Positions 1 to 64,000 of a DNA stretch of 64,000 nucleotides are shown piece after piece. A model generated the notes under the pieces. That model made no database searches. It was not told the DNA's origin and saw nothing but the letters and a program-made list of their open reading frames with translations. Position 1 is the stretch's first letter, and the number at the start of each line of letters is the position of its first letter. This stretch comes from Hericium rajendrae. Lineage: Eukaryota > Basidiomycota > Agaricomycetes > Russulales > Hericiaceae. The stretch spans positions 1,798,001 through 1,862,000 of the forward strand of contig CM065885.1 in the NCBI GenBank assembly GCA_033439255.1, read 5' to 3'. A program made the translations under genes and the position numbers.

Positions 1-1285
1 GGATATCATGAACCTGTCAAGCATTGCTGTAGGATTCAACTAGCCTTCTCCCGATCGCCAAGAATAATGTATTCACTAGCTCAGCTCGATCGTTCCAATG
101 ATTGCTGCCAGGGTTGCACCAGACTTAGTGACTGCGCTATCACTTTGCATTTGCTTGCGTCACGCACAACAGGGGAACCTTATAAAGTGCGTTCCACGGT
201 ACTTTTGATTGCTTATTTGACGCACCTCTGACTCCCCCGAAAAGATCAGCAAAATTGGTTCATACCTTGATCATTTTCTCTGTGAACAGATTTCTACTGA
301 CTACGTATGTACGATTTTTGGCGTGCGAGATTATGCTGCTGAAATAGCACAGGGTAGTTGTTGTTGTCCAAATGATAGTGGTCAGTTTCCCTGTCGTGTC
401 AGCAGGTCTTCTTGACTGACCAACTTGAATGACTAGCTCATCTACTCGCCCACTAGCACTTGGGCTATGCCAATAGACTACGTCAGCGTTCATTGTAAGC
501 CTTCCTCAACCATATACTTTGGTGTTTCATTCCCTTCGCAGTGTATGTGAACAGCTGCTTGGCGACGCTCAATTCGCGCAACCACATGCGCAGCATCGGC
601 GAAAACGGCACAGAGCAATCTGATTTCCTGACCACAGGCCACGGCATCGAGTTCGAACGTCCGCAGATTGTCACCACGAGCAGAGACAGACATTCAGTGA
701 ATGTTGAATTGACCCGCACGAGGACCACGGAGGAAGTGGGGATTGATATGGTAGACTCTGTCAAAGATCATAACCCGGACTGTACTATGGTATGGATTAT
801 CTCCTAATCGAAGTCTCACCGGCTATGCTGATATATCTTTGTGTAGACATTGGCTGTTTAATTCATATGTTATATTGAGCCAATATAATCTTCTTCCTTG
901 CTCGCACCGCGCCAAAGGCATAGGCCATCACAGCCGTAGGATTTGCTTGCATCGTGGAACTGCGGGCGGCTTGTCAGGAGATCGGAAGACGGTAAGAGGA
1001 GATCGGAAGGCAGTAAGAGGAGAACACATTCAAGGAACCAGGAGTGCCATACTCTGCGGGTTCATCTCGGGATCCGGAGAGGCTTATCGGTGGACAAGGC
1101 GGGTCGTCAGAGCAAAGACAACAATATAAAATTGCACGCGCATCACTCATGCACAAGCGGTGCGAATCTCAGTTGATTGAGGTGGCTTGCAGCGTAGAGC
1201 AGATTGGCGCTGAGCACAGCGAAGTAAGTCTGCAGACCGTAAGCCTGCGGTCGCAGTCGGCAGCAGGACAACGTGGCGGCGCAGA
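1..1285. other. no recognised gene
   Basis: Mixed-composition host DNA. Short open frames exist on both strands (for example 541-807 plus, 260-493 minus) but none shows a family motif or a convincing splice chain. A 21-bp tandem duplication lies near 977-1018. I see nothing else to annotate. Confidence 0.5.
977..1018. repeat. 21-bp tandem duplication
   Basis: Two adjacent copies of a 21-bp unit beginning GGAGATCGGAAG that differ at two positions, followed by the start of a third unit. Each copy contains a GGTAAGA- or CAGTAAGA-type segment. Confidence 0.7.
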
Positions 1286-1299
1286 CTACGATGATTGGC

Positions 1300-1930
1300 T
1301 CATCGGCTGTGCGACAATATGATACATGCGGGGGACGCTGTAGCGGCGGCTTCGTAAGGATGTGCTCCTAACTCCTTCCTGCAGGATCTCGAGGACCGTC
1401 GGCAACCGCAGCAGTGTGACGAGCTGCATCTTCCCAGTCGCGAGCGGCCCACAGAAGAAACAAGCAAAGTTCCTGATGATTCGTTGCCACATCTCCGTCG
1501 ACGAGCAGCACCTTCACGATCTCTTGTCTCTGGGCAGCGCGTCGTCCTGCGGCGGTCCTTGCACCACACAATCTTCACTGACGACGATGCTTGTCTCAGC
1601 AAGACATCAGTAGCCTCGCGCTGCGCTTGCGACAACGACTTCTACGGCGCGAGGTTCGTCTCGTCCCACAGCACAGCTTGACCAGGCATGGTAGTAGCAC
1701 CCACTTGTCGCAGCTGCGAGCGGGCGAGCAGTACGTCGATTAGGGAAGAAAAGGGGCGAGCGCGCGTCTTTCTCCAGCCTCTTGACCTCTTGGAGACAAG
1801 TTGCCGCTCGTAGATGAGAGGGCCACGGTAGCAGACATCGTTGATCGTGGAGTCGTCTGTCGTCGCCATGCTCATGGTGCTGCGGGTGGGACGATATTGG
1901 GATGCAGCGAGATTAGAGAGCTTGTACCAG
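1300..1930 (-). pseudogene. EAF3/MRG15-like pseudogene, decayed copy
   Basis: EAF3 (MRG15 in animals) is a chromatin reader with an N-terminal chromo-barrel and a C-terminal MRG domain, part of the NuA4 acetyltransferase and Rpd3S deacetylase complexes. Reading leftward from about 1880, the frame carries CYRGPLIYE, very close to the EAF3 start (CYHGPLIYEAK). Further on come ETNLA and KSLSQAQ, matching the linker of the second copy at 11.1-12.06 kb (NEMNLALQKSLQQAQ), then CKDRRRTTRCPE (CKDGRRTKCPD in the other copy). LRLPTVLEILQE at about 1380-1420 matches the MRG segment LPSPTVVEILQE. The pieces are in different frames. A TAG interrupts the linker where the other copy has CAG, and no C-terminal MRG portion is visible. 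The order and shared motifs make the family call fairly firm; the exact ends are not. Confidence 0.65.
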
Positions 1931-1956
1931 TGCGATTCAGCTTCAGAGGTATCCAC

Positions 1957-3093
1957 TTGGTAACGTGAACTAGAGTACTTTAACTTACTTCAGTTCGAGC
2001 CTCGAGGCGCGTTGTTGACGCGTTGTTTGGCACTGATGACGTCGGCAGGTCCATGCTTCATCTGATTACGGTCCCCAAGTCAGAGTCTCACTGCTGTCTG
2101 ACCGTCACCAAGCGACTGCTTGTTGAGACGTTGAAGTACAGCACCTGTTATGCCTAGTTACGGCTCCACTGGGGTCCTTCTAGCTGAGGTATGCAATCCT
2201 AAATCTCGAATATATAAACATCTGATCATTTTCAGTGATCAGATACGGGTGGGTATCCTTGTCGAGCTACATGGTTGTGTTCTTTTGCTCATGGGCACAC
2301 GCGTTGGCATTCTTCTGCAGAACCAGGCGGTCGAATTGCATGGCTATGAGTTCCTCGAATTGGGATACCCGTATGGTCATCTCCGATATGCAAACAACTC
2401 GAAGTACTTACCGCAACGACTCGCTGGTCCGGACGGAGAGTACGTACGGACGCCTTTATGCTGTAACAGTGCGCTAACCTTCTTTATTTGCATTCATTCA
2501 TCTTCCACGCATTCGCCTCTTCTACATTTGTCGAAAAGAATAATAAAAACCAAGCTGCTGGCGACAAATATGGCGAATACGCCTCGTGGACTTTTCCGAC
2601 TTGGCTTCATCTCGATGTGTGCGCTATATCATGTGCAATCTGATGTAGTTGTCCTACAACGGCCCGCGGCGACATGAACAGTCTTCCAGCTGGTGGTCTT
2701 TTCCTAGCGTCTGGTTCGGCAATCCATCTGATATTTGTCAGAATCCCTGGCTGAGCTCGCGTCCAATGGCCGAAAACCACACTACTGGCATGATCGTGCT
2801 GAAGGAGTTATTCGCAGATCATCCAGAGGAGATGCACGTCCGAAAGGTGGTCCTCCTCGACCTGAGCCATGATGTAGGCAGCATCCGGTGAGTTCGCCTC
2901 GTGCTTTGACGCGATCGCACGAATAGGGTGTCGGAGTGCCAGACCCGCACCCACCCGTCCTGCTGGAAACCTCGTTCTCTCCTTGTCTCAGAACCAATAT
3001 ACCGCAGCAACGAGCATCTTTCCGCTGTTTCCGCAACTAACTCTCAACGTACTTGTTCGACAGTAACCTCTTGTTGATCTCCATTCTGATCAG
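1957..3093. other. no confident gene
   Basis: Open stretches on the plus strand (2150-2677 and 2649-2891) look partly protein-like but match no family I know, and splicing does not give one clean chain: a candidate intron at about 2188-2234 leads straight into a stop. It may hold 5' exons of the fragment that follows or decayed host coding sequence. Confidence 0.35.
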
Positions 3094-3360
3094 ACACAAG
3101 CATCGTATCGGCGGCGTGCTACGTACGACAGGATCATGCAGACATCACACTGGAATTTCTCGTCCCATCTGAAATTGAACAATGTAAGTATTGCAGACCT
3201 AATGGCACAGCACGAACAAGACGGGCCATTAGAAGATCAACGTCAGGGATCGCGTCCACGACAGAATTGAGCACTTCACTTTCGACGACCCCATCGTACT
3301 GGTGAACAGTCACAATAGTTATCCCTATGAACTCGAATCGGAGGGTTCCGAATTCTGTGG
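3094..3360 (+). CDS. possible host gene fragment, two exons
   Basis: Two segments stay in frame when a 49-nt GT-AG intron (3184-3232, GTAAGT...TTAG) is removed. The first encodes RATYDRIMQTSHWNFSS and the second DRVHDRIEHFTFDDPIVLV. A further GT follows at 3361. The composition and the phase-consistent intron suggest real host coding sequence, but I do not recognise the family and could not place a start or stop. It lies about 1.3 kb upstream of the NLR gene on the same strand and could be a separate or decayed gene. Confidence 0.3.
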
Positions 3361-4616
3361 GTAGCTTGCTATATCGATTACGGCTTTAGCTGATTAGCCA
3401 CGCATACGGCCCATCCAGCTCATAGAACTACATCCAGCCCTTCCCCTGATGTCCTCGGTGTCGGGCTCAAACCTTCATTGAGGCTTTTACGGAATACGGC
3501 ACCGTTTTTGAAGGAAACCCCCACCCTCACGCATGTCGACAGTCATCCTCGGCGCGGCGGCCCCATTCTGATAGCAGGCAGACACATCCCCCTCGCCCCG
3601 CGCCTCTCGCTCTCCTCGGACGCGCACCTCAGCACGAACTTGCGTTTCATCTGCTCTCTGTACCAGCACGCACTCTCCCTCGACCCGCGGGCCCGCTCGA
3701 TTCGCTTTGCGTCATCAGGTTCGAACTGTCTGTCTTCTTCGCGAAGGCGCTGGCGCTTTTCACTGCGCACATGCTTGTCGAACTTTCTCTTCTGTCCATG
3801 CGTTCTGCCTTACATGCGGATCTCGCTACGCAGGAGGCCCGTCTAGGCGTGGGGCACCTCATGGACGAATACGGCGCGAAGGACTACCAGAGCAGGCTCG
3901 TTGCGTACCCGCAGGCGTACCTGCGAGGATATGCCGCCAGCAGGATGGTGCATGTTTGGCCGGAACGAGACGCTGTTACTCCAGAAGCAGCGGGGGTGCC
4001 TCGAGCGCGAGAACCAGGTTACGATGCAGGCGTAATTGGCGGACATCGAGACGGAGGAGTAGTGGGTGGATCTGGTTGTCAGGCTCGTGGAGTGGGAGAG
4101 CTGCGAAGATAGGATTGAGGTACGAGGGGCATTGTAGGTGAGTGAGTTGCCTGGAGATGTACGTGCTCCTTGGTATTCTCCTCTGCCGCACGACGTTTAG
4201 CTTTGTCCAGCTTTGTAATCATCTCGTGTACATAACGTGCATTTTTAATATGCAATAACAGGACGTCACAGCTTTTTAGCATCTCACACGCTCACTATTT
4301 TCCAGATTGTCAATGTCGGACGAGTAGGAGTGCAGTTTGATAAGGCTCGAATCGGGCGTGTGGGCCTCTTGGAATCTGCGCCTTTGCGGCCGATCTCAAG
4401 CGCTGACGATCGGCCTGGGGGAAGGAAGTACCAGGCGCCTTGTGCGGGCCTGCGGTGATAGCAAGGCTGGCGCTTACAGTCGAAGCGCTGAGTTGTTTGG
4501 GTTTGCCTGACACTGACCACGAGGCATCCTCAGCTTTCGACCCACGCTCACCAGCACATTGTCGCAAGCACTTTCAAACGCTACCTATCTCTGAACTCAA
4601 CTTCTCATACTGAACA
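3361..4616. other. region upstream of the NLR gene
   Basis: GC-richer host DNA. Overlapping open frames between 3480 and 4140 on both strands show no family motif. The final 300 bp before the NLR start codon should contain its promoter; I see no clear TATA box. Confidence 0.4.
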
Positions 4617-7600
4617 ATGTCTGCTTCTGAAGAAAACAATCCGATACGGTGAGTCGTACAATATTTGCAACAGAGATCGATCTAACTTTGCTGCCTATCC
4701 CAGCATCATCGTCAAAGGTGAAAGCGACTTGTCCGACCTTTTCTGAGCTCTCGATGACAAGGCTTGATTCATATCAGATGTGCGGATCCTATCGGACAAG
4801 AACTTGTCCAAGACTGTGGACATCCTCATCGACCAGAAGCGTGTTGACGTCGAGCTTCAGGCTGATAAAGCGCCCGATAAGGCCTGGAAATTGAAGTACG
4901 TGCCTTGAAAATCTTGGCACTATTTACCGTCGAGAGATACTTACGCCTTTGTTGTAGAGACATCACGGTCCTGTCCGAGTCTTTGACAATTCGACCATAC
5001 CTCCATCGATCCTTCTATCGCACGGGTGACAAGACGCAACTAGCAGACATCGCAATCAAGGCCAACGATCTGGGGGAAGTAATTGTGGCTCGGAACGGAC
5101 CCACTGGTAGGTCTTCGAGTGGTCTTCTATGAGTCGACGCCGTCTTAATTTAGGTAATCGTAGATTACGAGAGCACGCGGGACGGATTGACTGTTATTGT
5201 CGGTGTGGAGCAAGATGCTCGGGATGTGGGTGTATGTATTCCTTTTCATTGCCTTTCTGCTGATTCACATACTGGTCAGATTGAGACTGATCAGGCCGGT
5301 ATCGCGAAGTACGAAATTTTCAACAGATTACTGAGCATTCTACTAACGGTCACGTAGTGCTCCCGTGGTAGCAGTGACACTGAAAAGTTCGTTTGATTCA
5401 CACTTACCGCTGTATATCTTACTAAAATGTTATGAACTGATGTAGACATCAAGCTCTCCGGTATTAAGAAAGCGGCGAAATTCTATGTTCAACTGTTACT
5501 CAGTGACGAAACTCGCAAAACACAAGTTACGGAGGGCCAGGATATTGTCGCTTGGCATGATACGTTTGACTTGTGAGTGCATGCGAACAGGTGCTGCCTT
5601 CGGCTGATGCGTGGTCCAGTGATATACGAACGTCATACGTGTTGGAGCTACAAGCATTCGAGGTGCATCGCACGCGCCAAGATGTGCTTTTGGGACGTGT
5701 ACGATGGCCTCTCTTAGAGTTACTCCAGCACGGTGATGGGCATACAGGTTGGTCAACATCCAGTTCAAAGTGTTCCATGATTCACCAGATACTACAGATC
5801 TGAAGCTGTTCAAGAGTGACAAAGCTGTTGCAATGCAGGATATGTATATTGGTGTGTTTATTGAACAGTTAGATGGTGTTCAGAAATCTGCTGCTCTGAG
5901 ACAGGCAGACATTGCAGTTCAAGATGCTGAGGCTTTAATACCACATGAACAATCTCTGCCTTCTGTACTTGCTAGTGTAGCTGAAGGTTCAGGTTTTGCA
6001 CAGACAGCACTCAAAGCCATAGATCCAGTGATGCAAAAAATCAATTCTATTGCAGAGGTATGTTATCTACAGTCACAAGTTAGAATGTATATTCACACTA
6101 CTTTAGATACACCCCTATGCCAATCTTGCATGGAAAACCTTGTCTTCTGTCCTTCAAGTGAGTTATACATTTACTTGTTGAATGGATCTAACATGCAATG
6201 ATGTAAGATCTATAATAGTGAGATTGACAGAGATCAAAAGTTTCAGGGTCTGCTAAATGCTATCAAAAAGAACTATACATTTGTAGAGAGCAAGAAGCAG
6301 GATTACATTACAACACATCAAGTTATTGCCACTCAGTTACTCAATCAAACTACAGAGTGTGCATATTTTATTCGAAGATACTACAAATCAGGAGGGATTG
6401 GTAAGATAAACATATAACATCTGAGAATTATAGCTTATTTATTTTATTAGCTGCTCATACATGGAGAGAACTCACCTCTGGCATTCAAAAAAAGATTGAT
6501 GATTATCAGAAGTCTTTTATTGATCTCTATGACCAGCTTCAGCAAGATTCTGTAGCTAACATTGAAATTATAGTGACTCACAATCTAGCAGATCTACTGG
6601 CTATCAACCAAAACAAACTAGATGAGCTATTGACTATCAGCAAAAATCAAGCTTCCTATATGAAACTTAATAGCTTGGCCTATGCTAAAGATGCTTCTCT
6701 TGATTTATATGATATATGCTTGCCTAATACTCGAGCTGAAATCCTTGATGAAATTGCTGAATGGATCAGTCAAACTGATAAAAATGATGCTACTTCTGTT
6801 TATCTTTTGATTGGAGCAGCTGGCAGTGGAAAATCTACAATTGCTAGAACAATTGCAAAGCAATTTCATACACTGCAGAGACTAGGATCATCATTTGCTT
6901 TCAATCGAGCAGATCAGCAGAACAGACATGCTTCTAATTGCTTGACTACAATTACTCAAGATCTTGCAAGGCTTGTCTCTTCATGGAAGGCTGCTTTGTT
7001 GGATATTATAACTAAAGATAACTTCTTGTGTCATACAAGCTCTATTAAAGCTCAATGGGACTCACTTATAATCAAACCTGCTCAACTGCTTATAGCTAAT
7101 GGTCCTATCCTTATTGTTATTGATGCTTTGGATGAATGTGAAAATAATACAAATTATGAGATACTTGTTAACATTTTGGCTGAGATGACTCATAATCTTC
7201 CATCTAATATTCGATTGCTTATTACTACACGTCCTGAGCCTTTGATTATAAGAACATTTCTTGCCAATTCACATGTTCATTTTCAAGACATGAATAATTT
7301 GCATTCAACAAAAAATGATATTCAGATCTTTGTTGATATGGAGCTTAATAGTCTTCATTTAACAAATCACATTGAGTATTGTAATCAAATTGCACAAAAA
7401 GCAGATAATTTATTTTTATGGGCAGCTACAGCATGTCACTATATCAAATATAATTTCAGAAGTGGATTTTCACAAAGTCAAAAGATCAAACATATTTTAT
7501 CTGAACATATATCAACATTAGATACTTTGTATCATAATGTTCTTACAAATTCTCTTGATATGAGTAGAGCTGACACTATAGAACAGTATAAGAAGATTTT

Positions 7601-10595
7601 AGATCAGCTCTTTTCATTAAAAGAACCTGTCACTCTTCAAACACTTTTAACATTATATGATGATACAGAAGGATCTATCCAGGCTATACTTGAGCCACTA
7701 GCTTCCTTGTTTACTGGTATTACTCAAAAACAAGATGTTGTCCAACCAATTCACATATCATTTCGTGATTTTTTGTTAGATCAAACAAGGAGCAAAAATT
7801 ACTTTGTTAGTTTGACATATCAGAATGAGACCCTTGCCAAAAGATCATTTCAAATCATGAGCACACAACTTAAATTTAATATTTGCAATGTACAGTCATC
7901 ATATTTACCAAATGTAAAAATTAAAGATTTAAATTTGCAGCTCAAAACATGCATATCATCTGAGTTATTTTATGCTAGCAGATACTGGGCTGATCATACA
8001 TCAGCTCTTAATCTTAATATACTATTGGGTGAATTATTATATGACTTTGTTCAAAAACATATATTATTCTGGCTTGAGCATCATAGTCTACAATATGGAC
8101 ATATCAACTATGTTGAAAAGACCTTAAGTATTATGGTTACATATCTCCAGGTACTTTATTATTATGAACTTTTATTTATAATTTTACTAATGCAATTTAT
8201 AGACAAAAGATGAAGAGCTGTGGAGATTTTATTATGATGCATATCAATTTGTTAAATGTTTTGCTCTTTCTATTTGTCAAAGTGCACCACATATTTATAT
8301 ATCTGCACTACAATTTTTACCTGTGCAATCAAAATTGGCATATATGTATCTCTCCAAACAGCCTTATATTTTAACTTCAAATGCTCAAGGCTACAGCCAG
8401 ATATCATGGCCTATTATACAATGTATAATTACAACATCTTTAACGATCAATTGCCTTGCATTCTCACCAGATGGAGATCAGATTGCCTCTGGCTCTTTTT
8501 ATGATAGGACAATCAGAATTTGGAATGCCAAGACTGGAGAAAATATTGGTCAGCCACTGCAGGGCCATACTAGTGGGGTAACCTCTATTGTATTCTCACC
8601 AGATGGAGATCAGATTGTCTCTGGCTCTTTTGATAAAACAATCAGAATTTGGAATGCTAAGACAGGAGAAAATATTGGTCAGCCACTGCAGGGCCACATT
8701 AGTGAGGTGATCTCTGTTGCATTCTCACCAGATGAAGATCAGATTGCCTCTGGCTCTCAGGACAACACAATTAGAATTTGGAATGTTAAGACAGGAGAAA
8801 ATATTGGTCAGCCACTGCAGGGCCATACAAGTGGGGTAACCTCTATTGTATTCTCACCAGATGGAGATCAGATTGTCTCTGGCTCTTTTGATAAAACAAT
8901 CAGAATTTGGAATGCTAAGACAGGAGAAAATATTGGTCAGCCACTGCAGGGCCATACTAGTGAGGTGATCTCTGTTGCATTCTCACCAGATGAAGATCAG
9001 ATTGCCTCTGGCTCTCAGGACAACACAATCAGAATTTGGAATACCAAGACAGGAGAAAATATTGGTCAGCCACTGCAGGGCCACACTAGTGGAGTGACCT
9101 CTGTTGCATTCTCACCAGATGGAGATCAGATTGTCTCTGGCTCTGATGACAAGACAATCAGAATTTGGAATGCCAAGACAGGAGAAAATATTGGTCAGCC
9201 ACTGCAGAGCCACACTAGTGCAGTGACTTATGTTGCATTCTCACCAAATGGAGATCAGATTGCATCTGGCTCTAATGACATGACAATCAGAATTTGGAAT
9301 GCTAAGATAGCAGAAAATATTGATCAGCCACTACAGGGCCATACTAGCTATGTGACCTATGTTGCATTCTCACCAGATGGAGATCAGATTGTTTCTGGCT
9401 CTTATGACAAGACAATCAGAATTTGGAATGCTAAGACAGGAGAAAATATTGGTCAGCCACTGCAGGTCCACACTAGTGAGGTGAACTCTATTGCATTCTC
9501 ACCAGATGAAGATCAGATTGCCTTTGGCTCTCAGGACAACACAATCAGAATTTGGAATGTTAAGACAGGAGAAAATATTGGTCAGCCACTGCAGGGCCAT
9601 ACAAGTGGGGTAACCTCTATTGTATTCTCACCAGATGGAGATCAGATTGTCTCTGGCTCTTTTGATAAAACAATCAGAATTTGGAATGCTAAGACAGGAG
9701 AAAATATTGGTCAGCCACTGCAGGGCCATACTAGTGATGTGATCTCTGTTGCATTCTCACCAGATGAAGATCAGATTGCCTCTGGCTCTCAGGACAACAC
9801 AATCAGAATTTGGAATGTTAAGACAGGAGAAAATATTGGTCAGCCACTGCAGGGTCACACTAGTTGGGTGATCTCTGTTGCATTCTCACCAGATGGAGAT
9901 CAGATTGTCTCTGGCTCTTTTGATAAAACAATCAGAATTTGGAATGCTAAAACAGGAGAAAATATTGGTCAACCACTGCAGGGCCACACTAACTATGTAA
10001 AATCTGTTGCATTCTCACCAAATGGAAGTCAGATTGTGTCTGGCTCTTCTGATGAAACAATCAGAATTTGGAATGCCAAGACTGGAGAAAATATTGGTCA
10101 GCCACTGCAGGGCCACACTGATGGGGTGATCTCTGTTGCATTCTCACCAGATGGAGATCAAATTGTCTCTGGCTCTTTTGATAATACAATCAAAATCTGG
10201 AATGTACAAAATATCTTAAAAAGTCAAAAATCATTTTATTCTTCCTCACCTGACAGATCTGAGATATCTATTTGTAATGAGGACAATCAAGATTCTGAAA
10301 TAATGGTATGTATTCTTGTTTATATCTACAATTTATAACTCTAATTCAATAATACTAGACATCCACCTCTAACCTTATAGGCAATACTGCTTCTATCATA
10401 ACAGATCAGTCAGTAATATCTGATGATGGTTGGATTAGAGGTCCAAATGATGAGCTTCTGTTTTGGATCCCTCACTGGTATAGATCAGGCTTGTATAGGC
10501 CAAGCAATACCATAATTATCTCGAGGAGTCCATCTATCAGGCTTAATCCTTCTTTTCCTATTGGTCCTGATTGGATGAAATCTTTTAATTTTTAG
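4617..10595 (+). CDS. NLR-type C2-NACHT-WD40 protein, 15 exons
   Basis: Probable intracellular STAND receptor of the fungal NLR type, a family linked to non-self recognition and heterokaryon incompatibility. Exons: 4617-4648, 4704-4717, 4778-4895, 4958-5106, 5164-5231, 5280-5308, 5358-5386, 5446-5572, 5620-5747, 5789-6057, 6107-6157, 6208-6400, 6451-8150, 8203-10305, 10359-10595. The sum is 5247 nt, giving 1748 residues and a TAG stop. The N-terminus resembles one or two C2-like domains (residues ~10-260). The segment HPYANLAWKTLSSVLQ (~325-340) is typical of mushroom NLRs. NACHT: P-loop GAAGSGKST (~523) and Walker B LIVIDALDE (~622). Fourteen WD repeats (~1050-1640) follow, then the closing motif DGWIRGPNDELLFWIP. 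Exons from 5789 on are much more AT-rich than the first nine. The 41-nt intron 5748-5788 is the weakest junction: its sequence also reads as a C2-like strand in another frame, so a 1-nt frameshift is possible. Not recognised as a named gene. Confidence 0.88.
8434..10239 (+). repeat. 14 WD40 repeats of 129 bp, nearly identical
   Basis: Coding tandem repeat of 43 codons per unit: GH, two to four variable residues, FSPDGDQI, SGS, a variable residue, D, TIRIWN, TGENIGQPLQ. Fourteen units equal two seven-bladed propellers. Most units are almost identical in DNA, and a two-unit module (SGVTSIV/SFDK followed by SEVISVA/SQDN) recurs at units 2-3, 4-5 and 10-11. Differences concentrate at the residues just after GH and just before DK or DN. 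Confidence 0.93.
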
Positions 10596-11088
10596 TCTTA
10601 GCTAGTCCTAGATTCACTCTGCCTGTGATGGTTGTTATGATATAATACACTTGTACTTGTTTTGTGTCTGTAGATATCTGAAGTCTTTAGCATATAAAAG
10701 TTTTTTTTTCGGCTGATTGAGTTCTATGCTTAATCTCAAATCTCATCCCAGGAGTCAGGACTAATATCTTGCTAGTATCTCTACAGAGAAAAGGTGTAGT
10801 CTTTGTCTGACACTAACATTGCAGGATCTGAGTAGGCAAAGCACCCAGAATGATGACAGTGATGTCCATTATGTGCATACAAGAATTACATACAGGAAGC
10901 CCAGAGAGTCAACGAAAGCAGCAGGCCAGAATGCTGAGAAGGTAAACAAAGGACACCATCTCCAGTGTTGAAGCTGAAGCACTGAAAAATTACGAGGTGC
11001 CACGACCACTGTCATGACCGCGAGATGTTCTGCTATTGAAACAAAGCTGATTCATACTCGGTCTGAAATATGTGATTTCGCTCGCACA
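10596..11088. other. 3' flank of NLR gene
   Basis: AT-rich at first (10600-10700, likely 3' untranslated and terminator sequence of the NLR gene), then mixed host DNA without a convincing gene up to the EAF3-like copy. Confidence 0.4.
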
Positions 11089-12060
11089 TCAAGAAACTGG
11101 CAGGTAACCTATCAGTGAATCAGCAGACAAGGAGAGGAGCAAAATGCACTCGATGAGCTCTGTAACATAGTCCCACAGGACCGCCACACTCTCCGGGTCC
11201 ATCGTCGAGTTCGCGACCATCTGCGGCAGACTCACTGGCAGTGACAACAACTTATCAGCATCTAGTGTGAAGAGTGACAAAGGGCACATGCACCAATCAT
11301 GCACAGGAGGTGCTCCGCACCATAGACCATGCTCATCTCCTTCTCCTCGCCAACCTTCACCATCAGGCCCGTCACGAAGTGCTTGCAGATTTCCACGTAC
11401 TGCGGCCGCTCGAAGCGGTAGAGCAGGTTCGTGCCGAGCGTGCGGTCGAAGTAGGTCGGCACAGGCCCGCGATGACCGTCGGCAGGAGCACTGCAGGGTC
11501 GCACAAGTTAGAATGGTGCGTGAGCTGGGTTGTGATAGGAGGACATATGCGCGATGGGATGGGACGTACGGCGGTGGCAGCGATGGCTTCACGAAAATGT
11601 GTGCCTTCAACTCCTGCAGGATCTCCACAACTGTCGGTGAGGGCAGCAGCATCACAAGCTATCCCACCCCATACCCATCACTGGCCCATGCACCAACCGC
11701 CCAAATGCAAAAGCGCAACGCACCTGATTATTCTTCGTCACTGCCTCCCAGCCGTCCACCAGCACATTCAAGATTTCTAGTGTCTGCAGCCTCAGATCTG
11801 GGCACTTTGTCCTACGGCCATCCTTGCACCGTCTTGCCGATGCGCTCGTCTTGTTCAACGTGCTAGCTGCACTCTGCGCCTGCTGCAGCGACTTCTGCAG
11901 TGCGAGGTTCATTTCATTGAACTTGAGCAGGCACAGCCGCCAGGTATTCATTAGTTAGAGATGGAAGGGGAAGGGGGCAGGAGGACGCACATCTGCTTCT
12001 TTGTAGTTCACGCAGTACTAGTAGTGTGGGCCGATGGAGCCCAGCTTGATGGGGTGCTCG
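11089..12060 (-). pseudogene. EAF3/MRG15-like gene copy, probably broken
   Basis: Minus strand, read leftward. About 12060-12005 carries HPIKLGSIGPHY, an in-frame TAG and YCVNYK, resembling the chromo-domain segment GPHYFVHYKGW. From 11951 comes WRLCLLKFNEMNLALQKSLQQAQ, the EAF3 linker. A GTGCGT...TAG intron (about 11724-11660) leads to LLPSPTVVEILQELK. A second intron ends at a CAG near 11502, followed by the core of the MRG domain, YFDRTLGTNLLYRFERPQY (the human MRG15 equivalent is MLGTQLLYKFERPQY), then MSMVYGAEHLLCMI and, after another intron, ESVAVLWDYVTELIECILL. The last pieces match the end of the MRG domain. The in-frame stop, missing chromo-domain residues and uncertain junction phases suggest a pseudogene or divergent duplicate. 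A functional EAF3 is expected elsewhere. Host gene symbol would be EAF3. Confidence 0.75.
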
Positions 12061-13140
12061 TTCCACGTCTCAGCCCTTGGCCTCGTGGATGACATCAGCA
12101 AAAACATTTCACTCGGCTATTCCCCGGTGAAGACTGTCACGCATCACCATGTTTGCACCAGAATGTAATCTCTTGCAAGGGTCTGCAAGGGGCAATACAT
12201 ACCTATGTCAAGATCTTAAAAGGCTGCCAAGGGATGGGGAAGCTGCCTTCTTGATGGTGAGTGTCCAACATCTCTGGTCTGGTAGCTAATAGTTTCCAAT
12301 TCAGGTAACGGCCTTCTGCTCCCTTTGCAGCAGTCGCCTGTCTGCTGTACTGCCCTCAATATTCCCGTTGTCCCTAGCAACGTAGCGCTACGTTTTCTGA
12401 AGGTGCATCGTTGCCGGCCCTAAAGTCTGCTTTTTAACATCTTTCATGTCGGTCTGCATTTCTCCACCTTTCTTCCCTCTTGACCATATCTCGAGCAGCG
12501 GGCTGGGTCCTTTACGACTTGTCTCTTGCTTTTGCATGATGTCGCATGGATCCTGTACTGGCCGACATCTTTTCGGTCTGTGTTAGTATCTCGTCAAGTC
12601 TCTTCTCGGTCTGAGGTTTTCTCGTCAAGGCGGCTTTCTAGGAGTCCTTGTCACTCGAAGACACTCTGCGCGTGCAATATCTGGCGAAGACACGATGCTG
12701 GGCAGTGCTGACTTATGGCAATCTCGGGTGCCCGTTCTGGAACAGAGTGAGTGACCATCATTGAGCGACCATCATGTGTGCATCAGCAAAGATCGAAATG
12801 AGCATGACTACTTAGTTACAGAGTTCCGGAGATGGGAAATATGATGTACTTAGTCCGACTCTCTGAGTCGTAAGTAGTATGGCTTATTGTAATACCACGG
12901 CCCTTCGGGCATTACCTGGATCCGAAGTCCATGTGCGCTTCCACCTGCCTGTATTTGGCAAAGGCCGGGACGATGGTCTGCGTATCGAACATAGTCCTTC
13001 ACATTTTGTCTTTGTCTAAGTTGTATGTCACCCATCTAATTGTCGATGTAGTAAATGTACGAGTGAAGGTGTATATAACTTTCGCTGCCAGGAAACATCG
13101 GGTAGTGAACATTTTTTCCTCGAGCAACTCGGTTCACTCC
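12061..13140. other. no recognised gene
   Basis: Host DNA without a recognisable domain. The end nearest 12060 may include 5' sequence of the EAF3-like copy. A minus-strand tail of the following hypothetical gene may extend into 12850-13140, but its frame and splice pattern are unclear. Confidence 0.35.
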
Positions 13141-13510
13141 TCAGTACTTTGTGAGACAGCATGCAGGCATATATGAAGAAGCCATGGTAACCCTTTGGAA
13201 ATGGAAATGACGGATTATTGACACATTTATGAAAATATCGCCCTGAACAATGGGCAAGGACGATATCCTGACCTCGGTGGAAGGGAACTCGTGGATGACA
13301 CCCTGTTTGGCAGAAGCCTGTGGACAATTAAAGGTCTTTGTTTCCTCGGCGGTAGCGTGGGTCATCAACTGGCCCTGATTGACGTTAGTTTTCAGTGAAA
13401 GGAGAATGGAAAATAGTCACCTGTGCATTTTTGTCGAGCATGATTGTGGCGTCGTCATCAACTCTGTAGATTCTAGGCTTAAACGTGGGCGTATGCAATG
13501 CAAACATGTA
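13141..13510 (-). CDS. hypothetical host gene, paralogue of 20714-21049
   Basis: Minus strand. An exon from about 13505 to 13422 encodes FKPRIYRVDDDATIMLDKNAQ. A 45-nt intron (13421-13377, GTGACT...TCAG) joins it in frame to GQLMTHATAEETKTFNCPQ, followed by RISSLPIVQGDIFINVSI and FHFQRVTMA. The second exon aligns with the plus-strand copy at 20714-21049 (ESRTFECSQ, SPLPILEGDVFVNLSI, FAFEKVIVA), so purifying selection acted on this protein at some time. Family unknown to me. Start and stop are not settled; the 3' part may continue through another intron toward 12850. Confidence 0.5.
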
Positions 13511-13812
13511 GGAAAAGGCAATTGGTGATATTGTGGTGTAACTTCGAGCTCGACTTTAGATTTTTAATGGCTGCAGGCATAGTGCTGGTGTCTCAGCTGG
13601 TGAAGTGTTTCAGTTCAGACCATTGTCGGAAGGTCTTGAGTGGGTAGAAGGATACTTGGGAGAGCGGAAGTATGATGTATGCGATGGAACTTTTATTTCA
13701 AGACCGGCAGAGAATTCTCGGTAGTCAGAATGAAAAAGGATAAGGTGGTTAGGCGTTATGTACAAGTAAGACAGAAAAATCTGAGGCTCGGGCACAGATG
13801 GGGCACTCCTGA

Positions 13813-14193
13813 GTCATGAATCGCCCATTGGTCTTCTTCATTCCCTTTGTTCCCTATATGGACACTCCCTTGTTATGTCCCCTTGTTCCCTGTTAGGATA
13901 TCTCTTGTTCCCCTCTAGGATATCCCTTGTTCCCCTTTGGGACATCCCTTGTTTCCCTTCCTCTTGTTCCCCTTTCAGGATATCCCTTGTTCCCCTTTGG
14001 GCTATCCTTCCAGTATATATAGGGCTACCTTCCTGACTGGCTTCCTCAGTTTGTCCACTTGACTCTCCAGTCCCATTGTACCCTAGACATTCTCAGCCTG
14101 TCTCTACTCTCTATGACATCCTCTGCTCTTTGATCCTTGATCCCTTGGGGTGACTTGGATGGCTTCACTGTTCCTCTGAACCCAGTCTTGACA
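13813..14193 (+). mobile_element. solo LTR of a gypsy family related to G1/G3
   Basis: Same plan as the G-family LTR but diverged: a start resembling the G-family LTR start, an array of CCTTGTTCCC units, a TATATATAGGG box near 14015, and an end at CAGTCTTGACA. It is flanked by CCTGA on both sides, a 5-bp target duplication. No internal region accompanies it, so it is a solo LTR fossil. It interrupts an F-box-type pseudogene. Confidence 0.7.
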
Positions 14194-15043
14194 CCTGACC
14201 TCCAAATCTCCAACGAATGTTGCAGAATTGGGGGGAAAAGGCTGCGACTCCGGGCACGAATGAAAAGGACATGGATGCTGCATCCCTGAAATGTCTGTAG
14301 CTGTGCGGGCAGTATCTACCGACCCTCCTGTGGTCTCTGCCGGCCACTCTGGAAAATGTAAGCAATTTGAACCTGCACATGTGGTACTTGATCGCACATT
14401 CCATAATGCGGCAGTTGCCATGGATTGTCGGCCTGATGCATCCCATTCAGCGCAATGTCCATCTGGGGTAGGCTATGCATAAGGAGTCTGCCGCAAAGAA
14501 ATTGATGACTGGGGTGCCCCAAAACAGAGCTAACAGGAAGATGGCAGATGCTCTGGTGCTGATAATGACATCAATGTATGTTCGTCGAGTAGGATGGTGG
14601 AGTTTGATGACGGATGTGATCCCCCCGACGTAACTGCGCATGGGTAGTCTGCTCAAATCGTGCTCGGAGTATGTGGCGATGTATCCTTCTGTATCGCAAA
14701 GATACTCTAGCACCATAACGGCCACATGGATGGGGACATAGAGATCCATGTCACCGGAAAGCCAAGTTCAGAAATTCGTGCCTTGAAGGATGATCCAGAG
14801 AATGAGAGATCCGGAAACGATGAAGCTTGTGCAGCGTAGTAGGTCATGGAATGTGGTCGTGTTGGCAAAAAACTTGGCAAGAGTGATGATCCAGACGCTG
14901 TGGATGTAGTCGTCGATGTGGCAATGCCAGTATGAAGAAGATGCACGCAACATTGCAAGGGAGTCATAAGAACAGTGGGAGAGAATCTCTCTCTGGACGT
15001 CGTGGTCGATTGTGGAGAGCGCCGGCACCATACGCGGAGACAT
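14194..15043 (-). pseudogene. F-box-type protein with DLDLYVP-like motif, pseudogene
   Basis: Starts at 15043 (MSPRMVPALSTIDHDVQRE) with an F-box-like helix (REILSHCSYDSLAMLRA), followed by CTSFIVSGSLILWIIL and then GDMDLYVPIHVAVMVLEYL. The pairing of a GS motif with D-x-DLYVP is typical of a large Agaricomycete family of F-box or nucleotidyltransferase-like proteins, which also share the CPHSYRHF-type C-terminal segment seen at about 14310. There are two in-frame TGA codons (14770-14768 and 14449-14447); the second falls where related proteins have arginine or histidine, as expected from CGA to TGA. The frame is cut by the solo LTR at 14193. A decayed host gene; molecular function unknown. 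Confidence 0.65.
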
Positions 15044-15130
15044 AGTTGCGAGTGGTACTAAGAAGGCTCATCGCGAACAAAAGGCAAGTCTTTATAATCG
15101 GCGTGGGGGAGTGGATGGATATGGACACAT

Positions 15131-15441
15131 TTATACAGTCTGATCGCGGGTACCTAAAGAATGAACGAAATGTAGAAGCTCCCACTCTCCGTGAACTGCC
15201 TCCATGTCTACCCCTCCTGCATGGTACCACCATACACAATCTGAGACCGCTTTGGTGCTTACGTGGTCTGCAGAACTCCATTGCCCCCCTAAAGGTCCAT
15301 TCTTGATAATGATCAGTGGACCTCTGATTGGAGGAAATGCAGGACAACGGATGATGGATGCTATGCTGTTAACATCTAGGTCGAAGGCCATGTCTGGATG
15401 GGTGGTGTAACATGAATAGTACCAGTCGTAATCGAGAGGGT
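15131..15441 (-). CDS. hypothetical ORF fragment cut by G1
   Basis: Minus-strand open frame beginning inside the G1 LTR. The host-derived part encodes DYDWYYSCYTTHPDMAFDL and then CPAFPPIRGPLIIIKNGP. The GPLIIIKNGP segment looks like a folded-protein motif found in small mushroom proteins of unknown role. Its 5' end is missing because G1 lies there. It is divergent in content from the host sequence on the other side of G1. Confidence 0.35.
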
Positions 15442-15864
15442 TGTCACGGATCGCTCCATTTCTCTCCGCCTTCTTCTCTGCCATCAAGGCATCGCGTCGG
15501 TCATGTGCTCCAGCAGCCCCATCACATGTTCACTTCCTCACATGACCTGGGGCTATCCTTCACCCATGCCCTTGTTCCCCTTTGGGACATCCTATTGTTC
15601 TCCCTCCCATTGTTCTCCTTTTAGCCACCATTGTTCTCACTCTATTGTTCGACCCGTTATGGTGTCCATTGTTCTTTTCCCATTGTCGTCCCAGTACTTA
15701 TAGGCTCCCTGTCGCTCGCCTATTTCCCTAGATTGTCCATTTTGTCTGTACCGTACTGTACCTCCAATACAGGTCACTGCACTGCTAGTCGCTCTCTGCT
15801 CTCTCACTCTCATCATTGCTGGTGACTTGGGTGGTTCTCTGCTGTCTACGACTGAGTCTTGACA
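15442..15864 (+). repeat. G1 5' LTR
   Basis: 423-bp LTR, TGTCACGG to GTCTTGACA, with the CATTGTTC array, an ACTTATAGG box and the AGATTGTCCA segment complementary to the primer site just after it. Confidence 0.92.
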
Positions 15865-18800
15865 CCTGGACAATCTCTCATACACCCACCTCACCTCCCT
15901 ACTATCGCCCATCATACCTCTCTTCTTTGAACCCTTCACCGCCGACATCTTCACCGTATCTCAACATCCATTCCATCAACCTCATCTCCCCTTCCCCATC
16001 GCCAACACCATCGAGGGCAGTGCACTCATTCCCCTCCTCCGCTATTGTGCTGTGAAGCGTTGGGAAGCCGAAGGAGTTTGGTTTCGATTGAGATCGTGGA
16101 AACCACACACAGGTGCTATCTCCATTGCCTTATACATTCAAATTTGAGTTGCTTTTGACGTCAACTTGCAAGAATTCACATTTGGTGCCTCGGACATTGC
16201 CTACCACTGTCGCCAACCCAACCGAGGATCCCCTGCGAGCATCCTGCCATCGACCTCATTCCCCTTTTGCACACTAGGTTTCTTCACCCCAGAACCCTCG
16301 CCTGAGCCTGTGTGGGCCAGAGAACGCCTCGGCCACCGATTCCTCAGAACCCCGTACTCCACCACCTTGTACCCTCGTGCCCTTGGACGTCGTCCAGTTG
16401 CGGCAGACTTCCTGTAGGTTGTCACCATTGATTCCACCAACCCCCGCTTCCAGACCACTGCACCCTTCCCACTCGGGATCTTCGAGTCCCTTGGGGACTA
16501 CCACGTTTACACCCTTGCTGGCATCGCCCGGATCCACTTTTCTCACCAAGACCCTGCCACCCGTCAGTGGTACTTCGCTGAGTGCGAAGACTTCCCCTAC
16601 CTCGAACTCATTGACTTCGACGTTGCCAGAGAAGAACACCACCGCCTACACCCAGCCACTCCACCACTCCCCACCGTTGCCCCTCCTAGTATCGACTCCC
16701 CTCCTGCACGCACTGAACCCCTCTTTGTCCCAACAGGTATCATCTTCAATGCCGTTACCAGGAAGTACTACGCATACCGTTCCAACTCTCGACGCCTAGT
16801 CGTTGGCTGGACCAAACCTAGTAGAAGGAAGAGATCAGTGGTTTTGGCAGGCCAGTAGCATTTTCATCACTGAACCTGAACTCGCTCTCTCTCACCAAGT
16901 CCTAGAAGCACGCGAGCAAGAGCAAGTTGCCCGGCTCACAGTCCTCCGTTCACCACTACCCCCTCGCATCCCAACCCCAATACCAGTCCCCTCCATTGCT
17001 CCCACTGCCCCCACCATTTGTTGCTGCTTCACTTCCCAAATACGTGATCCCTGCCCGCCGAGTCCAAGGTGTCTGCCTTCGCCGCATCCACCTGTCCAAA
17101 GTCCCTGCACGTCTATTCACCGAGGACGATGACCCCTGGCCTAATGTCGATGACGACTGGGTTGAAGAGGGCCTTCGCCTAGCTGGTGTTCTCCCTGACT
17201 GGGACACACCACCCCCACCAGACAACGACCCCGACTATCAACACACCATCCGTATCTGTCGCTCTTTCACCAATGCTCAGAAACTGGCTGAGCGTGTGGC
17301 CACTCGTGTTGCAGAGAAGTCCTTTGCTGAGATGGTTCCCCCTCAGTATCAGGATTTCCAACCCGTCTTCGACGAGGAATCCTCCCATCGCCTCCCCAAA
17401 CGTCGCCCTTGGGATCATGCCATTGACCTGAAAGATGGTTTTGAACCCCGCTCCTGCAAGGTCTATCCCATGGCTCCTACTGAGCAGGAGGACCTCGATT
17501 CATTCCTTGATGACCAGGTCAAGAAAGGCTACATCCGTCCTTCCAAATCCCCTATGGCGAGTCCCTTCTTCTTTATCAAGAAAAAAGATGGAAAACTATG
17601 CCCCATCCAGGACTATCGCACCCTAAACAAAGGCACCATCAAGAATGAATATCCCCTGCCCCTCATCTCTGAACTCGTTGACAAGCTCAAGGGTGCCAAA
17701 GTCTTCTCCAAGATGGACGTTCGTTGGGGTTACAACAACGTTTGCATCAAGGAGGGCGATGAATGGAAAGCCGCCTTCAAAACCAACCGCGGTCTCTTTG
17801 AACCCCTGGTGATGTTTTTTGGTCTTACAAACTCCCCTGCCACGTTCCAAGGAATGATGAATGAACTTTTCAAGGATCTCATCGATACGGGCAAAGTCGT
17901 CATCTACATGGACGATATCCTCATTTTCACTGAAACCCTCGAAGAACATCGCAACCTTGTGTGCAAGGTCCTCCAACGCCTCCAGGACAATGACCTCTTC
18001 CTCAAACCAGAGAAGTGCTCTTTCGAGCAGCCCTCAGTTGAGTTCCTCGGTCTCATCGTCTCCCATAACACGCTCACCATGGACCCCGTCAAGGTTGCAG
18101 GCATTGCTGAATGGCCTGCCCCTCGTAACGTCAAGGACGTCCAGTCCTTTGTTGGCTTTGGCAACTTCTATCGATGCTTTATCCAGGACTTCTCCAAAGT
18201 TGCTCATCCCATGTTTGACCTTACCAAGAAAGACCATCCTTGGGCCTGGTCTGCTGAATGTCAACATGCCTTTGAGGCTCTTAAAGCTGCGTTCACCTCG
18301 TCCCCAGTCCTTATCATGCCTGACCCGTCCAAACCCTACCTGGTTGAGGTCGATGCCTCAGACTATGCCACAGGAGGTATCCTATCCCAGCGCGGGGAGG
18401 ACGAGCAATGGCACCCTGTTGCTTACATCTCCAAGGCCTTCACCGCCCCCAAACGCAACTACGACATCTATGACAAGGAACTCCTGGCCATCATCCGTGC
18501 CCTCGAAGCCTGGTGCCACTACCTGGAAGGTTCTCCCCATACGGTGGAGATCTGGACCGACCATAAGAACCTGGAATACTTCAAGTCTGCCCAAAAGCTG
18601 AGTCGTTGTCAAGCTTGCTGGGCTCTCTTCCTCACTTGTTTCGACTTCACCCTGATCCACAAACCTGGTATTCATCACCAGCCAGATGCCATGTCGAGAT
18701 GACCTGACCATAGAGAGGGGGTGGATGACGACAACTCCGATCGTGTCCTCCTCGACCCCAAGTACTTCCAGATCCGTGTGACACGTCCAGCTGCTGTCAA

Positions 18801-20290
18801 GTCCATTGGCAATGCTGATCTTCGCCAATGCATTCGCAATGCCAAGACCAAGGACATTGAGGTTGTTCAAGCCCTTGATGTGATCCTGAACAATGGTCCT
18901 CGCTCCCTCGTCAAGAACCTCCAAGAATGGAACTATGAGGATGGCCTCATCCTCTTTCGTGGCAAAGTCTACATCCCTGCTGACAAGGATCTTTGTCGGG
19001 ACATCATCAAGCTGCATCATGACACCCCCATGGCTGGTCACCCAGGACGCTACAAGACCTATGAGCTCCTCAGTCGCAACTACTGGTGGCCCGGTATGTC
19101 TGTCTTCGTTCGTGATTATGTTGATGGCTGTGCTACCTGCCAGGCCACCAAGGTTCAAAATCACCGCCCTCATGTTGAAACAATTCCCAATGCCATCCCT
19201 ACCCGTCCCTTCCAAGACATCACCTCAGACTTCATCGTCAAACTCCCAGAATGCCAAGGCTATGACTCCATCAATGTGGTCATCGACCGTTTTACAAAGC
19301 ACGTCTCCTTCACTCCTTGTAAAGAGACCATCTCTGATCGTGGCCCACAGTATGCAGGCAAAGTCATGCGTGGTGTCTTTGACAAACTTGGTATCAAGTC
19401 CTCCCTCAGCACCGCCTATCATCCACAGACCGACGGCGAGTCAGAACGTGTCAATCAAGAACTCGAGCAGTTCCTTCGTACCTTCTGCAACTACCGTCAG
19501 GATGATTGGGTCCAATGGCTCCCTTACGCTGAGTTCTCGCACAACCACCGTATCCACAGCGCCACTAACCGAGCTCCATTTGAAATGCTCCTCGGCTATA
19601 TTCCCACTGCCATCCCCACTGTCAACCCCACATCGTCTACACCTGCCGTTGAGGATCGTTTCCGTCACCTCGAACAACTTCGCACTGAGGTCCAGGCCAG
19701 CCTTCAAACAGCTGCTGATCTCATGAAGCGCAACAACCAGGACCATATGCACGACACCATCCACTTCCAGGTCGGTGACAAGGTCTGGCTCGATGGCAAG
19801 AACATCAAAACCACACGACCCAAAGCTAAGCTTGCTGATCGACGCCTGGGACCTTTTGAAATCACTGATGTCCTGGGCCCAGTCTCTTATCGACTGAAGC
19901 TACCGCCCACCTGGCGTATCCACCTGGTGTTCCACACGTCCCTGTTGTCCCCTTACAAGGAAACCGATGCTCATGGTCCCAACTTCCCTGCACCACCACC
20001 TGACCTTGTGGAGGGCGAGGAAGAGTACGAAGTTGAGTCTGTCCTCGATGCTCGTCTCACCCAGAACAAATGCGGCATTGAATATCTCGTCAAATGGGCA
20101 GGCTATCCTGATTCAGAAAATCAGTGGCTTTCACGTACCTCCCTTTCCAATGCCCATGGTGCAATCACCGACTTCTACACCCGCCATCCGCATGCACTCA
20201 AGGCTCCCAATCTTTGTGGACTCATCTACCTCGACCCCGTCCATGCTCATCACGCACTCCAGGTGAAAGTGCATCTTAGAGAGGGGGTGA

Positions 20291-20713
20291 TGTCACGGAT
20301 CACTCCATTTCTCTCCGCCTTCTTCTCTGCCATCAAGGCATCGCGTCGGTCATGTGCTCCAGCAGCCCCATCACATGTTCACTTCCTCACATGACCTGGG
20401 GCCATCCTTCACCCATGCCCTTGTTCCCCTTTGGGACATCCTATTGTTCTCCCTCCCATTGTTCTCCTTTTGGCCACCATTGTTCTCACTCTATTGTTCG
20501 ACCCGTTATGGTGTCCATTGTTCTTTTCCCATTGTCGTCCCAGTACTTATAGGCTCCCTGTCGCTCGCCTATTTCCCTAGATTGTCCATTTCGTCTGTAC
20601 CGTACTGTACCTCCAATACAGGTCACTGCACTGCTAGTCGCTCTCTGCTCTCTCGCTCCCATCATCGCTGGTGACTTGGGTGGTTCTCTGCTGTCTACGA
20701 CCGAGTCTTGACA
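20291..20713 (+). repeat. G1 3' LTR
   Basis: 423-bp LTR matching the 5' copy. Its right flank is a fragment of a small host gene. Confidence 0.92.
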
Positions 20714-21049
20714 GCCGCAGTGACTGGGGATGAGTCACGCACCTTCGAATGCTCCCAAACTGTAGATGTGGACAGTCGGAGCTTTCACAGAGTTTGCCTT
20801 GATGGCATGAACACTTCACCTTTGCCAATCCTGGAGGGAGACGTGTTTGTCAATCTTTCTATCATGTGTCAGTTTGCTTTCGAAAAGGTGATTGTGGCAG
20901 TGGCACGTTCCCTTCATCGTTCTTTAAGCAAGTGTCCGGATGTGGCCGTCGCTATCAGAGGTCGCGAAGCAAATTACCCCATTTATGGGTCTACATACCA
21001 TCTGCGAGTACATACATTTATCTATATGGTGGACAACTGGTACTGTTAG
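20714..21049 (+). CDS. hypothetical host gene fragment, paralogue of 13141-13510
   Basis: Directly follows the G1 LTR. Encodes GDESRTFECSQ, TSPLPILEGDVFVNLSI and FAFEKVIVAVARSL, aligning along its length with the minus-strand gene near 13.2 kb. It ends in DNWYC before a TAG at 21047-21049. The 5' part is missing because G1 lies there. Family unknown. 21050-21303 holds no further recognisable gene. Confidence 0.5.
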   Translation, partial: AAVTGDESRTFECSQTVDVDSRSFHRVCLDGMNTSPLPILEGDVFVNLSIMCQFAFEKVIVAVARSLHRSLSKCPDVAVAIRGREANYPIYGSTYHLRVHTFIYMVDNWYC

Positions 21050-22663
21050 ATTATGATATTGTCGACCCTGTTTTTTTCACTGCTGGCACGTGTCTTTGCG
21101 AGTTTCTTCTTATGTTGGCCAAAATTTGTCCGACACTGTACAGCATACTTTTGTGTTCCTTACAGTCTGTGTCGTCGGCATTAAGACGTTGCAATGAGCG
21201 AGGTTTAAAAGCATTAAGTTTGAACAGGCGATGGAAGACGGATTGTGTGAGACAAAAAAAGAACAGCACTAACATTTTTTTTTGTATAGTAGATGAAGGT
21301 AAGTGCTAAGGACCGACATCCTGTAGTGACCGAGTAGGGACTCAGGCTACACACAAACAACAAAGGCTGACCTGCTCAAGAGCATCTGAAAAAATGGAAT
21401 TTTATATAGCTGCAGGCTAAGTTATGGGTGCTATTATTGAACTATCAGAGCTATGTAGTTTGCTTATCCAGCTATGTAGAGCTATGAGAGCTTCCATAGC
21501 TTCTATAGCTACCTGTGTCAGTTATATAGTCTACCATAGCTTCCATAGACAGCAGTTTGAAATATATAGTACTATTGTACCTAGTAAGATGAGCTATGAG
21601 TACTATTAGTACTACTAGTACTATGTCAAGTCACCCAGGTACTTTGGTGCAAAATATTCAAAGTCAAAATTTCTTATATTCAGTATGATTCTACTACAGA
21701 ACAAGTACACTACAAGTATAAATACTGCAGGCATGCACACCATGTACAGGTAGGGCCACACACAGGCACAAGCACACTGATGGACTGCGACAAGGCGCAC
21801 ACACCCACGAGGCACGGCGCAGCGCGGCAGTCGTGTACGACGCGGCAGTCGGGCGCGAAGAGCGGCGGGCCCGTGTGAGAGGCGCACGGGGGGGAGAGCG
21901 AGGGGGGGCGAGATGTCGGTGGGCGGCTAGAGGTGCCGCACTCGGGGTAGCGGGGCGTGCGTGCGAGGCATGGAGGCGAGGCGCGAGGCGTCGAAGGCGG
22001 CGCGAAGTGGGGACCGGCAGTGGGCCCATGTGTAGGCGCGGGAGGCGGGCGTGCGGGGAATGCGCGACGTGGCAGAGCCCGTGCGCGACGTGGCAGGCCC
22101 GCGCGCCGGAGGCGAGGTACTGGGGACGTGCGATGCGCGGCGGGCGTGTGCGAGACGTCGGCAGGCCGCGCGAGGCCCGCGCGAGACTCGCGGGGCGGCG
22201 CAAGGCATGCGGTGGGCGCACGAGGCCCGTGGGGTGTGCGCGCCGCGGGCTCCGCGCGCGAGGCTCCTGGCAGCGCGCTCGCAGTCCGTTCGTGGCTGCG
22301 GTCGTGCGTGCGCGGACCTGACCATACACAGGGGCGCGGACGTGGTCGCGGAGCCGTGTCCGTCCATCCGTGCGCTGGCGCGGACGTGCGGGGCTGCCCG
22401 TGCACCTATGGGGCCGTGCGCGGGCAAACCGGTGCGGGTGCGGGTGCACTGGCAGCCGTATGCGGGCGTTGCGGCAATGCACGGCGCCGATGATGTGTCG
22501 GGTGCGGCGGGGGCGCGAGGATGGCGACGGGATGTGGTGGGGTGTGGAAATGACGGCGGCGGCGGCGGCGGGGACGAGGACGGCGACGGGGTGAGCAGGA
22601 CGGTGGGCGCGGGCTGTTGGAGCCACGCGGCGATGCGCAGGAGGCGGAGCGAGGCGCGCTGAA

Positions 22664-22693
22664 CGAGTCTCGTTGCCGTGGCAACGAGACTCG
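22664..22693. promoter_or_regulatory. HTE-1 X-box-like palindrome
   Basis: 30-bp perfect palindrome with 14-bp arms around a central GT; the inner part GTTGCC-GT-GGCAAC matches the form of RFX X-box sites. Also present in HTE-A and HTE-D. Confidence 0.6.
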
Positions 22694-22813
22694 AGGATGT
22701 CGTCGTCCGCGTTATCGAGGGAATGGGGCAGGTGTGGTGTGGTGAGCGTCGGCGCGGGTATGGTAGCGTGTCGTGCGGAGGTGGAGGTGACTGGCTAGGC
22801 AGAGAAATAAAAG

Positions 22814-22856
22814 AAAACGAGTATCACTCGTGCAGAGCACGAGCGATACTCGTTTT
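22814..22856. other. HTE-1 hairpin 1
   Basis: 20-bp arms around the loop AGA with one A-C mismatch. The core is GAGTATCNCTCG, shared with the other full copies. Confidence 0.85.
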
Positions 22857-23014
22857 ATTAGCACGGTACAACGATAAGAGAGACCGTGCTTACTTACCTG
22901 AATGCCCTCAGCCCGGCTCCTAACCCTTCTGACTGCAAAGCGATGCGAACCGTCGAGTGCGGAGAGAGGAAGTACGGGTTGGAGACGAGAGAGGAGGGAG
23001 TGATGAGGTGGAAA

Positions 23015-23050
23015 GCGCAAGTCGCGCTTCAGCCAGGACTCGACTTGCGC
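23015..23050. other. HTE-1 hairpin 2
   Basis: 10-bp arms GCGCAAGTCG and CGACTTGCGC around a 16-nt loop containing CTTCAGCCA. The arm sequence differs from the other copies but pairing is kept. Confidence 0.8.
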
Positions 23051-23289
23051 GGTCAAGTTCTTTCGGGCACAACAAATCGAATAAATCGATTTTAAATCAG
23101 AAAAAAAGACTGGTATTATAGAATGTACATAAAACAATATCGCATGAGAAACGATCGTAGATAATGTACCGTAGGCCACTGGCCAGCGAAGACAACTTAC
23201 TCGGATCTGGCAGTTAGCCTCTGTTGCGGAGCCCGGCAACCTTCGGCCCGGCGCTCGGCAGCCACGTTTCGGGCCCCGCTCGCAACGCC

Positions 23290-23298
23290 TATATAAGG
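23290..23298 (+). promoter_or_regulatory. HTE-1 TATA box
   Basis: TATATAAGG followed by GCATGCGCGATGCGCG and a CT-rich stretch. The same arrangement occurs in HTE-A, B and D. Confidence 0.75.
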
Positions 23299-24946
23299 CA
23301 TGCGCGATGCGCGTCCTCTCTCTCTCTCTAACCCCCACCATCTTCCGCTTTTATGGCCTCTTGCTCTTGTCTTCTAAGCCTTTAAGGTAAAGTCTCTTAT
23401 ATTTCTTATGTTTCTTATGTTTCTAATACTAATGTTCTTATGTTTCTAGTTAATTTCGCTTTTTTGTAGTCACAGTAGGCCTTGTAAGATAAGTTTTCTT
23501 ATCTTTATTATTCTCTTAGCCTGATGTTCTTATATCTGTAGTTCATTTTCGCTTTTTGTAGTCTTGGTATATTTTTCCTGTTATCTTATCTCTTCTATTC
23601 TTTTATCTTATCTTTTATCTTATCTTAACATCTTATCTTATCTCATTGGTGTTTTCTCTATCATAAATTTGTATTAAATTATATTTATATAATGACTTAT
23701 ATAGTTTGTATTATTGTTATAAAATACCTAATAAGATTTATATTGCTTTGCTCTTCTTGATGGTTTGATTGTGCTATAACATTAAGTATAAATTTGAGAT
23801 AATTGAGATAAATAAAATATAGTGTAGAAAGTTAGCATAGTCTTGATAATCTGAGATAACATAACTAGTATTCATACAGTCTGTAGTGTGAATAGTATAT
23901 ATATCACATATAGTTAGTATAGCTCTCATAGCTACTTTATACTATGATAGCTATAATAGCTATCATAGCTCTTTATAGCTGTCCTATTTGGCTCTATAGC
24001 TTTACATAGATGACCTCATAGCTATATAGAGGTATGAAGAAAAGGAGACAGCTATGGAGCTATGAGAACTATGTAATCAATATAGTCATATATAGCTCTA
24101 ACAGTTTTCTCAGATGAGGCGATCGACGATGAAGAGAGTCAAGAGCAATTGAGAGAGGGAAGCGCAAGGCGGAGGGACTTAAAGGGCACTGGCGACTGAC
24201 AGGAGGTAAATCCTATAGAGTTGCAAAGTGGTTAAGCTAAGGTCTAAGGGACTCAGCTCAACTGGTTAAATACAGGAGGATGCACAGCTACGAGTCGTAT
24301 CTAAGGTGATGGTAGTAACTGTGCATTGCACAGCATCGTACTGCACATGATGGGGATGAAACATGATGGAAGGGTAGATAGGGTAGCACTGCAATGATCA
24401 TGATGGAAATGGATAGTGGATTGAGGCAGCGCGATAGCGTCCATGCGTGCATGTAGATATGGTTAAATAAAGGAAGTAGAGCAATGGGGCATCGACCATG
24501 GTGGGGATGTTGAAGGGAGTGATGTCAAGTTAAGAAATGAAATGTACAGTTCTTAACACTAACCCCTTTCTATGATGCATTGACCCGACGTGTCCTAGAA
24601 GTCCCACCCAGGGAGGCCCCAGCTCGGGTCACGCCGGTCTTTCTCGTCCCTCCAGCCGTGTCGAGTTCCACGGACCTCCTCCCTTGAGGGGCGAGGTGGG
24701 TTCTTCCACTCCACCTCCCACAGTCAGTCTGACCAGTACTTCCACTTCTCGAGCAATTTGTCGATGGCAGCATCGGTGCTGCGAAGGTGGTTGCGGAGGA
24801 GCTCGCAGTGCTCACGGAAGACTCTGGCCATGGGATCGAGGCATTGGTCGACAGGGGGAATTGAATCCCAAGCCTCGTGGCGGGTGTCCGCAGTGGACAG
24901 TTGGTTGGGCAGGAGCGGGTGGTGGTCCTCCTGAGCGCCGAGCTCT

Positions 24947-25402
24947 CTAGGTGTCTCGACGACGTTGCCTTCCACAGTCCCTCACAATGTGCCCCGGCCT
25001 GTGGCAGTGGAAGCAGAAGGGTTTCTTGGCACGAAAGGCCGAGGTGGTGGGGGGTGCATTGGGTGTGGCATTGAAGGAGGGTACAGGGTGTGGGGTGATG
25101 GGGCAGCCATCACTGACGGTCATGACAACATTGACGATGACAGGGTCGAATCTTCCCTGTTGCTCATCCGTGCACCATTCAGATGCAGCCCAGGAATGGG
25201 CCCCCAGGCTGTAGACTCCATCGCTAGACCTGGTGTCACTGAGGGTGAGGGCCACCGAAGGACTGGGCAAAGTGGCGGGTTCAGAGTCGTCTGGTGTAAC
25301 AAGGTCAGGGAGGGAGTTCTGGGAAGCAGCAGCTGGGGATGGAAGGCTGGGGGCAGAGAGGCCTGCGGCAGAGAGGATGGCAGGGAAGGTGAGGGCAGGC
25401 AT
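24947..25402 (-). CDS. Gy-B downstream reading frame with CCHC zinc knuckle
   Basis: Minus-strand frame of about 151 residues lying 3' of the integrase/chromodomain region of Gy-B. It starts MPALTFPAILSAAGL, is rich in Ser, Pro and Thr, and ends in the knuckle CFHCHRPGHIVRDC (C-x2-C-x4-H-x4-C) followed by basic GRQRRRD. A further open frame toward 24.57 kb (LELGAQ-like, ending KWKYWSD) may belong with it. A knuckle after pol, in addition to the one in gag, is not standard for gypsy elements. It could be a displaced gag-like gene or an accessory nucleic-acid-binding protein. Confidence 0.5.
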   Translation of the reverse strand: MPALTFPAILSAAGLSAPSLPSPAAASQNSLPDLVTPDDSEPATLPSPSVALTLSDTRSSDGVYSLGAHSWAASEWCTDEQQGRFDPVIVNVVMTVSDGCPITPHPVPSFNATPNAPPTTSAFRAKKPFCFHCHRPGHIVRDCGRQRRRDT

Positions 25403-25530
25403 TGTTGAGAATAGATGAGAAAGGTGAGGGCGAGAGTGAGGAGGCTGAGGATGAAGTTGAGGGCAAGGAGTGTGGTGGTAGTAGTATCCAGTTTGGATGC
25501 TGGTTTGGAAAGGACCTGTGAGGCTCCCTT

Positions 25531-28500
25531 TTATGCACTGGCAGTAAAGGGTTCTCGCAGCAATTGGTGGAAGGCCTCGACCTCAATTTCAAGGCTTCTG
25601 ATGGGCCTTGGAGTGCCCGGGTGCTTCCGATGATACTCCGCAATCTTGTCCTTGGCATTTGCAATGTTTCCAGCTGGTTCCCATGACATTTCTGCATCAG
25701 GAAATCCCTTCCATTTGATGAGGTATTGGAGGCGTCGGTTTTTGTCATAGATGCAAGATTTGACAACACCTTCAACTTCCCACTCTTGTTCTCTGTCTAT
25801 AACCTCCGGAGGAGGGGGCGTGTAGTTTGGGCCATGTTCTGGTGTTTCATGGTATGGTGTGAGAAGTCCGGCATGGAAGACCGGGTGGATCTTCCAGGTC
25901 GGTGGTAGTTTCAGTTTATAGTTGACTGGACTAATGACTTGGACGATTTTGAAGGGTCCTTGTCGTTTAAGTCCAAACTTAGCTTTGGGATACTGAAGCC
26001 TGAGATTCTTGCTGTCCAGCCAGACTTTATCACCTTGTTTGAAGGTAGGTCCATCTTTGCCATATTTGTCTTCTTGTCGGTGCATGTCCTCAATGGCTAT
26101 TGTCTGGCTTGCTTTGGCTTCATCTTGGGCCTTCTGCATCGTCATCAGTCTTTGTTCTGCTGTAGGAACAGCGGGGTTTAGGTGGATCTTTGGTTGGAAG
26201 TGGGGTTGGAACCCATGGAGTAATTCAAAGGGTGTTTTCCGTGTGGCCGAATGTACCTTGATATTATGTGAGAATTCGGCAAAGAGGAGGAGATCTGCCC
26301 AATTGTCCATGTGAGCATTACAGAAGGCACGGAGGTATTGCTCAATCTCTTGATTGACACGCTCTGTGCTTCCATCGGTCTGGGGGTGATATGCTGTACT
26401 GAGCGCTGATCGGATTCCCAGTCCTTTGTAGATGCTTTGAAGGACTTTAGACGCAAATTGGGGTCCTCTATCTGAGATCATCTTGTCAGGGAGTCCAAAG
26501 CGTTTCCAGACATTGTCCATAAAGAGTTTAGCTGTTCCATCTGCATCAATGTCTTTCCGGCAGGGTGAGATGATGATGGCTTTAGAGAATTGGTCTACCA
26601 CTACATTGATGGAGTCAAATCCATGGACTTCTGGTAGATCTGTTACGAAGTCTGTGGTGGTGTATTCCCAAGGTTGTGATGGTTTCTCGGTGGGTTGTAC
26701 AGGAACATAGGTGGGATGAGTGTCATTTTTGGTTGACTGGCAGATAGCACATCCTGTGACATAGCTTTTGATGAAGTTAGACATTCCTGGCCACCAATAG
26801 TTGCGCTGAACCAGTTCATAGGTTTTCCATCATCCAGGATGACCTGTAGCTAGTGAATCATGGTGTGATTTGATGATGTCACGGCACAGTTGAAGGTCTT
26901 TAGGAATGTAGACTTTTCCTCTAAACAGGATAAGGCCATCTTCTAGGTTCCATTCCTGTAGTCCTTTGGCGATAGATCGAGGGCCTGTGTTCAAAATAGT
27001 TTCCATTGCTGTAGTTACAATGTCGTCATGTTCTGTGCAGTCTCTGATTTGCTTCAAGAGTGTTTTGTCTCCAAGACTGGTTACACTTCTGTGTCCTGTA
27101 GCTCGAATCTGAAAAAATTGAGGTTCCAGCAGGACACGGTCGGAGTTGTCATTTTCCACCCCTGCTTTATGGTCTGGATGCTGGAACAGACTGTCAGATT
27201 TGTTGGAGGATCCAGGTTTATGCATGATAGTGAATTCAAATCTGGTAAGGAAGAGACTCCAGCGGGCCTGACGATGGTTGAGTTTTCGAGCTGTTTGGAA
27301 GTATTCAAGGTTTTTGTGATCCGTCCAGATCTCAATCGGATGGGGATGGCCTTCTAGATAATGGCGCCAGGTTTCCAGGGCACAGATGATGGCAAGGAGC
27401 TCCTTGTCATAGATGTCATAGTTACACTCGGCATCATTGAGAGACTTGCTGTAATATGCAATTGGGTGCCATTGGTTGTCTGAGCCCTGTTGAGACAGTA
27501 TTGCGCCTGTTGCAAAATCTGATGCGTCACATTCAACATGAAAGGGTTTGTCATAGTCTGGCATGACAAGTACTGGAGAGGTAATAAAGGCTGTTTTGAG
27601 TGCATCAAAGGCCTTTTGACATTCAGTAGTCCATTGCCAGGTATGAGTCTTCTTTGTGAGCTCGAAGAGTGGTTTGACGACTTTAGAAAAATCTTGTATG
27701 AACCGGCGATAGAAGTTGCCAAAACCCAGGAATGACTGGGTCTGTTTGACCGTATGGGGTTCCGGCCATTGAATAATGCCATCCACTTTGACGGGGTCCA
27801 TGTGGAGCTGGTTGTGAGAGACAATCAGGCCAAGGTATTCGACTTCTGCTTTTTCAAATGTGCATTTTTCCGGTTTGAGAAACAGATCATTGTCATGCAA
27901 TCTGGTGAGAACTTGGCGTACAATCCAGCGATGTTCTTCCAGTGTTTCGGTGAAGACCAGGATATCGTCCATGTAGATAACAACCTTGCTGTCATCGATC
28001 AGGTCTTTGAACAGAGCATTCATCATTGCCTGGAATGTGACTGGGGAGTTGGTCAGTCCGAAGAACATGACTGTGGGTTCAAATAGTCCTCAGCTGCAAC
28101 GAAAGGCAGCCTTGTGTTCGTCACCTTCTTTGATGCGAACATTGTTGTACCCCCATCGTAGGTCAAACTTGGAGAATACTTTGGCTACTTTGAGTTTATC
28201 AACAAGTTCACCGATAAGCGGTAAGGGGTATTCATTGTGTATGGTCCTTTTGTTGAGCTCTCAGTAGTCTTGAACCGGTCGGAGTTTGCCATCTTTCTTG
28301 GATATGAAAAAGAATGGGGCAGCCCAAGGAGATTTAGATTCTCGAATGTATCCCTTGCAGAGATTTTCTTCTTGAAACTTGTCAAGTTCCTTGAGCTCAT
28401 GTGGGGCCATTGGGTAGGCCTTGGCAAAGTGTGGCTCGACATCTGGTTTGAGGTCGATGGCATGGTCCCATGGTCTTCTGGTGGGCAGTCGTTCCAATGC

Positions 28501-28809
28501 TTTTTTCTCAAAGACATCACGAAATTCCCAGTATTCCTGTGGGATCATTTGGTCTAAAGTCTGGGTCTTCTGCTTACTAGCAAAGGCAGCAGCAAGTTCT
28601 TGGGCATTGGTCACAGTGCGATTAATGCAGAATACCATGTCATCAGGTAATGATGGATCAAGAATACAATTGAAATCATCATCAGGGTTGGAGATGCCAA
28701 GACCCTTGATGGACCAGTCTATGGGGATTGGCATGATGGATTCATCAGCATCTTCTGTGAAATCTGGGTGATGTACCGATGGTAACCATGTGGTGTTTCG
28801 AATTTGCAT
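25531..28809 (-). other. Gy-B pol region (fossil)
   Basis: Reverse transcriptase (YMDDILVF near 27.97 kb), RNase H, the integrase zinc-binding and catalytic core, a GPF-type module and a chromodomain (YLIKWKGFPDAEMSW near 25.7 kb) are recognisable in order. It looks broken in places. Family: Ty3/gypsy chromovirus, distinct from the G family. Confidence 0.85.
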
Positions 28810-28838
28810 TTTTCAGATCCTCCGAGTAGGTACAAGAG

Positions 28839-29630
28839 GTGTGCACCTGTGCCTTTGGAAGGTCTTCAATCTCCATGTCCTCTTCGCTTCACCTAGATGA
28901 ATGTCGTTACATTGCTGTGTCTCCTGATCATCGTTCTGGTCCTGTATGGTATCCTGGGTGGCGATATGGTCGTTTCGCAGGGTATCACAGTTGGAACCTT
29001 CCTTTTGCTCTGTCACCGCATCATTTACACAAGGGGAGGGCAGAGATAGCAATGCAAAACCTGAGTTGCACGTTGATGCCTCAGACATTGAATCTGTGTC
29101 CTGTGGATACTCCGGAGTTTGCTGCTCAGCAATGTGAGTGTCAGCTTTCGCTACCTGCGCCAATGTTAATGGTAGTGGTAGCTGTCTTCTATCGCATTGA
29201 GACATCTCAAGATGATCTGGTGGCAGAGGAGGAAGTACTTTGGGCCTGTTTTTGTGACTGGATCCACAGTTGGTGGTTAGGCATACAGCAGGGTGTCGGA
29301 GCAGTCCCTCCTGATGGTCCTCCTCTCCACTTCCAGGGTGTATTCTTGGGTCAACTTGCCGTTCATGGAGATGATCCGTTTGACTTCACATCTTATGGAG
29401 GGGCTTTGTGGCAGGGTTGGGAGGATGAGGCATCACTGGTAGGGTTTTCGATGGGGTGTGTGACAGATGTTGCTGCAGACACCGAGCCTGGACCCCTGAG
29501 TGGCAGCAGTGTGGAGAGTGATGATGAGGAGGTCGAGAGCATAGATGAGGATGATGCTGGACCACGCAGGAAGAGAGCAAGACATAGCGAGGGTGAGGGA
29601 GGACAGCAGCCTGAGTGTCAAATGAACTGA
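28839..29630 (+). CDS. 263-residue ORF antisense to the Gy-B spacer
   Basis: Plus-strand frame running opposite to Gy-B in the spacer between protease and RT. The N-terminal half has no clear signature. The second half has FQGVFLGQLAVHGDDPFDF and GGALWQGWEDEASLVGF, then an acidic run (ESDDEEVESIDEDDAG) and a basic nuclear-localisation-like PRRKRARH, ending QPECQMN. Unlike the antisense frames over RT and integrase, it has the layered look of a real protein: ordered, then acidic, then basic. It may still be chance. No homologue recognised. Confidence 0.3.
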   Translation: MCTCAFGRSSISMSSSLHLDECRYIAVSPDHRSGPVWYPGWRYGRFAGYHSWNLPFALSPHHLHKGRAEIAMQNLSCTLMPQTLNLCPVDTPEFAAQQCECQLSLPAPMLMVVVAVFYRIETSQDDLVAEEEVLWACFCDWIHSWWLGIQQGVGAVPPDGPPLHFQGVFLGQLAVHGDDPFDFTSYGGALWQGWEDEASLVGFSMGCVTDVAADTEPGPLSGSSVESDDEEVESIDEDDAGPRRKRARHSEGEGGQQPECQMN

Positions 29631-31053
29631 ATAGGCAGTGAGCTATTTTTCTGGCCGCTTCCCACCAGGGTCGTTGGGCAAATGGTAGTGTATCCATGTT
29701 ATTGACTCGGACTGGTCCGTTGGTTACATGGCACTTATGTTGGCATCGTTCTAGTACAAGCTGGTCTTGTTCCCAATTGATGTTGGGATTGTGTTCTCAC
29801 AGCCAGTCGGTTCCTAAGATGATGTCATCTTGTCCTAAATCTGTGATGTAAAATCATCTGAAAAATCCCAAATTTATATAGCCACCAGCCACAATTATCT
29901 ATGCTATAGGAAGCTATATACATGACTTATACAGATATATAGATCTATGGTAGCTATATAGACTATATAGCCCTATATGCCATCTATGTAGGCCTATATA
30001 GCTAGCCTATATAGCTAGTTAGCACTGCTATAGAAGCTATGGACAAGTTCCTACTTGCTATAGAGTCTATATAACCTATGTTACCTATATCATCTGGTAA
30101 ATGCAAGTCATATGCTATGGCATCTGTGAGATATACAGGAACTATACTCATTATCCAGGATGTAGAGATGATATAGGTCAGACAACAGTATAGATCAAGT
30201 CAATTTATATTGTTTTCATTCGTAACTAATTACAGAGGTAAAACAAATATAACTAAGTAATATAGAGTGCCCATGCCCATGCCCGTTGAGTACGCAGGCC
30301 CGTAGAGTGCAGAGGTCATGCATGAGGGGCTGTGCGTGGGCGCGAACACGAAGGCGTGCAGCATACTGGGCGGGGGCAGGATGCGCGAGCTGCAGGGATG
30401 GCGCATGGGGCAAGATATTGGGCACGGGCATGGTGCATTGCACAAGCTGGGTGTCGTCATGTGCATGGGGCGTTGTGGCACACGCTCGAGGTGTTGCAGC
30501 ATGCATGCGGTGCGCTGGCCCACACACAGGGTGTTGTCGGCTGCACAGAGCGTTGGTGCGGGTGGGCGGGGCATTATGCGTGCGTGCGTGGCATTGACCG
30601 GACGTGTGCACGTGTGCACATGAGTGCAGAAGTTGCACGCGGGAGCGGAAAGAGTTGCACGCAGGAGCGGGGGGAGTTGCATGTGGGAGCAGGGGGAGTT
30701 GCGCGTGTGTCAGGCGTGGAGCTGCATCCGAGGCGGGGCACACGTGTTCAAGGGCGAGGCAGGCAGGCGCAGAGTTGCACGCACAGGCACAGCATTCCAC
30801 ATGCATGCAGGGTGTGCCGGCTGTGACGGTGAGCGTGCGGGGTTCTGCACATGCCCGGGGCATCGTCGCACATGCGCAGGGCGTTGAGCTGGTGCGCACA
30901 CGGTGTTGTGCATGCGCGCGGGGTGCTGAACTGGCGCACGGGGTGTTGAGCTGGCCTGCATGATGTTGAGCAAGCACAGGGCGAGCGAGCGGAGCATGGT
31001 GGATGAGCGCGGGGGGGCTGTAGACACTGGCATTGTGAATGGGATGGCGTTCA

Positions 31054-31079
31054 AGTCCCGTTGCCATGGCAACAGGACT
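31054..31079. promoter_or_regulatory. HTE-A X-box-like palindrome
   Basis: The perfect 14-mer GTTGCCATGGCAAC inside a 26-bp palindrome with one mismatch pair. It is the ideal RFX X-box form. Confidence 0.65.
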
Positions 31080-31391
31080 CTGCGACATGTGCGTATGCAT
31101 GGACGGGGAGGGCACGGGCGGAGAGACGTGGCCTGTGCACAGATGACGTGGCATGGTGCATGCACACACGCATGCATGCCGTGGCTGCTCACACGTTGGT
31201 GCATGCACGAAGAGGGCGGGAGGCCGTGCGCGAGGTCGGAGGCATGTGCGGGGATCGTAGGCCATTGGAGTCGGGCACGGGGGGTATAGGCTACGTGTGG
31301 GGCGCATACAGGGCATAGGTGGGGTAAGGAAGGTGTGGCGGGAGTGCGGAACAGGTGGCGGGGTCATCGAGGGTTGAGGGAACAAAAACAT

Positions 31392-31426
31392 AGAGAGTAT
31401 CGCTCAATAAACGAGCGATACTCTCT
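31392..31426. other. HTE-A hairpin 1
   Basis: 14-bp perfect arms AGAGAGTATCGCTC and GAGCGATACTCTCT, loop AATAAAC. Confidence 0.85.
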
Positions 31427-31622
31427 GTTTTAGTTCAGAATCAACGAAGATAAGTGGATTTGCTTACCTAGCAACCCTCTCTTACTACTTCACTCTCCAG
31501 ACCTCTGGAGTTGACGACCTCGGGATGAATAAAGGAGAAGGGAGAGAGGAAACGGAAGACAGAGGGACGAGGGACGATGAAGGAGTGAGAAAAGGAAGAA
31601 GTATTGTGTCGAAGTCGACGCG

Positions 31623-31648
31623 CGTTCGGTGCTTTCAGCCACCGAACG
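31623..31648. other. HTE-A hairpin 2
   Basis: 9-bp arms CGTTCGGTG and CACCGAACG, loop CTTTCAGC. Confidence 0.8.
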
Positions 31649-33120
31649 AGCGAGTCAAAGTTTCTCGCGACATAGAAAACAGAATAAAATACTGATAAAT
31701 ATGAAATAAAACACTGTATCATATACCATCAATATAAACAGATTGAATGAGCTGAGTATCTATATAATCATCTGAAAAATCTGAAATCTACATAGCTGCC
31801 AGCCAATGCTATGTCTGGTTTCATAGTGCTATGGCTGCTATGTAGTTGGGCCACACAGCTATACAGGACTATGGTAGCTATCATAGCTATCATAGTCATG
31901 GGTGATGGGTACATAGTATTACATAGTAATAGGACATTACTATGCCTGCTATGTAACTTATGTATTTTTAGTCTCCCTCTATGTATCCTATAGATGCTAT
32001 GTTCCATACAGAGCTTCAGTCTGCTATAATATCTACAGTTGGTGTAAAGTTTATGATTTCGATATCACACTCAAAATAGGTCAAACTTGATTATATTAGA
32101 CTACTACTACAATCGAGTATACTAAGTTACACGCACGCCCGCGAGGTATGACAAGGCGTGCACGCGCAAGGGTGCGACTGGTGTGCGCGACACTGCACGT
32201 GAGGTGCAATGGTGCGCGTGAAGGTGGTGGGAGTGCACGTGCTGCGGGATGATAGGGCAGGCTTGCGCTATGCGGCAGGCCTGCACGTGGGAGATGCGGG
32301 AACGTGGAGTTCATGTGCATGGCGCGGGGACCGTTCGGGAGGCGCGTGGAACGTGCGCGTGGCGCGGGGACCGTTCGGGAGGCACGGGCGACGTGCGCGA
32401 GGCGCGGATGACGTGCGCGAGGTGCGGACAATGTGCGCGAGGCGCGAGCAACGTGCGCGAGGCGAGGGCGATGTGCGCGAGGCGAGGGCGACCCGCACGA
32501 GGCGCGAGGGACCCGCACGAGGCGTCGGCGGCGGCGGGCCCGTGCGCGACACTGCGACCTGCACGTGGGAGACGCGAGGCATGCGAGGATGCATGCGCGA
32601 AGCGTCGGGGGCAGCGGGCCTGGGACGAGGCGTGCACGAGGCGCCGGGCTGCCGCGGGTCTGTGTGCGAGGCACTGGGTGGTCGCGGGCTCGTGGGCGAT
32701 GTGTCAGGCCTGCGTGCGCGAGACACAGCGGCGGCGGGCCCATGCACGAGGCACTGGACGACATGCACGGGGCATTGGGCAGCGTGCGCGAGGCGCAGCA
32801 GGCGGCTGGTCCACACGCGAGGGACAAGGGACGTGACGCTGCCACGGGCCCGTGCGCAGTGCGGCAGGCGTCCGCGCGAGGCGCGATGGCATAGATGGTC
32901 ACGCGGATGGAGAGGGCCACGCGCGACGTGCGTGTGCTGGTGTGCCCATTCCGGGTCGTGGACGATCGGGCGCACTCCGCTGATGGTGGTCATTGGAGGT
33001 GGCACGCCGGGCGCTAGTGACGTGACGGCAAGGCGGCGAGGTCGATGGAGGGCAAGGTGATGCAGGAGGGGCAGCAGTCGGAGGCGAGGGGGGATGAGGG
33101 CATGGGAGGATGAAAGAAAT

Positions 33121-33152
33121 CGAGAGTATCGCTCGTTCGAGCGATACTCTCG
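33121..33152. other. HTE-B hairpin 1
   Basis: 15-bp perfect arms, CGAGAGTATCGCTCG and its complement, separated by TT. Confidence 0.85.
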
Positions 33153-33340
33153 ACGTTAGCATGAACAAATGGAATAAAAGTCTTTTTTACTCACCTTGGA
33201 GGCCCTCTGCATCCGCCTGAGTCCCTCCGGCATGCGGTTCGACGAGTCAGAAGGACAGGAGGAGGGTGGAGGGAGGACAGTGAACAGTGGAGATGGTGGA
33301 GATAGCGAGAGAGTCAGAGAGACGAACTTCGATGCGCGTC

Positions 33341-33359
33341 TCGGTGCTTCAGCCACCGA
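33341..33359. other. HTE-B hairpin 2
   Basis: 6-bp arms TCGGTG and CACCGA around CTTCAGC. Short, but in the same place as in the other copies. Confidence 0.65.
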
Positions 33360-33595
33360 ACGAGCGAAGCTACGTTCCTCGACCCACTACAAATCAGGAA
33401 AAATCACATAAATTGAGAGAAAAACATCATAGCTATAAATTGTATATAAAATTCAAATGAATGAGAAATATAAGTATCTACTGTACATGAAGCTCACAGG
33501 GAGCCAAGTCCATCTAGTGAAGTCTGGCGCCCAGTCTCGACGTGACGCTCGGCAAGCGCCCAGCAGCCGCGAATCCCGGCTTCACCCAGGATTCC

Positions 33596-33604
33596 TATAT
33601 AAAG
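33596..33604 (+). promoter_or_regulatory. HTE-B TATA box
   Basis: TATATAAAG followed by GCGCGATGCGCG. Just upstream, GAATCC and GGATTC can pair. Confidence 0.7.
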
Positions 33605-34644
33605 CTCGCGCGATGCGCGTTGCCTCTTGCTCTTTAACCCCCACTGTCTCTTGCCACGTCGACGCCTTCGTCGACGTCCTTTGCTCGCTCGTCGTTGTCT
33701 TTTGCTCGCTCGTCGTTGTCTTTTGCTCGCTCGTTGTTATTTCTCGCTCGTCGTTGCTGTCTCTAAGGTAATCTTCTAATTGCTGGTCTCTTATTGGTTA
33801 TACTAATACTACTTTAAGTTAGTTTTTTAGAGTTCGCTTTTTGTTACTTTGGTAAGTTCTTATGTGTTATCTTTATCTTTCAAGACTAATGTTTTCTTAT
33901 CTTTTCTTACTGAGTTTCTTATCTTATCTTATCTTCTTGTATAATCTTATCTTACTTATCTTATCATATCTTCTTGTATTATCATATCTCACTTATTTTC
34001 TTACTTATATTTTTGCTTTTCAGTTAGTAGTAGTGTTTGTAATACCAATATAATCTTGATGCATTGAAATACTTTATATCTGTGTGATTATATGTTATAA
34101 ATTTTGATATGATTGTAGAAAGAATTTACAGTTCTAATAAATTTTATTGCTTTAATATATATAGCAGGTTTACATATTAAATATCAGATATATGAGACAC
34201 ATATTGAATGTAGGATATGTGAGACATATATTATACATAGGTTATGTGAGACACATATTGAATATAGGATATGTAAGACACATAAGCCTTATAGCTTTGA
34301 TAGATACTGATAGCTTTTATAGCTAGTCATACTATTATAGCTACATAATCAGCTGTCATAGCTATGATAGCACTCCATAGCACTCCATAGCATCACTTTT
34401 GAGCCTCATAGCACTACATAGCATCACCCTTTGGCTATGTGGGCTATACAATAAAGGGCGATACTATGAAGCTAGGAGATCTATGTAGACTTTATAGAGC
34501 TATGTACCACTGGCAAATTTTTCAGATGATGTAGCATACAAGACCAAACAGCAGAGTCAAGGTAGTCACATCTGCCACTTAGTCCTCTGATGTGGCACTC
34601 GGCCATGTCCGGCAGCCACGAATCTTGGCTTCGCCCGGGATTCA

Positions 34645-34653
34645 TATATAAGG
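34645..34653 (+). promoter_or_regulatory. HTE-A TATA box
   Basis: TATATAAGG, placed after the HTE-B insertion. The leader below it carries diverged CTCGTCGTT-type repeats, and an AAG-GTGTGT junction lies near 34867. Confidence 0.7.
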
Positions 34654-34968
34654 CTCGCGTGACGCGCGTTTCCTCTTGCTCTTTAACCTCATCATCTGCC
34701 ACGTCAGCGCACTCGTTGTCGCTCGTTCGTCGCTCATCGTCATTCATTCGTCGCTCATCGTTGTTCTTTGCTCACTCATTATCATTCTTTGCTCGCTCGT
34801 CGTTGTTCCTTCTCACTCATCATTTGTTGCTTGCTTGTTATTATCTCTCACTTTTTATCTTTACTAAGGTGTGTTGATATCATCATTAGTCCCTTATGTT
34901 TTCTACTAATGTTGCTCTAGTTAGATAAGTCTAATGCTTGTACTAAACTATTTTCTTCACTTGATAGA

Positions 34969-35072
34969 TTTTCGCTTTTTGAAAGACTTGGTAAGTCTTC
35001 AGTTTAGTTTTTTAATAATATAATGTCTTATTTATATATCAGTTGTTTTAATCTATTAGATTTTCGCTTTTT
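34969..35072 (+). repeat. HTE-A paired TTTTCGCTTTTT segments
   Basis: Two copies of TTTTCGCTTTTT (34969-34980 and 35061-35072). Each is preceded by TAGA and followed by ACTTG; the first is followed directly by GTAAGTC. They resemble repeated short exons between TAG acceptors and GTAAG donors. Equivalent segments: HTE-1 23454-23465 and 23546-23557, HTE-B 33833-33842, HTE-D 52938-52949 and 53031-53042. Confidence 0.55.
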
Positions 35073-36011
35073 ATCTTACTTGTATATCTTTATATTCTTT
35101 ATAATGATCTTGACTTTTTTCTTACACTTTTTTGGTATATTTATCATTAATGTATAATCAATTGTTATAGTTATAGTTATAAAGTATATAATCAATAAAA
35201 AGTCTTGCTATCTCATTCATTATTGTTGTGATCTTTTGTGATTGGTGCTTATTGTAAGTGATGATTGAATATGAACTTGTATAGGTTCTACTCATACTAT
35301 GAATTTGAATAATTAAGAAATTATCATGTTCTAGTCTATGAAGAATTTGTAAACTATTTTGCTAATATAGTTATGAGATCATTCATAGCATCTGTAGTGA
35401 ATATAGTTTATATAGCTATTCTTATAGCTCTATAGCTATGTCTTGTAGCTCTATAGTTATCATAGCTATCTCTTATAGCTCTATAGCTATCATAGCACTC
35501 TATAGCTATCCTAAGTAGCTTTATAGCACTCTATAGATGACCCCCTTCTATGGCCATCTATAGAATAGGTGGCATAGCTATGGCCCTATGACATTTATAT
35601 AATCTATATAGAGCTCTATAGCCATGTGGATTTTCTCAGATGATCGTGTCTTCTCTGTGTGCATTGCATTGCCGGGTCCCTTGATTACAATGCGTAAGAC
35701 ACAGTAATGGGTAATTTGACCAAGGGCATTTTCCAAGTCATCGACATTTTTGACTGGGATAGGTTTCGTGAGGGGAATTGTCTTGATATGATACTGGTTG
35801 ACAATTCTCCAGTTGATAAGAATGCCTGTGGCTCCACTGTCCACCAGGCCTTTAATGGCGACGTTTTGTTGTTTTCCTAAAATCGTGATGATAATGCAGA
35901 TGGATGGAGAACCATTATATTTCAATGAGGATATGTGTAAATTGGCCAGCCAATTTGGTAAATAAGAGTCCATTGAAACATCATCATCTGGCATCGAGAG
36001 TATATCAAAAC

Positions 36012-36434
36012 TGTCACGGATCGCTCCATTTCTCTCCGCCTTCTTCTCTGCCATCAAGGCATCGCGTCGGTCATGTGCTCCAGCAGCCCCATCACATGTT
36101 CACTTCCTCACATGACCTGGGGCTATCCTTCACCCATGCCCTTGTTCCCCTTTGGGACACCCTATTGTTCTCCCTCCCATTGTTCTCCTTTTGGCCACCA
36201 TTGTTCTCACTCTATTGTTCGACCCATTATGGTGTCCATTGTTCTTTTCCCATTGTCGTCCCAGTACTTATAGGCTCCCTGTTGCTCGCCTATTTCCCTA
36301 GATTGTCCATTTCGTCTGTACCGTACTGTACCTCCAATACAGGTCACTGCGCTGCTAGTTGCTCTCTGCTCTCTCGCTCCCATCATCGCTGGTGACTTGG
36401 GTGGTTCTCTGCTGTCTACGACCGAGTCTTGACA
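36012..36434 (+). repeat. G3 5' LTR
   Basis: 423 bp, TGTCACGG to GTCTTGACA. U3 holds an array of ATTGTTC-type sites (about 36143-36260) above the ACTTATAGG box (about 36266). AGATTGTCCA (36300-36309) sits where the transcript start is expected. Confidence 0.94.
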
Positions 36435-36436
36435 CC

Positions 36437-36446
36437 TGGACAATCT
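36437..36446 (+). other. G3 primer-binding site, self-priming type
   Basis: TGGACAATCT starts 2 nt after the 5' LTR and is the exact complement of AGATTGTCCA at 36300-36309, about 30 nt below the TATA-like box. This matches the self-priming layout of Tf1/sushi-type chromoviruses. Confidence 0.65.
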
Positions 36447-37659
36447 CTCATACACCCGCCTCACCTCCCTACTATCGCCCATCATACCTCTCTTCTTTGA
36501 ACCCTTCACCGCCGACATCTTCACCGTATCTCGACATCCATTCCATCAACCTCATCTCCCCTTCCCCATCGCCAACACCATCGAGGGCAGTGCACTCATT
36601 CCCCTCCTCCGCTATTGTGCTGTGAAGCGTTGGGAAGCCGAAGGAGTTTGGTTTCGATTGAGATCGTGGAAACCACGCGCAGGTGCTATCTCCATTGCTT
36701 TATACGTTCGAATTCGAGTTGCTTTTGACGTCGACTTGCAAGAATTCACGTTTGGTGCCTCGGACATCGCCTACCACTGTCGCCAACCCAACCGAGGATC
36801 CCCTGCAAGCATCCTGCCATCGACCTCATTCCCCTTTTGCACACTAGGTTTCTTCACCCCAGAACCCTCGCCTGAGCCTGTGTGGGCCAGAGAACGCCTC
36901 GGCCACCGATTCCTCAGAACCCCGTACTCCACCACCTTGTACCCTCGTGCCCTTGGACGTCGTCCAGTTGCGGCAGACTTCCTGTAGGTTGTCACCATTG
37001 ATTCCACCGACCCCCGCTTCCAGACCACTGCACCCTTCCCACTCGGGATCTTCGAGTCCCTTGGGGACTACCACGTTTACACCCTTGCTGGCATCGCCCG
37101 GATCCACTTTTCTCACCAAGACCCTGCCACCCGCCAGTGGTACTTCGCTGAGCGCGAAGACTTCCCCTACCTCGAACTCGTCGACTTCGACGTTGCCAGA
37201 GAAGAACACCACCGTCTACACCCAGCCACTCCACCGCTCCCCACCGTCGCCCCTCCTAGTATCGACTCCCCTCCTGCACGCACCGAACCCCTCTTTGTAC
37301 CAACAGGTATCATCTTCAACGCCGTTACCAGGAAGTACTACGCATACCGTTCCAACTCTCGACGCCTAGTCGTTGGCTGGAGACCAAACCTAGTAGAAGG
37401 AAGAGATCAGTGGTTTTGGCAGGCCAGTAGCGTTTTCATCACTGAACCTGAACTCGCTCTCTCTCACCAAGTCCTAGAAGCCCGCGAGCAAGAGCGAGTT
37501 ACCCGGCTCGCAGTCCTCCGCTCACCGCTACCCCCTCGCATCCCAACCCCGATACCAATCCCCTCACCTGCTCCACCTGTTACTACTGTTACATCCACAT
37601 CCACCGTCAATGTCAAACCAATCATCGCCTCAGCCCCCCCTGTTCAGCCGCTCGACGAC

Positions 37660-38649
37660 ATGTCCAACCCCGAGATTGGCATCAAACCTGCTCCCTTTGA
37701 GGGAGATCGTTCCAAATCCAAGGAGTTCCAGTTGCGTATTCGCTTATTCCTTCGCGCCAACTCTACCCGGTATAAAGATGATACCGCCCAGATCTCCCTC
37801 TTCCTCGACCTCTGCCAGGGCCCTATTGCCGGCCAGTGGGCCACCCAGCGTGTCGAGGAGATCCTTGAGGATGACGATCTTGTGGCTGCAGCCACATCTC
37901 CAGCCCATGTCCCTCGCTACGCCAACCTCGCTGCCCTTCGAACTCGCTTCAATTTGGATTTCTCCCCCCTTGACGACTCCAAGGACGCCTCCCATGCCAT
38001 CCAGACCCTCCAGATGGGTACGCGCCCAGTAGTCGACTACATCACCGAGTTCGAGTCCTTCGCTCCTCGCACCGGCTACAACGATGTGGCCCTGATCGAT
38101 TGGTTCCTGCATGGCCTCAACAGCGCCTTGCGGGATGATTGCCAGCGCAGCTACCCCACGCCCACCACCTTGGATGAGTGGAAGGTGAGGGCCCGTGACA
38201 GGAATGCTGCCTACCTCATGCGCACCCGGTTCCAGAGTCCCCGCCCTACAACTGGGCGCACCCCGGTGAGCACTCGCTCCCCTCAGTCCACATCTACTGG
38301 CCGATCCCGCACAGTTGCTGCTACAGGTGCCCCACTGCCCAAACTCTCGGAGCCTGACCGTGAGCGTCTCAGGCGTGAGGGCGGCTGCTTCCGCTGCCGT
38401 CAGAAGGGCCATGGCTTCCGCGACTGCCCCCTCAATGCCGACTCCAACCCCCGTGCCCCAATCCCTCGTATCCGAGCACTAGAAACCGGCTCTGCCCCGG
38501 GAGTAGCTCCAGAAGATGCAGCCGCCGCCCTCGCTGTCCCTGCCATCAACAGGTCCATCGCCGACTTATCGTCGCAGTTGAAGGACTTGAGCGAGGAAGA
38601 GAGGGAAGAGGCAAAGGCTGCATTAAAGGATATGGTTGAGGGTTTTTAA
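37660..38649 (+). CDS. G3 gag
   Basis: Frame of 329 residues starting MSNPEIGIKPAPFEGDRSK. A retrotransposon gag-type helical region (residues ~15-150, with LFLRANSTRYKDD and DWFLHGLNSALRDD) is followed by a Ser/Thr/Arg-rich linker and one zinc knuckle, CFRCRQKGHGFRDC, then a short acidic tail (EEEREEAKAALKDM). The open sequence upstream may belong to the same polyprotein or to a leader; I leave the start as the first clear Met. Confidence 0.85.
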   Translation: MSNPEIGIKPAPFEGDRSKSKEFQLRIRLFLRANSTRYKDDTAQISLFLDLCQGPIAGQWATQRVEEILEDDDLVAAATSPAHVPRYANLAALRTRFNLDFSPLDDSKDASHAIQTLQMGTRPVVDYITEFESFAPRTGYNDVALIDWFLHGLNSALRDDCQRSYPTPTTLDEWKVRARDRNAAYLMRTRFQSPRPTTGRTPVSTRSPQSTSTGRSRTVAATGAPLPKLSEPDRERLRREGGCFRCRQKGHGFRDCPLNADSNPRAPIPRIRALETGSAPGVAPEDAAAALAVPAINRSIADLSSQLKDLSEEEREEAKAALKDMVEGF

Positions 38650-38672
38650 AGCGCCCCCTGGTCACGTCGTCC

Positions 38673-41600
38673 GTGGGTGGCAAGAAACATTTCTTTGATC
38701 CGTCGAATCGCTTCTCTGTACTATCCGACCCCTGTGAGCAATCGTATCCATCGTCTTTGCGCATGTCCGCTATCACGCCCAACCGTCAGACACCGTCCAT
38801 TACGCTCCAGGCCAAGATTATCACTGCCCCGATCAAGAAACAAATCGACGCTGAGGCACTTCTCGACAGTGGTGCAGAAGGCATCATTATGCACCCCGAG
38901 TTTGCCAAGAAACACCAGTTCCCCCTCAAGAAACTCCCTAAACCCTTTCCCGTTCGCAACGTGGACAACTCCGAAAACATCATGGGCTGGGTCCGCTATT
39001 CAGTCAACCAGAACATCCGCATTTACGCCAAGGACTTGACGTCCTTCCATGAGGAGACAGCTGAGTTCTATCTCGTTGACATTGGTGACTATGACATTAT
39101 CCTTGGGACCGATTGGTTACAGGAACACAACCCTGAAATTGATTGGGTCTCTCGTCGTGTCGACATGACTCGCTGCCCTCCCTCTTGCACTCTGAATAAA
39201 CCCCCGGTCAAGAACCTGTCCACTCGCACTGAACGCCGCCACTCAGCCCCCCGTCCACCAGTCCTCAGCGCTGCTGCAGTACTGCTCCCCCTACCTTGCC
39301 CCCCTCCATTGCTCCCACTGCCCCCACCATTTGTCGCTGCTCCACTTCCCAAATACGTGATCCCCGCTCGCCGAGTCCAAGGTGTCCGCCTTCGCCGCAT
39401 CCACCTGTCCAAAGTCCCTGCACGTCTATTCACCGAGGACGATGACCCCCGACCTAATGTCGATGACGACTGGGTTGAAGAGGGCCTTCGTCTAGCTGGT
39501 GTTCTCCCTGACTGGGACACACCACCCCCACCAGACGACGACCCCGACTATCAACACACCATCCGTATCCGTCGCTCTTTCACCAATGCTCAGAAACTGG
39601 CAGAGCGTGTGGCCACTCGTGTTGCAGAGAAGTCCTTTGCTGAGATGGTTCCCCCTCAGTATCAGGATTTCCAACCTGTCTTCGACGAGGAATCCTCCCA
39701 TCGCCTCCCTGAACGTCGCCCTTGGGATCACGCCATTGACCTGAAAGATGGTTTTGAACCCCGTTCATGCAAGGTCTATCCCATGGCTCCTACTGAGCAG
39801 GAGGACCTCGATTCATTCCTTGATGACCACGTCAAGAAAGGTTATATCCGTCCTTCCAAATCCCCTATGGCGAGTCCCTTCTTCTTTATCAAGAAAAAAG
39901 ATGGAAAACTACGCCCCGTCCAGGACTATCGCACCCTCAACAAAGGCACCATCAAGAATGAATATCCCCTGCCCCTCATCTCTGAACTCGTTGACAAGCT
40001 CAAGGGTGCCAAAGTCTTCTCCAAGATGGATGTTCGTTGGGGTTACAACAATGTTCGCATCAAGGAGGGCGACGAATGGAAAGCCGCCTTCAAAACCAAC
40101 CGCGGTCTCTTTGAACCCCTGGTGATGTTTTTTGGTCTTACCAACTCCCCTGCCACGTTCCAAGGAATGATGAATGAACTTTTCAAGGATCTCATCGATA
40201 CGGGCAAAGTCGTCATCTACATGGACGACATCCTCATTTTCACCGAAACCCTCGAAGAACATCGCGACCTTGTGCGCAAGGTCCTCCAATGCCTCCAGGA
40301 CAATGACCTCTTCCTCAAACCAGAGAAGTGCTCGTTCGAGCAACCCTCAGTTGAGTTCCTCGGTCTCATCGTCTCCCATAACACGCTCGCCATGGACCCC
40401 GTCAAGGTTGCAGGCATTGCTGAATGGCCTGCCCCTCGTAACGTCAAGGACGTCCAGTCCTTTGTTGGCTTTGGCAACTTCTATCGACGCTTTATCCAGG
40501 ACTTCTCCAAAGTCGCTCGTCCCATGTTTGACCTTACCAAGAAAGACCATCCTTGGGCCTGGTCTGCTGAATGTCAACATGCCTTTGAGGCTCTTAAAGC
40601 TGCGTTCACCTCGTCCCCAGTCCTTATCATGCCTGACCCGTCCAAACCCTACCTGGTTGAGGTCGATGCCTCAGACGATGCCACAGGAGGTATCCTATCC
40701 CAGCGCGGGGAGGACGAGCAATGGCACCCTGTTGCTTACATCTCCAAGGCCTTCACCGCCCCCGAACGCAACTACGACATCTATGACAAGGAACTCCTGG
40801 CCATCATCCGTGCCCTCGAAGCCTGGCGTCACTACCTGGAAGGTTCTCCCCATACTGTGGAGATCTGGACCGACCATAAGAACCTGGAATACTTCAAGTC
40901 TGCCCAAAAGCTGAGTCGTCGTCAAGCTCGCTGGGCTCTCTTCCTCACTCGTTTCGACTTCACCCTGATCCACAAACCCGGTATTCATCACCGGCCAGAT
41001 GCCATGTCGAGACGACCTGACCATAGAGAGGGGGTGGACGACGACAACTCCGATCGTGTCCTCCTCGACCCCAAGTACTTCCAGATCCGTGCTACACGTC
41101 CAGCTGCTGTCAAGTCCATTGGCAATGCTGATCTTCGCCAACGCATTCGCAATGCCAAGACCAAGGACATTGAGGTTGTTCAAGCCCTGGATGTGATCCT
41201 GAACAATGGTCCTCGCTCCCTCGTTAAGAACCTCCAAGAATGGAACTACGAGGATGGCCTCATCCTCTTTCGTGGCAAAGTCTACATCCCTGCTGACAAG
41301 GACCTTCGTCGGGACATCGTCAAGCTGCATCATGACACCCCCATGGCTGGTCACCCAGGACGCTACAAGACCTATGAGCTCCTCAGTCGCAACTACTGGT
41401 GGCCCGGTATGTCTGTCTTCGTTCGTGATTATGTTGACGGCTGTGCTACCTGCCAGGCCACCAAGGTTCAAAATCACCGCCCTCATGTTGAAACAATTCC
41501 CAATGCCATCCCTACCCGTCCCTTCCAAGACATTACCTCGGACTTCATCGTCAAACTCCCAGAATGCCAAGGCTATGACTCCATCAATGTGGTCGTCGAC

Positions 41601-42935
41601 CGTTTTACAAAGCACGTCTCCTTCACTCCTTGTAAAGAGACCATTACCAGTGATGGCACAGTCGACATCCTTTTTGACAGGATTTATCGGAACTACGGCC
41701 TCTGGGAACGCCTCATCTCTGATCGTGGCCCACAGTATGCAGGCAAAGTCATGCGTGGCGTCTTTGACAAACTTGGTATCAAGTCCTCCCTCAGCACCGC
41801 CTATCATCCACAGACCGACGGCGAGTCAGAACGCGTCAATCAAGAACTCGAGCAGTTCCTTCGTACCTTCTGCAACTACCGCCAGGATGATTGGGTCCAA
41901 TGGCTCCCTTACGCTGAGTTCTCGCACAACCACCGTATCCACAGCGCCACTAACCGAGCTCCATTTGAAATGCTCCTCGGCTATATTCCCACTGCCATCC
42001 CCACTGTCAACCCCACATCGTCTACACCCGCCGTCGAGGATCGTTTCCATCACCTCGAACAACTTCGCACTGAGGTCCAGGCCAGCCTTCAAACAGCTGC
42101 TGATCTCATGAAGCGCAACAACCAGGACCATATGCACGACACCATCCACTTCCAGGTTGGTGACAAGGTCTGGCTCGATGGCAAGAACATCAAAACCACG
42201 CGACCCAAAGCTAAGCTTGCTGATCGACGCCTGGGACCTTTTGAAATCACTGACGTCCTGGGCCCAGTCTCTTATCGACTGAAGCTACCGCCCACCTGGC
42301 GTATCCACCCGGTGTTCCACACGTCCCTGTTGTCCCCTTACAAGGAAACCGATGCTCATGGTCCCAACTTCCCTGCACCACCACCTGACCTTGTGGAGGG
42401 CGAGGAAGAGTACGAAGTTGAGTCTGTCCTCGATGCTCGTCTCACCCGGAACAAACGCGGCATTGAATATCTCGTCAAATGGGCAGGCTACCCTGATTCG
42501 GAAAATCAGTGGCTTTCACGTACCTCCCTTTCCAATGCCCATGGTGCAATCACCGACTTCTACACCCGCCATCCACATGCACTCAAGGCTCCCAACCTTC
42601 GTGGACTCATCTACCTCGACCCTGTCCATGCTCATCACGCACTCCAGGCGAAAGTGCGTCTTAGGGAGGGGGTGATGTCACGGATCGCTCCATTTCTCTC
42701 CGCCTTCTTCTCTGCCATCAAGGCATCGCGTCGGTCATGTGCTCCAGCAGCCCCATCACATGTTCACTTCCACATGACCTGGGGCTATCCTTCACCCATG
42801 CCCTTGTTCCCCTTTGGGACACCCTATTGTTCTCCCTCCCATTGTTCTCCTTTTGGCCACCATTGTTCTCACTCTATTGTTCGACCCATTATGGTGTCCA
42901 TTGTTCTTTTCCCATTGTCGTCCCAGTACTTATAG
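38673..42935 (+). CDS. G3 pol: protease-RT-RNase H-integrase-chromodomain
   Basis: Frame of 1420 residues, beginning just after gag in another frame. Aspartic protease LLDSGAEG (~63-70); RT with the catalytic YMDDIL (~516); RNase H; integrase zinc-binding HHCC segment starting at LHHDTPMAGH (~884) and ending CATCQATK; GPFEITDVLGPVSYRL module; chromodomain with EYLVKWAGYPDSENQWL (~1260). The frame ends inside the 3' LTR, a feature shared in general form with G1 and G4. Typical length for a chromovirus pol. Confidence 0.9.
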   Translation: MGGKKHFFDPSNRFSVLSDPCEQSYPSSLRMSAITPNRQTPSITLQAKIITAPIKKQIDAEALLDSGAEGIIMHPEFAKKHQFPLKKLPKPFPVRNVDNSENIMGWVRYSVNQNIRIYAKDLTSFHEETAEFYLVDIGDYDIILGTDWLQEHNPEIDWVSRRVDMTRCPPSCTLNKPPVKNLSTRTERRHSAPRPPVLSAAAVLLPLPCPPPLLPLPPPFVAAPLPKYVIPARRVQGVRLRRIHLSKVPARLFTEDDDPRPNVDDDWVEEGLRLAGVLPDWDTPPPPDDDPDYQHTIRIRRSFTNAQKLAERVATRVAEKSFAEMVPPQYQDFQPVFDEESSHRLPERRPWDHAIDLKDGFEPRSCKVYPMAPTEQEDLDSFLDDHVKKGYIRPSKSPMASPFFFIKKKDGKLRPVQDYRTLNKGTIKNEYPLPLISELVDKLKGAKVFSKMDVRWGYNNVRIKEGDEWKAAFKTNRGLFEPLVMFFGLTNSPATFQGMMNELFKDLIDTGKVVIYMDDILIFTETLEEHRDLVRKVLQCLQDNDLFLKPEKCSFEQPSVEFLGLIVSHNTLAMDPVKVAGIAEWPAPRNVKDVQSFVGFGNFYRRFIQDFSKVARPMFDLTKKDHPWAWSAECQHAFEALKAAFTSSPVLIMPDPSKPYLVEVDASDDATGGILSQRGEDEQWHPVAYISKAFTAPERNYDIYDKELLAIIRALEAWRHYLEGSPHTVEIWTDHKNLEYFKSAQKLSRRQARWALFLTRFDFTLIHKPGIHHRPDAMSRRPDHREGVDDDNSDRVLLDPKYFQIRATRPAAVKSIGNADLRQRIRNAKTKDIEVVQALDVILNNGPRSLVKNLQEWNYEDGLILFRGKVYIPADKDLRRDIVKLHHDTPMAGHPGRYKTYELLSRNYWWPGMSVFVRDYVDGCATCQATKVQNHRPHVETIPNAIPTRPFQDITSDFIVKLPECQGYDSINVVVDRFTKHVSFTPCKETITSDGTVDILFDRIYRNYGLWERLISDRGPQYAGKVMRGVFDKLGIKSSLSTAYHPQTDGESERVNQELEQFLRTFCNYRQDDWVQWLPYAEFSHNHRIHSATNRAPFEMLLGYIPTAIPTVNPTSSTPAVEDRFHHLEQLRTEVQASLQTAADLMKRNNQDHMHDTIHFQVGDKVWLDGKNIKTTRPKAKLADRRLGPFEITDVLGPVSYRLKLPPTWRIHPVFHTSLLSPYKETDAHGPNFPAPPPDLVEGEEEYEVESVLDARLTRNKRGIEYLVKWAGYPDSENQWLSRTSLSNAHGAITDFYTRHPHALKAPNLRGLIYLDPVHAHHALQAKVRLREGVMSRIAPFLSAFFSAIKASRRSCAPAAPSHVHFHMTWGYPSPMPLFPFGTPYCSPSHCSPFGHHCSHSIVRPIMVSIVLFPLSSQYL

Positions 42936-43096
42936 GCTCCCTGTTGCTCGCCTATTTCCCTAGATTGTCCATTTCGTCTGTACCGTACTGTACCTCCAAT
43001 ACAGGTCACTGCGCTGCTAGTTGCTCTCTGCTCTCTCGCTCCCATCATCACTGGTGACTTGGGTGGTTCTCTGCTGTCTACGACCGAGTCTTGACA
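42676..43096 (+). repeat. G3 3' LTR
   Basis: 421 bp and almost identical to the 5' LTR. The pol frame terminates within it. Confidence 0.94.
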
Positions 43097-43260
43097 AAAA
43101 CGATTCGGAGAAGCAATTTGCAGACCTTTCATCCTCCATGACGTCGTGGCATGAGGACACTCTAAAAACCCTCCTGGTCTTCAGGTACTTCAAGGTTGAG
43201 GGCGGCTTGCATGAGGGTCCGAGCTTCTTGCAAGTCAGACTCATTCATCTGTTGCATGGC

Positions 43261-44730
43261 TCAAGCCATTGTGAAGAGGGGAGTGGGGGTTTCTATCTCG
43301 GTGTTCCTGGCATTGACCGATCCTCCTGTTGTAGCTCTGGTAGAGGAGGGCTGTCCATTCTGGTTGCGACAGAACATTGCAACATGGCCTGCTCCTCCAC
43401 ACTTGTAGCAGAGATTGTTAGTGCGATGACATTCTCGCTCTTCTGGAGACAGATGAGGGCCTTGGTATTTGCCGGGGCAACATTGGAATGCTCCCACCAA
43501 GACTTTGGCTGAGTCTATGTCTGAGTGGTGTCGCAGATCCTTGGAGAGTGTTTCCAACAGCTGGTTGGGATATAGGAAACTTCCTCTCTCCTTGGTTTGA
43601 TCCTGGTCTGAACGGCTCTCTCGAAGATGCATGTCCAGGGTGGTGGCTCGATCCTGCCAATCGATAAGGGTCTTTGGAGGGTTCTCTGCAATAGTTATCT
43701 GCTTTGAGATCTCACTGTTAAGGCCTTTCTTGTAGGCACTGATGAGTCCCACATCATTAAGGAGGGAGATGTCAGCCAACGTGTTAAAAGCAGTGGTGTA
43801 TTCATCGACACTCCTGTTTCCCTGCCTGAGGCATTGGATGTCAAAGAGTGCAGATTCTGCTGCATGGATCTCTCCGAACTGCTTGCGGAGGTCTGCTTCG
43901 AACTTGGCCCATGTGAGGGCTTCTTTCCCATCTTCCTTGAGTTCATCAAGTTGGTCGAAGTACTTGGCTGCCCAGGGTCCTGCAGTACCTCCCTGGATGT
44001 AGGAGAGGGCAAAGTAGATTTGTGTGGCTGCATCGGGGAATCGATCGGGTTTAAGTTTGAAATGGAGCTTGCATTGGCTGATGAACTCCTTGAGCTTGGT
44101 GCAAACACCCATGAAAGGCATCGGCTTATTGACATCTGGACCCTTTGCCATCTCGTCTTCTTCGTCACTGTCACTGTCTGCTGGGTTAATAGTCCTCTGA
44201 AGATCTCCGAGTCCCAAGAGGTCGTGGGTTGGGTCTGTGGTAAAGGGTAATGGGCAGAGTGCAGGGTCTGGTGTTGGATTGAAGGGCTTGAGGATGGGTC
44301 TGCTAATGGTTCTTGCTGTGAGGGGAGAGCTATCGGAGGGTTCTGAGTTGCTGTCTGGGTCTTCTTTAGGATTGGATGTCCTGGGTATAGGAACCGGTGT
44401 TTCGGTGACGAGGTCTGGGATGGAAGGTAGGGAGATGGAGGGGTCAATGGGAGTTGCTGCTCTAGAACTCTGGAGTTCCTCAAGTTCACCGGCCGGGGTT
44501 TCACTGATCCTAGGATCGGTGTAGGGAAAGGTGGTGTGGGAGTCATAGAGGGTGACAGGTCTGACAAGGTCAATCCGTTCTTCCTGGATTGAGCCATCTC
44601 TAGTTGTTCCATATAGGATATAGAATTGGCGTGTCCCGAGGTCGAACCGGTAGTGGATTTTGTTGATATCATCATAGAGGTAGCCAGACGATTCAGTCCT
44701 AGGAAATGTCGGAGTAGAGAGGAGTACACG
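43261..44730 (-). other. Gy-B gag region (fossil)
   Basis: Minus-strand gag: an acidic stretch (DSDSDEEDEMAK), a retrotransposon gag domain (FISQCKLHFKLKPDRF, then SVDEYTTAFNTLAD and AYKKGLNSEI), and a zinc knuckle, CYKCGGAGHVAMFC. An additional open region toward 45.2 kb lies between gag and the 5' LTR. It belongs to the same element as 24.6-28.8 kb. Confidence 0.8.
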
Positions 44731-45213
44731 CCCAGATTGTTGGACTATCTGCTTGTGTCATTCTCCTTCAAGTAGATAGTTTTTTCTGAAGAACTCTGCT
44801 GGGGCATTTTCCTTGGTTGAAGTGATTTTCTTTCCTTTCCTCCAGATCCTTATGAGTTTGCCATCTTTGTCATGGTATGTCAATTCCTTGTTGTAGTAAA
44901 GGAGGTCTGCCGCTTCGTCGTAAGTGTAGAGTTTTGGCCACACCTTGTTTCTACAAATTCGATAAGGGGTTGCTTGATCCTCCTCTAGGTAGTGACGATG
45001 TGCCCTTTGTTCGTCTGTTAATTCGTCTTCTGATGCCTTGAGGGGAAGGTATAGGGGAACGAGGGGAGCAATGGTGGTGTTTGGTGAGGGGGGTGACTCC
45101 GGTATGTGGAGTAGACCCTAAAGATCTTCACAGAAGATTCTTGATGGTGGATGGGATGGTGGCAGTCTGTTGTCGAGACTGTAGACTGGTTTGTGTAGGG
45201 TGAGTGGTAGGAG

Positions 45214-45223
45214 AGCTTAACCA
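45214..45223 (-). other. Gy-B primer-binding site, self-priming type
   Basis: Minus-strand TGGTTAAGCT starts 2 nt inside the LTR and is complementary over 10 nt to AGCTTAACCA within the LTR. Tf1 of fission yeast uses an 11-nt match of this kind to prime from its own 5' end. Confidence 0.6.
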
Positions 45224-45225
45224 AG

Positions 45226-45744
45226 TGCTAAGGACCGACGTCCTGTAGTGACCAAGTAGGGACTCAGGCTACACACAAACAACAAAGGCTGACCTGCTCA
45301 AGAGGCGATCAACGATGAAGAGAGTCGAGAGCGATTGAGAGAGGGAAGTGCAAGGCAGAGGGACTTAAAGGGCACTGGCGACTGACAGGAGGTAAATCCT
45401 ATAGAGTTGCAAAGTGGTTAAGCTGAGGTCTAAGGGACTCAGCTCAACTGGTTAAATACAGGAGGATGCACAGCTACGAGTCGTATCTAAGGTGATGGTA
45501 GTAACTGTGCATTGCACAGCATCATACTGCACATGATGGGGATGAAACATGATGGAGGGGTAGATAGGGTAGCACTGCAACGATCATGATGGAAATGGAT
45601 AGTGGATTGAGGCAGCGCGATAGCGTCCATGTGTGCATGTAGATATGGTTAAATAAAGGAAGTAGAGCAACGGGGCATCGACCATGGTGGGGATGTCGAA
45701 GGGAGTGATGTCAAGTTAAGAAATGAAACGTACGGTTCTTAACA
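45226..45744 (-). repeat. Gy-B 5' LTR
   Basis: 519 bp. It has the uninterrupted sequence CTCAAGAGGCGATC at the HTE-1 insertion point. The minus-strand transcript segment AGCTTAACCA (45424-45415) is complementary to the primer-binding site beside the LTR. A TATTTAA box lies about 30 nt upstream of that segment. Confidence 0.92.
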
Positions 45745-45908
45745 GTAAGATTCAGAGAAATACGGAAAGTCAAGAAGTTAGCAAAAGAAATAGAGGTAGT
45801 CTGTACAGGTAAAGGGTAGAGAAGGTTAAATATATATGATACAAAATCATGCAGAAAGACAAGTTGCGGCTAGACAAAGCGGTGGAAATTTAAAAGATGG
45901 CGAGAACA

Positions 45909-47291
45909 CTAGATCATTGCTGCGACAGGAATCTCATCTTCATCCTCAGTTGAGCAGTCATCAGCATGACAGACGAGAGCAACTCTCTTCATGTTGAAAG
46001 TTTTCTTCCACACAGTAGAGCCAGTTGATTGCCGACCTCCTCTGTCTCGGTAATGAGAAACTGTGGTCTCCAGCAGAACCACATCTCCTTCCTTGATCTG
46101 CGAGGCCTCGATACGTCTCATATGAGCATGGTAAAGATTGGTAGCATCAAAGATGCTCATAAAATCAGTGGGCTACAATCTCTGAGTCAGATATGAAATG
46201 GTCCAACTTGTGATAAACATACCTGTGTGGCACACATTCCCCTTATGCGAGAAGTGCAGAATGTCGATGCTCGAATGTCAGTATACTCGTCGTCCCTGCT
46301 AGATGTCAGATACGCCAGATTGTTCACAAGCAACCGCTTGGCCGCTTGAAGCATTTCAGGAAGCATGGGCTTCAGCGTTATTGCAGGCCTGGAGACAGCC
46401 TCACTACTAGAGTTGAAAAACCACACCTTGCGAACTGCGCCAATAATCCAGATAATTGCTGGAGTTGATGCTCCGCGGGCATGCATGATATTGCTGGCAG
46501 TTGCCACACCATTTTTAGTTTTCTCCCAGCACAGTATGTTAGGAACACGTAAAAGAGAGAAGATGTGGCTGGCTGGCTTTGTCGTGAAGAGGAAGTCATG
46601 GATACGGCTGAGAGAACATCAGTTTGATGGTGAAGACAGTGGAAGATAAATCTCATGCGAGTTGTTCGCCTCTGTACCAATGTTTGTCCCGAAGGATATC
46701 CTCTAATTGTTCCTCGGAGAGAGTGAATGTTCCTGACACCCTGCTCACCTGAGTGGAGGAACCCTCCATGCTGTGAGGTTGAATATGTGAGCTACATCAA
46801 TATGGTGTGGATGCAAATACATACTGGGTCAGAACAATAGCCAAACTTCCTTCAACTAAACCAGGCTGGGAGGTTTGCCCAACTTGTCCATCTTCTTGTT
46901 TTCCTTCATCGCTGGATTCAGTCGCACTTTCCTCCTTTGCCTGGTCATTGATATACTCCTTTGCTGCTGTTTCGACAGTCATTTCAGATTGCTCTCCCAA
47001 AACGTTCGGTTGTGAGTCAATGAGTCCGACAACTTCGTCATGAGTCCTGAGAAACAATGAGTGAATTGTTTAGAAATTGACGTTGCATACATACGCAGGT
47101 TCCTTGGCTGGAGAATGGGATGATGTGTTGCCCTCCATGTTTGGGGTCTCGTTAAGATTGCTCTGTGTCCTTCTGGAAAATTAGTCTTTAAGTCATCAGC
47201 CAAAGGTGCACACGTACGCAGGTTTCTTAGCTGCAGAACGGGATGTGGAACCTCCGGAGACAATTGTATCAAGCTTGCGTTTGCCAGCCAT
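45909..47291 (-). CDS. hypothetical host protein, 371 residues, 6 exons
   Basis: Minus-strand exons 47291-47218, 47172-47095, 47046-46825, 46770-46678, 46607-46223 and 46172-45909. They sum to 1116 nt with all phases consistent and standard GT-AG junctions. The start is MAGKRKLDTIVSGG, a basic N-terminus; an acidic Ser/Glu-rich segment (EESATESSDEGKQEDG) follows. The ordered C-terminal half includes HARGASTPAIIWIIGAVRK and KEGDVVLLETTVSHYRD, with CHADDCSTEDEDE at the end. The EGDVVLLE...WKKTFNMKRVAL segment resembles a recurrent motif in mushroom proteins of unknown function. No known catalytic motif. Its stop is 165 bp from the Gy-B LTR, so Gy-B landed just downstream of it. It looks intact. 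Confidence 0.7.
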
Positions 47292-48522
47292 GATTCGCAG
47301 AAGCGGTAAAAAGTGAAAATCAGGGTAGAAGAAAGCTAGGATGAGCAAGTGGGAAATCCTATTGATCGATTAGCAGTGCTCTCGGGCTTTTATACATCGC
47401 ATGACTTACTTTCTCCTGCAGCAAGTCAACATTATAATGCCATAGGGGTTGGCATTTCCGCAGCCGATTCAGACGTCCATTTCGTGATGACGATGATCGC
47501 ACCGTGGATGTTCAGATGGAGTGTGTGTCTCAATCAAGTTTCATTCAGTATGTCAGAATTTTTGGGCCTGGAAACAATCGCAAGATTGTCCGCTATGTCG
47601 ATCTGCCCCAGTTAACAGCGGACTTGGAAGCAAACTGAATGTCGGACCGTGAGTCATTCTTCTTTGCAGATATAGGCGGAAGCAGACAAGGTTAAAATTG
47701 TGTTGTGGAAAGTTCACAGCACAATGTCCTTGACCCTGATAGTCGGTGCGGTCGGAAGGCGGTTCCATTTGCTAGTGTCTGGAGACAATGTCAAGTCTGT
47801 TCCCCAGTGCGATGGTCTGCCCCGGATAATGGCAGACTCGGAAGCAAACTGATTTCTGCACCGCAATCCATTCTTGTTCATGGTTCGGCAGACGCGGAAG
47901 CAAACGAGGTAAAATTTGACAATACAATGTTCTCTACTGTGGCGATCAGCAGGATGGAAAGATGATTTCTGTTGGTAGTCTCACCAGAGACTTTCACGTC
48001 AGTTTCTAGAAGCAGACCGGCATTACTGGGTGAGTCACCACTAAAATCAAGATCCATTATGTCCTGCTCACCCTCGCACAAAAAAAAAGTGCGACTGGCT
48101 CTGAGTCGTCAGATCGTCAAGCGCGCAAACACGATTATGTCGGAGCGGGTTTTGCAGTTTCCACACAGACGGTAAAGTGCCACAGCCAATGTGTCGGCTG
48201 CCGAAACCATGTGTCAGGAGGTCTGAAAACAGTTGAATGGCGCGGTTGCTTCATCCATCGTCGAAATGTGTCTTTGTTGTCATCGGCGGTGTCTTATGGA
48301 GAGAATCGGTCTGTGAACCGTAAGGCATCACGTGACAGCGGCTTCGCACGATGTCTGTCTGTCTGTGATGGAACATGACCCATCGACGTGGTAATCCAAC
48401 ATTCTGTGGACTGCACAAATGGTATATAATGCCTCCCATTTTTGCTAGCAGGTTTCAACAGAAGTTCAACCGCCTTCGCACCCTCATTTGCTAGCAATGT
48501 CATTTGTCTAAACTCTTGATGA
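47292..48522. other. intergenic, with diverged internal repeats
   Basis: Between two divergent genes, so it probably holds both promoters. No gene recognised. A diverged direct repeat occupies about 47595-48000 (see separate entry). 48100-48480 shows nothing clear. Confidence 0.4.
47595..48000. repeat. diverged ~200-bp direct repeat
   Basis: Two tandem segments (about 47595-47800 and 47810-48000) share the order TCTGCCCC, GCGGAC or GCAGAC, GGAAGCAAACTGA, CATTCTT, GCGGAAGC, TTAAAAT or GTAAAAT, and ACAATGT. Identity looks like 60-65 percent by eye. Possibly old promoter-region duplication. Confidence 0.5.
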
Positions 48523-49262
48523 TTCACGTCTCGTTCGTGACACCTTCCCTGGGGACGTTTGTCGCCTTGTTCAGGATGCCATCGATGCTCAGGCCATGGA
48601 TCCTCGCAGCAAGGTGTCCGTTTCTTACCAGTCCATGACTCAATGGGCATTCGTCGGGATGAACCCTCATTTGAACGACCTGACGTGCCAGTTTGCTTTG
48701 TTCCACACTCCTCAGCCTCATGACAGAAATATGCTGTATGAGGTGGGCTTCAGGATCAGAGGCGTTTTGGGTGCACACAACCTGTCTGGCACTGGCAACT
48801 GGGATGGGTGAGTGGATTCAACTTTCTCCGTGTTTCTGTCTGATGTACGCACAGCACGAGCAACAACGCCTGTCGGGCAATCAATCATTTGGAGATTGTG
48901 CCCGGTGCCTTTATAGATCAATTTGGTGCACAGTGCACCGCTCTCGACAATGCAAAAGAGTTGATCTTGCGCAGCCTGTGCATGGGTGCAGGAGCAGGAA
49001 GCAACAATGACTATGACCCGGAGACTATGTTTTTCCAGCGCAGGGTTTTCAGCAAGGTGGTTTTGTAACATTCGAACCAGTTGTTCACGCTGATGCATTG
49101 CAGGTCTATTCTGGCATGCCGGAGAGCTCTGTGCTTACACTTGCTAATGATCCCTTCGGTCTCACAACAACTCACGACATGCTTAACCGCTGGCAGGTCA
49201 CGTCCAGACCTGCGATATTAGAGCGTAAGCTCGACGGAAAGGTCGGGCCTATCAACCACCTT
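48523..49262 (+). pseudogene. host gene cut by HTE-C
   Basis: Plus strand. Exon ~48523-48807 encodes LVRDTFPGDVCRLVQDAIDA, SVSYQSMTQWAFVGMNPHL and LYEVGFRIRGVLGAHNL. A 47-nt intron leads to 48855-49056 (NNACRAINHLEIVPGAF, LILRSLCMGAGAGSNNDYD). A second 47-nt intron leads to 49104-49262 (VYSGMPESSVLTLANDPFG, DMLNRWQVTSRPAILERKL). The frame stays open up to HTE-C, which enters the last exon. Upstream, an in-frame TAA sits just before the first exon, so the true start is unclear (Met at 48596 is an option). Protein family unknown. The rest of the gene is not visible on the far side of G4. Confidence 0.6.
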
Positions 49263-50055
49263 CATCTGAGAAAACTAAATTCCATATAGCTGCAGGTTAC
49301 ATTATAGGTGCTATCATTGAGCTATGAGAGCTATGAAGTTTGCTCATTCAGCTATGTAGAGTTATGAGAGCTATGAGAGCTTCCATAGCTTCCATAGCTG
49401 GTAGTGTCAGCTATATGATGCTATCATAGCTTCCATAGTTAGCAGTTTGAAATACATAGCATTATCATACTTAGTCAGATGAGCTATGATTGCTATGAGT
49501 GCTACATCAAGTCAGGTAGGTATGAAAGATGCCAGGTCAAAATCAATTATATTCAATGTTATAACTACGACAAGTATACTACGTTACGCGCGACATACAC
49601 AGGCGGGGCTGGCATGCACGAGAGCAGGGCACGCGACAAGGCGCGCATGTGCACGAGGGACGTGGCTGGTGTGCACGACACGGCAGTTCTGCCTGCGAGA
49701 CGCAATGGCTGTGTGCGAAGTGCCAGGCCCGTGCACGAGTGCGCATGCTGGCGGGGCCCGTGCGCAATAGCACGGGCTGCACGCAGGAAATGCAGAGCGA
49801 GGCCCGTGCGCGAGGCACTGGGCTGCCGCGGCTCATGCGGGGCTGTAGGTTTCGTGCGCGAGGTGATGGGGCCCGTGCACAGGGTGCAATGCTGCTGCGG
49901 GTGCATGTGTGAGGCGCGGGGAGTGCGTACAAGGGGCAACAGGCGTGGGCGCGTATGCGAGGCACGAAGGATGCGCGAGGAGCACGGCGGGCGTATTTGA
50001 GGTGTGGGGAGTGTGTGCGAGGGTGTGTGAGGCGGGACCGGATGCCAGGCCCGTG
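49263..50055 (+). mobile_element. HTE-C: left part of a hairpin TIR element
   Basis: Starts CATCTGAGAAAACTAAATTCC inside a host exon, followed by the left subterminal repeats (49300-49510), the shared short AT segment, and part of the GC block with an R-rich artefactual frame. The G4 LTR begins at 50056. No hairpins, promoter or right end are found on the other side of G4, so the right part is lost. Confidence 0.8.
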
Positions 50056-50478
50056 TGTCAAGACTCGGTTGTAGACAGCAGAGAACCACCCAAGTCACCA
50101 GCGATGATGAGAGCGAGAGAGCAGAGAGCAACTAGCAGCGCAGTGACCTGTATTGGAGGTACAGTACGGTACAGACGAAATGGACAATCTAGGGAAATAG
50201 GCGGGCGACAGGGAGCCTATAAGTACTGGGACGACAATGGGAAAAGAACAATGGACACCATAATGGGTCGAACAATAGAGTGAGAACAATGGTGGCCAAA
50301 AGGAGAACAATGGGAGGGAGAACAATAGGATGTCCCAAAGGGGAACAAGGGCATGGGTGAAGGATAGCCCCAGGTCATGTGAGGAAGTGAACATGTGATG
50401 GGGCTGCTGGAGCACATGACCGACGCGATGCCTTGATGGCAGAGAAGAAGGCGGAGAGAAATGGAGTGATCCGTGACA
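50056..50478 (-). repeat. G4 3' LTR
   Basis: 423-bp G-family LTR in reverse orientation. It borders truncated HTE-C. Confidence 0.92.
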
Positions 50479-52157
50479 TCACCCCCTCTCTAAGACGCAC
50501 TTTCGCCTGGAGTGCATGATGAGCATGGACGGGGTTGAGGTAGATGAGTCCACGAAGATTGAGAGCCTTGAGTGCATGCGGATGGCAGGTGTAGAAGTCA
50601 GTGATTGCACCATGGGCATTGGAAAGGGAGGTACGTGAAAGCCACTGATTTTCTGAATCAGGGTAGCCTGCCCATTTGACGAGATATTCAATGCCGCGTT
50701 TGTTCCGGGTGAGACGAGCATCGAGGACAGACTCAACTTCATACTCTTCCTCGCCCTCCACAAGGTCAGGTGGTGGTGCAGGGAAGTTGGGACCATGAGC
50801 ATCAGTTTCCTTGTAAGGGGACAACAGGGACGTGTGGAACACTGGGTGGATATGCCAGGTGGGCGGTAGCTTCAGTCGATAAGAGACTGGGCCCACATCT
50901 GAAAAATCTGATTTTTATATAGCAAAGGGTCAAACTATGGGTTCTATAGGTGAGCTATGGAGTCTATGGCTTTGACTTGTCAAGCTATATAGAGCTATGA
51001 CAGCTATCATAGCCTCCATAGCAGGCAGTGTAAAATATATAGCCTCTATAGCTAGTAGTATTAGATATATAGAGCTATGCTACTTAGTAAGGGGAGCTAT
51101 GGCTCCTATGATTACTATACTGGCTATGTTCAATGAGCTAGACACCGAAGAAATTTCTTAGATTTAAAGAAAAAGACATTACAAGTAGTCTACTATTTTA
51201 CTAAAGTATCTAAGTTCCTAATTAGAGACCTCGCATGCATGCACAAGGGCACGCGCAGACGACGTGGTGCCCGTCATCGGAACCATCATGCCCGCACCGT
51301 CGCTGACATGCGTGGCTCCACGTGCCATCGCCATGCCGTTGCCGGTGTGCGGGGCCTTGCGCGTGCAGATGGGACTGCCCGCAGCTGCCCATGCGCGCGG
51401 TTGCCGACGTGCATGGGGCATGCGTGGCCTCGGACGCGCAGACGGCGCCGTGCGTGGCTATCTCACCATGCGTGCTTACGTGCGCTGGCGCGATCATCTG
51501 TGGCCGTATGCAGGGGAGCCGTGCGTGACAGCCCGCATACTGGCAGGGCCATGCATGGCTGCCCGTGCTATGCGTGCGTGGCGCAGTCCTCCATGGCCAT
51601 GTGCAGGCAGCACGCGGCCGCGAGAAAGCGAGGGCGTGGCGGCGGGCGACCACCCGTGCATTGGCAAGGCTGGGCGCGGTGATGCTCGCCGTGCGTGTGT
51701 GTGCGTACGTGGTGACGCAGTCGTCTGCGACCGTGCGAGGGCAGGGCGGGGTGAGGGCAGGGCGGGGCATGCGTGACAGCCCGCAAGCCAGCGGGGCCAT
51801 GCACGGCGCAAGGCGGTGGACGGCCGCGCCAGCGCACGCATTCGCGTGCTGGCAGCCGCGGACGACTCGGCCAGCGTGCGCATGCGCGGGGCTACTCGTG
51901 GCTGCGGGCGACCTCAATGGCCGCGGACTGTCCCGCCAGCCCATGCACAGCGTGCGCAGGCGCGGATGCACTGGCGATCGTCCGCGGCCGTGCGTGCGGA
52001 CTTGCCAGCGCGTGTGGCCCAAGCACGCTGGTGGGGCCACGCACATGCATCCTGCTGGCAGTGGGAGGCGAGGGCGAGTCGGGGGTGGGAGTGGAAGTGG
52101 GACCGGGGCTTGTGGGTTGGTGTTGCAGTAGAGGGCGAGCACGTCGTACGACGTTTA

Positions 52158-52191
52158 GTCGGGCCTCGTTGCCGTGGCAATGAGACCCGAC
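52158..52191. promoter_or_regulatory. HTE-D X-box-like palindrome
   Basis: 34-bp palindrome centred on GT with one mismatch and one G-T pair; the inner part is TTGCC-GT-GGCAA. Confidence 0.6.
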
Positions 52192-52288
52192 GTCGGCGTC
52201 GACGACGGCATTGTCGAGGGAGTGGGAAAGGGTGGTGTCGTAGGTGTGGCCGCGGGGTGTGAAGGGCAGGGCGTGGTCGCGAAAAGAC

Positions 52289-52320
52289 ACGAGTATCGTT
52301 CGAAAACGAACGATACTCGT
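52289..52320. other. HTE-D hairpin 1
   Basis: 14-bp perfect arms ACGAGTATCGTTCG and CGAACGATACTCGT, loop AAAA. Confidence 0.85.
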
Positions 52321-52505
52321 ATGATTAGCACAAAAACAAAAAAAAGACGACTATTGTACTTATCTTAGTTCCCTCGGCATCCCTGCGAGACCTCCCGACC
52401 GTCGAATGACACCGTGCGTTGCGTATAGAAAGAGGTTGGGGCATGGGAGGGAGAGGATGGACTCGGAGTGAAAGGTGAACGAAGTTGAACGCACCAAGTC
52501 GTGCA

Positions 52506-52529
52506 TCGAGTGCCACAGCAAGCACTCGA
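52506..52529. other. HTE-D hairpin 2
   Basis: 8-bp perfect arms TCGAGTGC and GCACTCGA, loop CACAGCAA. Confidence 0.8.
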
Positions 52530-52764
52530 CTCGTGCGGCTGGCGGTTTCGAGCTCAACAACTCAAATAAAATCTTTAAAAATCCAAATAAAACACCGAAC
52601 GTATAACTTTGTTGTATCTAGACTATGAATGAGCCAGGCATGTATCTACTCTACTCTACATTCTCGAGCAACCGATGTACCTTAGTGAAGTCTGCATCAG
52701 TAGCCTCTGCCGCGGCGCCCGGCAACCGCCGGCCAGCTGTAATTCGGGCTCCAACACGCTCGCC

Positions 52765-52773
52765 TATATAAGG
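52765..52773 (+). promoter_or_regulatory. HTE-D TATA box
   Basis: TATATAAGG followed by GCATGCGCGATGCGCG, as in HTE-1. Confidence 0.75.
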
Positions 52774-55700
52774 CATGCGCGATGCGCGTCCTCTTTCTCT
52801 TTCGTACCACTACCATCTCTCATCTCTCGTCTTTCGCCATTCTCTCCTCTCTTCAACTCTTTATATCCAGTAAGTCCTTATGTTGTTACATTGTTGACTT
52901 ATACTTATGCTTATTATTATCTTTGTAGACTTGAATATTTTCGCTTTTTCTTCTCTTTGTGGTAAGTCTTATATTTTGTTCTGTCTTTCTATTGTTTACT
53001 TACAATAAGGTGTTGACTTTTAAGGTTTCATTTTCGCTTTTTATTGTCTTTGAGGAGTAAGTCCTTTTTGTTGTATCTTTTATCTAATCTAATCTAACTT
53101 ATGTTTGTAAATATATATAGATTTACTAACTTTATACTATAATGTAGTTCTCTTGTATATTAGTGTCTTTTGTATATTAGTGTTTAATAAAATGATATGT
53201 TTTTAAAATTTCGATGTTTTGTTTGTTTAAAATATTCTGACTATAAGCATATAAAACAATTTTTTATAGTATTATTAGGTAATATAATACTTACAGGTGA
53301 CATAGAGTAGATAGCAATCCTAATAGGCTAGATATAATATGATAATGAGCATATAGAATATAACTGACATAGCTGACATAGCTAATATAGCTATCATAGC
53401 TATGCCTTATGCTTTGGTAGCTATCAAAGCTATCATAGCTAGACATAGCAATCCTATTTGACTACATAGCTTGCCATAGACTGCTCTTCAGCTATGGGGG
53501 CCCTATGTATAAAAGGGGATTGCTATGGAACTATGACTTCTATATAAACAATATAGGGCAACATAGCACTGGTACATTTTTCAGATGCAGGACATCAGTG
53601 ATTTCAAAAGGTCCCAGGCGTCGATCAGCAAGCTTAGCTTTGGGTCGTGTGGTTTTGATGTTCTTGCCATCAAGCCAGACCTTGTCACCAACCTGGAAGT
53701 GGATGGTGTCGTGCATATGGTCCTGGTTGTTGCGCTTCATGAAATCAGCAGCTGTTTGAAGGCTGGCCTGGACCTCAGTGCGAAGTTGTTCGAGGTGACA
53801 GAAACGATCCTCGACGGCGGGTGTAGACGATGTGGGGTTGACAGTGGGGATGGCAGTGGGAATATAGCTGAGGAGCATTTCAAATGGAGCTCGGTTAGTG
53901 GCGCTGTGGATACAGTGGTTGTGCGAGAACTCAGTGTAAGGGAGCCATTGGACCCAATCATCCTGACGGTAGTTGCAGAAGGTACGAAGGAACTGCTCGA
54001 GTTCTTGGTTGACGCGTTCTGACTCGCCGTCGGTCTGTGGATGATAGGCGGTGCTGAGGGAGGACTTGATACCAAGTTTGTTAAAGACGCCACGCATGAC
54101 TTTGCCTGCATACTGTGGGCCACGATCAGAGATGAGGCGTTCCCAGAGGCCGTAGTTCCGATAAATCCTGTCAAAAAGGATGTCGACTGTGCCATCACTG
54201 ATAATGGTCTCTTTACAAGGAGTGAAGGAGACGTGCTTTGTAAAATGGTCGACGACCACATTGATGGAGTCATAGCCTTGGCATTCTGGGAGTTTGACGA
54301 TGAAGTCCGAGGTAATGTCTTGGAAAGGACAGGTAGGGATGGCATTGGGAATTGTTTCAACGTGAGGGCAGTGATTTTGAACCTTGGTGGCCTGGCAGGT
54401 AGCACAGCCATCAACATAATCATGAATGAAGACAGACATACCGGGCCACCAGTAGTTGCGACTGAGGAGCTCATAGGTCTTGTAGTGTCCTGGGTGACCA
54501 GCCATGGGGGTGTCATGATGCAGCTTGATGATGTCCCGACAAAGATCCTTGTCAGCAGGGATGTAGACTTTGCCACGAAAGAGGATGAGGCCATCCTCAT
54601 AGTTCCATTCTTGGAGGTTCTTGACGAGGGAGCGAGGACCATTGTTCAGGATCACATCAAGGGCTTGAACAACCTCAATGTCCTTGGTCTTGGCATTGCG
54701 AATGCGTTGGCAAAGATCAGCATTGCCAATGGACTTGACAGCAGCTGGATGTGTAGCACGGATCTGGAAGTACTTGGGGTCGAGGAGGACACGATCGGAG
54801 TTGTCGTCGTCCACCCCCTCTCTATGGTCAGGTCGTCTCGACATGGCATCTGGCCGGTGATGAATACCGGGTTTGTGGATCAGGGTGAAGTCGAAACGAG
54901 TGAGGAAGAGAGCCCAGCGAGCCTGACGATGACTCAGCTTTTGGGCAGACTTGAAGTATTCCAGGTTCTTATGGTCGGTCCAGATCTCCACCGTATGGGG
55001 AGAACCTTCCAGGTAGTGGCGCCAGGCTTCGAGGGCACGGATGATGGCCAGGAGTTCCTTGTCATAGATGTCGTAGTTGCGTTCGGGGGCGGTGAAGGCC
55101 TTGGAGATGTAAGCAACAGGGTGCCATTGCTCGTCCTCCCCACGCTGGGATAGGATACCTCCTGTGGCATAGTCTGAGGCATCGACCTCAACCAGGTAGG
55201 GTTTGGACGGGTCAGGCATGATAAGGACTGGGGACGAGGTGAACGCAGCTTTAAGAGCCTCAAAGGCATGTTGACATTCAGCAGACCAGGCCCAAGGATG
55301 GTCTTTCTTGGTAAGGTCAAACATGGGACGAGCGACTTTGGAGAAGTCCTGGATAAAGCGTCAATAGAAGTTGCCAAAGCCAACAAAGGACTGGACGTCC
55401 TTGACATTACGGGGGGCAGGCCATTCAGCAATGCCTGCAACCTTGACGGGGTCCATGGCGAGCATGTTGTGGGAGACGATGAGACCGAGGAACTCAACAG
55501 AGGGCTGCTCGAAAGAGCACTTCTCTGGTTTGAGGAAGAGGTCATTGTCCTGGAGGCGTTGAAGGACCTTGCGCACAAGGTCGCGATGTTCTTCGAGGGT
55601 TTCGGTGAAAATGAGGATATCGTCCATGTAGATGACGACTTTGCCCGTATCAATGAGATCCTTGAAAAGTTCATTCATCATTCCTTGGAACGTGGCAGGG

Positions 55701-58700
55701 GAGTTTTAAGACCAAAAAACATCACCAGGGGTTCAAAGAGACCGTGGTTGGTTTTGAAGGCGGCTTTCCATTCGTCGCCCTCCTTGATGCAAACGTTGTT
55801 GTAACCCCAACGAACGTCCATCTTGGAGAAGACTTTGGCACCCTTGAGCTTGTCAACAAGTTCAGAGATGAGGGGCAGGGGATATTCATTCTTGATGGTG
55901 CCTTTGTTGAGGGTGCGATAGTCCTGGATGGGGCATAGTTTTCCATCTTTTTTCTTGATAAAGAAGAAGGGACTCGCCATAGGGGATTTGGAAGGACGGA
56001 TGTAGCCTTTCTTGACCTGGTCATCAAGGAATGAATCGAGGTCCTCCTGCTCAGTAGGAGCCATGGGATAGACCTTGCAGGAGCGGGGTTCAAAACCATC
56101 TTTCAGATCAATGGCGTGATCCCAAGGGCGACGTTTGGGGAGGCGATGGGAGGATTTCTCATCGAAGACAGGTTGGAAATCCTGATACTGAGGGGGAACC
56201 ATCTCAGCAAAGGACTTCTCTGCAACACAAGTGGCCACACGCTCCGCCAGTTTCTGAGCATTGGTGAAAGAGCGACGGATACGGATGGTGTGTTGATAGT
56301 CGGGGTCGTCGTCTGGTGGGGGTGGTGTGTCCCAGTCAGGGAGAACACCAGCTAGGCGAAGGCCCTCTTCAACCCAGTCGTCATCGACATTAGGTCGGGG
56401 GTCATCGTCCTCAGTGAATAGACGTGCAGGGACTTTGGACAGGTGGATGCGGCGAAGGCGGACACCTTGGACTCGGCGAGTGGGGATCACGTATTTGGGA
56501 AGTGGAGCAGCGACAAATGGTGGGGGCAGTGGGAGCAATGGAGGGGGGCAAGGTGGGGGGAGCAGTACTGCAGCAGCACTGAGGACTGGTGGACGAGGGG
56601 CTGAGTGGCAGCGTTCAGTGCGAGTGGACAGGTTCTTGACCGGGGGTTTATTCAGAGTGCAAGAGGGAGGGCAGCGAGTCATGTCGACACAATGAGAGAC
56701 CCAATCAATTTCAGGGTTGTGTTCCTGTAACCAATCGGTCCCAAGGATAATGTCGTAGTCGCCAATGTCAACGAGATAGAACTCAGCTGTCTCCTCATGG
56801 AAGGACGTCGAGTCCTTGGCGTAAATGCGGATGTTCTGGTTGACTGAATAGCGGACCCAGCCCATGATGTTTTCAGAGTTGTCCACATTGCGAACGGGAA
56901 AGGGTTTAGGGAGTTTCTTGAGGGGGAACTGGTGTTTCTTGGCAAACTCGGGGTGCATAATGATGCCTTCTGCACCACTATCGAGAAGTGCCTCAGCGTC
57001 GATTTGTTTCTTGATCGGGGTAGTGATAATCTTGGCCTGGAGTGTAATGGATGGTGTCTGACGGTTGGGCGTGATAGCGGACATGTGCAAAGACGATGGA
57101 TACGATTGCTCACAGGGGTTGGATAGTACAGAGAAGCGATTCGACGGATCAAAGAAATGTTTCTTGCCACCCACGGACGACGTGACCGGGGGGCACTTTA
57201 AAAACCCTCAACCATATCCTTTAATGCAGCTTTTGCCTCTTCCCTCTCTTCCTCGCTCAAGTCCTTCAACTGCGACGATAAGTCGGCGATGGACCTGTTG
57301 ATGGCGGGGACAGCGAGGGCGGCGGCTGCATCTTTTGGAGCTACTCCTGGGGCAGAGCCGGTTTCTAGCGCTCAGACACGAGGGATTGGGGCACGGGGGT
57401 TGGAGCCGGCATTGAGGGGGCAGTCGCGGAAGCCATGGCCCTTCTGGCGGCAGCGGAAGCAACCACCCTCACGCCTGAGACGCTCACAGTCAGGCTCCGA
57501 GAGTTTGGGCAGTGGGGCACCTGTAGCAGCAACTGTGCAGGGTCGGCCAGTAGATGTGGACTGAGGGGAGCGAGTGCTCACCGAGGTGCGCCCAGTTGTA
57601 GGGCAGGGACTCTGGAACCGGGTGCGCATGAGGTAGACAGCATTCCTGTCACGGGCCCTTGCCTTCCACTCATCCAGGGTGGTGGGCGTGGGGTAGCTGC
57701 ACTGGCAATCATCCCGCAAGGCGCTGTTGAGGCCATGCAGGAACCAATCAATCAGGGCCACATCGTTGTAGCCGGTGCGAGGAGCGAAGGACTCGAACTC
57801 GGTGATGTAGTCGACTACCGGGCGTGTACCCATCTGGAGGGTCTGGATGGCATGGGAGGCATCCTTGGAGTCGTCAAGGGGGGAGAAGTCCAAATTGAAG
57901 CGAGTTCGAAGGGCAGCGAGGTTGGCGTAGCAAGGGACATGGGCTGGAGATGTGTTTGCAGCCACAAGATCGTCATCTTCAAGGATCTCCTCGACACGCT
58001 GGGTGGCCCACTGGCCGGCAATAGGGCCCTGGCAGAGGTCGAGGAAGAGGGAGATCTGGGCGGTATCATCTTTATACCGGGTAGAGTTGGCACGAAGGAA
58101 TAAGCGAATACGCAACTGGAACTCCTTGGACTTGGAACGATCTCCCTCAAAGGGAGCAGGTTTGATGCCGATCTCGGGGTTGGACATGTCGTCGGGCGGC
58201 TGAACAGGGGGAGCTGGGGCGATGATCGGTTTGACGTTGACGGTGGATGTGGATGTAACAGTGGTAATAGGTGGAGCGGGTGAGGGGATTGGTATCGGGG
58301 TTGGGATGCGAGGGGGTAGCGGTGAGCGGAGGACTGCAAGCCGGGCAACTCGCTCTTGCTCGCGGGCTTCTAGGACTTGGTGAGAGAGAGCAAGTTCAGG
58401 TTCAGTGATGAAAACACTACTGGCCTGCCAAAACCACTGATCTCTTCCTTCTACTAGGTTTGGTCTCCAGCCAACGACTAGGCGTCGAGAGTTGGAACGG
58501 TATGCATAGTACTTCCTGGTAACGGCATTGAAGATGATACCTGTTGGTACAAAGAGGGGTTCGGTGCGTGCAGGAGGGGAGTCGATACTAGGAGGGGCAA
58601 CGGTGGGGAGCGGTGGAGTGGCTGGGTGTAGGCGGTGGTGTTCTTCTCTGGCAACGTCGAAGTCGACGAGTTCGAGGTAGGGGAAGTCTTCACACTCAGC

Positions 58701-59412
58701 GAAGTACCACTGGCGGGTGGCAGGGTCTTGGTGAGAAAAGTGGATCCGGGCGATGCCAGCAAGGGTGTAAACGTGGTAGTCCCCAAGGGACTCGAAGATC
58801 CCGAGTGGGAAGGGTGCAGTGGTCTGGAAGCGGGGGTCGGTGGAATCAATGGTGACAACCTACAGGAAGTCTGCCGCAACTGGACGACGTCCAAGGGCAC
58901 GAGGGTACAAGGTGGTGGAGTACGGGGTTCTGAGGAATCGGTGGCCGAGGCGTTCTCTGGCCCACACAGGCTCAGGCGAGGGTTCTGGGGTGAAGAAACC
59001 TAGTGTGCAAAAGGGGAATGAGGTCGATGGCAGGATGCTCGCAGGGGATCCTCGGTTGGGTTGGCAACAGTGGTAGGCAATGTCCGAGGCACCAAATGTG
59101 AATTCTTGCAAGTCGACGTCAAAAGCAACTCGAATTCGAACGTATAAGGCAATGGAGATAGCACCTGCACGTGGTTTCCACGATCTCAATCGAAACCAAA
59201 CTCCTTCGGCTTCCCAACGCTTCACAGCACAATAGCGGAGGAGGGGAATGAGTGCACTGCCCTCGATGGTGTTGGCGATGGGGAAGGGGAGATGAGGCTG
59301 ATGGAATGGATGTCGAGATACGGTGAAAATGTCGGCGGTGAAGGGTTCAAAGAAGAGAGGTATGATGGGCAATAGTAGGGAGGTGAGGCGGGTGTATGAG
59401 AGATTGTCCAGG

Positions 59413-59836
59413 TGTCAAGACTCGGTCGTAGACAGCAGAGAACCACCCAAGTCACCAGCGATGATGAGAGCGAGAGAGCAGAGAGCGACTAGCAGTGCAG
59501 TGACCTGTATTGGAGGTACAGTACGGTACAGACAAAATGGACAATCTAGGGAAATAGGCGAGCGACAGGGAGCCTATAAGTAATGGGACGACAATGGGAA
59601 AAGAACAATGGACACCATAATGGGTCGAACAATAGAGTGAGAACAATGGTGGCCAAAAGGAGAACAATGGGAGGGAGAACAATAGGATGTCCCAAAGGGG
59701 AACAAGGGCATGGGTGAAGGATAGCCCCTAGGTCATGTGAGGAAGTGAACATGTGATGGGGCTGCTGGAGCACATGACCGACGCGATGCCTTGATGGCAG
59801 AGAAGAAGGCGGAGAGAAATGGAGCAATCCGTGACA
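59413..59836 (-). repeat. G4 5' LTR
   Basis: 424-bp G-family LTR in reverse orientation. Confidence 0.92.
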
Positions 59837-60510
59837 AACACAGCCCTCGGACGGAGACCTTGCACCAACAGGACCGTTCACAGCAGCGCGCCCCTGCCCA
59901 CGCCCACACATAGTCATACGCACCACAACTCTGCAGCTTTTGTCACCAACACATGCCTCATATGATGAATGTGTGGGTCTGCCCCACTCGTTCGACCCGC
60001 GACAAACCCGCAGCATGAGCGTGTCAATGCAGGCATCAGACGACGAGCCCGCAGCTGCAGGACCTTCAAGGGCATCGCGCTCGTGCATGACTACGGTGCC
60101 TCTTCTGCCAAACCCACCTCTTGCACAAACCCCGCCACACTTCTCACCAATGGACGCCTCGCGCGACGGTACTGCTGCTGCAGGACCATCTAGTGTTGCG
60201 TACGGGGAGGACCAGCATGCACCAATGGCAACTTCATGGGCATTGTTCAGGCCCGGGACATCATATGCGTACCATGCATACTCGACAGTGCATCATACCT
60301 CACTCACCTCATCCTTCCCCCATCTACTGTACGAAGCTGGGCACTCCACATGCTTTGTCTGCTTGCGCTCACCCCAGCATGGTTCAGCAATTCCCACATC
60401 TCGGTTCTACGGCATATTACCATGACAAAAGCAAGATAATAGCGACCGAGATGATGCAATCTGAGTTTGGGTGAGTGATAAAGCCTGTGTTTCATCACTA
60501 TAAATACTGA
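59837..60510. other. no confident gene
   Basis: Host-like DNA between G4 and the DUF6589-like gene. Plus-strand frames near 59940-60425 are rich in Ala, Pro, Ser and His (twice DxxAAAGPS), which may be a disordered fragment or chance. It does not continue HTE-C or, as far as I can see, the host gene cut by HTE-C. Confidence 0.35.
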
Positions 60511-63281
60511 CTATGTTAGGGGGGCATCTGCACTTAGATCGGCCACGGTAAGATCATCTAACGCATCCTCAATATCATCCCATTCATAGTTGTCTTCGTC
60601 TTCGCCCTCGCCCTGCACAATTGCATCTTCCATTGCCAGCCCTTTCTCAATCATGTCGATGATCTGATACGTTGTCGTCTGGCTGTTTTTATATTCATTT
60701 GTTTTGTTATCCTTCATGTACGTGCATAATTTCTTGAAGGTTTCGCGCATATCCTTCACAGCATGTGCCGAGGAGAGACCACCAAGTCTGAAGTTCTTCT
60801 CAATGTTCGCATGGCAGTTTCTGTATATCTGGATTAATGGTGACTCCATTAATATATGGTCCTTGGTGAAGTTCGATCCTGAGCCTCCGTATATCACCTG
60901 TACTAATGTCAGGCCAAAATGCAGGAGTTCTGTCAATGAATCTGACCTTTGTGAAAAGGTTATTCAGTTCAACAATCCAGTCCACTGCTCGAAACGAGAG
61001 TGCGTGCCCTGTGGGGTTTACAAGAATGTTGTATCTGATTGCTCGCCTAGGTATGTCCCTCTAATTCAGCATAATATCTTTTCTAAAGCCTATCCCATGT
61101 ACTCACTGCAATCCTTCGGGATACCTGTAGTGCAGATCGGTCATGAACTGCACCATTTGATTGGCATACTTATGCTTTCCAGTGGCACGAAAGAGTGTTA
61201 TCCATGGCAGGAACACTGTCTCGACTCGGCCAATATCCCCTGCATTCATCGTGTAGGTGAGCTCTTCATATAGCAATGTGTATTGGTGGAGCAATGCCAT
61301 ATTTTCGAGTTGCTGATCCCATTCACGATCTGACTTGCATCGCGTGAGGAACAGGTCAACTTGGCCATCTCCGGCGACGAAGTTTGCATTCAAGGTGAGC
61401 GACAGAGCGTTGATGTCGTCCCATGATGGCTTTGACATGGCATGGTCATCAAGACTCTTTATCTTCCTGTCGTGCTTTGATACTGTCATCTGCCATGCGT
61501 CCAAACGCAACGCAATCCTGGTATGTCTGATAACCTCGTGCATTTGCCTGAACTCCGGTGTTGACCCGATTTTTCCAGTTTCATTTGGTCGTAGAATCTC
61601 GACGAATGACATGAGTGCATTCACGTCTTTCCTGGCATCAGATTTTGCTATAAAAATCCTCCATAGTGCATCCGCCGTGGCCATCTTGAGATGGAAAAGT
61701 CCCATGACAAAAACAACATATTGGTAGCGTCACCATGGTGTTGCCTCGGCTGATCTGCGCTCCAGGACTGACTGCATGTGTTCGCAAGTCCCCAAGTCCC
61801 CATGCACCAAGATGACATGCTCCGTCATGTCAACAACATTGTTTTCATACCCACTGTCATCGTCCTCGTTCAGATCACCAATGCCGCCTTGTGACAAGAG
61901 GTTTGCGATCGCATCTTTGTTTCCTGAGACCGTGGACTGATTAATATCCATCGCACGAGCAGGGACATGGTGCAGCTTTTTGATAGGTATCTTTTCCACT
62001 GCTTCCGGTTCTCCAATGTCTTTGCAGAACTGATGAAAATATTCGGGTCCGTGATGGCACAGATCATATGAAAACTGCCATGCATTGAAGCGCGCCTGAT
62101 GTGATTGCCCAGAAATGTGCTCGCTTTCCAGATGGAGCACTCGTAGGTGGCTTGTCGACTTTAATGAGATGTGCCTGGGGTACGGTGATGAACAGTCTTC
62201 ATTGTACGGTGAGCTCTCCCATAGCTCTCAAGAGCACTTGAGGTCGTCAGTGCTGACTCTGTGCTCCAACCGTAACAGGTCTCCCGAAGTCAGGTGGATC
62301 AGGTTGCTACTAGCTCCCTCCTCTGCAGTCAGTGTCCCAACATTGAGCTGGACATCAAAGTTGTCATACGCGTAGCTGGCCAGCAGCGTCTGTCCAAGCT
62401 TGACTAGGCCCTTTCTGCTTTCGATTGACAATGACTTGATCGTGCGATTGATTGCATCATGTGAGATTGACATGCTCGCATGCGAGAGGGTCTTGATCAC
62501 CTTCTCAGGGGTATTGCAAGAATGCAAGAACACTCCAACAATACTCTGCAGTGTGTTGCACTGTTGATTTACTGACTGCATCATGATACTGATCATGACA
62601 ACTTGTTTCTGTTAGGTGTCAACATGATTGAGCCTCATTACAAGATGAGAAAGACGACAATGCACAATTTGGACGAGCGAGTGCCGTCGCACCTCACACT
62701 GCGTCACTTTATTTTGTCTTGTAGTGCGGCCTTCATCATCGAGTAAGCCGACATCATCTTGTGTTGCCCAATATGCCTTCTCCTCCTTGTCCATATCCTC
62801 CTCGTCTGGATTTGTGCTGACTGTCATATCACATATTCAGGTCTCCATAGATGGATATGTATTTTGACAACATACCTGCAGCAGCAATGTCTCGGGCTCC
62901 GAGCATACAACCGACGGTATCCCATAGCTCCGGTTCCAAGTCCTGTATGTCCTCAGCCATTACTTCCATTTCAAAATCACTGAGCTTTTCAGGGGTTGCA
63001 TGCAAGGCACTGAAGTGCCATCTGTTCTCCTTGTGACTCAAAGACTTGACCGTGCCAGCCAGTCTTGCCTTCGTAGTTGTTTGGGACCACTTGAGGACTT
63101 CTCCTCCCAGTATTGCATGGTTCAAAAATGTGTCAAGTACTTCTGCAACCCTTTGGGAAAGCTCATCAGTGGTACTGACCGGAGCATAGAGGTCAAGCAG
63201 GGATATTATTAAATCAGCGAGGTTGACTTGAGATGCCTGGATGGTGTCGACAATAGTGAGGAGCTGCGCTGTGCTGTTCAT
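60511..63281 (-). pseudogene. DUF6589-type gene with two in-frame stops
   Basis: Minus strand. Start at 63281 (MNSTAQLLTIVDTIQASQ). Introns with GT-AG ends fall near 62873-62819, 62680-62607 and 60940-60896, and one follows the 61.1 kb segment. Family landmarks: MMQSVNQQCNTLQSIVGVFLH, YAYDNFDVQLNV and THLTSGDLL-like IHLTSGDLLRLEH, WQFSYDLCHHGPEYFHQF, VVFVMGLFHLKMATADALW, and TYTMNAGDIGRVETVFLPWI with FRATGKHKYANQM. The acidic C-terminal tail ends LSADAPLT. DUF6589 proteins are multi-copy in Agaricomycetes and of unknown function. Two TGA codons interrupt the frame, near 62230 (after LKCS) and near 61732 (after EATPW). The second stands where relatives have Arg, consistent with CGA to TGA. The G5 LTR lies 54 bp upstream of the start codon, replacing or forming its promoter. 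Some copies may still be expressed. Confidence 0.7.
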
Positions 63282-63334
63282 GGTATGATCTTACAATACA
63301 ATTTATTTTTTTCTACCTAGATACCTACAGTAGT

Positions 63335-64000
63335 GTCAAGACTCGGTCGTAGACAGCAGAGAACCACCCAAGTCACCAGCGATGATGGGAGCGAGAGAGC
63401 AGAGAGCGACTAGCAGCGCAGTGACCTGTATTGGAGGTACAGTACGGTACAGACGAAATGGACAATCTAGGGAAATAGGCGAGCGACAGGGAGCCTATAA
63501 GTACTGGGACGACAATGGGAAAAGAACAATGGACACCATAACGGGTCGAACAATAGAGTGAGAACAATGGTGGCCAAAAGGAGAACAATGGGAGGGAGAA
63601 CAATAGGATGTCCCAAAGGGGAACAAGGGCATGGGTGAAGGATAGCCCCAGGTCATGTGAGGAAGTGAACATGTGATGGGGCTGCTGGAGCACATGACCG
63701 ACACGATGCCTTGATGGCAGAGAAGAAGGCGGAGAGAAATGGAGCGATCCGTGACATCACCCCCTCTCTAAGACGCACTTTCGCCTGGAGTGCGTGATGA
63801 GCATGGACGGGGTCGAGGTAGATGAGTTCATGAAGATTGGGAGCCTTGAGTGCATGCGGATGGCGGGTGTAGAAGTCGGTGATTGCACCATGGGCATTGG
63901 AAAGGGAGGTACGTGAAAGCCACTGATTTTCCGAATCAGAGTAGCCTGCCCATTTGACGAGATATTCAATGCCGCGTTTGTTCCGGGTGAGACAAGCATC
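63335..64000 (-). mobile_element. G5: gypsy copy of the G family, partial at window end
   Basis: 3' LTR 63335-63756 (422 bp) in reverse orientation, then the 3' end of the internal region with the chromodomain segment, continuing past the window. Its transcription would run toward the DUF6589-like gene on the same strand. Confidence 0.9.

Follow-up and report, generated by a model that had tools for sequence, protein, structure and literature searches.

The window, a 64-kb stretch of DNA analysed as a whole, contains four complete copies and one partial copy of a family of elements:

21383-24116, plus strand: copy 1, complete element of 2734 bp, lying in a repeat; 11-bp ends, target-site duplication (TSD) AG, empty site
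29855-35642, plus strand: copy 2, complete, 3026 bp without the nested copy 3; ends, TSD AT, frame across the joined flanks
31769-34528, plus strand: copy 3, complete, 2760 bp, nested in copy 2; ends, TSD AT
50896-53587, plus strand: copy 4, complete, 2692 bp, nested in a Ty3 retrotransposon; ends, TSD CA, empty sites
49263-50055, plus strand: copy 5, 5′ part only, interrupted by a Ty3 retrotransposon that starts at 50055/50056

The complete elements (2692-3026 bp) have inverted ends of 11 bp in common. The pattern CATCTGARAAA occurs exactly nine times in the 64 kb, and all nine sites are element ends in the correct orientation; when up to one mismatch is allowed, 13 matches are found against 3.39 expected. 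Each of the four complete copies is flanked by a 2-bp duplication (AG, AT, AT and CA for copies 1-4). The empty site of copy 1 was identified at 45280-45325, its flanks being 96-98% identical to 45223-45748, and those of copy 4 in two sister copies of its host retrotransposon, near 42260 and 19875; the two LTRs of this host are 97.9% identical. Copy 2 interrupts a Ty3-type retrotransposon frame that becomes continuous when the flanks are joined, and which in our reading of its motifs would encode the protease. The first-pass annotation had listed five copies with CATCTGARAAA ends. The ends stand, and the count becomes four complete copies and one 5′ part: 29855-35642 is one copy split by that at 31769-34528, 49263-50055 is severed by the Ty3 retrotransposon, and the end of copy 4 moves from 53586 to 53587. 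Its proposal of a mobile family moved by a protein made elsewhere agrees with the duplications at 4/4 copies, the two empty sites, the third site with its continuous host frame and a Pfam scan of 11 interior frames that gave no domain above cut-off. All four complete copies compared below come from this one window.

The outer parts of the elements are illustrated by copy 1:

21383-21682, plus strand: 5′ end and subterminal GCTAT/ATAGC array, copy 1, from motif counts against controls
21762-22662, plus strand: GC block, copy 1, with length and composition kept and sequence little kept
23817-24116, plus strand: 3′ subterminal array and end, copy 1, with 14 motifs against a control mean of 3.7 and maximum of 12

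Similar arrays are present in the other copies. The 5′ end of copy 1 contains nine motifs against a control mean of 2.4 and maximum of 10, so that this array alone does not exceed all controls. Overall, six of the eight ends lie above all 2000 Markov controls, the exceptions being the 5′ ends of copies 1 and 2, and the subterminal repeats initially described are therefore borne out. The two sub-threshold matches of an Rfam scan (21000-54000) both fall in the 3′ subterminal array of copy 1. The GC-rich block, of about 1 kb, is likewise a shared part of the elements, as had been claimed. The proposed common order of internal parts holds, with exceptions for the palindrome, the second hairpin and the number of boxes described below.

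Between the GC block and the promoter region lie a palindrome, a hairpin and signals on the minus strand:

22661-22696, plus strand: palindrome, copy 1, with the RFX X-box-like core GTTGCCGTGGCAAC, from sequence
31049-31084, plus strand: palindrome, copy 2, core GTTGCCATGGCAAC, from sequence
52157-52192, plus strand: palindrome, copy 4, core GTTGCCGTGGCAAT, from sequence
22814-22856, unstranded: hairpin 1, copy 1; z -7.40, 0/200 shuffles as good, covariation
31392-31432 (approximate limits), unstranded: hairpin 1, copy 2; z -9.11, 0/200 shuffles
33120-33153, unstranded: hairpin 1, copy 3; z -5.44, 0/200 shuffles
52289-52320, unstranded: hairpin 1, copy 4; z -6.16, 0/200 shuffles
22893-22899, minus strand: splice-donor-like site, copy 1, a sequence signal
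31463-31469, 33190-33196 and 52359-52365, minus strand: its equivalents in copies 2, 3 and 4

The palindrome had been assigned to every copy; it is present in three of the four complete copies and absent from copy 3, and its distance to hairpin 1 varies (148, 336 and 124 in copies 1, 2 and 4). As a structured sequence it is weakly supported. Its core matches a published X-box motif (PMC4168999), and Crt1/RFX has been described as acting in the DNA damage response of budding yeast (PMC2873420); RFX binding at the palindrome is thus a candidate, which we offer as a lead only. As for the two hairpins previously described as structured, the first is strong in all four complete copies (z -5.4 to -9.1), whereas the second is weak and clearly beats shuffles only in copy 2. 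Across copies, 96.8% of hairpin 1 cells are paired and the covariation score is 0.365, neither value being reached in 500 shuffles, while two of the five measures fell within the shuffled range (pairs changed on both sides, 27/500; pair types, 141/500). The minus-strand donor, which reads ATAAG rather than GTAAG in copy 4, is accompanied by a branch-site-like motif upstream of the minus-strand frames of the GC block, and its spacing to the TATA box is 397, 420, 406 and 406 in copies 1-4. An acceptor lies close behind the hairpin only in copy 1, where the first AG is at about +22; in copies 2-4 the first AG is at about +102, +109 and +125, being GAG in copy 4.

The region that follows carries a promoter motif, short boxes and putative introns:

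23290-23314, plus strand: TATATAAGGC and GCGCGATGCGCGT, copy 1, a sequence pattern
34645-34669, 33596-33620 and 52765-52789, plus strand: equivalents of this pair in copies 2, 3 and 4
23455-23464, plus strand: first TTCGCTTTTT box, from a pattern search
23548, 33833, 34971, 35063, 52940 and 53033, plus strand: starts of the other TTCGCTTTTT boxes, from a pattern search
23387-23449, plus strand: putative intron 1, copy 1, 63 nt; signals only, limits set by eye
23484-23541, plus strand: putative intron 2, copy 1, 58 nt; signals only
52870-52928, plus strand: putative intron 1, copy 4, 59 nt; signals only
52962-53024, plus strand: putative intron 2, copy 4, 63 nt; signals only
34991-35059, plus strand: putative intron between the two boxes of copy 2, 69 nt; signals only
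34869-34967, plus strand: further intron candidate, copy 2, 99 nt; signals only
33768-33830, plus strand: putative intron, copy 3, 63 nt; signals only

The start-to-start distance from the TATA box to the GCG element is 12 in 4/4 copies, and TATATAARGC occurs once in each complete copy and nowhere else in the window (four sites), in line with the shared promoter motif first noted. The TTCGCTTTTT segments also prove to be parts of the element: all seven exact sites on the plus strand lie within elements and the minus strand of the window has none, and a search for TTTTCGCTTTTT with one mismatch allowed adds a single site outside the elements, at 47308. Copy 3 has one box and copies 1, 2 and 4 have two each, 93, 92 and 93 nucleotides apart. 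Acceptor-like and donor-like motifs flank 7/7 boxes at the tested distances, as against 0/20000 controls and a per-box control rate of 4.4%, in a test that was framed after the pattern had been noticed in the same sequences. From these promoter and splice-like signals, the elements are probably transcribed.

The layout is retained at a level of divergence where little else is. Pairwise identity is 48.4-56.0% for the six pairs against a block-shuffled mean of 44.1 and maximum of 49.5; the lowest pair, copies 2 and 4 at 48.4%, lies within the shuffled range. Four of the ten 10-mers shared by all four copies are colinear, compared with none in 40 shuffles, as are 23 of the 44 present in three or more copies, compared with a shuffle mean of 0.47. 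Since the interior is near saturation and copies 1 and 4 sit in hosts 96-98% identical to their sisters or between LTRs, these copies appear to have arrived recently from lineages that separated long ago and share one layout. That the ends, the hairpin, the promoter and the splice-like signals were kept despite this divergence suggests that the non-coding interior is useful to the element. We read the elements as an old non-autonomous family that keeps a putative spliced non-coding transcription unit.

On balance we lean towards a non-autonomous EnSpm/Plavaka-like (CMCT) cut-and-paste family with a conserved non-coding transcription unit that would control the element in cis. A transposase from a partner elsewhere would recognise the CATCTGARAAA ends and the subterminal GCTAT arrays and excise the element, which is then inserted with the 2-bp target duplication seen at each complete copy. 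The interior would be a conserved non-coding transcription unit and not a broken gene: the TATA promoter is predicted to drive a rightward transcript with a pyrimidine-rich leader, short introns and TTCGCTTTTT mini-exons, and an opposite, leftward transcript would contain an intron with the hairpin just after its branch site. This unit, the GC block and the X-box-like palindrome may jointly exert control in cis, for instance by maintaining the element in a transcribed and unsilenced state that transposase can reach.

A lesser but real possibility is that each copy is the internal-deletion remnant of a different autonomous family, with the promoter, leader introns and hairpin left over from the control region of the transposase gene and without a function of their own in the short form. 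Deletion derivatives moved in trans are known from CACTA systems in the account of PMC2613891, and the TATA box, pyrimidine leader and short introns do resemble the 5′ part of a gene; however, four separate deletions would have had to yield the same layout at similar lengths (2692-3026 bp), and the alignment extends through the AT-rich 3′ part in all four copies, where each pair has 236-294 aligned columns. A bolder form of the transcription-unit reading, which we hold only as a doubtful conjecture, is that the lineage has had no need of a protein of its own since the last common ancestor of the copies and has lasted through near-saturating divergence because movement or escape from silencing requires two divergent spliced non-coding RNAs made from the interior, one containing the conserved intronic hairpin and the other the TTCGCTTTTT mini-exons. 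Non-autonomous DNA transposons are usually viewed as needing only their ends. If the order of a non-coding interior does persist through near-complete sequence turnover, there would be element-level selection on something inside, and the part played by cis-acting RNA or by promoters in the survival of transposons would become directly testable. The ends and landmarks given here provide a means of finding the partner transposase.

The first-pass annotation did not recognise the family, which was too strong a statement, as the ends, the duplication size and the subterminal repeats resemble those of the EnSpm/Plavaka (CMCT) clade as outlined in PMC12730594. In that outline, CMCT lineages mostly have CA..TG ends and TSDs of 2-5 bp, and the DDE domain of their transposases carries C(2)C and H(3-4)H motifs; all four complete copies have CA..TG ends and 2-bp TSDs. 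PlavakaB of Agaricomycotina, with CATCA..TGATG termini and a TSD of 2 or 3 bp, shares with our elements the CATC..GATG ends, 2-bp duplications and a fungal host, but its fifth base is A where all copies here have T (CATCT..AGATG); these elements revealed no transposase or TET/JBP gene, and the passages on PlavakaB describe no such interior (PMC12730594). Fungal EnSpm (CAC..GTG, 3-bp TSD) and PlavakaA (TGT..ACA) differ from the CAT..ATG ends and 2-bp duplications found here (PMC12730594). Non-autonomous plant En/Spm (CACTA) elements are alike in their short inverted ends, movement in trans and subterminal arrays as cis-determinants, the repeats being bound by TNPA, but have CACTA ends and a 3-bp duplication instead of CATCTG and 2 bp, and differ from our elements with their ~1-kb GC block and conserved non-coding transcription-like unit (PMC2613891). 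MITEs similarly lack coding capacity and have inverted ends and target duplications, but our elements are far longer (2.7-3.0 kb) and keep an interior layout at 48-56% identity. In Spm, too, the subterminal repeats are followed by a GC-rich control region, a feature for which a literature search gave no match. Searches on Plavaka, CACTA and non-coding non-autonomous transposons showed no such element among the titles and abstract openings of the matches listed, and one for CATCTGA with terminal inverted repeat had no match. The exact TATA/GCG core, hairpin and extended 5′ end patterns were absent from a viral contig collection, as were the core and 5′ end from a genome contig collection, and a phage collection gave no match to copy 1 and a plasmid collection none to copy 4. 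Since the collections consist, by their descriptions, of viral, bacterial and archaeal DNA, this tells little about fungi.

Because neither a cut-and-paste transposase domain in the window pieces scanned nor a relative was found, the superfamily is inferred from the ends and TSDs alone. It is improbable, in our judgement, that another or an unknown superfamily with 2-bp duplications moves the elements and that the CMCT label is wrong: the departure from the PlavakaB end and the missing transposase would fit this, as would a DUF6589-family gene in the window, but CMCT is consistent with the CA..TG ends, the variable 2-bp TSDs and the subterminal arrays.

60514-62227, minus strand: DUF6589-family gene, with an in-frame stop

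This gene was rejected as the transposase owing to its in-frame stop and the absence of a CATCTGARAAA site nearby, even with one mismatch. Its single-sequence structure model has a mean pLDDT of 35.5, and a literature search on DUF6589 returned no match.

Very improbable is a hidden protein gene in which the GC block's minus-strand frames (310, 391, 274 and 306 aa in copies 1-4) are spliced to a short first exon and encode a fast-evolving low-complexity protein: a minus donor and branch-site-like motif do lie upstream and the copy 2 frame is matched in length by only 5/300 shuffles, but the minus frames of copies 1, 3, 4 and 5 are ordinary (equalled in length by 63, 178, 57 and 196 of 300 shuffles), in copy 3 it is the plus strand that is unusual (3/300), codon-position GC is rather flat (0.76/0.70/0.73 in copy 1, others similar), unlike that of gag and pol in the window (0.55/0.45/0.54 and 0.54/0.34/0.48), and the scanned frames gave no Pfam match above cut-off. 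A coding GC block is thus rejected by the shuffles and codon-position GC, and no reading frame was found to be shared across copies, as had been stated at the outset. BLASTP among the minus frames, without composition correction, reaches E 5e-9, which we put down to a presumed effect of composition. The GC block was also rejected as one tandem array, as copy 3 alone shows a strong degenerate ~20-bp period (z 5.3 and 7.0 at lags 20 and 40); the period is weaker in copies 1, 2 and 5 (z 2.8, 3.1 and 2.1 at lag 20) and does not rank within the best seven lags of copy 4.

The four complete elements are genuine, precise insertions with 2-bp duplications. All nine exact matches to CATCTGARAAA in the window are correctly oriented element ends. 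The elements are as follows, with the length of copy 2 counted without the nested copy 3:

21383–24116, copy 1, complete, 2734 bp
29855–35642, copy 2, complete, 3026 bp
31769–34528, copy 3, complete, 2760 bp, nested within copy 2
50896–53587, copy 4, complete, 2692 bp
49263–50055, copy 5, 5′ remnant

Each complete copy carries an identical dinucleotide at both flanks (AG, AT, AT and CA in copies 1–4, respectively). The empty site of copy 1 is present as uninterrupted sequence at 45280–45325, and that of copy 4 is found in two sister copies of its host retrotransposon, near 42260 and 19875. When the flanks of copy 2 were joined with a single AT, the retrotransposon frame became continuous. Several Ty3-type retrotransposon copies with chromodomains lie in the window, and one of them (50055–59836), into which copy 4 inserted, truncates copy 5. 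The 5-bp flanks of this Ty3 element are unmatched when compared by eye, so deletion or recombination was probably part of its arrival; this suggests either recombination or loss of the right half of copy 5.

The repeat hosting copy 1 is 97.6% identical to its empty sister over an 82-bp stretch and 96.3% over a 454-column stretch, and the LTRs of the retrotransposon hosting copy 4 are 97.9% identical to each other. These values bound the ages of the two insertions. In global alignment, the four complete elements are only 48.4–56.0% identical in pairs; block-shuffled elements gave a mean of 44.1% and a maximum of 49.5% (three sets, 18 pairs). The lowest-identity pair, copies 2 and 4, is the sole one within the shuffled range. 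Young host repeats combined with such divergent copies point to copies 1 and 4, at least, being recent arrivals from long-separated lineages rather than decayed copies of one burst.

The ends, the internal order and several spacings are conserved across the elements. Four of the ten exact 10-mers common to all four copies are colinear (block shuffles, 0 in 40), two of them near the 5′ terminus; the boxes described below and the 3′ array hold one each. Among 10-mers present in at least three copies, 23 of 44 are colinear, compared with a shuffle mean of 0.47; for 12-mers the figure is 8 of 13, located at the 5′ end, hairpin, promoter core, leader and boxes. In every complete copy GCTAT is the predominant motif of the 5′ subterminal array and ATAGC that of the 3′ array, by only a slight margin in the 5′ array of copy 1. 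Motif counts surpassed all 2000 Markov controls at six of the eight ends, the exceptions being the 5′ arrays of copies 1 and 2. Because this layout is kept despite near-saturated sequence, we infer that the element interior is under selection.

Hairpin 1 was identified in all four complete copies (z −7.40, −9.11, −5.44 and −6.16), with none of 200 shuffles folding equally well. Its covariation was computed on a structure-free MAFFT alignment: 96.8% of cells are paired and the covariation score is 0.365, each reached by 0 of 500 shuffles, with the caveats that four sequences make a small sample and that the structure itself was derived from them. Two-sided changes occur in 5 of 16 pairs (matched by 27/500 shuffles), and six further pair types were seen (matched by 141/500). 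Hairpin 2 is weak (z −1.31, −3.53, −1.68 and −1.77 in copies 1–4). The palindrome, with core GTTGCCRTGGCAAY, is present in copies 1, 2 and 4, lying 148, 336 and 124 bases from the hairpin. Three sites within two mismatches of GTTGCCATGGCAAC were observed where 0.35 were expected, a number reached in none of 100 shuffles. Folded as RNA, the palindromes of copies 1 and 4 do better than the majority of their shuffles, that of copy 2 less clearly so (5, 0 and 29 of 200 equally good in copies 1, 4 and 2, respectively); covariation in the palindrome is weak, being equalled by 61 of 500 shuffles.

The GC block spans ~1 kb, its plus strand being the richer in G, and ranks with the most divergent parts of the element (41–53% identity). 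CpG reaches or exceeds the expected level in copies 1 and 3 and is ~1 or higher in copy 4, whereas the copy 2 block (30284–31049) shows lower CpG (0.76–1.03) and higher CpA than copies 1 and 3, a shift that deamination of methylated CpG might explain. Pfam scans of 11 interior frames (one, then ten), all in the GC-rich half, gave no match above cut-off; two of the ten frames in the second scan matched at E 0.03–0.04, far below it. Frame lengths in the GC block fall within the shuffle range except on the minus strand of copy 2 (5/300) and the plus strand of copy 3 (3/300), and since these long frames are on opposite strands, no frame is common to the copies. No frames of at least 150 aa lie wholly inside an element in the AT-rich 3′ parts. 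BLASTP between minus-strand frames, run without composition correction, gave E as low as 5e-9, which we attribute to a putative effect of Pro/Ala/Arg/His-rich composition.

In all four complete copies TATATAARGC is followed by GCGYGAYGCGCGT, 12 bases start to start, and TATATAARGC is absent from both strands of the window outside the elements. The TTCGCTTTTT boxes occur seven times on the plus strand of the window and never on the minus strand, at box-to-box distances of 93, 92 and 93 bases in the three copies that carry two. Every box has TAG or AAG within 12 bases upstream and GTA[AT][GA] within 32 bases downstream. This pattern arose at all seven in 0 of 20000 Markov control sets (per-box control rate 4.4%), a figure that overstates the case because the test was framed after the pattern had been seen in the same sequences; 77 of 1698 other positions in the same regions also pass. 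The implied plus-strand introns, with upstream donors chosen by eye, are 58–69 nt in six cases and 99 nt in one. A plus-strand spliced unit is likely on these signals. On the minus strand, a donor-like motif lies 65–73 bases from the hairpin motif (AGGTAAG/AGGTGAG in three copies, AGATAAG in copy 4). TGCTAAY follows 35–36 bases past it, directly before the hairpin, in copies 1, 3 and 4, its place being taken by ACTAAA in copy 2. The first AG past the hairpin comes at ~22, 102, 109 and 125 bases in copies 1–4 and is part of a TAG except in copy 4, where it is part of a GAG; a good acceptor near the hairpin was found in copy 1 only. A minus-strand spliced unit is possible.

In the working that we propose, a transposase produced elsewhere would bind the ends and subterminal arrays, the right-half promoter would drive a spliced non-coding transcript, and the interior may keep the element accessible or regulated. 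PMC2613891 describes the subterminal arrays of CACTA elements as binding sites of a second transposon protein. According to PMC12730594, lineages of the CMCT clade, which includes EnSpm and Plavaka, mostly have CA..TG ends and 2–5 bp duplications; the paper gives CATCA..TGATG with 2–3 bp for PlavakaB, TGT..ACA with 2 bp for PlavakaA, and CAC..GTG with 3 bp for fungal EnSpm. Our elements agree with the clade in ends and duplication size, but their terminus is one base away from that of PlavakaB. We thus class them provisionally as non-autonomous, CMCT-like elements whose conserved interior is unusual, and do not assign them to Plavaka.

Elsewhere in the window, a DUF6589 gene (PF20231) occupies 60514–63290 on the minus strand, with a 374-aa matching stretch at 61106–62227 (E 8.2e-70). 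It contains one in-frame stop and is spread over several frames, as if multi-exon; two pieces upstream of the matching stretch (62231–63290) gave no family above cut-off. A Ty3 LTR begins nearby, at 63333. A literature search for DUF6589 found no paper using that name. At 6405–10338, a NACHT frame is followed by a WD40-repeat frame with ~129-bp units ~87–92% alike (frame coordinates 6573–10338), an arrangement that we take to resemble that of fungal NLR genes whose repeats were homogenised recently. From its gene and retrotransposon content, we take the window to be fungal, probably from a basidiomycete. A tandem direct repeat of ~82 bp (78% identity) lies at 13842–14007.
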